Below, one piece after another: positions 1-37,650 of a DNA stretch of 37,650 nt. The number at the start of each line of letters is the position of its first letter. The first letter of the stretch is position 1. Under the pieces are notes generated by a model. The model had not been told where the DNA came from. It saw only the letters and a list, made by a program, of their open reading frames with translations, and made no database searches. This DNA is from Phormidium sp. OSCR (GTDB lineage Bacteria; Cyanobacteriota; Cyanobacteriia; Cyanobacteriales; Geitlerinemataceae). The stretch spans positions 1 to 37,650 of the forward strand of contig LJZT01000039.1 of assembly GCA_001314905.1 (NCBI GenBank), in the 5' to 3' direction. The translations under genes and the position numbers were made by a program.

Positions 1-96
1 GTTGGCTCCACGATTCTACCACATATTTTTAGTCAAAATTCATCTCACCGCTAAGCCTTCGGCTCTAACGGGAGTCTTCTTTTGACATTTAAGATA

Positions 97-124
97 AATG
101 AACAAATGTTAATGAACAAATGTT
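97..124. repeat. 14-bp tandem repeat, two copies
   Basis: AATGAACAAATGTT occurs twice head to tail (97-110 and 111-124) in the gap left of the MtnX-like gene, about 40 bp beyond its stop codon. The rest of 1-165 shows only a short AGCC/GGCT hairpin near 53-63 and no convincing gene. No function is assigned. Confidence 0.85.
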
Positions 125-165
125 AACGTCCGATCAGTGCATCTAAACCATCAGTGTTAGGAAAA

Positions 166-819
166 TTAGCGATGGCTGGGAGTCCAAAGTTGCGACAGGC
201 GATCGCGAACTTGCGTAAACGTTTCAAAAGGTTCGTAGCTAACCCCTCGTTGCGTAAGATAACGACAGAGGCGATCGCGGGCAAACACCCGAGGAGCCAC
301 CAAAGCCGCATTAAGATCAGTGACGGAATCCCCAATGAGAATCCAATCAGGTTCTCCATCATGCTCAAGATAATGCTCAATCACCGCCAACTTATTGACC
401 ATTTCTCCCTCCCCCTCAAACTCCGAGTAAGGAGAACAGTACGTTCCCTGACAGTGCAGTTGCACCGCATGGATTCCCCGCAGCCGCTGGCGTAACTCCC
501 CTAACACCGCCTCAACCACCCCTTGGATTCCCCCAGATACCACCACTAAAGGAACATTCTGCTCATCGAGGAAATCGAGCAGTTCCACAAATCCAGGGCG
601 AATGGTATAGGTAGCCGCCAACTGGAGAATGTCCGGGTAACAGGCCGCGGGAATCGCTTCGAGCATCTGATGCACCCCCTCCTGTAAACTCAGGCTCAGG
701 TCGTAAATTTGCGGCAGAACACGGCTGGCCGCTTCTGGGGCAAACCGTTCAACCGTAGAGATAAAGGTATCTTCGAGGGTGATAGTTCCGTCGAAATCGC
801 AAAAGACAACTGGAGACAT
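166..819 (-). CDS. mtnX: MtnX-like HAD phosphatase (methionine salvage)
   Basis: Predicted 217-residue soluble HAD-superfamily phosphatase. Motif I is DFDGT (residues 8-12), motif II is the VVSGG stretch near 95, and motif IV is GDSVTDL near 170. The C-terminal FARDRL segment and the overall length fit MtnX, the 2-hydroxy-3-keto-5-methylthiopentenyl-1-phosphate phosphatase of the methionine salvage pathway; other HAD phosphatases of the same subgroup remain possible. The frame stays open 33 codons further upstream, but that part only translates a low-complexity heptad array into a Pro/Leu/Cys/Phe string, so the ATG at 819 just before DFDGT is chosen. No other methionine-salvage gene is adjacent. 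The start codon is preceded by pyrimidine-rich heptads rather than a Shine-Dalgarno sequence. Confidence 0.8.
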   Translation of the reverse strand: MSPVVFCDFDGTITLEDTFISTVERFAPEAASRVLPQIYDLSLSLQEGVHQMLEAIPAACYPDILQLAATYTIRPGFVELLDFLDEQNVPLVVVSGGIQGVVEAVLGELRQRLRGIHAVQLHCQGTYCSPYSEFEGEGEMVNKLAVIEHYLEHDGEPDWILIGDSVTDLNAALVAPRVFARDRLCRYLTQRGVSYEPFETFTQVRDRLSQLWTPSHR

Positions 820-820
820 A

Positions 821-876
821 AGGGGAAAGGGGAAAGGGAACAGGCAACAGGCAACAGGCAACAGGCAACAGGGATA
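821..876. repeat. Heptanucleotide array before the MtnX-like gene
   Basis: Eight 7-bp units on the + strand: two AGGGGAA, one AGGGAAC, four AGGCAAC and one degenerate AGGGAT-type unit. The array begins one base from the start codon of the leftward MtnX-like gene, so the sense strand reads TTCCCCT-T-ATG. More heptad-like AGGCAAG sequence appears near 910-920. These resemble the short tandemly repeated repetitive (STRR) heptamers described in filamentous cyanobacteria. Confidence 0.9.
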
Positions 877-983
877 ACCCACCCCTGGCCCCTCCCAAGA
901 GGGGATGGTAAGAGGCAAGAGGGGGCGAGAGTTTGGTAAACTGGAGGGGGTGTTGCCCCGTTAGTTTAAGGCAACTGTACAAC

Positions 984-1020
984 AGATTAGTCACAGTAGA
1001 TTAGTCACCACAGATTAGTC
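984..1020. repeat. 14-bp periodic repeat upstream of prfC
   Basis: AGATTAGTC occurs at 984, 998 and 1012, exactly 14 bp apart, with related spacers (ACAGT and ACCAC). The array ends 26 bp before the prfC start codon and could hold regulator sites or simply be a slippage repeat. Confidence 0.85.
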
Positions 1021-1046
1021 TGCGTTTTCCCTTCCTAAAGTCATTT

Positions 1047-2675
1047 ATGAGCGACGAGCTGCGAACCGAACTGCAAGAGGCCATCGATACCCGACGCACT
1101 TTTGCAATTATCTCCCACCCCGACGCTGGGAAAACCACCCTCACTGAGAAGGTGTTGCTGTATGGGGGGGCAATTCATGAAGCGGGAGCCGTCAAGTCGC
1201 GGCGATCGCAGCGTCACGCCACCTCCGACTGGATGGCCATGGAACAACAGCGGGGGATTTCCATTACCTCAACGGTGTTGCAGTTTCTCTATAACGGCCA
1301 TCATATCAATCTCCTCGATACTCCTGGCCACCAAGACTTTGGCGAAGACACCTATCGCACCCTAACCGCAGCCGATAATGCGGTGATGTTGGAAGATGCC
1401 GCTAAAGGATTAGAACCTCAAACACGCAAATTGTTTGAAGTCTGTCGGATGCGATCGCTGCCTATTTTTACCTTTATCAATAAAATGGATCGTCCCAGTC
1501 GCGATCCCCTCGAACTCCTCGATGAAATTGAACAGGAGTTGGGATTAGCCACCTATCCCGTGACTTGGCCCATTGGTAGCGGCGATCGCTTCACCGGCGT
1601 GTATGATCGCCGCCAAGGGAAAGTCCACCTGTTCAAACGAACCGCTCACGGAAGTAAAGCCGCTGAAGATACAATTTTTGAACTCGGAGATCCCCGCTTA
1701 GCCGACTTAATTGATCCCGAACTGTATCATCAACTCAAAGATGAAATTGAAATCCTCGACGAACTCGGCACAGAATTTGACTTAGATGCCATTCACAGCG
1801 GCAAACTCACCCCCGTCTTTTTCGGCAGTGCCATGACGAACTTTGGGGTGCAGCTCTTCCTCGATGCCTTCGTCGACTATTCCTTAAAACCCCATCCCCG
1901 CCACAGTACCCGAGACGATATTGACCCGACCTATCCTGAATTTACGGGGTTTGTCTTTAAGTTGCAAGCCAATATGGACCCCAAACACCGCGATCGCGTC
2001 GCCTTTATACGCGTTTGTAGTGGTAAATTCGAGAAAGACATGACCGTACAACACGCCAGAACCGGAAAAACCGTGCGGCTGTCTCGTCCCCAAAAACTCT
2101 TTGCTCAAGGTCGAGAATCCCTCGACACCGCCTATCCTGGAGATGTCATCGGCCTCAATAATCCAGGAATGTTTGCCATTGGTGACACCATCTATAACGG
2201 CAAAAAATTAGAATATGAGGGGATTCCTTGTTTCTCCCCAGAAATTTTTGCCTATCTCCGCAACGTGAACCCATCGAAGTTTAAACAATTCCGTAAAGGA
2301 GTCGCAGAACTGCGGGAAGAAGGAGCCGTACAAATTATGTATTCCGTCGATGAATCAAAACGAGATCCCATCCTAGCAGCGGTGGGCCAACTACAATTTG
2401 AGGTGGTTCAATTCCGTATGGAAAGCGAATATGGTGTCGATACTCGCTTAGAACTGTTACCCTTCACCGTGGCCCGCTGGGTTCAGGGAGGTTGGGAGGC
2501 CCTAGAAGAAGCCGGCCGCATTTTCAACACCGCCGCCGTCAAGGACAGTTGGGAGCGTCCAGTATTATTATTCCGCAACGAGTGGAATGTCGCTCAAGTT
2601 CAAGCAGACCATCCCAAGTTACAGTTAAGTAATATCGCCCCAGTCGTGTCAGGGAAAGAGCCAATTGAACGCTAA
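1047..2675 (+). CDS. prfC: Peptide chain release factor 3
   Basis: 542-residue translational GTPase of the RF3 family, which recycles RF1/RF2 from the ribosome after peptide release in the cytoplasm. The P-loop is SHPDAGKTT (about 23-31), the G3 motif is DTPGHQDF (about 91-98) and the G4 motif is NKMD (about 145-148). These are followed by the domain-II beta barrel and the RF3 C-terminal domain ([17 protein letters not shown]). Length matches bacterial RF3, so the gene appears complete. The ATG at 1047 places MSDEL directly before the conserved N-terminal helix. It stands alone, reading away from the MtnX-like gene, with a 14-bp repeat in the shared upstream region. Confidence 0.97.
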
Positions 2676-2690
2676 TGAGCAAGAAACTCA

Positions 2691-2730
2691 CTGAAAACAA
2701 CCCCAGCTAATTTCCCTGAAAACAACCCCA
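2691..2730. repeat. 15-bp direct repeat after prfC
   Basis: CTGAAAACAACCCCA is present at 2691-2705 and 2716-2730, separated by 10 bp, in the 92-bp gap between prfC and the ATP-grasp gene. No hairpin of terminator type is evident there. Confidence 0.85.
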
Positions 2731-2767
2731 ACCCCAAACGAACGACACAAGACCCCCCACAGCCAGG

Positions 2768-4528
2768 GTGAGCAGTAAAATCCCCATGACACATCCCCTA
2801 AAATCAGAGTTCCCAGTTACCCCGATAACTCCCCCCAACCCGGAAGTTGTGAGTGTAGAGATTATCAAAGGGAAAGCACATCATCTCCGGGGTGAGATTC
2901 ACGACGCACTCTACTGGTATCGCCAATCAGTTCTCAATCATCCCACCTGTAGCCTCTCCTATTTCCATCTCGGTGAAGCACTGTTAGCACTCAATAAGTT
3001 ACCGGCAGCATTAACGGCATATTGTAAAGGATTAGCCTGTCATCCAACGGCTCAAAAACTCAATTTCTACCCCCCCCCACAGGGGATTTTAGCTACCAAC
3101 AAAAACAGTCAAATTGAGAAGGTTTTTGTACTTCTAAAAAACCGATGTCGGCAGTTAATAAGTTGTGGCATATATGAAATTAAATCAGGCTTGCAACAAG
3201 ATAGTCGCATTGTTTGGTTTGGTGCATTACAAAATTTAGAAGAGTTAGAAAGCAAGGTTTCTGAAATCATAAACTATTTTCCGAAAGAACAAGAAATGCT
3301 GGCAGAGTTTCGCCAAGAACTCGATGATAAACTTCTTGGTGATATCGACTCTCCCTCAGATCTGACTTCAGTTACCTGGGAACTGGAGAAACAGATGGTA
3401 TACAGCATCAATGATGCAATTATCGATAAAACCATTCTCTCAAAATTGCAAGAAGTTGCTCGGGAAAAACGCCGTTTCGAGAAAACCTATGCTGAGTTAC
3501 TTTACCGAGTTCAGCATTTTGTGAAAGAGCGGAAAGATTATAGTCCTTATTTGTCTGAGCAAGTCCAAAAGGCAGTTGTTTCGACCCTAAAAGCGGATGA
3601 AATTCGGTCACATTTACTGCATTCAGTATATCGTAAATATCAACTTTATAATGCCGCCTCCTTTGGCACCAGTGTCGTCCTGAATGCGAGAAAAATACAA
3701 CTGAGAGGAGGAATCGCCAGTTATGAATTTACTCGTAAAGATTTAGCCTATCAGTTTGCCAAGGAAATTGATTGTCCTATTCCTCTCAACGCTGACACAG
3801 TAGTTACGTTAGCCGAGATTCAGCCTCAAGAGCATATCGTCATCAAACCGTTAACCCAAGCCAACTCCAAAGGAGCCTATATGGTGAAACAGGCGGATGA
3901 TATTCTCGATTTAGGTCGTCGGAAACCGCTGCAACATTGGACGGAGTTAGAAGCTGGCTTGCGGGAAGATTTAGAGACAGGAACAGTGACAGAAGATAAG
4001 TGGATTGTTCAAGAGTTGATTTATGAAGATGCCGAACGCACTCAACCGGCTCGGGATTTGAAGTTTTACTGTTTTTATGGGGAAGTTGCCCTGATTTTAG
4101 AGATTTGTCGCTTTCCAGAAAAACAATTCTGTTGGTGGAATGCCAAGTTAGAGCAAATTAAAACTGGATTATATGAAGACAAGCGATTCACTGGTGCAGG
4201 AGTCACCCCAGAACAGATTAAGTTTGCCGCCTCGATGAGTGCTAAAATCCCGACTCCCTTTATTCGCATTGATTTCTTGAAAGGCTGGCAAGGGTTAGTG
4301 TTTTGCGAGTTTGCGGCGCTCTTCCCAGGGGAGTATCATGGACTAACGGACTCGATTGATACCTGGCTGGGAAACTGTTTTTTGGATGCTGAGGGCCGTT
4401 TAATGGAAGATTTGTTACGGGGGAAAAAGTTTGAGGCGTATTGGCGAGTTCATGAACGGTTGAAGGCGGAATTGATGGCGAAGGGTGAGGGAGAGACGGT
4501 GGATTCTGGGGAATGTCAGAGTTTTTGA
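2768..4528 (+). CDS. TPR and ATP-grasp (TupA-like) domain protein
   Basis: 586 residues from a GTG at 2768; an ATG at 2786 (seventh codon) is an equally possible start. Residues of about 30-95 form tetratricopeptide-like helices (GEIHDALYWYRQSVLNHP, then HLGEALLALNKLPAALTAY). The middle is helical and charged. The last third resembles ATP-grasp proteins of the TupA type: an IVIKPL strand for nucleotide binding, then DLKFYCFYGEV, then FIRIDFLKG and a downstream CEF metal-binding-like segment. TupA-type enzymes ligate an amino acid or sugar-linked carboxylate in cell-surface polymers, but the substrate here is unknown. I saw no GCGATCGC site in the gene, unlike most neighbours, which may indicate transfer. 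It is not obviously co-transcribed with prfC. Confidence 0.7.
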   Translation: MSSKIPMTHPLKSEFPVTPITPPNPEVVSVEIIKGKAHHLRGEIHDALYWYRQSVLNHPTCSLSYFHLGEALLALNKLPAALTAYCKGLACHPTAQKLNFYPPPQGILATNKNSQIEKVFVLLKNRCRQLISCGIYEIKSGLQQDSRIVWFGALQNLEELESKVSEIINYFPKEQEMLAEFRQELDDKLLGDIDSPSDLTSVTWELEKQMVYSINDAIIDKTILSKLQEVAREKRRFEKTYAELLYRVQHFVKERKDYSPYLSEQVQKAVVSTLKADEIRSHLLHSVYRKYQLYNAASFGTSVVLNARKIQLRGGIASYEFTRKDLAYQFAKEIDCPIPLNADTVVTLAEIQPQEHIVIKPLTQANSKGAYMVKQADDILDLGRRKPLQHWTELEAGLREDLETGTVTEDKWIVQELIYEDAERTQPARDLKFYCFYGEVALILEICRFPEKQFCWWNAKLEQIKTGLYEDKRFTGAGVTPEQIKFAASMSAKIPTPFIRIDFLKGWQGLVFCEFAALFPGEYHGLTDSIDTWLGNCFLDAEGRLMEDLLRGKKFEAYWRVHERLKAELMAKGEGETVDSGECQSF

Positions 4529-4544
4529 GTTTGGCTGGGGTGGG

Positions 4545-4596
4545 TTGCGGGGATTTAGACACTCGGTTTCTGGGAGAAACCGGGTGTCTGAGTGAG
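4545..4596. repeat. 52-bp hairpin repeat, copy 1
   Basis: First of two identical 52-bp copies in direct orientation. It contains 15-nt arms (4557-4571 and 4575-4589, AGACACTCGGTTTCT and its near complement) around a GGG loop, with a single T/G mismatch that becomes a G-U pair in RNA. It starts 16 bp after the ATP-grasp stop codon and ends 21 bp beyond the DUF2442 stop codon, so it could also serve as a transcription terminator. Confidence 0.9.
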
Positions 4597-4617
4597 TGAT
4601 GGTGGGGTGAAAAGTCC

Positions 4618-4893
4618 TTAATTTGATGTTATCATTGGCAGTTCCAGGGGTTGATTCGTCAGAAGATGATAAAGGACATCAGGATCTAAATCTGCCCCAT
4701 TTTCCCAATAGATTGTTCCCCAGTCGGGATTCACCTTCACTGTTGCAAAGTAATTCGGATCTTGAAGGGGAGCGAACACGCCTGTAAAGTCAATTAACTG
4801 GCGTACCTGTACAATTCCCTGAACACCATCTTCAAAATGAATTCGAAGTTGGTAGTTCTCAAGAGGTTCAACAGCGACAATGTCTTGCAGCAT
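4618..4893 (-). CDS. DUF2442 family small protein
   Basis: 91 residues from the ATG at 4893. The sequence follows the DUF2442 pattern: an N-terminal strand MLQDIVAVEPL, a central FEDGVQG turn, then GVFAPLQDP and GTIYWENGADLDPDVLY before a short tail. Members of this family are often found beside small DUF4160 proteins in toxin-antitoxin-like pairs, but no partner lies next to this copy. The frame is open further upstream, through a 52-bp repeat and into the purB 3' end, but that extension reads repeat sequence and is rejected. The gene is bracketed by two identical 52-bp hairpin repeats. Function is unknown. Confidence 0.85.
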   Translation of the reverse strand: MLQDIVAVEPLENYQLRIHFEDGVQGIVQVRQLIDFTGVFAPLQDPNYFATVKVNPDWGTIYWENGADLDPDVLYHLLTNQPLELPMITSN

Positions 4894-4909
4894 AAGGCTC
4901 AATCGGGGA

Positions 4910-4961
4910 TTGCGGGGATTTAGACACTCGGTTTCTGGGAGAAACCGGGTGTCTGAGTGAG
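4910..4961. repeat. 52-bp hairpin repeat, copy 2
   Basis: Identical to the copy at 4545-4596 over all 52 bases and in the same orientation, 365 bp away. It lies between the DUF2442 start codon (17 bp away) and the purB stop codon (28 bp away), where its hairpin could end purB transcription. Confidence 0.9.
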
Positions 4962-4988
4962 CTACAAACGGCTGATTTCCGGCATTCC

Positions 4989-6287
4989 CTAGATGTTCAA
5001 GCGTTGATAGACTTGATCGAGATTGCGCAGATGGTATTGAGGATCGAAACATTCGTCCACCTCTTCCGGGGTGAGATGTTGCGCTACCCGAGGATCTTGA
5101 CTGATCAACTTGCGGAAATCGCCATTGGGTTGATTCCAGGCACTGTGAGCGCAAGACTGGACGATCGCATAGGCATCTTCGCGACTCACCCCCTTACCCA
5201 CTAGGGTTAACAACACTCGCTGGCTGAAAATGACTCCGCCATAGAGGTTCATGTTGCGCAACATATTCTCGGGATACACCAGGAGATGTTTCACCAACTC
5301 CGTGGTTTCATGGAGCATGAAATGTAATACGGTGCAGGAGTCTGGCAGAATCATGCGTTCGACGGAACTGTGGGAAATATCCCGTTCATGCCACAAGGCG
5401 ACATTTTCCAAGGCGGCGACGGCATTTCCCCGAATCACCCGCGCTAACCCTGACAACCGTTCCGAACGGATGGGATTGCGTTTATGCGGCATGGCTGAGG
5501 AGCCTTTTTGGCCTTTGGAGAAGTATTCTTCGACTTCTAAAACATCGGTGCGTTGTAGGTTGCGAATCTCGACGGAGAATCGTTCCAGAGACGCCGCCAC
5601 CAAGGCCAGGGCCTGTACAAATTCGGCATGGCGATCGCGGGAAATCACCTGAGTCGAGGCCATATCCGGTTCTAACCCCAGTTTCTGACAAGCCAAGGCC
5701 TCAATCCGGGGATCTAAGTTGGCGTAAGTTCCCACCGCGCCGGAGATTTTACCCACCGCCACCGCTTGACGCACCGCCACGAGGCGATCGCGGTGACGCA
5801 ACATTTCCGCCAACCAACCAGCCAACTTAAAGCCAAAAGTAATCGGTTCAGCGTGAATCCCGTGGGAACGGCCCACCATTACCGTGTGGCGGTGTTGTTG
5901 CGCCTGATAGCGAATCGCCTGAATCGTATCTTCGAGTCGTTGCAACAAGACATTGGTACTGGCCACCAACTGCAACGCCAGCGCCGTATCCAGCATATCG
6001 GAACTGGTCATTCCCAGGTGGATATAGCGTCCTGCATCGCCGACATACTCATTGACGTTGGTGAGAAAAGCAATTACGTCATGACGGACTTCGGCTTCAA
6101 TTTCTAAAATGCGCTCAGGCTCAAAATTGGCTTTGGCTTTAATCTCCTCCACCGCTTCAGTGGGAATATAGCCGAGTTCTGCTTGGGCCTCACAAACGGC
6201 AATTTCAACTTGCAGCCAAGTTTGATATTTATACCGATCTGTCCAAAGGTCGCCCATTTCGGGCAAAGTATATCGTGGGATCGACAT
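4989..6287 (-). CDS. purB: Adenylosuccinate lyase
   Basis: 432-residue enzyme of the fumarase/aspartase superfamily. It acts twice in purine synthesis, splitting fumarate from SAICAR and from adenylosuccinate. Visible signatures are GMTSSDMLDTA (about 92-102), GRSHGIHAEPITFG (about 139-152) with a conserved His, and the superfamily signature GSSAMPHKRNP (262-272) with the flexible catalytic Ser loop. Length is typical and the MSIPRY start matches the family. It is transcribed leftward, divergent from the GAF-PAS gene over a 137-bp gap, and ends next to a 52-bp hairpin repeat. Confidence 0.97.
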   Translation of the reverse strand: MSIPRYTLPEMGDLWTDRYKYQTWLQVEIAVCEAQAELGYIPTEAVEEIKAKANFEPERILEIEAEVRHDVIAFLTNVNEYVGDAGRYIHLGMTSSDMLDTALALQLVASTNVLLQRLEDTIQAIRYQAQQHRHTVMVGRSHGIHAEPITFGFKLAGWLAEMLRHRDRLVAVRQAVAVGKISGAVGTYANLDPRIEALACQKLGLEPDMASTQVISRDRHAEFVQALALVAASLERFSVEIRNLQRTDVLEVEEYFSKGQKGSSAMPHKRNPIRSERLSGLARVIRGNAVAALENVALWHERDISHSSVERMILPDSCTVLHFMLHETTELVKHLLVYPENMLRNMNLYGGVIFSQRVLLTLVGKGVSREDAYAIVQSCAHSAWNQPNGDFRKLISQDPRVAQHLTPEEVDECFDPQYHLRNLDQVYQRLNI

Positions 6288-6424
6288 CCGCCATTCAACG
6301 TAATCACAACCTTCCTATTGTACGACGGCTGGTGTAACCTGCTGCTTGCGAATCTCGTTTAACTCGACTAATACTTAACGTGCGTCATCGAGCAAGGGAT
6401 AATTAAACCACATCAGGTGTCACA

Positions 6425-7471
6425 ATGAGGTTGGATATGCCAGATCGCCCTAATTCCGAAAAACCCGTGTCCCCCAATTCTAACCGTCCCGTTGCGGCTC
6501 AACATCTTAAGGCCCTACAACGGGCGATCGCCGCTCAAAACGAGTTAATCTCGAGTGCCTATGCCACGCAACGAGCGGCCCGGGGACAGTTGATGCTCAA
6601 ATCCATCCTACTCGAAATCGTCCAAGTCTTCAGCCGTCTGACGGCAGCCGAAGAAGGCAGCGTCTTTCTCCTCAATGACGAGGGAGTGGTAATTGAGAGT
6701 ATTCTGGCACGGGGTGCGACGATGCGAGAACTCAAACGCAACCTCATCGGACAGGTTTTAGATCAAGGGTTGGCGGGATGGGTGGTGAAACGCCGCCGTT
6801 TAGGCATTATTGATGACGCAGATGCCGATGATCGTTGGGTGACGTTGGCTTATCAACCCTATCAAGTGCGATCGGTTCTCTGTATCCCGATTTTTAAAGC
6901 TAAGCAAGTTTGTGCGGTGGTGACGCTGATGCACCCAGATGTGGCTCATTTTAGTCACTTAGCGATTTTACGCTATGTAGATGTTGTGGCCTCTGTGGTG
7001 GGGTTAGTGTTGGATAATGTGCAACAGAAGATTGAACTGGCTGAAATCAATGAGTTACACGCCATTGGTTCGAGTGAGTCGGTTCCCATTTCGGATCCCT
7101 CTTCTGATTCCTCTGGAGAGAGTGCATCCCCCTCCTCAGGAACCGTCAACACAGAACTCACGGAAACCGGGGTTTATATTATTACCGGAGACGGGAAGTT
7201 CCTCTATGCGAATCCTCGCTTCGCCCATTTCTTCGACTACCGTCTTGAGGATTTAGTCACCCTGAATTCAATGTTTGAGTTAATTTGTCCCCATAGCGGC
7301 GATCGCCTTCTCCAAGATATTAAACGCTGTCTCAATCGGGAAATTCGCAGTTTTAGCGGTTCCTGCGAAGGACGTGGTAAACATGGCAACACCATCCCGC
7401 TGATCCTTGAGGGCAATCTCACCCGTTTCTACGGCAAACCTGCGATTGTTGGAACGTTACAACGAGGATAA
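6425..7471 (+). CDS. GAF-PAS sensor domain protein
   Basis: 348-residue soluble protein with no transmembrane segment. Residues of about 60-200 form a GAF domain (LLEIVQVFSRLTAAEEGSVF, then GLAGWVVKRRRLGIIDDA and VRSVLCIPIF). After a Ser/Pro-rich linker (about 215-238), residues of about 245-345 form a PAS domain (GVYIITGDGKFLYANPRF). No histidine kinase, GGDEF, EAL or receiver domain follows, so it probably senses a ligand or redox state and signals through a partner. I see no conserved Cys of a bilin-binding GAF domain. An alternative start is the ATG four codons downstream at 6437. It converges on trpA across a heptamer-filled junction. Confidence 0.8.
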   Translation: MRLDMPDRPNSEKPVSPNSNRPVAAQHLKALQRAIAAQNELISSAYATQRAARGQLMLKSILLEIVQVFSRLTAAEEGSVFLLNDEGVVIESILARGATMRELKRNLIGQVLDQGLAGWVVKRRRLGIIDDADADDRWVTLAYQPYQVRSVLCIPIFKAKQVCAVVTLMHPDVAHFSHLAILRYVDVVASVVGLVLDNVQQKIELAEINELHAIGSSESVPISDPSSDSSGESASPSSGTVNTELTETGVYIITGDGKFLYANPRFAHFFDYRLEDLVTLNSMFELICPHSGDRLLQDIKRCLNREIRSFSGSCEGRGKHGNTIPLILEGNLTRFYGKPAIVGTLQRG

Positions 7472-7473
7472 AT

Positions 7474-7627
7474 AGGCAAGAGGCAAGAGGCAAGAATATC
7501 GCGATCTGTTCCCTGTTCCCTGTTCCCTATTCCCTGTTCCCTGTTCCCTATTCCCTATTCCCTGTTCCCTGTTCCCTATTCCCTATTCCCTATTCCCTAT
7601 TCCCTATTCCCTATTCCCTGTTCCCTA
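7474..7627. repeat. Heptanucleotide arrays joining GAF-PAS and trpA
   Basis: Two arrays of opposite polarity fill the convergent junction. Three AGGCAAG units (7474-7494) start two bases after the GAF-PAS stop codon. After a 14-bp spacer, exactly 17 TTCCCTG/TTCCCTA units run from 7509 to 7627. The last unit contains CTA at 7625-7627, which is the trpA stop codon (TAG) on the other strand. In the sense strand of each gene the sequence after the stop codon is purine-rich. Confidence 0.95.
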
Positions 7628-8419
7628 CGAAATCGCCTGCTTTAACTCTTGACAAAATTGCTCTATCTGTGCTAAGCCTTCCGCCGCCGTTCCTTGACTG
7701 AGACGCTTCACGAAAGCACTGCCACAAATCGCTGCATCTGCCCCCCAGTCTTTCATTTGGCGGGCGTGTTGCGGTTCCGAGATGCCGAACCCCACGCCGA
7801 TGGGTTTGTCGGTGACGGCCCGCAGTTGGGGAATTAACTCCTTGACGCGATCGCTCACTTGAGTGCGAGTTCCCGTCACCCCAGTCACACTCACCAGATA
7901 GATGAAGCCTTGGGACTTTTGGGCGATCGCCAGAATCCGCTCTTTGGGGCTAGTTGGGGCGATCAGTAACACCACTTCCACCCCAACCGTCTTGGCACAA
8001 TCGATTAAAACCTGAGACTCTTCTAGGGGTAAATCGGGAACCACCAACCCCTTCACACCCGCCTCAGCAATGGATTTGAGGAAGGCTTCGATACCCCGAT
8101 TCAGAATCGGGTTGTAATAGGTAAACAGAACAATTGGGGCGGAAATTTCGGGGCTAACCTTGCGCACTACATCCAAAACATCGTCGAGTCGGACTCCCTG
8201 TTTCAAGGCCCGTGTGGCGGCGGCTTGAATGGCGGGGCCATCAGCGAGGGGATCTGAATAGGGAACGCCTAATTCAATAATATCCGCACCACTGCGATCG
8301 AGAACCCGTAGGGCTTCAGCGGTGGTTTTTAAATCCGGATCTCCGGCAGTAATGAAGGGGATTAAGGCACATTGCCCCGCTTGGCGTAGACTCGCAAACG
8401 ACTCAGAAACCGATTTCAT
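7625..8419 (-). CDS. trpA: Tryptophan synthase alpha subunit
   Basis: 264-residue TIM-barrel enzyme that cleaves indole-3-glycerol phosphate to indole and glyceraldehyde 3-phosphate, working with TrpB. The catalytic-region motif [16 protein letters not shown] (about 47-62) holds both the conserved Glu and Asp. The phosphate-binding segments GVGFGIS (about 213-219) and ICGSAF (about 235-240) are intact. Length is standard. It is the last gene of a leftward group after ndhL and DUF3007, with a 4-bp gap to DUF3007. Its stop codon is formed by the last unit of a 17-copy heptad array, so the 3' UTR is entirely repeat. Confidence 0.97.
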
Positions 8420-8423
8420 GGAA

Positions 8424-8783
8424 TTATTCAGAAGGATGGGAAGACGATTTGGGGGAGGATGTCTCTGGGGATGTCTCGGGAGACGACTCTAACTCATCGA
8501 GATCGGCTAGGAGGCGATCGCGTTCTTCAGGAGTCATGGTTTCCCAGCGTTTCTCAATCACCGACTGGGTATAGTCCCGAAGCTGTTGGTGATAGGTCAT
8601 ATTGCTGGTAGCGAAACGAAACAAATAGGTTGCTACCCAGCCAATTAGGCCCGAAATGAGAAGGACTTGACTCCAGATTCCGGCCGACGCCGAATCTAGC
8701 CCCACCTGTTGTAGAACTAGATAGGCGGCACCTCCGGCAATAAAGACACCAAACCCGATCGCCAGTGCATCAATTCGTCGCAT
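8424..8783 (-). CDS. DUF3007 family membrane protein
   Basis: 119 residues with two predicted transmembrane helices (about 6-25 and 36-56), then a soluble tail containing a charged helix ([18 protein letters not shown]) and a Ser/Pro/Glu-rich low-complexity end. This matches the DUF3007 family of cyanobacteria and plastids, whose function is not established. It sits between ndhL (59 bp) and trpA (4 bp) on the same strand, so the three are probably co-transcribed. The link to ndhL suggests, but does not show, a role in thylakoid or NDH-1 biology. Confidence 0.85.
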
Positions 8784-8842
8784 AAGGATCGTCAGATTGT
8801 TCAGCTTGATTCAGCGTGAGGGAAGATGTCTCACCAGAGGCG

Positions 8843-9076
8843 TTAGACATTGAGTTCACGTTTTTGAGGGCGGAAGTTGAGGAACAGCCCCCAGATAATC
8901 ATCCCCGGGAAGAACATGAACACCAAGAAGTACATGATAAAGCGTTCAATGGAACCGGCGACATACCAGCGCTTCTGAAGATAAAAATAGATTCCCAGGG
9001 GAACCACGAGTAGATAGGTTCCGGCTAAACCGAGATACAAGGCGAGGGCAAGCAGTTCTGGGGTCAGCGCAATCAT
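8843..9076 (-). CDS. ndhL: NDH-1 subunit NdhL
   Basis: 77-residue hydrophobic protein with two transmembrane helices (about 5-32 and 45-66) and the sequence [20 protein letters not shown]-like core followed by [15 protein letters not shown], which I recognise as NdhL (formerly IctA). NdhL is a small thylakoid-membrane subunit of cyanobacterial NDH-1, used in cyclic electron flow, respiration and CO2 uptake. It is the first gene of the leftward ndhL-DUF3007-trpA group and is divergent from the 40-residue membrane peptide across 152 bp. Confidence 0.93.
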
Positions 9077-9228
9077 TCCTAAAGTCCTAGTGCTGAGTGT
9101 ATTGGCTCGCTATCAGTTTACCCCATGAGGGGGCGATCGCGCCTAGAGGATGCGTCCAAGCCCCCAGAATTTCCCAGACGAGATACAGTAAATTTGGCAA
9201 TCGAGATTAGTTACCCAGGAGGGATTCT

Positions 9229-9351
9229 ATGGATATCAAAACCGCCCTACTCGCACTCACCCCGGTTTTCGTGGTGTTATGTCTGTTTTTCGGCACACGT
9301 AACGGCTTTTACGACTCCGATAACTATCATGGCAACGGTTCAGCCCATTAA
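9229..9351 (+). CDS. 40-residue single-helix membrane peptide
   Basis: A short frame of 40 codons plus stop encodes MDIKTALLALTP, a hydrophobic helix (about 5-22, VFVVLCLFF) and a polar tail ending YDSDNYHGNGSAH. An excellent ribosome binding site, AGGAGGG at 9217-9223, lies 5 bases before the ATG, which strongly supports translation. Size and topology resemble the small subunits of thylakoid complexes, and it lies divergent from ndhL, but I cannot name it. Overlapping longer frames at this place lack such a binding site and read no recognisable protein. Confidence 0.75.
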   Translation: MDIKTALLALTPVFVVLCLFFGTRNGFYDSDNYHGNGSAH

Positions 9352-9378
9352 GTTGCACCACTCGGGGCGGTCATTTCG

Positions 9379-9427
9379 CTCCTAGCTAGGAGACTCCCAG
9401 AGAGAGGCGATCGCGCATCTGTCTGGG
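9379..9427 (+). terminator. Palindrome and candidate terminator after the 40-residue gene
   Basis: A perfect 14-bp palindrome CTCCTAGCTAGGAG lies at 9379-9392. It is followed by a second stem, CCCAGA (9396-9401) with TCTGGG (9422-9427), whose loop contains a HIP1 octamer; GGTTT follows the second stem. Either could end transcription, but the T-run is weak. Confidence 0.4.
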
Positions 9428-9481
9428 GGTTTGCGCTAAAATTTGCCCCAAGGCGATCGCAACCAATGGGCAACAAGCACC

Positions 9482-9862
9482 ATGAAACCAAAATTCAAAA
9501 GCGAACTAGCATGGCAACAGGCACAACTGCTGATGCAACCGGCACTCATTCGCATCGTAGATAACATCCGCAAACGTCTCGAACAAACCTCCTGGAAAGC
9601 CACCTACCAAGAAACCCAGGTTCCAGTTCCCGGCTATCAGCTACTGTTAGAGTTGGGCGATCGCCAGAAAACCCTCGACATCTGGGAACTCTGCTACCGC
9701 GTCTGTTTCCGAGATTATATTCCCACCGAAAGTCCCGAACAGGCTCGCGAAGTCGATATCGACATCAGTCTCATTGACGAAGGAGACGTCAACTGGGAAC
9801 GACTCGACGAAAAAGCCCGCACCGTTACCCATCTCGTCTTAGCCGATCTTCCCCAAGGTTAA
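9482..9862 (+). CDS. Conserved hypothetical protein (126 aa)
   Basis: 126 residues from the ATG at 9482; the frame is open 13 codons further upstream from non-ATG starts, but that part crosses a HIP1 octamer and looks non-coding. It is a soluble, acidic protein with an N-terminal helix (WQQAQLLMQPALIRIVDNIRK), a GYQLLLELGD strand and an acidic C-terminal half. No catalytic motif is evident and I do not recognise the family. The last 38 bp overlap the 3' end of the convergent gene on the other strand. Confidence 0.65.
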   Translation: MKPKFKSELAWQQAQLLMQPALIRIVDNIRKRLEQTSWKATYQETQVPVPGYQLLLELGDRQKTLDIWELCYRVCFRDYIPTESPEQAREVDIDISLIDEGDVNWERLDEKARTVTHLVLADLPQG

Positions 9863-10214
9863 CCGAGCCTGACGAGTCCGACGGTTGGGCTTCAAGATGA
9901 GCCAACAGAGTTTTCAGACGCATTCGGGGAATATAGGGCCAGCCCCCTTGCGACTCAATTTCGCGCAGAAACGAGTATAACGCCCGGCGAGTATCCGGCA
10001 AAGCGGGGCGAAACTCTTGCTCACAAATCTCGCGATGGAGAGCTTCGAGGAGCCGCAAGAGATCGAGCAACGCTTCTGGATTCCCCTGACAGTCTTGGGC
10101 CACCTGTCGTACGACCTGTTGCACCTCATCCAAGCTGTCCGCAGCCGGAGAACCCGTCGAAGGTGATGTGGACTGCACATCCTGAACTTGTCTATCTTGA
10201 GACTCTTGCACCAT
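9825..10214 (-). CDS. Conserved hypothetical protein (129 aa)
   Basis: 129 residues. A polar, Ser/Gln-rich N terminus (1-30) precedes a helical region (about 32-65, LDEVQQVVRQVAQ and LLDLLRLLEALHREICE), then a conserved-looking patch GGWPYIPRMRLKTLL (about 89-103) and a polar tail. This seems to be a cyanobacterial protein of unknown function; no enzyme motif is visible. A longer leftward frame (9914-10438) overlaps in another register but reads unstructured basic sequence, so it is rejected. The 3' end overlaps the convergent 126-residue gene by 38 bp. Confidence 0.6.
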   Translation of the reverse strand: MVQESQDRQVQDVQSTSPSTGSPAADSLDEVQQVVRQVAQDCQGNPEALLDLLRLLEALHREICEQEFRPALPDTRRALYSFLREIESQGGWPYIPRMRLKTLLAHLEAQPSDSSGSVNLGEDRLRRDG

Positions 10215-10239
10215 AAATGCTCTTTGAATCCGGCCATTT

Positions 10240-10271
10240 GAATCAGGGACCCCCCCGATGATACCTGATTC
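10240..10271. other. Inverted repeat upstream of dnaK
   Basis: GAATCAGG (10240-10247) and CCTGATTC (10264-10271) are perfect 8-bp arms around a C-rich 16-nt loop. It lies 26 bp upstream of the leftward 129-residue gene and about 220 bp before dnaK. It is not a CIRCE element: neither TTAGCACTC nor GAGTGCTAA is present in 10215-10493. Confidence 0.6.
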
Positions 10272-10493
10272 TGGGTCATCGATTCGGAGGGACAGAGAAA
10301 CTGGGAACTTGTACCATAGAACCCCAATAGAGTATCCTCAGATGCTCCCATCCTAACGGTTTCCCCCAAGATTTTGACCCATCGCAGCGCCAGAGCCTGT
10401 CCGTGCCGCGATAAAATATGAAAACCGTCGGGGTACAATCAACCCCGCCCTAAACTAGACGTTGAGAATCGACGAGGAGATAGCAAAAGCATC

Positions 10494-12494
10494 ATGGCAA
10501 GAGTCGTCGGCATTGACCTAGGCACCACAAACTCAGTTGTTGCTGTAATGGAAGGCGGCAAACCCGTCGTCATCGCCAATGCAGAAGGAATGCGGACGAC
10601 CCCTTCAGTGGTGGGGTTCAGCAAAGACGGAGAACGACTTGTGGGGCAGTTAGCACGTCGTCAGACCGTCCTTAACCCGCAAAATACCTTTTATGCCATT
10701 AAACGCTTTGTCGGGCGCAAATACAGCGAATTAGACCCAGTCTCAAAACGAGTTCCCTATACCATCCGCCGCGATGACTTTGGCAATGTGAAAATTGCCT
10801 GTCCGCGCATGAGACGGGATTTCGCCCCCGAGGAACTCTCAGCCATGATTCTGCGGAAACTGGCCGACGATGCCCAACGCTATCTTGGGGAAGAAGTAAC
10901 CGGGGCCGTGATTACCGTCCCCGCCTATTTCAACGATGCCCAACGTCAAGCCACACGAGATGCCGGGCGAATTGCCGGGTTAGAGGTGAAACGGATTCTC
11001 AACGAACCTACCGCCGCCTCCCTCGCCTATGGCTTAGATCGGGCCGAGAGTCAAACCATTTTGGTGTTTGACTTAGGAGGAGGAACCTTTGATGTCTCAG
11101 TGTTAGAAGTGGGCGATGGCGTGTTTGAAGTCAAAGCCACCAGTGGCGATACCCAACTCGGGGGAAATGACTTTGACAAAAAAATTGTTGATTACCTGGC
11201 CGAACAGTTCCTAGAGACGGAAAAAATCGACCTACGGCGCGATCGCCAAGCCCTACAACGCCTCACCGAAGCCGCCGAGAAAGCCAAAATCGAACTCAGT
11301 GGCGTCGGCGTCACCGACATTAACCTCCCCTTCATCACCGCCACCGAAGAAGGACCCAAACATATCGAAACCCGTCTCACGCGCGGTCAATTTGAAGGGC
11401 TTTGTGGCGACTTACTGCGTCGTCTGCGGCTACCGGTAAAACAAGCCGTCATCGATGCTGGCTTGCATCCCCGACAAATCGATGAAATCGTCCTGGTGGG
11501 CGGTTCCACGCGAATGCCCATGGTGGAAGAATTGGTGCGCAATCTCATTCGCAAGGAACCGAATCAGAACGTCAACCCCGACGAAGTGGTGGCCATTGGC
11601 GGCGCGATTCAGGCGGGAATCCTCGATGGGGAAATTGCCGATGTCCTATTACTCGATGTCACCCCCCTCTCGGTAGGCTTAGAAACCGTCGGCGGCGTGA
11701 TGAAAAAATTGATTCCTCGCAATACCACCATTCCTGTACGGCGATCGGATATCTTCTCAACCTCAGAAAACAACCAAAGTCAAGTTGAAATCCATATCAC
11801 CCAAGGGGAACGGGAGATGGCGGCCGACAATAAATCCCTCGGCCGTTTTAAGTTAAGCGGGATTCCCCCAGCCCCGCGAGGGGTTCCCCAAATTCAGGTG
11901 GCTTTTGACATCGATGCCAACGGCATTTTACAAGTCAGCGCCCTCGATCGCGCCACCGGCCGAGAACAAAGTATCACCGTGCAAGGGGCCTCAACGCTCA
12001 ACGAAGCGGAAATCCAAAACGCCATCCGTCAGGCGGACAAATTCGCCGAAACCGATCGCCTGCGTCGGGAGAAAGTCGATCGCCGCAACCGCGCCGAAGC
12101 CCTCGCCGCCCGCGCCGAACGAGAATTACGCTCGGTTGCCCTAGATTTTGGCCTCTCCTTTGCCCAAGGCACACGCCGCCGCGTCGAAGCCCTCGTGCGC
12201 GAACTCCGGGATAGTCTCGCCCGCAACGACGAACGAGGCTTAGACTTAGCCTCCGCCAGTTTGCAAGATGCCCTCTACGAACTCACCCGAGAAGTCTCAG
12301 AATACTCCCTAGAAGCCAACGGAGATGGCTTTTTCGACAATATCCGGCGCACCATCGTCGGCGACGACGATCCCAATTATGGCTTTGAGGAACGCCGCCC
12401 CAGCCGTCGCAGTCCCCCCCCCGATCGCATCTCCCGCATGTCTCGCACCAATGCCTATGATGAAGATTGGGGCGACGACGATGATTGGTTCTAA
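10494..12494 (+). CDS. dnaK: Hsp70 chaperone DnaK
   Basis: 666-residue Hsp70. The ATPase domain has phosphate-1 motif GIDLGTTNS (6-14), phosphate-2 [14 protein letters not shown] (about 193-206) and the adenosine motif LVGGSTRMP (about 334-342). The substrate-binding domain includes [14 protein letters not shown]. The C terminus is rich in Arg, Pro and Asp and ends DDDDWF rather than the EEVD-like or long lid of housekeeping DnaK2. The divergent sequence and the dnaJ gene next door fit a DnaK1-type paralogue of cyanobacteria; the exact class is uncertain. An AGGAGA at 10475-10480 lies 13 bases before the ATG, a long spacing. No heat-shock operator is seen. Confidence 0.95.
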
Positions 12495-12501
12495 ACCAAT
12501 C
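12483..12501 (+). other. Hairpin containing the dnaK stop codon
   Basis: GATTGGTT (12483-12490) and AACCAATC (12494-12501) are perfect arms around CTA, so the dnaK stop codon TAA (12492-12494) sits in the loop. No T-run follows. Confidence 0.75.
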
Positions 12502-12512
12502 CGAGGCAAGGC

Positions 12513-12536
12513 GGGGCAATCCGTTGTGGTTGCCCC
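12513..12536. repeat. GGGGCAA/TTGCCCC palindrome between dnaK and dnaJ
   Basis: GGGGCAA (12513-12519) and TTGCCCC (12530-12536) enclose a 10-nt loop, followed by TACG. Palindromes with GGGGCAA arms are, from general knowledge, dispersed repeats in filamentous cyanobacterial genomes. It might also attenuate read-through from dnaK to dnaJ. Confidence 0.7.
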
Positions 12537-12550
12537 TACGTCTTCCTCCC

Positions 12551-12585
12551 TCTTGCCTCTTGCCTTTTGCCTCTTGCCTTTTGCC
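12551..12585. repeat. Heptanucleotide array before dnaJ
   Basis: Five units, TCTTGCC or TTTTGCC, run from 12551 to 12585 and are followed by a pyrimidine stretch ending CCCCTA right before the dnaJ ATG at 12599. The pyrimidine-rich strand is the dnaJ sense strand. No Shine-Dalgarno sequence is visible. Confidence 0.9.
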
Positions 12586-12598
12586 TTCTTCTCCCCTA

Positions 12599-13564
12599 AT
12601 GCAAAACTTCCGCGATTACTACAAAATACTGGGAGTTCCCCGAGACGCTTCGACCGAGGAAATTAAACGCTCCTACCGGCGGCTGGCCCGGAAGTACCAC
12701 CCGGATATGAATCCGGGGGATAAGTCGGCTGAGGAGCGATTTAAGGACATCGGGGAAGCCTACAATGTGCTATCCGATGCAGCCAAACGCAGTCAATACG
12801 ACCAGTTCAGCCGCTTCCTGAATCAGAAGAAAGCCAAACGGCGACCAGTGGCCCGCAATCCCCGCAGTACCGCCCCAGCCGATGCCCGTTTTGAGCAATA
12901 TGCGGACTTTAACAGTTTCCTCGACGATCTCCTCAATCGTCGTCCCAATGCCCGCAGCGCCCCACAACCGCCCCCAGGCACTCGCTTACGGGTAGATAGC
13001 CCCGATGCCTTCCGCACCCGCACCACCAAAACCTCCTATACGGTGTCTCGCCCAACTCCCCAAGATGTGGAGGCGCGGCTGACGTTGCCCCTAGAGAAAG
13101 CCTACACCGGTGGACGGGAGCGGATTCGCCTCGAAGATGGGCGATCGCTCGAAGTGACAATGCCCCCCGGAATGGTGACGGGGCAACGGATTCGCCTCAA
13201 GGGCCAGGGCAATCATGGAGGGGACTTATATCTCAAGATTACCGTCGCCCCTCATCCTCTGTTCCGCATCGAAGGGGCGGATATTGTCTGTACGGTTCCC
13301 GTCACGCCCTCGGAAGCAGTGTTAGCGGCCAAGGTGGAGGTGAAAACCCTCGATGGTTTAGTGAAGGTAGGACTTCCCAATGGGGTGAAGTCGGGGCAAC
13401 GGTTACGGTTAGCGGGGAAAGGCTATCTGACGCGAGATGGCCGTCGAGGCGATCAGTTGGTGGAGGTGCAAATTGTCACCCCCCGAGAGATTACTGCCGA
13501 GGAACGGGAACTGTACGAGAAACTGCGATCGCTCGAAACCTTCAATCCCCGCCGCGATGGCTAA
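12599..13564 (+). CDS. dnaJ: DnaJ-type co-chaperone (no zinc finger)
   Basis: 321 residues from the ATG at 12599. An N-terminal J domain (about 6-70) carries HPD at 34-36, which stimulates Hsp70 ATPase. The linker is rich in Arg, Pro and Ser. Residues from about 150 on form the two beta-rich C-terminal substrate domains ([16 protein letters not shown] and [14 protein letters not shown]). There is no CxxCxGxG zinc-finger cluster, so this is a type II, CbpA-like DnaJ. The frame is open 38 codons upstream, but that part only translates a heptad array. The gene follows dnaK by 104 bp and overlaps the DUF1818 gene by 8 bp, so it probably serves the adjacent DnaK. Confidence 0.93.
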
Positions 13565-13922
13565 GATTCTCAAACAAGGCCCCGGCTGGCGACTGGGCTA
13601 TCATCCTGAAGCGGAGTCTTATGTGGGCTTACTGGGGGGGGATGATTTCGCTTTTGAGTTAACCCAGGCCGAGTTTGACGACTTTCGGCGCTTGTTGCAA
13701 CAACTAAGTGAGACGATTGTGGCGATCACCCCGGAGTTGATGGATGAAGAACGCATTACCTGTGAGGTGGAGAGCGATCGCCTGTGGATGGAGGCCGATG
13801 GCTATCCGGGCAACTATCGCATTCGTATTATTCTCAATCATGGGCGACGCTGTGAGGGAGAATGGCCCCCAGAAGTGATTCCTGATTTGCTTCAGGCGGT
13901 GAAAATGATAGATGTGTTTTGA
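13557..13922 (+). CDS. DUF1818 family protein
   Basis: 121 residues from the ATG at 13557, inside the last codons of dnaJ (8-bp overlap, different frame). The sequence, starting [17 protein letters not shown] and holding [17 protein letters not shown] and the end [17 protein letters not shown], fits the DUF1818 family, a small alpha/beta protein of cyanobacteria with unknown function. Translational coupling to dnaJ is likely from the overlap. A longer frame starting upstream reads dnaJ antiframe sequence and is rejected. Confidence 0.85.
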
Positions 13923-13930
13923 GGTGGGAT

Positions 13931-14194
13931 ATGGTTGTGTTAAGAGAATCACCCTGGTATCAGGAAATTTTGAAGGAAGGACTGCAACAGGGACTGCAAC
14001 AGGGACTGCAACAGGGACAGATGCAAATCGTGATGCGGCAACTCTCTCGTCGCCTGGGAGAGATTCCCCTGGATCTGCGTCAACAGATTGAAGGCTTGTC
14101 GGAGGCAGAAATCGATGAGCTTTTAGAAGCGTCCCTCACCCGGTTTGAGAGTTTGCAGGACTTGCGGACTTGGTTAACTCAAGCCAACCGCTAA
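13931..14194 (+). CDS. DUF4351-like C-terminal remnant of an Rpn/transposase-type protein
   Basis: 87 residues from the ATG at 13931, with GAGGTGGG at 13921-13928 close upstream. It begins with ESPWYQEILKEG, then a GLQQ repeat (three copies encoded by 12-bp repeats, GGACTGCAACAG), then a helical domain LSRRLGEIPLDLRQQIEGLSEAEIDELLEASL typical of the DUF4351 tail of Rpn (PD-(D/E)XK) nucleases common in cyanobacteria. Complete proteins are about 200-300 residues; the N-terminal nuclease domain is missing here, so this is probably a truncated fragment, perhaps still expressed after DUF1818. I found no nuclease-domain sequence upstream, where dnaJ and DUF1818 lie. Confidence 0.75.
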   Translation: MVVLRESPWYQEILKEGLQQGLQQGLQQGQMQIVMRQLSRRLGEIPLDLRQQIEGLSEAEIDELLEASLTRFESLQDLRTWLTQANR

Positions 14195-14207
14195 TTCCTT
14201 GCCGAAA

Positions 14208-14253
14208 GGGGGTCACAACGCGCAACAATGGATGACGTTGATTTGTAACCCCC
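14208..14253 (+). promoter_or_regulatory. Leader hairpin before glyQ
   Basis: GGGGGTCACAA (14208-14218) pairs with TTGTAACCCCC (14243-14253), 10 of 11 positions, with a 24-nt loop. The distal arm ends 6 bases before the glyQ ATG, in the place of a ribosome binding site. It may terminate the upstream genes or control glyQ translation. Confidence 0.5.
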
Positions 14254-14259
14254 CCAGCG

Positions 14260-15147
14260 ATGAACTTTCAAAACCTGATCCTGACCCTACACCAGTTTTG
14301 GAGCGATCGCGGCTGTGCGATCGCCCAACCCTACGATACGGAAAAGGGGGCAGGAACCATGAATCCGCATACCTTCCTCCGGGCGATCGGGCCAGAACCT
14401 TGGGCGGTGGGCTATGTAGAACCCTGTCGCCGCCCCACCGACGGACGCTATGGGGAAAATCCCAACCGCTATCAACATTATTATCAGTACCAGGTTCTCA
14501 TCAAACCCTCCCCGAACAATATCCAAGATCTCTATCTGGATTCCCTGCGGGCCTTAGGGATTCGTCCCGAGGATCGTGATATCCGCTTCGTGGAAGATAA
14601 CTGGGAGTCTCCGACACTGGGGGCCTGGGGTGTCGGTTGGGAAGTCTGGTTAGATGGGATGGAAATTACCCAATTTACCTATTTCCAACAATGTGGCGGC
14701 ATTGACTGCAAACCCGTTGCCATTGAGATTACCTATGGCTTAGAACGTCTAGCGATGTATCTGCAAGAAGTCGAGGCGTTTACCGAGATTCAATGGGCTG
14801 ACAACCTCAGTTATGGGGATGTTCACCTACAAGGGGAGATTGAACAATGTACCTACAACTTTGAAGCGTCTAACCCGGAGATGTTGTTTACCCTGTTTGG
14901 CTTATACGAACAGGAAGCCGAACAACTGACGCAGCGAGGATTAGTAGCCCCCAGTCTCGATTATGTCCTCAAATGCTCCCACACCTTCAACCTTCTCGAT
15001 GCCCGAGGGGTGATTTCGGTGACAGAACGAACCCGCTATATTGGTCGGATTCGGAATTTAGCCCGCCGGGTGGCTCATTTGTATCTCAAGCAGCGGGAGG
15101 AGTTGGGGTTTCCTCTGGCTAAGGAGGTTCTGGCTAAGTCGGCGTAG
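14260..15147 (+). CDS. glyQ: Glycyl-tRNA synthetase alpha subunit
   Basis: 295-residue catalytic subunit of the bacterial heterotetrameric (alpha2-beta2) glycyl-tRNA synthetase, which charges tRNA-Gly. The sequence from [19 protein letters not shown], through [19 protein letters not shown] and the motif-2-like region [17 protein letters not shown], to [24 protein letters not shown] (motif 3) is highly characteristic. Length matches the family. The beta subunit gene glyS is not in this window, as is common in cyanobacteria where the two are separate. A hairpin lies directly before the start codon. Confidence 0.97.
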
Positions 15148-15157
15148 GAAAAAGGGG

Positions 15158-15191
15158 TTGAGGTTGGGGGGCGATCGCTCCTCAGCCTCAA
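15158..15191 (+). terminator. Candidate glyQ terminator hairpin
   Basis: TTGAGG (15158-15163) pairs with CCTCAA (15186-15191), and G-C and G-U pairs extend the stem inward around a HIP1 octamer. It begins 10 bases after the glyQ stop codon. There is no clear T-run, so it is only a candidate. Confidence 0.4.
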
Positions 15192-15259
15192 TCATCCCAT
15201 CGGGTAGGAACACGCCACAAGTGGCCTGCACTTGTAGCAAAAGGTTTTGAGTGAGATGC

Positions 15260-15304
15260 TTGTCAATTCGATGAGCTGTGGCTATACTGTAGATACTCTG
15301 TATA
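15260..15304 (+). promoter_or_regulatory. mazEF promoter and possible operator
   Basis: TTGTCA at 15260-15265 and TATACT at 15283-15288 are spaced 17 bp apart, an almost consensus sigma-70 promoter. TATAC (15283-15287) and GTATA (15300-15304) form an inverted repeat that covers the -10 box, with ATACT repeated between them, where the MazE or MazEF complex could bind for autoregulation. The mazE ATG is about 75 bp downstream. Confidence 0.65.
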
Positions 15305-15364
15305 TACTTCCGTCAAAAACAGGCAGAGTCTGCAGATAAATTTCACGCGATGGAGCTCCAGACT

Positions 15365-15607
15365 ATGGTTGCGACGATTGGAAAGTGGGGGAATAGTCTT
15401 GCTGTTCGTATTCCCCAGAATTTAGCCAAAGAGATCCATTTAGCAGAAGGTGCTGAGATAGATCTTGGCATAGTAGATGGAACTCTAGTCATCAAGCCCA
15501 GAAGCCGAAAGCATTACTCACTCGATGAGCTTATTAAAGGAATTACACCGGAGAATCTTCATACTGAGATTGAGAGTGGAACAGCCGTGGGGAACGAAAT
15601 TTGGTAG
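15365..15607 (+). CDS. mazE: MazE-type antitoxin (AbrB/SpoVT-like)
   Basis: 80 residues from the ATG at 15365; an in-frame ATG at 15350 would add five residues. The N-terminal swapped-hairpin DNA-binding domain reads GKWGNSLAVRIPQNLAKEI, with VDGTLVIKP closing it. The C-terminal tail ITPENLHTEIESG with a final EIW closely resembles the tail of E. coli MazE (TPENLHENI...KEVW), which wraps over the toxin. It should neutralise MazF and repress its own promoter. The 3' end overlaps mazF by 7 bp, consistent with coupled translation. Confidence 0.92.
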   Translation: MVATIGKWGNSLAVRIPQNLAKEIHLAEGAEIDLGIVDGTLVIKPRSRKHYSLDELIKGITPENLHTEIESGTAVGNEIW

Positions 15608-15945
15608 CACAAGACATCTATATTCCGAGCCGGGGAGACATCGTTTATCTGGACTTTAATCCCACCAAGGGACATGAACAAAGGGGGCATAGACCTGCTT
15701 TTGTTATCTCGCCTCTTGGGTATAACCAGAGAAGCTCTCTGGGATTGTTCATGCCGATTACAAAACAACAAAAGGGGTATCCCTTTGAGGTTTTCTTGCC
15801 ATCTGAATTGAAGATCCAGGGAGTTATTCTTTCAGATCATCTCAAATGTTTGGACTGGAAAGCTCGTGGTATTCAGTTCGTAGAGGTTGTACCAAATAAT
15901 GTAATTGAGGAAGTTCAGGCTAAAATCGAACCATTGTTGCTGTGA
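15601..15945 (+). CDS. mazF: MazF-type endoribonuclease toxin
   Basis: 114 residues from a TTG start at 15601, overlapping the mazE stop codon. Features of the MazF/PemK fold are RGDIVYLDFNPTKGHEQRGHRPAFVIS (about 11-37), with the conserved active-site Arg in the QRGHRPA stretch, the PITKQQKGYPFEV strand and ILSDHLKCLDWKARG with a conserved Asp. MazF enzymes cut mRNA at short specific sequences and halt growth when freed from MazE. Length agrees with E. coli MazF (about 111). The toxin is apparently intact. Together with the AIPR gene it may form a small defence island. Confidence 0.93.
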   Translation: MVAQDIYIPSRGDIVYLDFNPTKGHEQRGHRPAFVISPLGYNQRSSLGLFMPITKQQKGYPFEVFLPSELKIQGVILSDHLKCLDWKARGIQFVEVVPNNVIEEVQAKIEPLLL

Positions 15946-16061
15946 ATTCGTGCCGCAGATGGCGGTAAGGGAACCCACCCATAACCCTTACTAGGAGTGG
16001 AGGCTGTTCGCACTGACCCCAAACAATCTTGACTTTTTTATGACTTGTTTAAGTGAGAAAC

Positions 16062-16109
16062 CTACTTTTTAAGTCTACATTTCTAGGACAATTCCTAGAC
16101 AAAAAGTAG
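16062..16109. terminator. Nested inverted repeat between mazF and the AIPR gene
   Basis: Outer arms CTACTTTTT (16062-16070) and AAAAAGTAG (16101-16109) are perfect over 9 bp. An inner hairpin TCTAGGA (16082-16088) with TCCTAGA (16093-16099) has a 4-nt loop. It lies 4 bp past the stop codon of the leftward AIPR gene and 116 bp past mazF. It may end transcription from both sides; a transposon-end remnant is another option. The rest of 15946-16061 shows nothing recognisable. Confidence 0.5.
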
Positions 16110-16112
16110 CCC

Positions 16113-17774
16113 TTACAGTCTACTAATTAAATCTCCCCGCCGGAAGGTTGCAGAAAGCTGCTGTAAAGAAATATCTTGCTCCCCATACAGACTCTGAAGC
16201 GCCCGTTGAACATCCGCCACGGCATCATTAAAATACCTATCACGATGTTGCTCAATTAACTCCTGAGCCGTCTGGAAATTCCGATGACTAATATCCTGAA
16301 TCTCAACCCCCATATCTCCTAAAAGTCTTCTCCCCATCTGCATCGCCAGAAAACAAGACCCATAGCGTACCAAGGCGGGGTCATTTGACTCTGGACGTTT
16401 GCGACGATTTTCAGCAATTCGGTAGAGGAGAACCGCCAGAATCACTTGAGAGCCATTCAAATCATTCGTAAAGATGACATCATAGAGTTTGCCAAAATGC
16501 TCCCGAGAGAAAAATTTGGCTTGATGGGGTCGTTTTCTCCAAACTGATAACACCGCTTCCGCCGCGACTCCCGAGGTGATATCAGTGGCTCGGGTACTGT
16601 TATCAGAACGCTTGCGCCGGTACTTGAATCCCAACTGCTGAATATCGAGTTCGAGTTGTTTTTGCCGTTCATCATTCGCTCGTAAATCTTTCAAATCGAC
16701 AGGATTTTGGCTATTGGTGGCATAGGTAATTTGTTGCACTAAGTCTTGATTATCACGGGGGAGTTGATACAGTCGCACTAAAACATAAGCTTGATTGATG
16801 TTAGGCAATAACTTGGGGTCTTGCAAAGTCTTAAAAATGGTCATACAGGTTTGACCCCCATTGATAATTTGCAAGTTTTCGACGCGAACTTGATAATCGC
16901 TATCTTGCAACGCATTATAAGAAAAGTTATCACAAGTTAGGGTAATTCCATTGTTGTAAAAGTAAAAATTGCCGTTATCAAAACTATTTAAAGTCTGTTT
17001 AATGCTTTCATTAACACGGTTGCCTTGTAACCCTAAGTAACGACGGATATTACGCTCTAACAACCGTTCCCCATGTCGTTCAATTAGGGTGGCGATTTCA
17101 GTCACGGCAATTCTGCCCACCAAGACTCGGCTAAACTCCATATCTTCAACGATCGCCTTCCCACTCAGTTGCAGAGAATCCTTGACGGGTTTAGAGGCTT
17201 GCAAGATATTAACTAGCCGCTCATGATTCACATGTTCCCAGGTCACTTGCTCCCCGAAACCACTGCGCTCAATGGCTTCCTGAGCCGATGGGTTCCACGT
17301 GAGTCCATTATTGCAGGCTAAGGCGCGAACTTGGGGAATATAACCATCGCGAATTAAACTTCGGGCTTCTTCCACTTTTGCCAGCAGCCGTTGATTCAGA
17401 TAGTCAAGTTTTGCGGCTGGATTAAATAAATATTGAATTGCCCGAATTAGGCTTTCGATTCCCTGTTCCGGGAAATTAGAGGTTCCGGCTAGATTATTTT
17501 TGTATTTAGCTTGAAATAGGCTAACAGTAAACTCCCCGTCATACTCTTCAGAAATATGGATAGCATCGACACCAAAATCGCCCCCACCTTCAGTTAAGCA
17601 ATCAAACGCCTCATCTTCCTCTAACTCCAAAAGGGTTTGAACACAGAGATAGACAAATGCCAAAGACTTGAGTCTACCGTTATCAGTGATGCGCAACTCT
17701 TCGGCGGACTTGTCCCGAATTTGGTTGGCAATTGCTCCTAAGCGTTGGTCAATAATGGATGCCTGGATATTCAT
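16113..17774 (-). CDS. AIPR family abortive-infection phage-resistance protein
   Basis: 553 residues. The N-terminal part holds a nuclease-like PD-(D/E)XK pattern: GGGDFGVDAI (63-72, Asp70) followed by FQAKYK (Gln88, Lys90), as in Mrr-type restriction endonucleases. The central and C-terminal parts match the AIPR domain: NIRRYLGLQG (242-251), FYFYNNGIT (270-278) and QIINGGQT (302-309). AIPR proteins are linked to abortive infection against phage, but the mechanism is poorly known; a nuclease role is inference. The gene lies tail to tail with mazEF, has no GCGATCGC octamer and seems AT-richer than the flanking genes, suggesting horizontal acquisition. An AGGAT lies about 10 bases before the ATG. 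Confidence 0.88.
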   Translation of the reverse strand: MNIQASIIDQRLGAIANQIRDKSAEELRITDNGRLKSLAFVYLCVQTLLELEEDEAFDCLTEGGGDFGVDAIHISEEYDGEFTVSLFQAKYKNNLAGTSNFPEQGIESLIRAIQYLFNPAAKLDYLNQRLLAKVEEARSLIRDGYIPQVRALACNNGLTWNPSAQEAIERSGFGEQVTWEHVNHERLVNILQASKPVKDSLQLSGKAIVEDMEFSRVLVGRIAVTEIATLIERHGERLLERNIRRYLGLQGNRVNESIKQTLNSFDNGNFYFYNNGITLTCDNFSYNALQDSDYQVRVENLQIINGGQTCMTIFKTLQDPKLLPNINQAYVLVRLYQLPRDNQDLVQQITYATNSQNPVDLKDLRANDERQKQLELDIQQLGFKYRRKRSDNSTRATDITSGVAAEAVLSVWRKRPHQAKFFSREHFGKLYDVIFTNDLNGSQVILAVLLYRIAENRRKRPESNDPALVRYGSCFLAMQMGRRLLGDMGVEIQDISHRNFQTAQELIEQHRDRYFNDAVADVQRALQSLYGEQDISLQQLSATFRRGDLISRL

Positions 17775-17950
17775 ACTGGATTCATCCTATTTGGCAATAA
17801 TTCAAATTTTAAAATAAGTAATTTTGTTAATTAATTACGGGGGAAATACCGCTAGAATACGGGGACAGTGAGCCGATTGTAGATTTGGTAGACTGTTTAA
17901 GGAAGATTGACGTGAGTAGTTTACAAAAAAATTGGTTTTATCGTTTGTCC

Positions 17951-20689
17951 CTAGAGGGGATACCGATCGCGCACAAAAGCGATCGCCGCCTCCCGAGAAC
18001 CCCCAAAATCCCCATCTAACGTCCCCGCCTGGATATCCGCCAACATTTCCCTAAATTGCGGCCCCGGTTTATACCCCAACTGCTTCAAATCCTCCCCATT
18101 TAACAGCGGTTTCACCTGAGCCCACTCCGTTAGATAGTGCCAAATCTTGCGCCGCAGCGATCGCCCCAACCCCAACGCCACCAACAACAACCCCGCTAAC
18201 TCCTCCCCCGACAACACCTGCACCACCTCACTCGGCCGCTGCGCCTTCCTCAACTCCCGTTCGAGACGCTCACGTCGTTCTCCCAACGTCGCCAACCGTT
18301 GCACCGTCTCATCCGGTAACTGTAACTGTTGCGCCACCGCCGCTCGCGAAAACTCCCCCGATCCCATCTCCACCTGGGACAACAACACCTCCAACAACAT
18401 CTGCCAATGACTCAGACGATGCCAGTTCTGAAAGCGCCGCAACCCCCGATCCGCTAACTGTAACCGCCGCCACAGTTCCCGCGTCAAGCGTAACTGAGGA
18501 TGCAAACATTGCAACGCCCCCAAGCGATCCAACTCCCGCAAGGCTCGTGGCCAATACGACGCTTGCAAGAGATATTTCAACTCACTTTTTAATCGCGCCT
18601 GTAACGCCGGAGTGCGGGGATTGAGGGAGCGCGATCGCTCATACACCCCACTGGCGATCGCATGACGAATAAACCGTTCCGTCTCCGGTTCAATCTCAAA
18701 CTCAAACCGCACCGCAAAACGCACCGCCCGAAAAATCCGCGTCGGATCTTCAATAAAACTATTGGCGTGCAACACCCGCACCCACCCTCGCTGCAAATCC
18801 AACACACCACCAAAAAAGTCCAACAACTTCCCCTGACGAGGGGTTGTCAAGCGAATCGCCAAAGCATTAATCGTAAAATCCCGGCGATACAAATCCTGAC
18901 GAATCGAACTCGCCTCCACCTCTGGATTCGCCGCTGGATAGGGGTAAAACTCCGTCCGCGCCGTAGCAATATCCAACCACAGAGAATCAAAAATGGGGTC
19001 ATTGTGCCATAACAACGCCGCCGTCTGGAACGCCCCATGCACATCCAACCGCGCCCCCGAAAACTGCTCCTGTAACACGTTCGCCAACTCCACCCCCGCG
19101 CCAACTGTCGCCGACTGGTGAAAGCCATCCACCACTAAATCAATATCCGTTAAGTCCACCTGAGTCTCTTGCGGTGACTGCATCACTCGCAACAAATCTC
19201 GCACCGCTCCCCCCACCAGATACAGTTGCCAGCCTCGTTCCTGAGCCGCCTGGGCTGCGGTTTCGAGCAATTGCCACAGTTTGGGGTTGAGGTGCGATCG
19301 CAGGCCATCCCACACATCCGCCTCCCGTGTCAACCGCCGCCCCTGGGAACCGCGTTCAGGATGGACGGGACAGAGTTGACTGCTGTCTTCATGGAGTTCT
19401 CGCAAGACATCGGTGCGGGTGACAATTCCCACCAATGCCCCCTCGTCTAAGACCGGTAGGCGACCAATATCAAACGTCACCATCAGCCCTTCAATTTCGG
19501 GCAGCAAGGTGTCTGGACTAATCGTTTTGACGTTTCGCGTCATATAGCCTTTCACGGGGGCATGGTGGAAGCCGTGGTGCAGGGCAATGTCCAAATCCCG
19601 GCGGGAGATGACCCCCACTAATTCGTCAGCTTGGTTCACCACCGATAAGCCGGAATGGCCGTAACGCAACAAAATTCGATGGGCCTCGCCAATGGTGGTA
19701 CTCGGGCGAATGGTACGCACGGGAGATGACATTAATTCTCGGGCCGTCGGCGGTGGGGGAATTTGGGCTTTGAGGCGATCGCACAACTGGCGCAACACCT
19801 GATCAGGGTTGGCATTCCGCAATTGGGCTGAACCGGCTTTGCGATGGCCACCCCCACCGATGGTTTGTAGAATGGCATTGAGATCGGTCTGGGGAATCTG
19901 CGATCGCGCAATCACTGTCAGCCGCGACTCATCCCCCTGACGTTGATACTCATGCAGCAAAATCAGGGCATCGCTATCCGTCAGTTCCAGCAGCCGCGAG
20001 GTTAATCCCGATAATCCCGGCACGTAATCGGGGGTTCGCAACACCACTGAGGCGACTTGTTGCCCCCAAACGTCCTCCGTCTTCACGGTTTCTAGGGCGG
20101 TTGCTAACAAGTCTTGCAAGGAATCCGATAATCCCGGTTCAATATACTCGGCAATCAACGTCAGACTGGCCCCCTGCTTCATTAACCAGGCTAAGGCCAA
20201 GGCATCCCGCGCCGTACTATGGTCAAAGGTCAGAGATCCACTATCGACATGAATCCCTAGGGCCATTACCGTGGCTTCATGGACGGTGAGACTGATGTTG
20301 TGCTGTTGCAACTGTTCGGCGATTAGGGTGGTTGTGGCCCCAATCGCTTCAACTTGACGCTGACTGGCGGGAATGTCTCCTCTGACACCGGGATGATGGT
20401 CATAAAGATACACTCCCTGTAACTGGGGTGCGTCGAACCATTCAGCGGCTTTGCCGAGGCGATCGCGTGATTGAGTATCCACCACAAACAGCGATCGCAA
20501 CTGTTCGGGATTCACTGATCGCCGCTCGATGATGGCATACTCATCTCGGTGCAGTCTCAGAAACTCCTCGACTCCTGGATGAGCACCCCCAGTGAGGACA
20601 ATACGAGCGCCAGGGTGCAGTCGGGTTAGGCCAACGGCTGCCCCTAAACTATCGAAATCGGCGGTGGTGTGACAGAGGATGATGTCCAT
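17951..20689 (-). CDS. DHH-CBS-CCA tRNA nucleotidyltransferase fusion
   Basis: 912 residues in a known but striking multidomain architecture. Residues 1-310 form a DHH-DHHA1 phosphoesterase: ADFDSLGAAVG (Asp11, Asp13), DHHPG (97-101) and GGGGHRKAG (278-286). Two CBS domains follow (about 320-370 and 383-432), which often bind adenosine nucleotides. From about 485 on is a class II nucleotidyltransferase with GGAVRD (493-498), metal-binding Asp515 and Asp517 in DIDLVVDG, and RRDFTINALAI. Such fusions in cyanobacteria and Aquifex add A or CC to tRNA 3' ends; which one cannot be told here. The DHH part may be a nuclease or pyrophosphatase. A composite heptad array lies just upstream of the ATG. 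Confidence 0.93.
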   Translation of the reverse strand: MDIILCHTTADFDSLGAAVGLTRLHPGARIVLTGGAHPGVEEFLRLHRDEYAIIERRSVNPEQLRSLFVVDTQSRDRLGKAAEWFDAPQLQGVYLYDHHPGVRGDIPASQRQVEAIGATTTLIAEQLQQHNISLTVHEATVMALGIHVDSGSLTFDHSTARDALALAWLMKQGASLTLIAEYIEPGLSDSLQDLLATALETVKTEDVWGQQVASVVLRTPDYVPGLSGLTSRLLELTDSDALILLHEYQRQGDESRLTVIARSQIPQTDLNAILQTIGGGGHRKAGSAQLRNANPDQVLRQLCDRLKAQIPPPPTARELMSSPVRTIRPSTTIGEAHRILLRYGHSGLSVVNQADELVGVISRRDLDIALHHGFHHAPVKGYMTRNVKTISPDTLLPEIEGLMVTFDIGRLPVLDEGALVGIVTRTDVLRELHEDSSQLCPVHPERGSQGRRLTREADVWDGLRSHLNPKLWQLLETAAQAAQERGWQLYLVGGAVRDLLRVMQSPQETQVDLTDIDLVVDGFHQSATVGAGVELANVLQEQFSGARLDVHGAFQTAALLWHNDPIFDSLWLDIATARTEFYPYPAANPEVEASSIRQDLYRRDFTINALAIRLTTPRQGKLLDFFGGVLDLQRGWVRVLHANSFIEDPTRIFRAVRFAVRFEFEIEPETERFIRHAIASGVYERSRSLNPRTPALQARLKSELKYLLQASYWPRALRELDRLGALQCLHPQLRLTRELWRRLQLADRGLRRFQNWHRLSHWQMLLEVLLSQVEMGSGEFSRAAVAQQLQLPDETVQRLATLGERRERLERELRKAQRPSEVVQVLSGEELAGLLLVALGLGRSLRRKIWHYLTEWAQVKPLLNGEDLKQLGYKPGPQFREMLADIQAGTLDGDFGGSREAAIAFVRDRYPL

Positions 20690-20695
20690 TTAGAA

Positions 20696-20816
20696 AGGCA
20701 AGAGGCAAGAGGCAAGAGGCAAGAGGGGGGAGAAGGGAACAGGGAACAGGGAACGGGGAATAGTGAATAGTGAATAGTGAATAGGGAACGGGGAACGGGG
20801 AACGGGGAACAGGAAC
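20696..20816. repeat. Composite heptanucleotide array before the CCA fusion gene
   Basis: About 17 units in blocks: four AGGCAAG (20696-20723), a G-rich spacer, then units of AGGGAAC, TAGTGAA and GGGGAAC type up to about 20816. The array starts 6 bases from the start codon of the leftward fusion gene, whose sense strand is the pyrimidine-rich one. Unlike the other arrays it has a TAA stop just before the ATG in frame, so no N-terminal extension is possible. Confidence 0.9.
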
Positions 20817-20893
20817 ATCTCCTGTTTCTGAGGGGCCGATGTTAGGATTAGGCATCGATACCAATACGCTTTCAATATAACCACGTCAACATC

Positions 20894-21406
20894 ATGTCTT
20901 TTGCAGCTACCCGTAAACTCTGCGTTGCCTTTTCTCTGGCAATGTTGCTTTTTGTCGGGGGATGTCGCGGCCCTCAAGCCGATGTTCCGCCTCCCCCTCC
21001 CGCTGAACAAGTGCAACCGGCTGATGGCCAGGGTGCGGTGTCCTCTGAATCCATCCCTGGCAGCGCTTTTAACCGCTTTTTTCCCCAAGCCAGCGGGGAG
21101 TATGAGCGCGTGTATACTCAGGAGAAGGATGGGTTTGCTGAAGCGAAACTCAAACGAAATGGTGAGGATGTGGCCATGTTGGCCATTTCTGATACAACTA
21201 ATGTCCCGGCGGCGGCTGAACGACTACGCAATAGCAGCGATCGCATTAGTGGCTATCCAGCGGCTACCCTGGGAACAACCCAAACCTCGATTCTGGTGGC
21301 TGATCGCTTCCAAGTCAAGGTCATTTCCCGGAGTCCTGATTTTACCCAGAGCGATCGCGAGGCCTGGTTAAAGCAATTTGACTTGCAAGGCCTATCCCGA
21401 CTATAA
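20894..21406 (+). CDS. Probable lipoprotein
   Basis: 170 residues. The N terminus has a basic start (MSFAATRK), a hydrophobic stretch and the lipobox LFVGGC with Cys24, so the protein is probably lipid-anchored. A Pro-rich linker (about 29-40) precedes a globular domain with EYERVYTQEKDGFAEAKLKRNGEDVAMLAIS and a C-terminal GLSRL. No enzyme motif is recognised; cyanobacterial homologues of unknown function are likely. It begins a rightward series of five genes (gaps 18, 80, 18 and 35 bp) that may be one operon, divergent from the CCA fusion gene. Confidence 0.75.
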   Translation: MSFAATRKLCVAFSLAMLLFVGGCRGPQADVPPPPPAEQVQPADGQGAVSSESIPGSAFNRFFPQASGEYERVYTQEKDGFAEAKLKRNGEDVAMLAISDTTNVPAAAERLRNSSDRISGYPAATLGTTQTSILVADRFQVKVISRSPDFTQSDREAWLKQFDLQGLSRL

Positions 21407-21424
21407 ACCCATCATTGTGACATC

Positions 21425-22312
21425 ATGAGTACATCCATTCAAAAACGAGTTGACGATCTCCCCACTCGCAACCTGACGATTTTTAGCCTCAATGCCCTAG
21501 ATAAGATTGTTCCGGGAAAATGGGAGAATCTTGTTGGCTGGGATAACACGATCAAAACCATCAGCCAGGAAAGCGATCCCGCTATCTTGGATCTCGTCAG
21601 TCGCCGGGCGATCGCCCTCTATGACGACAAATCCCAAGGCTACCAAACAGCACTCTGGCTCTACGATACCATCGATCGCACTGGCAGCGCCTTAGGAACG
21701 GCGGCCCTGGGCAACAAAATTGGCGAGAAAATTCCCCTGTTGGGATTTCTCAACAAACTCACGCCTAAGGCGGAAAAAGCCCAAACCATTGATTTGTCCC
21801 TAAAATTAGTGGTGGAAGTGGTGGCCTTTTGTAAAATCAATGGCATTCCGGGGGATAGTTTGGGGGATTTTGTGCGATCGCTCTCCGACTATGGCGGCGA
21901 ATCTCTGATGCGGATGTCGGCGTTAGTCTGTTTTGATGGCTTAATTCCTTTAGGTCCTAATTTCATTCAAACCGTCAGCAGCCGCCTCAATCATCTCAGT
22001 CCCAAAGAACTCGAAGACAACTCCCAGTATAAAAATATTGAGGAGCAAATTCCCGGCGACAGCAGTGATGGTAAACTAAGCTTCATTGGCGAAAGCTTTG
22101 AGTCGGTCAAAGGTTGGATGGGGGACTTCGTCAGTTCCAATGATCTAACCCCCCAAAAGGTCAGTCATGGCTTACAGGGATTCATTGACTTTAGCGAAGA
22201 TCGCCTCGATTATCTCGCGGCGTTTCTCGATATGAGTACCGACTACTATCGCCATACGGGAGTGCAAACCCTGGCCCGTCGTCTCGTTGAACGGTCTTTA
22301 GCTGAGATTTAA
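21425..22312 (+). CDS. Hypothetical protein (295 aa)
   Basis: 295 residues, helical and probably soluble, with no signal peptide or strong membrane segment. Visible features are repeated helices from about 50 to 180 (QTALWLYDTIDRTGSALGTAAL, KLVVEVVAFCKINGIPG) and a hydrophilic region near 195-215. I do not recognise the family. It follows the lipoprotein gene by 18 bp and precedes the first YbjQ gene by 80 bp, so a link with the YbjQ/M48 cluster is possible. Two HIP1-type octamers lie within it, as expected for a resident gene. Confidence 0.65.
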   Translation: MSTSIQKRVDDLPTRNLTIFSLNALDKIVPGKWENLVGWDNTIKTISQESDPAILDLVSRRAIALYDDKSQGYQTALWLYDTIDRTGSALGTAALGNKIGEKIPLLGFLNKLTPKAEKAQTIDLSLKLVVEVVAFCKINGIPGDSLGDFVRSLSDYGGESLMRMSALVCFDGLIPLGPNFIQTVSSRLNHLSPKELEDNSQYKNIEEQIPGDSSDGKLSFIGESFESVKGWMGDFVSSNDLTPQKVSHGLQGFIDFSEDRLDYLAAFLDMSTDYYRHTGVQTLARRLVERSLAEI

Positions 22313-22392
22313 TCTCAATGCTCCTAAAATGAGCGCTTGGGTGGGATGTTTCGCATCTCACCCCGTTGACTTCCATTTATTTTAAAACAGCC

Positions 22393-22707
22393 ATGATTCT
22401 GACAACATTGGAAGGAGTTCCCGGAAAAGAAATCCTGGAACATTATGGAATTGTTCAAGGGAGTACCGTTCGCGCAAAAAATGTAGGACGTGACATTGGT
22501 GCAAGTTTTAAAAACCTAGTGGGTGGGGAGTTAAAAGGCTACACCGACTTACTTAATGAAGCGCGTCAAGAAGCCATGGATCGCATGGTGTTACAAGCCA
22601 AACAACTGAATGCCAATGCAATTGTAAACATTCGCTTTTCCACCTCTTCAGTGGCTCAAGGAGCGGCTGAAATTTTCGCCTATGGTACAGCGGTTTTAGT
22701 TCGTTAA
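22393..22707 (+). CDS. YbjQ/UPF0145 family protein
   Basis: 104 residues from the ATG at 22393 (nine upstream codons in frame are ignored because the family begins at MILTT). The features are LEGVPGKEILEHYGIVQGSTVRAKNVGRDIGASF and the conserved repeat-like NANAIVNIRFSTS before EIFAYGTAVLVR, matching the YbjQ/DUF74 family, sometimes described as heavy-metal-binding. Family members form homopentameric beta-rich rings; the true function is unknown. A second family member with a membrane anchor follows 18 bp later. Confidence 0.93.
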   Translation: MILTTLEGVPGKEILEHYGIVQGSTVRAKNVGRDIGASFKNLVGGELKGYTDLLNEARQEAMDRMVLQAKQLNANAIVNIRFSTSSVAQGAAEIFAYGTAVLVR

Positions 22708-22725
22708 AATTAGCCCCAGGGTATT

Positions 22726-23166
22726 ATGGAAGAACTGATTATCTTTGTGGTCTTGCTCAGTGTTGGCTACTTTTTTGGTGTCTTAGCGGAAAAGAAGCAT
22801 TACAAAGACATTCAAAAACGGGAACAGGAAACCTTATCATTGGCGATCGCCTCCTTTGGCGCTAAACAACCCCTTCCTCAAGCCTCGGAATCTCAGCTAT
22901 TTGTCGGGGAAGTGGTCATTGCTTCAGACTATTTTAAAACCTTTGTCATGGCCTTGCGCAATCTCTGGGGAGGGCGAGTGCTAAGCTATGAAAGCCTCTT
23001 AGATCGAGGTCGTCGGGAAGCTTTGTTACGAGTCAAAGAACAGGCGATCGCTTGGGGTGCGACTGAAGTTCTCAATATCCGCTATGAAACCAGTACCATT
23101 GGTGGTAAAAAACAAGGGGGAGTTGGTGCGATCGAAATCATTGCCTATGGAACCGCAATTCGTTAG
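22726..23166 (+). CDS. Membrane-anchored YbjQ-like protein
   Basis: 146 residues. An N-terminal transmembrane helix (about 3-19, LIIFVVLLSVGYFFGVL) is followed by a charged helix (EKKHYKDIQKREQE) and then a YbjQ-type domain from about 55: VGEVVIASDYFKTFVMALRN, REALLRVKEQAIAWGATEVLNIRYETS and IEIIAYGTAIR. The domain can be aligned over most of its length with the neighbour at 22393, so the two may come from an old duplication with an added anchor. It may assemble mixed rings with the soluble form at a membrane; this is inference. Confidence 0.85.
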   Translation: MEELIIFVVLLSVGYFFGVLAEKKHYKDIQKREQETLSLAIASFGAKQPLPQASESQLFVGEVVIASDYFKTFVMALRNLWGGRVLSYESLLDRGRREALLRVKEQAIAWGATEVLNIRYETSTIGGKKQGGVGAIEIIAYGTAIR

Positions 23167-23201
23167 CCTAGGGTCATGTTGGACTGCCTTGAGTCTTGAA
23201 A

Positions 23202-24092
23202 ATGAGATTTAAAGCCAAAGCTATCACAGAAGAGGTCAATGTTTCTAACGTCAATCCTTTGATTGATTTTGCCTATTTGCTCGGTATAATTATTAGCCTC
23301 ACTCTAGTTATTTATTTTATCTTAGGCTTAGCCGTCGATTGGGTTGTCCCACAACTGAGTCCCCAGCAAGATGTTCGGATCGGAGAAATTTTAGCACCAG
23401 CCGTTGCACCTCAACTCGGTGGTGAGCTGATTCAGGACGACACTCGACAGGCCTATCTTGCAGAGTTGCTAGAGGAGTTACGTCATCAAGGAGACTTCGC
23501 AGAAACCCCTCTGACACTCAATCTCGTGGAAACGGAACTCGTTAATGCGGCGGCTTTAGCCGGGGGACAATTGTTTGTCACCACGGCGTTTTTAGAACAA
23601 GTTGAGTCGGAAAATGAGTTAGCCTTTGTCCTCAGCCATGAGTTAGGTCATTTATCGGCGCGAGATGGCTTAAAAAGTCTAGGACGAGGAATTTTTGTAC
23701 TTCTCGGAAGCATGGTTCTGAATCTCGGTCATCAAGGGAGTGGCCCCGATGTAATTGGCTATACGCTCAATCTCAATAGTCTCAATTATAGCCGCGCTCA
23801 GGAATATCGGGCTGACGAATATGGCTTAGAATCCGTGGTCAACTATTATGGTCATGGGGACAACAGTTTAGACTTTTTCCGACGTTTGGCGGACAGGAAG
23901 GAGGCGTTTCCAGAAGGACTGATCCGAGCCTCTGAGTATTTCCAAACTCACCCACTCACCGAGAAGCGTATTGAACATCTACAGGCGATCGCCGCCGAAC
24001 AGGGATGGCCCATGACGGGAGAGAGCACTCCAGTTCCCCCTGGGTTAGCCTGTGCCAACTTTGATTGTGATGAAAACCCCTCAGACTCGTGA
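23202..24092 (+). CDS. Membrane-anchored M48 metallopeptidase
   Basis: 296 residues from the ATG at 23202; a TTG two codons earlier is an alternative. A transmembrane helix spans about 23-46. The zinc motif is HELGH (146-150) with a third ligand probably at Glu201 in EYRADEYG, as in M48 peptidases such as HtpX, Oma1 and BepA. The C terminus includes THPLTEKRIEHL, typical of the family. A short tail has two Cys (near 280-290). It follows two YbjQ genes by 35 bp. A role in membrane or envelope protein quality control is plausible. The last codons form one arm of a terminator used by rpe on the other strand. Confidence 0.9.
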   Translation: MRFKAKAITEEVNVSNVNPLIDFAYLLGIIISLTLVIYFILGLAVDWVVPQLSPQQDVRIGEILAPAVAPQLGGELIQDDTRQAYLAELLEELRHQGDFAETPLTLNLVETELVNAAALAGGQLFVTTAFLEQVESENELAFVLSHELGHLSARDGLKSLGRGIFVLLGSMVLNLGHQGSGPDVIGYTLNLNSLNYSRAQEYRADEYGLESVVNYYGHGDNSLDFFRRLADRKEAFPEGLIRASEYFQTHPLTEKRIEHLQAIAAEQGWPMTGESTPVPPGLACANFDCDENPSDS

Positions 24093-24104
24093 CGAACTGA
24101 GGGG
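24077..24104 (-). terminator. rpe terminator within the M48 gene end
   Basis: CCCCTCAG (24077-24084) and CTGAGGGG (24097-24104) form a perfect 8-bp stem with a 12-nt loop. On the minus strand the stem is followed by TTTTCATC, a typical intrinsic terminator for rpe, whose stop codon lies 38 bp away. On the plus strand the hairpin includes the M48 stop codon and is followed by CCATTT, so it could act both ways. Confidence 0.8.
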
Positions 24105-24141
24105 CCATTTGGATGAACGTTTAAAGACGAACCGCTAAAAC

Positions 24142-24849
24142 TTAAACCGTCGCCATTTCTGGGGAGGGAGCCTTGCTGTTGCGGATGCCTTCGATCGCCT
24201 CAGCATAATCGGGGGCCTTGAACACCGCCGAACCGGCCACAATCGCGTTAGCACCCGCGTCTAAGACTTGCCAAGCGTTGGCGGGTTTGAGGCCACCATC
24301 GACTTCAATCCAGGGATCGAGGCCGCGATCGTTACACATTTGCCGCAATTTACGGATTTTGGGAACCACCTCGGGAATGAAGCTTTGGCCGCCGAAACCG
24401 GGGTTGACGCTCATGATCAGCACCAAATCGCACAGTTCCAGGACATACTCGATGAGTTCGAGAGGTGTACCAGGATTCAAAACCACTCCGGCTTGCTTGC
24501 CGAGTTCGCGAATTTGACCGAGAGTGCGGTGCAGGTGGGGAGAGGCATTATGCTCAGCATGGACCGAGATAATGTCAGCACCGGCTTCGGCGAAGTCGGC
24601 CACATACTTCTCGGGTTCGACAATCATCAAGTGAACGTCTAGGGGCTTTTCTGTCACCGGACGTAGAGCCTTAACGATTAACGGACCAATGGTAATGTTG
24701 GGAACGAAGCGACCGTCCATCACATCCACGTGAATCCAGTCCGCACCGGCTTCATCAACGGCTTTGACCTGTTCACCCAGACGACTAAAATCGGCTGATA
24801 AGATTGAAGGAGCAATAACTGTAGATTTTTCAGAGTTTAATGTTGCCAT
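24142..24849 (-). CDS. rpe: Ribulose-phosphate 3-epimerase
   Basis: 235-residue TIM-barrel enzyme that interconverts ribulose 5-phosphate and xylulose 5-phosphate in the Calvin and pentose phosphate pathways. Signatures are [14 protein letters not shown] (about 12-25), [14 protein letters not shown] (about 39-52), the GVVLNPGTP strand, [12 protein letters not shown] (about 145-156) and EVDGGLKP with the catalytic Asp. The metal-binding His and Asp residues of the family are in place. The ATG at 24849 gives [15 protein letters not shown], a normal start. It is divergent from the subtilisin-like gene; the shared region has a 20-bp HIP1-centred palindrome. Confidence 0.97.
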
Positions 24850-24935
24850 GTGGCAAGTTCCTCGATTTTGTGTGTTGCGTTTGATACAGAATTTAATTAA
24901 AGTTTAACAAAAAACGTGGACATAATCCCCGACAA

Positions 24936-24955
24936 TTTTTGGCGATCGCCAAAAA
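24936..24955. promoter_or_regulatory. 20-bp palindrome centred on HIP1
   Basis: A perfect 20-bp palindrome: five T, GGCGATCGCC, five A. It stands in the 154-bp divergent gap between rpe and the subtilisin-like gene, about 50 bp before the latter's start. In RNA it would form a stable hairpin in both directions, with a T-run when read as either strand's start. Confidence 0.85.
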
Positions 24956-25003
24956 ATTAAGATTGAGTAAGCAGAATCCCCGATTTGTATTAGGAGCAGA
25001 GCC

Positions 25004-26647
25004 TTGGCTGATCGTATTCGTATCAGACGTATTTTCACCCGATTCACCCTAGGAATGACCCTGGCGATCGCCCTAGGTTGGTTCGCCCCTATCCAGGCCA
25101 CATCCTCGACTGGAGAGGGCGGCATTCAAGCCCAGCGGCTCCATGAAGCCCCCTATAACCTGCAAGGACGCAAAATTGCCATCGGACAGGTCGAAATCGG
25201 TCGTCCCGGTCAATTTGGCATCGATAAAGGAGTTCCCCCAGACGACGATCGCGCCCCCGATCTAGCCGGTGTCTTCCTGCGCGATCGCCCCGCCGTTCCC
25301 GAGAGCCATGTGGATGCTCACGCTCATGGGGTGGCCAGTGTCATGGTCAGCAACCATAAACAACGACGGGGCGTTGCTCCCGAAGCCCGGCTTTACTCTA
25401 GCGCCACCTCCCCCGATCGCGGCGGCAATCGTCAAGGCCAACATTGTCTCGCCACCCAGCAAGTGGCCGAACAGAACAGTAATGACGTGCGAGCCGTGAA
25501 CTTCAGTTTTGGAGAACCCCTCTGGCTCGATCCTCGCTCCGAGGCCGTTCTCGACGGCAATGCCCTACTCACGCTCTGTGTTGACTGGTCTGCCCGTCAT
25601 CACAATACCCTCTATGTCATCGCCGGAAACCAAGGACAAGGGGGCATTCCCATCCCCACCGACAACTACAACGGCATTAACGTCGGCTCAAGTCAGGCCC
25701 ACAGCGGCATCTACGATCAAGTGGATGTATCGAGTTTAGGCAATGTCTTTGATGGAGTCTTCGATCGCTATGTGGGCCTCGAAACCAACATCGATGGGCG
25801 ACTGTTAGTGAGTGTGTTAGCCCCCGGCCGGGATGTCGATCTGCTCAGTCAAGACGGAGAGGTGTTTCCCAGTACCGGCACCAGTTTTGCTTCCCCTCAT
25901 GTGGTGGGAACCGTCGCGCTCTTACAAGAATACGGCGATCGCCAACTCCAGGACAACGCACCCCATTGGAGCCTGGACGCTCGACAACATCAAGTCATGA
26001 AAGCCGTGATTCTTAACTCCGCCGATAAGGTTCGTGATGTCGGCGATGGACGGCTTCAGGGCATGACCCGCACCATCGACGACAAACAAGGCGGAAACTG
26101 GCTCACATCCGAAGCCTACCGCAATCCTCGGGTTCCCGTGCATCGGGACATGGGAACCGGCCACCTCAACGCCTACCGGGCCTATGAACAGTTTAGCCCC
26201 GGCCAGTGGCCGGCCAGTGAGCCAGTTCCAGCCATCGGTTGGGACTTTGCTCGTATTGGGGCGAATCCGGGTCAAACGACCGCTCAAGCTGCGATTGAGG
26301 ACTATATCATCGACTCACCTCTGATGGCCAATAGCTACGTCAGCGCCACCCTGACCTGGGACCGTCAAGTTGACCTCAATGACCAAAATGGTGACGGTCG
26401 CTACGATATAGACGAGGGGTTTCGCGATCGCGGCTTAAATGACCTCAACCTCTATCTCATGGCCGCTGACTCCGACGACATCAACCAGGCTATTGCCGCC
26501 TCAACCAGCGACGTGGATAGTCTCGAACATCTATTCGCCGCCGTCCCCCGTCAGGGACGCTATAAACTGCGCGTGGTCTACAACCGTCAAGTTAATGAGC
26601 CAAACCAAGACTATGCGATCGCCTGGTGGACGGTTCCCGATGCCTAA
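25004..26647 (+). CDS. Secreted subtilisin-like (S8) protein with EF-hand loop
   Basis: 547 residues from a TTG at 25004, with AGGAG 7-11 bases upstream. The basic N terminus (ADRIRIRRIF), hydrophobic core (MTLAIALGW) and IQATSS form a probable signal peptide, which supports this start. S8 features are the His motif HGVASVM (His108), oxyanion Asn in AGNQG (Asn209) and the nucleophile GTSFASP (Ser294). The usual DTG-type Asp region reads GQVEIGRPG, with Glu64 in place of Asp. Near the C terminus, residues 460-471 make a complete EF-hand-like calcium loop (D-Q-N-G-D-G-R-Y-D-I-D-E). The change at Asp suggests altered activity, though other acidic residues nearby may substitute. Confidence 0.85.
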   Translation: MADRIRIRRIFTRFTLGMTLAIALGWFAPIQATSSTGEGGIQAQRLHEAPYNLQGRKIAIGQVEIGRPGQFGIDKGVPPDDDRAPDLAGVFLRDRPAVPESHVDAHAHGVASVMVSNHKQRRGVAPEARLYSSATSPDRGGNRQGQHCLATQQVAEQNSNDVRAVNFSFGEPLWLDPRSEAVLDGNALLTLCVDWSARHHNTLYVIAGNQGQGGIPIPTDNYNGINVGSSQAHSGIYDQVDVSSLGNVFDGVFDRYVGLETNIDGRLLVSVLAPGRDVDLLSQDGEVFPSTGTSFASPHVVGTVALLQEYGDRQLQDNAPHWSLDARQHQVMKAVILNSADKVRDVGDGRLQGMTRTIDDKQGGNWLTSEAYRNPRVPVHRDMGTGHLNAYRAYEQFSPGQWPASEPVPAIGWDFARIGANPGQTTAQAAIEDYIIDSPLMANSYVSATLTWDRQVDLNDQNGDGRYDIDEGFRDRGLNDLNLYLMAADSDDINQAIAASTSDVDSLEHLFAAVPRQGRYKLRVVYNRQVNEPNQDYAIAWWTVPDA

Positions 26648-26680
26648 CCTCCTGCCGCTTGTTCCCTACCTCTGCTGACT

Positions 26681-27007
26681 ATGAAATCTATCTCGTTTTA
26701 CTTCACCCTCGTTCCCGTCTTCGGCTTCTTCCCGGCCTGGTGGCGACTGTACCGTCAGCAAGGATCAGCTCAAGAGTTGGCCATTAGCCGCTTAGCGATA
26801 ACCCTGGCGTTCCTGTGGCTTTCAGGTTACATTTTGTTTGGCACTGCGGCTCAAACCACAGAACTCGGCTCCCTCCCGGTTCTCATTGGCGGCAGTCTCT
26901 GGACAACCACCTATTTTTTGATGTGTTTTGGGCTAATGGTGCGCTTGTCTCAGGGGAAATCCTTATGGTTACCAGGACTTGGCAACCTCAGCGATCGCCT
27001 CCCCTAA
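26681..27007 (+). CDS. Small membrane protein (108 aa)
   Basis: 108 residues with three predicted transmembrane helices (about 3-20, 38-56 and 68-90) separated by the short loop WWRLYRQQGSAQELAISR and AAQTTELGS. No motif is recognised. It follows the S8 gene by 33 bp on the same strand and precedes the LCP-family gene by 81 bp. Function is unknown; co-expression with the secreted protease is possible. Confidence 0.7.
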   Translation: MKSISFYFTLVPVFGFFPAWWRLYRQQGSAQELAISRLAITLAFLWLSGYILFGTAAQTTELGSLPVLIGGSLWTTTYFLMCFGLMVRLSQGKSLWLPGLGNLSDRLP

Positions 27008-27088
27008 GCCACTAGCACGGCGTGCATCAGCGATTCAACGCCTAAAACCATCGCGACTCGTCCAATCTATTTGTGTGTGAGGAATTCC

Positions 27089-28498
27089 GTGTCAGCACAG
27101 AATCATCAAGAGCGAATATCTCCATCCCCCTCCCAATCCCCTAAACCCCAAGGGAAACTCAAACATTCGGGGTTCGGCTGGCTATGGTTAGGCTTAGGAC
27201 TCAGTGGCGTCGCCATGGTGTCGGCAACAGCCGGAGCCTTACTCGCTGTCTCCCTATCGAGTACGCCGTTGATGCAAACCCAGATGCGTCCAGAAGATCA
27301 GGGTATCTTCAGCGACGAGGATTTAGCCATCTCCAATATGCGGATTCCGGAACTGACGCGTCCGGTTAACATTCTCATCCTCGGCACCAAAGTCCTCAGT
27401 TCTGATATGGGGGGGTCTTTGAGACCCTCGGGACATGATCCCCTCGTCAACTCCCTCGACGGACTCTCCGACAGCATGATGCTGGCTCGCTTTGAACCCC
27501 AAGAGCAAAGTTTAACGCTGCTGTCGATTCCTCGGGATACCCTAACCTGGATTGACGGTTATGGAGACCAAAAAATTAACGAAGCCAATCGGGAAGGAGG
27601 ACCGGCGTTAAGCGCTCGCACCGTCAGTGATCTCCTCGGTGGTGTTGGCATCGATCGCTATCTCCGGGTCAATATCCAAGGGGTTGAAAAGCTCATTGAT
27701 GTCTTAGGGGGAGTGCGGGTTAATATTCCCCAGGACATGCAATATACCGATAACACCCAACATCTGTACATTGATCTCAAAGCCGGCGAACAACGGCTGA
27801 CGGGGAATGAGGCGCTGCAATTCTTGACCTTCCGTCATGACGGGATGGGCGATATTGGACGCATTCAACGGCAACAAATCCTGATGCGAGCCTTGATTGA
27901 ACAGGCTCTGAGTCCTCGCACGTTGGTCCGGCTGCCTCGCATTTTATCGACAATTCAGGATTACGTCGATACCAATCTCAGCGTTGAGGAATTGGTGGCC
28001 CTGCTCAATTTTGCCAGTCAAACCAGCCGCGAAAATGCCCAGATGCTGTTGCTTCCGGGAGACTTTCGTAACCCGGAAACGCCGACAGAGTTGAGTTATT
28101 GGATTCCCAATCATGCTCAAATTGATCATATGGTGGCTGAGCATTTTGGGCACTCGTCTGAACCGACTCAAGCCTGGCGTGCTGATCCGCGCTATTTACG
28201 GATTGCCATTCAAGATAGTACCGAAGAACCCGAGGCGGTGGATGCTCTGATTGATAAACTGTGGGATGCTGGGTATCGTAATGTTTATCTGGCTCAGGAT
28301 TGGCAACAACCGCTACGGGAAACCCGGATTATTGCCCAAGGAGGCGATCTCGATAGTGCTTTAGAAGTCAATCGTTCTCTCGGTTTGGGGGAAGTCCGCG
28401 TTGAGAGTACGGGAGTCCTCAATTCGGATATTACCATCCAGCTCGGGCGTGATTGGCTCGAACAGCAAGGTGCTTATCTACGCTCGGATTTGTGGTAG
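27089..28498 (+). CDS. LytR-CpsA-Psr (LCP) family protein
   Basis: 469 residues from a GTG at 27089 with AGGA close upstream; the frame is open six codons further from a TTG. A Pro/Ser-rich cytoplasmic end is followed by a transmembrane helix (about 32-56) and an extracytoplasmic LCP domain: NILILGT, LSDSMMLARFEP, LLSIPRDTLTWI and GEQRLTGNEALQFLTFRHD, with the conserved Asp and Arg residues, then a LytR C-terminal domain from about 370. LCP enzymes transfer lipid-linked glycopolymers to the cell wall. This fits the glycosyltransferase, sulfotransferase and galE genes that follow. Confidence 0.9.
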   Translation: MSAQNHQERISPSPSQSPKPQGKLKHSGFGWLWLGLGLSGVAMVSATAGALLAVSLSSTPLMQTQMRPEDQGIFSDEDLAISNMRIPELTRPVNILILGTKVLSSDMGGSLRPSGHDPLVNSLDGLSDSMMLARFEPQEQSLTLLSIPRDTLTWIDGYGDQKINEANREGGPALSARTVSDLLGGVGIDRYLRVNIQGVEKLIDVLGGVRVNIPQDMQYTDNTQHLYIDLKAGEQRLTGNEALQFLTFRHDGMGDIGRIQRQQILMRALIEQALSPRTLVRLPRILSTIQDYVDTNLSVEELVALLNFASQTSRENAQMLLLPGDFRNPETPTELSYWIPNHAQIDHMVAEHFGHSSEPTQAWRADPRYLRIAIQDSTEEPEAVDALIDKLWDAGYRNVYLAQDWQQPLRETRIIAQGGDLDSALEVNRSLGLGEVRVESTGVLNSDITIQLGRDWLEQQGAYLRSDLW

Positions 28499-28510
28499 AG
28501 GGGATTGGCA

Positions 28511-28575
28511 GAGGTGACGCCCTAACGATTTCTCAGAAGACCGGTTATCATCGTACAGAATGGGAATGTCACCTC
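28511..28575. other. Inverted repeat in the gap before the glycosyltransferase pair
   Basis: GAGGTGAC (28511-28518) and GTCACCTC (28568-28575) are perfect arms 49 bases apart. The distal arm continues CACCTCCTTT, identical to the 3' end of bacterial 16S rRNA. It may terminate the LCP gene or shape the next gene's leader; chance is possible. Confidence 0.5.
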
Positions 28576-28633
28576 CTTTGAGATCTCTCCCTGGACTTGT
28601 CCCCCCGACCCCTCCCTAACGGTTTTAACAATC

Positions 28634-29635
28634 ATGGATGGAATTTGTACCCTAGCCAACGATTATGTCTACGACCAACTCGTGGCCTTGCTCAACAGCA
28701 TTGAGGTCAATCAAGGGAAGGAGACTCCTGTCTGTATTTTTCCCTACGATGATAATTTGGAACGGGTAAGAGCGGAGATTGCTCATCGTCCCAATGTGCA
28801 ACTGTATGATGACCAGGAGTCCATCGACCGTTGGGATAAGTTTTTTCGTCGCGTCTGGGATGCGCACCCCACAGCTCATCGCCAACGTCAAGAGCGGGGA
28901 CATATGGCTCCCTATTATCGCTTTGGTCATCACCGCTATTTTTGTTCCTTCGATGGGCCATTTGATCGCTTCGTTTACCTGGATGCCGATGTTCTGTTAA
29001 TCGACTCACTAAACCCAGTGTTTGATAAGCTGGGACAGTATGACTGGGTTGTGTATGACTATCAGTTTAAAGATCCGGGACATATCTATGATTTAGACTG
29101 CAAAAATCTATACAAGGTTTTCCCGAAAGAAAGAATTGAGAAAGAGGTATTTTGTTCGGGATTTTATGCAACCCACAGGCATTTATATTCCCCAGAAGAT
29201 TTGGAGAATCTTCTCTCCTATCTAGAAGCAGGAGAAGCAGAGGTTCTTTACATTTGGGCTGCTGATCAACCCATTCTCAACTACTTACTGATGCGATCGC
29301 AGCGACGCATCTATAACTTTTCCCATCACCTCCGAGCGGAGGAACGAACCGGCTGCTGTGCGACCTCCCCTCATTTTGAAGAGAAGGATGGTCTGGTCTA
29401 TGATAAAGGGAATCGACTGACCTATTTGCACTATATTGGTGTGTCATCTTCTGTGTTCCGGCGCTTGTGTGAGGGGGAAAATCTTGAGTGTCCCTATCGC
29501 GATGTCTTTTTGCATTATCGCTATCTCCATGAACCGGAGAATCGTCCCCAATTGACCGGAAGGGCTAAACCCCTAAATCCCCCCCCCACGACGGCGCAAC
29601 GGCTGCTGCGGAAACTTGGCATCAAGTCCAAGTAA
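28634..29635 (+). CDS. Glycosyltransferase-like protein, Npun_R2821/R2822 type (copy 1)
   Basis: 333 residues, soluble. The N-terminal half resembles GT-A/GT8-like nucleotide-sugar transferases: MDGICTLANDYVYDQLVALLNSI, then FDRFVYLDADVLL with a DAD metal motif at 117-119. Downstream are FCSGFYATHR, AADQPILNYL and LTYLHYIGVSS. It resembles paired cyanobacterial proteins annotated as the Npun_R2821/Npun_R2822 family, whose acceptors are unknown. The next gene encodes a relative. No clear Shine-Dalgarno sequence precedes the ATG. Likely role: building a surface glycan or glycolipid, by inference from the motifs and neighbours. Confidence 0.8.
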   Translation: MDGICTLANDYVYDQLVALLNSIEVNQGKETPVCIFPYDDNLERVRAEIAHRPNVQLYDDQESIDRWDKFFRRVWDAHPTAHRQRQERGHMAPYYRFGHHRYFCSFDGPFDRFVYLDADVLLIDSLNPVFDKLGQYDWVVYDYQFKDPGHIYDLDCKNLYKVFPKERIEKEVFCSGFYATHRHLYSPEDLENLLSYLEAGEAEVLYIWAADQPILNYLLMRSQRRIYNFSHHLRAEERTGCCATSPHFEEKDGLVYDKGNRLTYLHYIGVSSSVFRRLCEGENLECPYRDVFLHYRYLHEPENRPQLTGRAKPLNPPPTTAQRLLRKLGIKSK

Positions 29636-29669
29636 ATTAATGTAAAATAACTGGAATGAGGACGATATC

Positions 29670-30593
29670 ATGACCCGGGGGATTTATATTGTTGCCAATG
29701 ATAAAGTCATTGAGCAGACCATTGCTTTCCTGAAAAGCCTGCGCCACTATGATGGTGATACGCCGATTATTTTAATTCCCTTTGATGCCAACTATCAACA
29801 GGTGTTAGAAGCGGTTAAACCGTTTGGAGTTGATATTTTTGAGGATTTAGACTTTGTTGATACCCTCTGCCTAAAACTTCATAAAATTTTTGGTAAAGGG
29901 TTTTTCAATACTCCCAACAAGCAACGAAAACAAGCTTGTTGGTTTGGTCCTTTTGACGATTTTTTGTACATCGATGTTGATATTGTTGTCTTTGAAAAAA
30001 TTATTGACAATCTGAGCTATCTTGAGGATTACGATTTCTTATGTTGTGATTATCAACATACAAATGGGACAAAAAATGTGTTCACTTCTAAAGTTGTAGA
30101 AGACGGGGTATTTACAGAAGCGGATTTACAAGATGTCTTTAATAGTGGTTGGTGGGCTTCCAAAAAAGGCTTATTTTCCCTAGAAGAGTTGTATGAAACT
30201 TTCGCTGAATGTGCCAAGCATCCCGATTACTTTGATTTTTCCCAGAAAACCACCGATCAGCCAATTTTTAATTACCTGGTCCTGAAACGGATTCAGCGAC
30301 GCTTCAACTTGGTTCGTCGTCCCGAAAAAGCCGCCGGGAGTTGGGCCAGGAGTCCTCATTTCTATCGAGAGGGCGATCGCCTCATCGACTCAAAAACCGG
30401 ACAACCCTTGCAATATCTCCATTGGGCTGGAGTGCGGATTGCACCGGGTTGTCCCTATTGGGATATCTGGGAACATTATCGCTATCTCGGGGAGGAGGTC
30501 CCCGAACAGCCGGCGATCGCCCCTCGATCCCCCTCCCTCCCCCGTCAGTGGCTCGATCGCCTCAAGCAGTTTTCCAAACGTCTGCAACCCTAA
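29670..30593 (+). CDS. Glycosyltransferase-like protein, Npun_R2821/R2822 type (copy 2)
   Basis: 307 residues, related to the previous gene along its length: GIYIVANDKVIEQTIAFLKSL, FDDFLYIDVDIVV (a DVD metal motif at 102-104), FNSGWWASKKG, TTDQPIFNYLV and QPLQYLHWAGV. The start at 29670 is preceded by GAGG. The gene lies 34 bp after its relative, so the pair probably forms an operon. Sequence differences suggest old duplication and distinct substrates. The stop codon overlaps that of the convergent sulfotransferase gene by 4 bp. Confidence 0.82.
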   Translation: MTRGIYIVANDKVIEQTIAFLKSLRHYDGDTPIILIPFDANYQQVLEAVKPFGVDIFEDLDFVDTLCLKLHKIFGKGFFNTPNKQRKQACWFGPFDDFLYIDVDIVVFEKIIDNLSYLEDYDFLCCDYQHTNGTKNVFTSKVVEDGVFTEADLQDVFNSGWWASKKGLFSLEELYETFAECAKHPDYFDFSQKTTDQPIFNYLVLKRIQRRFNLVRRPEKAAGSWARSPHFYREGDRLIDSKTGQPLQYLHWAGVRIAPGCPYWDIWEHYRYLGEEVPEQPAIAPRSPSLPRQWLDRLKQFSKRLQP

Positions 30594-31507
30594 TCACCCG
30601 GCCAAGCAAAGGGATGATTGCGATCGCCGGCCATCCGTTCAAACACGGCTAAATTTTCCGGCGAAAGTTCCCCCCGCCAACGCAAATCCAACTTAATCTC
30701 AAAATCAATCTTGTCATAATAATCACCATGAGCTGTTTCTAGGGGTCGTCGAGCCTTTTGTCCCCGATACTTGGCAATCATCGAATTGGTGCCACGACTT
30801 CCGGCCACATGATGATGAGGATGTTTCCAATACTCAACCATATCCGGCGTAAACTCAAGACCGATGGCATCACAAACCTGTTTGAGCGTCCCCTCGGGAT
30901 CAGAGGCTAACGCCTCATAGTGAACCGTCATTTTGCGATCGCTTGGATGTCGATCATAAAGCTGTTTTTTCTGATCCAATTCATTTAACCAATGTTGCGT
31001 CAACCACTCAATACCCTTATCTGGATAAATCCGTAAATAGGAATTGACCACCGCTCGTCCATCCCGAACCATATGAATCAAAAACGGTCGTAACCATTGT
31101 TGCCGAAACTCTCGGGCGGCTAGGCGTTGATTGAGCCAAGAAAAATACTTACTCGAATCAACCAAAACATCAGCATCAATCTTCTCAAACAGGCGACTAT
31201 AGGGATTGAGAATCGCATCATTCCCCAACCAACCCCGCACCCACCGTTCCAGCTTCAGGGGAATATGGCGATGCAGCCGGTGTCCACTCATCCCTCGGGC
31301 TAAATCCTGTCGTTCCTTCTCCGTAAACTCGTCCTGCCAAAAATGGCTATCCTCCAACATACAGAGCCGCTTTCCCCGTCGAACAAAATCCGGTAACTTA
31401 CTAATTTCTCCCAACGAGAACGCTCGTGGGTGACTCCCTAACATTAAATCCATTAACGTTGAGCCAGAACGACCAATCCCAATAATAAAAACGACTGTTT
31501 TTTGCAT
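30590..31507 (-). CDS. Sulfotransferase (PAPS-dependent)
   Basis: 305 residues. The 5'-phosphosulfate loop is IGIGRSGSTLMDLML (GRSGST at 12-17), and the 3'-phosphate-binding segment is HMVRDGRAVVNSYLR (about 145-159), with a further conserved HYEAL near 198. These are the two hallmarks of cytosolic-type PAPS sulfotransferases. Acceptors could be a sugar or lipid; the adjacent glycosyltransferase-like pair makes a sulfated polysaccharide or glycolipid plausible. Sulfated exopolysaccharides are known from cyanobacteria. It converges on the second glycosyltransferase gene with a 4-bp stop-codon overlap. Confidence 0.9.
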   Translation of the reverse strand: MQKTVVFIIGIGRSGSTLMDLMLGSHPRAFSLGEISKLPDFVRRGKRLCMLEDSHFWQDEFTEKERQDLARGMSGHRLHRHIPLKLERWVRGWLGNDAILNPYSRLFEKIDADVLVDSSKYFSWLNQRLAAREFRQQWLRPFLIHMVRDGRAVVNSYLRIYPDKGIEWLTQHWLNELDQKKQLYDRHPSDRKMTVHYEALASDPEGTLKQVCDAIGLEFTPDMVEYWKHPHHHVAGSRGTNSMIAKYRGQKARRPLETAHGDYYDKIDFEIKLDLRWRGELSPENLAVFERMAGDRNHPFAWPGD

Positions 31508-31854
31508 AGTTCAGCTTAATTCCCTAAACGATCCCTTCCCTGGGTTGACGACGATTGACCGGCGATCGCAGTTCCAGTGCGCCCCCATCCTATCAAACCC
31601 CATCTTGCTCAGACGTCGCCGCACCCTTGATGTTGATGATGTTGATCGCGATCGCACCCCAACATGATAGCGATCGCTGCGGGAACTGTTAACGATCGCG
31701 TGGGGTCATAGATCCTAATCATCGAAACCATCCTTATTATTAGGCATAGTAGATGTATAGACCAGAAGCACGAACTTAGGTCATCCTCCAGGACATTAAC
31801 GCATCAAGGTGCCGTCCAGGATGATCCCAATCCACCCCACCGAGGACCCCAACC
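31508..31854. other. 347-bp gap with HIP1 cluster and leader stem-loop
   Basis: No convincing gene. Perfect GCGATCGC octamers lie at 31562-31569, 31648-31655 and 31670-31677 and a near copy at about 31692, a dense cluster even for this genome, together with a GATGTT/GATGAT repeat near 31630. Just before the next gene, TCATCCT (31781-31787) and AGGATGA (31818-31824) with inner GGAC/GTCC form a stem-loop in the probable leader of the gene at 31855. Confidence 0.7.
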
Positions 31855-32232
31855 ATGCGTTCTGAACCCAGTTCCTATAATTTCCACGATCGCGCCCTGA
31901 CCCAAACCCTACATGGGACGCTCCTACGCTACTTCTGCGAGGCCTTTGACGGCATCACCGGGCAACACCTGGCTGACTGTCAATTTGGCTTTGCCCCGAG
32001 TCCCCTAGGAGAGCCAACCTTCTTCATCGTCGCCGGGAGCTATGATGACATAGAATGCCTCAGCCGTGACATCGATAGCCTCCTCGACAAAGCTGCCGAT
32101 ATCATGCCCGGTATCCGCAAACTGGCCCTATGTTGCCAACCCGCCGACCCGCAACCCCGGTCAAATCCTGGATTTCTCTGTGGTCGTGTCTTTTCCGTGC
32201 CGCAAATCGAGCTGGACACGGACTCAGAATAA
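31855..32232 (+). CDS. Hypothetical protein (125 aa)
   Basis: 125 residues, soluble and rich in Cys (Cys28, 42, 69, 93, 94 and 109). A helical N-terminal part (ALTQTLHGTLLRYFCEAF) is followed by FGFAPSPLGEPTFFIVAGSYDDIECLSRDIDSLL and a C-terminal LCGRVFSVPQIEL. No family is recognised. Its ATG follows a stem-loop, and the stop codon lies 3 bp from the convergent galE stop codon. Coding status is supported only by length, start and codon pattern. Confidence 0.55.
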   Translation: MRSEPSSYNFHDRALTQTLHGTLLRYFCEAFDGITGQHLADCQFGFAPSPLGEPTFFIVAGSYDDIECLSRDIDSLLDKAADIMPGIRKLALCCQPADPQPRSNPGFLCGRVFSVPQIELDTDSE

Positions 32233-32235
32233 GTC

Positions 32236-33234
32236 CTAACCGTGACGCTTCTGATGCCATTGCCACGCGTGACCGACAATATCGCGCAACTGAGGATATT
32301 GAGGAACCCAGCCCAACCTTTGACGAGCCTTGTCACTACTCCCGACTAAAATGGGAGAGTCTCCAGCCCGGCGATCGGCAATCTGCACAGGAATCTTGCG
32401 GCCCGTAATCTCATTGGCCACATCAATCACATCTTTAACCGAAAAGCCATTCCCATTGCCCAAATTAAAGGCCTCGGAGTCACCACCCGCGAGTAAATAC
32501 TCCAACCCCAAGACATGGGCTTGTGCCAAATCGCAGACATGGATATAGTCGCGCACACAAGTTCCATCGGGAGTATCGTAGTCGGTGCCAAAAATGGCGA
32601 TCGACTCCCGTCGTCCTAACGCGGCCTGAAGTACCAAGGGGATGAGGTGGGTTTCAGGATGATGATCCTCCCCGAGTCGCCCTTGAGGATCAGCACCAGC
32701 GGCATTGAAATAGCGGAAACAGACCGATTTGAGACCATAAGCCGTATCAAAGTCCGCCAAAATTTGTTCAACCATCAATTTCGTAAAGCCATAGGGACTG
32801 ATGGGAGCCTGAGGATGATCTTCCGTCAGAGGCATAAACTGAGGAATCCCATAGGTGGCACAGGTGGACGAGAAGACTAAATGGTTCACCCCCGCCGCTT
32901 GCATCGCTTCTAGGAGGGTTAAGGTTCCCACCACATTGTTGTGATAATACTTAGCCGGATCAGTCACCGACTCGCCCACGAAGATATAAGCCGCAAAGTG
33001 CATCACCGCCGCGATGTCATGGTTCGCAAAGAGATCATCGAGGAGGGGGCGATCGCAGGTATCCCCGAGAATCAACTCCACCCCTAACACCTCCTCAACT
33101 AAATCCCGGTGGCCATAGACGAGATTATCCAGAATCACCACCGAATAGCCGGCAGCTTGGAGAGCCAGAACCGCATGGGAGCCAATATATCCAGCTCCGC
33201 CGGTGACGAGAATGGTCGGTTTACTTGAAGACAC
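32236..33234 (-). CDS. galE: UDP-glucose 4-epimerase
   Basis: 332-residue short-chain dehydrogenase-type epimerase that interconverts UDP-glucose and UDP-galactose, giving precursors for surface polysaccharides. The NAD-binding motif is GGAGYIG (12-18), the substrate region is FSSTCATYG (about 121-129) with the catalytic Ser, and the YxxxK pair is Tyr148 and Lys152 in YGFTK. FRYFNAAGADP is also typical. Length is standard. It lies 75 bp after the kinase gene on the same strand and tail to tail with the small gene at 31855. Confidence 0.96.
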   Translation of the reverse strand: MSSSKPTILVTGGAGYIGSHAVLALQAAGYSVVILDNLVYGHRDLVEEVLGVELILGDTCDRPLLDDLFANHDIAAVMHFAAYIFVGESVTDPAKYYHNNVVGTLTLLEAMQAAGVNHLVFSSTCATYGIPQFMPLTEDHPQAPISPYGFTKLMVEQILADFDTAYGLKSVCFRYFNAAGADPQGRLGEDHHPETHLIPLVLQAALGRRESIAIFGTDYDTPDGTCVRDYIHVCDLAQAHVLGLEYLLAGGDSEAFNLGNGNGFSVKDVIDVANEITGRKIPVQIADRRAGDSPILVGSSDKARQRLGWVPQYPQLRDIVGHAWQWHQKRHG

Positions 33235-33309
33235 GGCAAATTTCTCTGAGAGTCTGTACTACTCTCTCCAGAATAGGAGCAAATTCCGGAATTTGACGGG
33301 AGTTGCCCC

Positions 33310-35433
33310 CTATTGATGCCAACACCAAATTTTGATGGTTTTATCCCAACTTCCCGAGACGATCGCCCCACTGCGTCGAGCCACCGCAATCCCATGTACT
33401 GCCCCCATATGCCCCGAGAGCGTATCACAAACGCGACGGCCCTGAATACTCCAAATTTTGATGGTCTTATCACTACTGGCCGACACCAACATATCCTGAT
33501 TGAGACCAAAGGCCACATCATTAACATCCCAAAGATGATTGGCCAGAGTACAGACTTCCGTTCCTGAAACGAGATTCCAGACCTTAATCGTGCGATCCTT
33601 ACTACCACTCGCTAAAAACTGACTATCCGGCGAAATAGCCACCGATAACACCGATCCTAAATGGCCCGTCAGCGTATGCACTAACTGGCGATCGCCCAAA
33701 CTCCAGACATAAATCTTATTATCGAGACCCCCACTCACCAGCCAGCGGCTATCCGACGAGAGAGCAATAGCCTTAATACTGCCCGAGGGTGTTTTCAACA
33801 CCCCTGTTGTCTCACTTTGGCCCGGTGTCCAAATTTGCAGGGTGCGATCCTTACTCCCACTAATCAGACAAGCCCCATCCGCCGAAAACGCCAAGGATGT
33901 GACTCCCCGTAAATGCCCCCCAAGACTTTCAATGAGTTCTCCCGACTGCAAATTCCATAACTTAACCGTCGCATCATCGCCGCCACTGGCTAACACCTGG
34001 CCATCGGGACTAATGGCCACCGCGTTCACCGGACGACGATGGCGATCGAGAGCATACTGAAGCTGCCCCGTCTGCAAATTCCAGACAAAGACCGTATTAT
34101 CCAACCCTCCCCCGACAATCCAGGGTAGAGCCGATGTTCGTAGATTGGGTGACAAGGATTGCGGCTTGTGAGGGAGTTCATGGACAGCCACGCAACTGAC
34201 TAACGACGTCAACGCCGGCAACGTATAAGAACAATGCCAGCCCCGCGTTTTCGGTAACGGCGGCCGGTGGGAAATCGGCGTAATCTCCTTAAAGCGACTG
34301 TTTGAGGTAGGAAACGTCCGCCCCGAAGGAACCGGTGTCAATGAGGACGGTTTCGGAGGTGGAGGGGGCATCGAACGACGAGGCTGCTGAGAGGGGGGAG
34401 CATCGAGATGAGTCGGCGGTAGTGAGGCGTTTGGGGGAGGTGAGTTGGTCCGTGACACAGGAGTATAGGGTTGACCTTCAGCCACAGCCGTTTGCCGCTG
34501 TTTGGCTGGACGGCGGCGGCCCGTCTGGGGCCGACTGGTGGGGGTTTTAAAGTCTCGAATAATCTCATCAACCGACTGATAGCGATCGCGGAGTCGTTCC
34601 TGAGTCATCTTGTCAAGAATTGCCCCAAGTCGTGGACTCACTGAAATCTGCTCGGCTTCGAGATACTCCCGCCAACGCCACCCTTTCATCGGATCAAACA
34701 ACACATCAGGGCGCGTGTTCGTCAACAGTTGCAGACAAGTGACCCCCAAACTATAAATATCACTAGCCGGATAGGCCTGACCGCTGCGTAACTGTTCTAG
34801 GGGCGCATAGCCCATGGTACCCACCTTCGTTCCCGGTTCAGCCAACGCCGTTTTGGTTAACTGTTTCGAGACGCCAAAGTCAATCAACATCAGTTTGCCA
34901 TCACGATTGCGCCGTAAAATATTCACCGGCGTGATATCACGATGGACGACATTATTTTGATGCACATACCGTAACACCGGTAACAGTTGCACCAAAATCT
35001 CACGAATTTTTGCCTCCCCGAACGCTCCCGTCCGCTCCATCTCATGCCACAGGGTTTGTCCATCGACGTATTCTTGCACCAGATACAGCCGTCCCTCTTC
35101 CTCAAAAAAGGCAAACAAGGTCGGAATATGAGGATGTTCCCCGAGCTTTGACAGTTGGGTTGCTTCTTGGTAAAACAAGGAGATGGTCTTGTCATAGCTG
35201 CCTTCTGTGACATCGCTGCCGTCGTCTTGGGGCAGTAGTTGTTTAATCACACAGAAGGTATTGAGGCGGTCTTCATCGACGGCAATGTAGGTTCTGCCGA
35301 ATCCCCCTCTCGCTAATGGTTTGGTGGGACGATACCGTCCTCGCAGTTTGAGGCGGGAACCACAGGTCACACAGTGACTAGCCTCGTCTGTATTTCGGGG
35401 CTGCGAGCAGTTGGGATTGAGGCAGAAGATCAT
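33310..35433 (-). CDS. Ser/Thr protein kinase with zinc ribbon and WD40 domain
   Basis: 707 residues. A four-Cys zinc-ribbon-like start (Cys4, Cys9, Cys21, Cys24) is followed by a Hanks-type kinase: glycine loop ARGGFG (41-46), Lys64 in CVIKQL, Glu90, catalytic loop HRDITPVN (164-171) and DFG (185-187). Thr168 occupies the usual Lys position of HRDxKPxN. A Pro/Ser-rich linker (about 300-400) leads to seven WD40 repeats from about 425 to the end, enough for a full propeller. Such proteins in cyanobacteria respond to stress or cell-surface signals; targets are unknown. The gene is upstream of galE on the same strand. Confidence 0.93.
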   Translation of the reverse strand: MIFCLNPNCSQPRNTDEASHCVTCGSRLKLRGRYRPTKPLARGGFGRTYIAVDEDRLNTFCVIKQLLPQDDGSDVTEGSYDKTISLFYQEATQLSKLGEHPHIPTLFAFFEEEGRLYLVQEYVDGQTLWHEMERTGAFGEAKIREILVQLLPVLRYVHQNNVVHRDITPVNILRRNRDGKLMLIDFGVSKQLTKTALAEPGTKVGTMGYAPLEQLRSGQAYPASDIYSLGVTCLQLLTNTRPDVLFDPMKGWRWREYLEAEQISVSPRLGAILDKMTQERLRDRYQSVDEIIRDFKTPTSRPQTGRRRPAKQRQTAVAEGQPYTPVSRTNSPPPNASLPPTHLDAPPSQQPRRSMPPPPPKPSSLTPVPSGRTFPTSNSRFKEITPISHRPPLPKTRGWHCSYTLPALTSLVSCVAVHELPHKPQSLSPNLRTSALPWIVGGGLDNTVFVWNLQTGQLQYALDRHRRPVNAVAISPDGQVLASGGDDATVKLWNLQSGELIESLGGHLRGVTSLAFSADGACLISGSKDRTLQIWTPGQSETTGVLKTPSGSIKAIALSSDSRWLVSGGLDNKIYVWSLGDRQLVHTLTGHLGSVLSVAISPDSQFLASGSKDRTIKVWNLVSGTEVCTLANHLWDVNDVAFGLNQDMLVSASSDKTIKIWSIQGRRVCDTLSGHMGAVHGIAVARRSGAIVSGSWDKTIKIWCWHQ

Positions 35434-35587
35434 GATGATGCGCGCTGGGACGGGTTGGCGAGTCCGGGTCTATTTTCTATTGTCTCTGATTAACCCGCAA
35501 CTGTCTTCTTTTTCTGGTTCAGGTTTTGCTTCAGGTTAAGGAACTGAATTTAGCATCACCAGATTGAGATCTCAGTCTCCTGAATCT

Positions 35588-35651
35588 CCTCGCCTCGCCT
35601 AGAATCGGGTTAGAGAGGACCCGTTCTCGTCTCTCGCCTGGGGAGGCGAGG
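35588..35651 (+). promoter_or_regulatory. Long hairpin in the leader of the HAD gene
   Basis: CCTCGCCT occurs twice on the left (35588-35595 and 35593-35600, overlapping) and AGGCGAGG lies on the right (35644-35651). Inner arms CGGGT (35606-35610) and ACCCG (35619-35623) make a second stem. The structure ends 43 bp before the HAD start codon. The rest of 35434-35694 has no recognised element. Confidence 0.55.
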
Positions 35652-35694
35652 ATGCTAAAATCCTGCCCATTGGCTCAATCTACTCGACTCTGCG

Positions 35695-36483
35695 ATGAAA
35701 TCAACTCTTTTTGCTCTCGACTTTGACGGTGTTTTATGTAATGGACTGATTGAATATTTTCAAACCGCCTGGCGGGCCTACTGTCAGGTTTGGTCCCCGA
35801 ATCAGACGACGCCACCGGAGGATCTCGCGGCGAGTTTTTACCGTTTACGTCCTGTTGTTGAGACGGGTTGGGAAATGCCGGTTGTGCTGCGATCGCGCCT
35901 GTTGGGCTACTCTGAAGCTGAGATCTTAACGGATTGGCGACCGGTGTGTCAGACGGTGGTGGACTCCGAAAACCTCGATCGCACTCAACTCGCCAACGCC
36001 GTCGATGGAGTTCGAGATAACTGGATTCGCGAAAATATCGATAACTGGCTCAGTTTACATCGTTTTTACCCCGGAGTCATTGAGCAGTTAAATCACTTAC
36101 AAGAAGCGGACATTCCCTGGGTTATTATTACCACCAAAGAAGGACGATTTGTGCGCGCTCTTTTAGCAGAACAAGGCATCGAGTTGCAGCGTAATCAGTT
36201 ATTTGGCAAAGAAGTCAAACTCGAAAAACAGGAAATCTTACGTCGTTTGTTAACTGAAACCCCCTACTCAGAGATTATTTTTGTCGAAGATCGGCTCAAT
36301 ACCCTAGAATCTGTAGCTGAACAGGACGATTTAACTGCGGTACAGCTTTATTTGGCAGATTGGGGCTATAATACAGAGTCGATGCGACATCAGGCTGAGC
36401 AAGATCCACGTATTACCGTCATTTCCCTCAGTCAGTTTGAACAGCTCATTCTGAATCATCAACCCTCCACAACATCAAGTTAA
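35695..36483 (+). CDS. HAD-superfamily hydrolase
   Basis: 262 residues. Motif I is DFDGVLC (9-15), with a long helical cap (about 17-125), motif II in VIITTKEGRF (Thr near 147), a Lys in the KLEKQEILRRLL stretch and motif IV IIFVEDRLNTLE (near 200). The layout is that of a phosphatase-type HAD enzyme with a C1 cap; the substrate cannot be read from the sequence. It precedes the OYE-family gene on the same strand by 101 bp, most of which is a heptad array, so co-transcription is possible. Confidence 0.8.
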   Translation: MKSTLFALDFDGVLCNGLIEYFQTAWRAYCQVWSPNQTTPPEDLAASFYRLRPVVETGWEMPVVLRSRLLGYSEAEILTDWRPVCQTVVDSENLDRTQLANAVDGVRDNWIRENIDNWLSLHRFYPGVIEQLNHLQEADIPWVIITTKEGRFVRALLAEQGIELQRNQLFGKEVKLEKQEILRRLLTETPYSEIIFVEDRLNTLESVAEQDDLTAVQLYLADWGYNTESMRHQAEQDPRITVISLSQFEQLILNHQPSTTSS

Positions 36484-36507
36484 GTCAGACGAAAGAATTG
36501 CTGGCGA

Positions 36508-36584
36508 TTCCCTATTCCCTGTTCCCTGTTCCCTATTCCCTGTTCCCTATTCCCTATTCCCTGTTCCCTGTTCCCTTTTCCCCT
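36508..36584. repeat. Heptanucleotide array before the OYE gene
   Basis: Eleven perfect 7-bp steps (TTCCCTA, TTCCCTG, then TTCCCTT and TTCCCCT) run from 36508 to 36584, and the ATG at 36585 follows the last unit without a gap. The sense strand is pyrimidine-rich and has no Shine-Dalgarno sequence. The array is open in the gene's frame and would read as Pro-Tyr-Ser-Leu-Phe-Pro-Val repeats. Confidence 0.95.
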
Positions 36585-37616
36585 ATGTCAACCCAACTTC
36601 TCTCTGAATTAAACCTCAACGGATTACCCTTGAAAAACCGAGTTGTCATGGCATCTCTGACGCGATCGCGGGCGGGAATCGATCGCATCCCCAACGCCTT
36701 AATGGCACAATACTATCGTCAACGGGCATCTGCCGGTTTGATTCTCAGCGAAGCCACCGTGGTTTCCGTTCAAGGAATTGGTTGGCAACAATCCCCAGGC
36801 ATTTATACCTCAGAACAAGCCGAAGGCTGGAAACAGGTCGTTCATGCCGTTCATGGCCAAGGAACCCCTATTTTCCTGCAACTGTGGCATTGTGGTCGGG
36901 CATCCCATAGCGATTTTCACCCCAAAGTCGGCTTACCTGTTGCCCCCTCCGCCATCGCCATTGCTGGGGATAGCATTCATACGCCCAAGGGTAAAAAAGA
37001 TTACGAAACCCCTCGCGCCCTAGACACCGCAGAAATTCCAGCCATTGTTGATGATTATCGTCAAGCCGCTGTCTATGCCAAAGAAGCAGGATTTGATGGC
37101 GTAGAAGTTCATTGTGCGAATGGCTATCTTATCGACCAATTTTTACAGTCAAAAACCAACAAGCGTCAAGATAACTATGGCGGTAGTTTGGAGAATCGCT
37201 ATCGTTTTCTCGATGAGATATTAGGGGCTGTAACGAGTGTTTATCCGAGCGATCGCGTTGGAGTCAAAATCTCTCCAAATGGCAATTTCAACGACATGGG
37301 ATCGACCGATTACCGAGAGACGTTTCTCTATGTCGCTCAACAGCTTAATTCTAAAAAACTCGCCTATTTACAAGTTGTAGATGGCTTAGAATTTGGCTTC
37401 CATGACCTCGGCGAACCCATGACTTTATCAGAGTTTCGTGCCGTATTTGACGGACCCTTGATGGGCAATTGTGGCTACAATCAGGAGACGGCTGAAGCGG
37501 CGATCGCCAACGGAGACGCCGACTGTATTTCCTTCGGACGACCCTTTATCATTGACATACTCCCAGCGCTGAATCAAAGATTACAGCGCGGGATTCTCAC
37601 AGATAGTGATTCTTGA
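36585..37616 (+). CDS. Old Yellow Enzyme family alkene reductase
   Basis: 343 residues from the ATG at 36585. FMN-dependent TIM barrel of the OYE/NemA type, which reduces the C=C bond of enones and nitro-compounds with NADPH. Features are KNRVVMASLTRSRA (about 17-30), LQLWHCGRASH (about 98-108), the substrate/active-site pattern HCANGYLIDQFLQ with His176, Asn179 and Tyr181, and NYGGSLENRYRF near 197. The C-terminal phosphate-binding region GDADCISFGRPFI is intact. The frame is open 29 codons upstream through a heptad array, but that part is rejected since known family members start near MSTQLL. Confidence 0.94.
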   Translation: MSTQLLSELNLNGLPLKNRVVMASLTRSRAGIDRIPNALMAQYYRQRASAGLILSEATVVSVQGIGWQQSPGIYTSEQAEGWKQVVHAVHGQGTPIFLQLWHCGRASHSDFHPKVGLPVAPSAIAIAGDSIHTPKGKKDYETPRALDTAEIPAIVDDYRQAAVYAKEAGFDGVEVHCANGYLIDQFLQSKTNKRQDNYGGSLENRYRFLDEILGAVTSVYPSDRVGVKISPNGNFNDMGSTDYRETFLYVAQQLNSKKLAYLQVVDGLEFGFHDLGEPMTLSEFRAVFDGPLMGNCGYNQETAEAAIANGDADCISFGRPFIIDILPALNQRLQRGILTDSDS

Positions 37617-37650
37617 TTCAGCGAGACAACGTATTGAATCTGATTTCTCA

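Follow-up and report, generated by a model that had tools for sequence, protein, structure and literature searches.

Heptad repeat arrays adjoin gene starts and stops with opposite sense polarity in Phormidium sp. OSCR

STRR sequences are heptameric tandem repeats of filamentous cyanobacteria, present in many intergenic copies, and Phormidium is filamentous. To our knowledge, the STRR definition says nothing about where the repeats lie or how they are oriented with respect to genes. Among the closest described systems are the G-rich heptads of Xanthomonas and Nostoc, in a study of which Rehm is reportedly the first author. In the parts of that study drawn on here (PMC4692102), the heptads GGGAATC and GGGGA(C/T)T of Xanthomonas and Nostoc sp. 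PCC 7120 are dispersed and mostly intergenic, and they form quadruplexes in vitro. Their G-rich strand is antisense in the 50 bp ahead of ORFs and sense in the first 50 bp past stops, overlap with stop codons occurs only on the coding strand, the repeats lie nearer their 5' neighbour whatever the ORF direction, and relatives carry varied repeats at matching loci. A second system, described from Beggiatoaceae and some cyanobacteria, is the TAACTGA direct repeats (MacGregor 2015, PMC4679880). As far as the parts of that paper used here describe them, these heptads end a few nucleotides ahead of starts, are oriented and mostly lack a ribosome-binding site, and binding by S1, Csp or Csr proteins has been proposed for them; of 170 sets, only 12 are directed at stops, and a Microcystis sample was of mixed orientation.

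The stretch of Phormidium sp. OSCR DNA analysed here (37,650 nucleotides; the window) contains the following heptad features.

820-872, minus strand: heptad array at the HAD-family/MtnX-like gene (166-819), purines on the plus strand, adjoining the gene's ATG
817-825, minus strand: MtnX-like junction CCCCTTATG, exact in the window sequence
7474-7495, plus strand: AGGCAAG array, purine-sense, 2 nt past the stop of the GAF-domain gene (6437-7471)
7506-7626, minus strand: TTCCCTR array (motif on the plus strand), purine-sense for trpA (7625-8419, minus strand), with a 2-nt overlap with the trpA TAG stop
12549-12587, plus strand: TTGCCTC/TTGCCTT array, ending 11 nt ahead of the dnaJ ATG (12599)
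12593-12601, plus strand: dnaJ junction CCCCTAATG, exact in the window sequence
20696-20726, minus strand: AGGCAAG array, 6 nt away from the ATG of the DHH-CBS-polyA-polymerase/CCA gene (17951-20689), for which the pyrimidine strand is sense
20734-20810, minus strand: AGGGAAC/AATAGTG array behind the AGGCAAG array of the CCA gene, of identical polarity
36507-36582, plus strand: TTCCCTR array, ending 2 nt ahead of the OYE ATG (36585)
36580-36587, plus strand: OYE junction CCCCTATG, exact in the window sequence

An earlier note on this DNA had described the arrays at the MtnX-like, dnaJ, CCA and OYE starts and three of their junctions. Their coordinates proved exact, with the pyrimidine-rich strand as sense in 4/4. 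The note saw no Shine-Dalgarno (SD) sequence at the three junction genes, and indeed we saw no SD-like 4-mer in any of the four window leaders. It missed the arrays on the stop side, among them the fifth array locus of the window (7474-7627), which is flanked by the two stop codons of the GAF-domain gene and trpA.

To place these loci in the genome, we used a sample of 79 stretches plus the window, amounting to 1,239,601 bases, or 26% of the 4,694,862-base genome. A lag-7 scan at score 14 found 126 arrays in this 1.24 Mb. Two were removed by a low-complexity filter (the window's MtnX array, which fits the polarity rule described below, and L080 869-893), two were mostly coding and 25 had no flanking gene in their stretch, leaving 97 usable. 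Periods 5, 6, 8 and 9, scanned as controls, gave 0, 0, 1 and 3 usable arrays, and three TTCCCTN units matched the genome 1128 times against once for the backwards pattern. The commonest units were AAGAGGC, AACAGGG, AATAGGG and AATAGTG; TAACTGA was absent from the units found in the sample. Polarity was called from the G versus C count, so that "purine-rich" is a shorthand. Genes came from our own gene caller rather than a curated annotation, and start positions are uncertain. For 12 sequences, dicodon calling gave 126 genes and codon calling 117, of which 116 shared the stop and 99 the start as well.

Whichever end of a gene an array adjoins, its purine-rich strand reads away from that gene. 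Of the 28 arrays no more than 15 nt from a start, 27 were pyrimidine-sense (p=2e-7), and a global shuffle (scan score 11, 118 arrays, 2000 shuffles) placed 4.5 outward-purine arrays at this distance, with a maximum of 15, where 29 were observed. The preference for starts and the polarity that the earlier note had proposed thus survived a survey of about a quarter of the genome, but starts are not alone in this. Arrays gather at stop codons to about the same degree (25 stop-adjoining arrays versus 3.6 expected), with the purine strand as sense in 25 of the 31 arrays within 15 nt. Since stops are enriched too, enrichment at start codons alone is no proof of a translational function, and targeted insertion at starts, which the note had suggested, is not supported as such. 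Nearly all arrays are mostly intergenic (122 of 124), and contact with a gene boundary is common in short regions, as chance placement would have it; however, random placement within the same regions or over all regions falls short of the observed counts, and chance is a negligible explanation that we consider refuted. Native composition was likewise rejected as the source of polarity: array-free leaders have a slight pyrimidine bias in their last 30 nt, array-free trailers show no purine bias matching array polarity, and CCC exceeds GGG in sense both ahead of starts and after stops.

The two gene ends differ in how polarity depends on distance. When each array in four genomes was assigned to its nearest boundary, the start rule held for 59 of 60 arrays up to 40 nt, then for 25:5 at 41-100 nt and 23:7 beyond. 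At stops it held for 18/18 arrays overlapping the stop codon, 11:5 at 1-5 nt, 8:5 at 6-15 nt and 14:3 at 16-40 nt. At starts, polarity is therefore strict over roughly the first 40 nt, and at stops it is absolute only on overlap; at 6-40 nt, starts are the stricter end (42:1 versus 22:8, Fisher p=0.003). In the sister species G005 the rule held at 13/13 starts but only 4/8 stops. In G053 and G036, where genes were called by codon usage, it held at 7/7 stops and 2/2 starts, in a thin, selected sample comprising the first 30 of 217 and of 105 matches to one array family.

Quadruplexes offer one reading of this polarity: the G-rich strand would lie on the template upstream and on the message downstream, and act in regulation or mRNA stability. 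The heptads of PMC4692102 form them, and 12 of 16 G4-capable arrays near stops were purine-sense. Yet arrays without any GGG obey equally (20/20 at starts, 18/22 at stops), which rules out quadruplexes as the general cause and makes a quadruplex function very unlikely.

A process at the DNA level with a fixed polarity, such as directional growth, conversion or insertion of arrays, might instead advance from either flank to the limits of coding sequence, irrespective of gene direction. Of 97 arrays, 52 had their purine-5' end no farther than 15 nt from a gene, where 15.2 were expected, and 7 had the opposite end that close; among 24 neighbouring array pairs in intergenic regions of our genome, 8 flipped from purine to pyrimidine and none the opposite way, but G005 flips once in each direction. 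The rule reported for unrelated bacteria is similarly blind to gene direction (PMC4692102, in the parts used here), and a synteny comparison, which omitted nine regions longer than 900 nt, found one insert in our genome that replaces a 28-nt intergenic region edge to edge. Against such a process, starts are stricter than stops at 6-40 nt, and the difference between flanks is weak in our genome (p=0.04) and absent in G005. Directional growth in particular was rejected, as no homogeneity gradient runs along the arrays (mismatch 0.057 versus 0.055, p=0.55, in 45 arrays of our genome; p=0.63 in 9 arrays of G005). On balance, a DNA-level origin of the polarity seems improbable.

Array leaders are distinct in sequence. 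The junction CCCCT-(0 or 1 nt)-ATG, which the earlier note took as shared, is real (3/29 array-led ATG genes versus 6/856 others), but it is a minority form; TTCCCCC|ATG is commoner (6/29 versus 3/856). SD-like 4-mers occurred in 0/29 array leaders versus 209/856 others and, in G005, in 0/16 versus 115/497. The predicted folding energy of 46 array leaders was -3.4 kcal/mol, against -13.3 for their reverse complements and -12.7 for 400 array-free leaders. Array leaders are thus SD-free, pyrimidine-rich and, by prediction, nearly unstructured, the features of S1-dependent SD-less leaders. Reversed array leaders are predicted to be no more folded than ordinary ones (p=0.23, quadruplexes not counted), so structure alone is weak ground for excluding the reverse orientation; reversing ordinary leaders also costs about 3 kcal/mol in prediction (-12.7 to -15.6).

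The same genes were then compared among sister species, with MtnX and CCA orthologues located by protein search; comparison of OYE gave Phormidium willei BDU 130791 and Phormidium sp. SL48-SHIP as the closest named relatives. Pyrimidine heptads stand at the corresponding place ahead of MtnX in 7/7 species, with a varying unit, and ahead of CCA in 6/6 species found, G001 having about two units only. Ahead of dnaJ, polar heptads occur in 7/7 species with differing units (a remnant in G001), and the junction CCCCTA|ATG in 7/7. Three of the four window genes, then, keep polar arrays across sisters while the unit changes. The OYE array is present in our genome, G004 and G006, but missing from G001, G002, G003 and G005, that is, in 4/7 species. 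Two of the four array-free leaders already read CCCT|ATG, so that the OYE junction partly predates the array. For the gene with the GAF domain, the TAG of the array edge is the stop codon in 4/6 species compared and the last residues differ; a stop codon can come from the edge of an array.

Conservation of position and polarity at MtnX, dnaJ and CCA under changing units would suit positively selected leader elements, in which S1 or another RNA-binding protein binds the pyrimidine array in place of an SD and array length tunes translation. No SD-like word occurred in any of 45 array leaders, the genome encodes S1-domain proteins (two frames with three S1 matches each), and S1/Csp/Csr binding has been proposed for the TAACTGA heptads (PMC4679880). 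On the other side, the OYE leader does without an array in four of seven species, of three array-led genes for which the G005 sample contains a reciprocal-best counterpart, one has a counterpart without an array, and the stop-side arrays require another cause. A protein-binding role in leaders is possible, and positive selection for it a rather unlikely explanation of the arrays.

The account we favour, tentatively and a little short of even probability, is that fast-turnover arrays of the STRR type pass through one filter at gene starts and another at gene stops. It builds on their position, polarity, distance dependence, predicted leader structure, lack of SD words, change of unit at conserved sites and, at one locus, stop codons that the array supplies. 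Heptad arrays would be propagated and replaced rapidly in intergenic DNA, with two different filters deciding which of them persist at 5' and at 3' ends; we infer that selection does the filtering and acts on translation initiation. In 5' leaders, the pyrimidine-sense orientation would persist because a C/U-rich, nearly unstructured, SD-free leader lets ribosomes start, while a leader in the reverse orientation would be folded, contain runs of G and, in some cases, carry SD-like words in the wrong place. At 3' ends, arrays overlapping the stop would persist only when purine-sense, because the edge of the purine strand brings or keeps a stop codon, mostly TAG. TAG is enriched at array stops (16/30 versus 443/1511, p=0.008, our genome and G005), and by inspection no frame of the pyrimidine strand contains a stop codon in the main unit families, whereas the rarer AACTATT family has one. 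The purine units AACAGGG and AAGAGGC also lack a stop codon, so stop supply would work only at the array edge.

Several observations run against filtering of this kind. Start polarity is still 23:7 beyond 100 nt, past leader length. Stop supply fails as a full account of the stop side, since it does not cover the 14:3 at 16-40 nt, and in tandem regions of G005 the arrays within 15 nt of stops were 2 purine-sense to 4 pyrimidine-sense. The OYE leader is array-free in four sisters. In Xanthomonas, SD-led initiation is usual. The start rule holds there too, in the parts of PMC4692102 used here.

A further suggestion, possible but doubtful, is that the arrays form an interchangeable class of 5' leaders in the genus: at MtnX, dnaJ and CCA, selection would maintain pyrimidine leaders that are long, unstructured and free of SD words, while the repeat family is freely exchanged among species, function residing in polarity and composition and not in sequence. 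If so, unit number would be a quick means of retuning translation. Sister species with and without an array at one gene make the published, unexplained rule testable by leader swaps.

How new is this? Placement and polarity against starts had been put forward as new, a claim that does not stand: the two-sided rule is in PMC4692102 and start-adjoining heptads are in PMC4679880, even in the parts of these papers considered here. Like STRR sequences, the Phormidium arrays are tandem 7-bp units in many dispersed, intergenic copies in a cyanobacterial host. With the TAACTGA heptads (PMC4679880) they share an oriented placement next to starts, mostly without a ribosome-binding site, but TAACTGA is not purine/pyrimidine-polar and the Phormidium units are others. 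The likeness to the heptads described in PMC4692102 is closest, the G-rich strand being antisense near starts and sense near stops in both. The units differ, however, and quadruplex-forming ones are not general in Phormidium, where only part of the arrays have four GGG runs; relative to the parts of that study used here, our analysis also separates gene ends by distance and examines leaders for SD words, folding and unit change across sisters. Because the two-sided rule was already described for Xanthomonas and Nostoc, the Phormidium arrays are a well-supported new case and not a new phenomenon. They extend the rule to a further genus and, thinly, to two other families of its order, and show that it holds without quadruplex capacity. 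What is added here is obedience of GGG-free arrays, distance dependence, leader properties, unit exchange at kept sites and array-supplied stops.

On re-inspection of the window sequence, the four start-side heptad arrays and their three junctions with ATG lay where the earlier note had placed them. For the genes behind these starts, Pfam places the MtnX-like product in the HAD family, recognizes DnaJ, and identifies the CCA fusion as a DHH-CBS-polyA-polymerase fusion and OYE as an NADH:flavin oxidoreductase. The window is located in contig 56 of the Phormidium sp. OSCR genome (4,694,862 bases). Judged by OYE, Phormidium willei BDU 130791 and Phormidium sp. SL48-SHIP are the closest named relatives. 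The earlier note left out a fifth array locus:

7474-7627, flanked on one side by the stop codon of a GAF-domain gene (PAS match below cut-off in Pfam) and on the other by that of trpA

Here the arrays are purine-sense after each stop; thus, polarity reverses mid-locus. At the far end of OYE, close to the contig end (37548-37616), the last ~22 residues match 11 short stretches of the same genome, some of them at contig ends (e.g., C32, C63, and C105), and full-length OYE orthologues from sister species align only up to residue 333-336; from sequence, it seems that a dispersed repeat extends into the end of the gene.

We surveyed 79 stretches of the OSCR genome plus the window (1,239,601 bases; 1,028 genes from a purpose-built dicodon model) by lag-7 matching. 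At score 14 this gave 126 arrays, a lower bound, because contigs C2, C4, C8, and others start or finish within heptad arrays, which therefore seem to break the assembly. Removal of 2 low-complexity arrays (the window MtnX array and L080 869-893), 2 coding arrays, and 25 without a flanking gene in the stretch left 97 usable, compared with 0, 0, 1, and 3 for control periods 5, 6, 8, and 9. Polarity was scored from the G versus C count, by which some arrays are classed that are G-rich yet not purine-rich (e.g., L099 4843-4888).

The polarity claimed at starts was borne out: the pyrimidine-rich strand was sense in 27/28 arrays within 15 nt of a start (28/29 with the window MtnX array restored). 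Of the 31 arrays at most 15 nt from a stop, 25 had the purine-rich strand as sense. At both gene ends, then, the purine-rich strand points outward from the gene. The gene-side array end predicted by this rule lay within 15 nt of the gene in 52/97 cases (15.2 expected if arrays fell uniformly within the intergenic regions that they occupy), the opposite end in 7/97. Between tandem genes, the start was closer than the stop for 30/44 pyrimidine-sense and 0/16 purine-sense arrays. In a global shuffle (all intergenic regions, score 11, 118 OSCR arrays, 2000 shuffles), 29 outward-purine arrays lay within 15 nt of starts (expected 4.5, shuffle maximum 15). The preference for start codons thus stands, but not as a property of starts only, as stops were also enriched (25; expected 3.6, shuffle maximum 12). 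Reverse-polarity arrays numbered 1 at starts (4.5 expected) and 8 at stops, the latter likewise above chance (3.5 expected, P=0.03).

All four genomes follow the start rule. In G005, a complete sister genome sampled in 40 evenly spaced stretches totaling 800,000 bases (46/47 arrays usable), 13/13 arrays within 15 nt of starts were pyrimidine-sense, and at score 11 (57 arrays) 16 outward-purine arrays lay at starts (1.6 expected). Two genomes from other families of the order (30 loci each, picked by one unit family) gave 2/2 pyrimidine-sense at starts and 7/7 purine-sense at stops within 15 nt. The stop rule is strong in OSCR, thin but uniform in these distant genomes, and confined in G005 to convergent genes (3/3 nearest arrays within 15 nt): overall, G005 stops had 4 purine-sense and 4 pyrimidine-sense arrays within 15 nt, and both outward-purine (5 vs 1.4 expected, P=0.0085) and reverse polarity (4 vs 1.3, P=0.04) were enriched at score 11.

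The two gene ends differ in how far the rule reaches.

Array polarity by distance from the nearest gene boundary (outward-purine:outward-pyrimidine; four genomes pooled, 232 arrays, each given to its nearest boundary)
Distance; starts; stops
<=0 nt; 2:0; 18:0
1-5 nt; 15:0; 11:5
6-15 nt; 30:0; 8:5
16-40 nt; 12:1; 14:3
41-100 nt; 25:5; 14:10
>100 nt; 23:7; 7:17

At 6-40 nt starts were stricter (42:1 vs 22:8, p=0.003); within 5 nt, strictness in the pooled genomes did not differ (17:0 vs 29:5, p=0.16). At stops, strictness upon overlap points to the stop codon. TAG made up 16/30 array-abutted stops vs 443/1511 other stops (OSCR and G005, p=0.008). Among six species with the GAF-domain gene (not found in G003), an edge of the array itself serves as the stop codon in G001, G002, G005, and G006, whereas the gene ends in TAA in OSCR and in TGA in G004, each time shortly before the array; the C-terminal residues vary among the six. 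Stop codons supplied by arrays leave the 14:3 polarity at 16-40 nt unaccounted for.

At starts, strictness spanning tens of bases points to the leader, yet 23:7 persists beyond 100 nt. SD-like 4-mers (GGAG, GAGG, AGGA) occurred in 0/29 array-led vs 209/856 other ATG genes in OSCR, and in 0/16 vs 115/497 in G005. For 46 array leaders plus 30 nt of coding sequence, mean predicted folding was -3.4 kcal/mol; reverse-complementing array and gap gave -13.3 (-16.6 if quadruplexes are allowed) and created an SD-like word in 11/46. The mean predicted for 400 leaders without arrays went from -12.7 to -15.6 once reversed, and folding did not distinguish reversed array leaders from the ordinary kind (p=0.23; 29 leaders at least 45 nt long). 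By these predictions array leaders are unusually open and the reversed form would be ordinary; thus, structure alone cannot account for its absence. A leader role for the start-side arrays is possible, and a putative positive function there we consider rather unlikely. Quadruplex capacity as a requirement for polarity was rejected, as GGG-free arrays obey the rule (starts 20/20, stops 18/22).

Comparison of leaders among sister strains, proposed earlier, showed arrays kept at three genes but not at OYE. Pyrimidine heptads reach the MtnX ATG in 7/7 species (short in G006), and occur before CCA in 6/6 species found (~two units in G001; no G003 match) and before dnaJ in 7/7 (a remnant in G001), with units switching between TTGCCTN and TTCCCTN types across species. 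The dnaJ junction CCCCTA-ATG is conserved in 7/7 and TCTCCCCTA-ATG in 6/7. The OYE array is present in OSCR, G004, and G006 and absent from G001, G002, G003, and G005, two of which already have CCCT-ATG. In G005 the CCA-fusion orthologue (C1:43504-44843) matches as three separate pieces, as if the frame were broken.

Between the OSCR and G005 samples, 108 reciprocal-best gene pairs had start arrays in both for 2 and in OSCR only for 1; 79 syntenic intergenic regions had arrays in both for 4, OSCR only for 4, and G005 only for 3. At OSCR L032 11936-12120 the flanks are near-identical to G005 and the repeat inside is different. At L049 3493-4097 (contig 13), a 604-nt insert stands edge to edge for a 28-nt G005 intergenic region; it carries a gene of the 23S-rRNA-IVP family (PF05635) between outward-purine heptad arrays. 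A process acting at the DNA level on coding edges seems improbable, more so than leader function. The most economical account, which we favor with slightly less than even confidence, the folding of reversed leaders having counted slightly against it, would be turnover of arrays plus two filters, one per gene end.

Nostoc heptads carry small dispersed repeats, and a ~45-nt dispersed unit (ATAACCCACCCCTRRCCCCTCCCARGAGGGG plus flanks) within or beside the arrays (window 872-915 and many sample loci) is reminiscent of them; judged by eye, it has a single orientation relative to the purine strand. A ~37-nt repeat, GTTTCAATCCCTCAAAGGGATTTTAGGGAATTTCGAG, assembled by eye, whose 14-mers have 74-77 copies each in the OSCR sample, looks like a CRISPR-like candidate.

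The placement and polarity had been thought new, but PMC4692102 (2015) already gives the two-sided rule for G-rich heptads in two Xanthomonas and Nostoc PCC 7120; there, heptads overlap stops solely on the coding strand, ORF direction is irrelevant, and the authors could identify no role. In MacGregor 2015 (PMC4679880), TAACTGA heptads lie immediately upstream of starts, 132/170 sets run toward the start without an RBS, and S1, Csp, or Csr binding is proposed. Possibly, though not certainly, new relative to the literature surveyed are the GGG-free families that obey the rule, a reach that differs between starts and stops, and the unit change at conserved polar leaders. Since both the two-sided rule and start-abutting heptads are already published, the present arrays are a further case of a known phenomenon.
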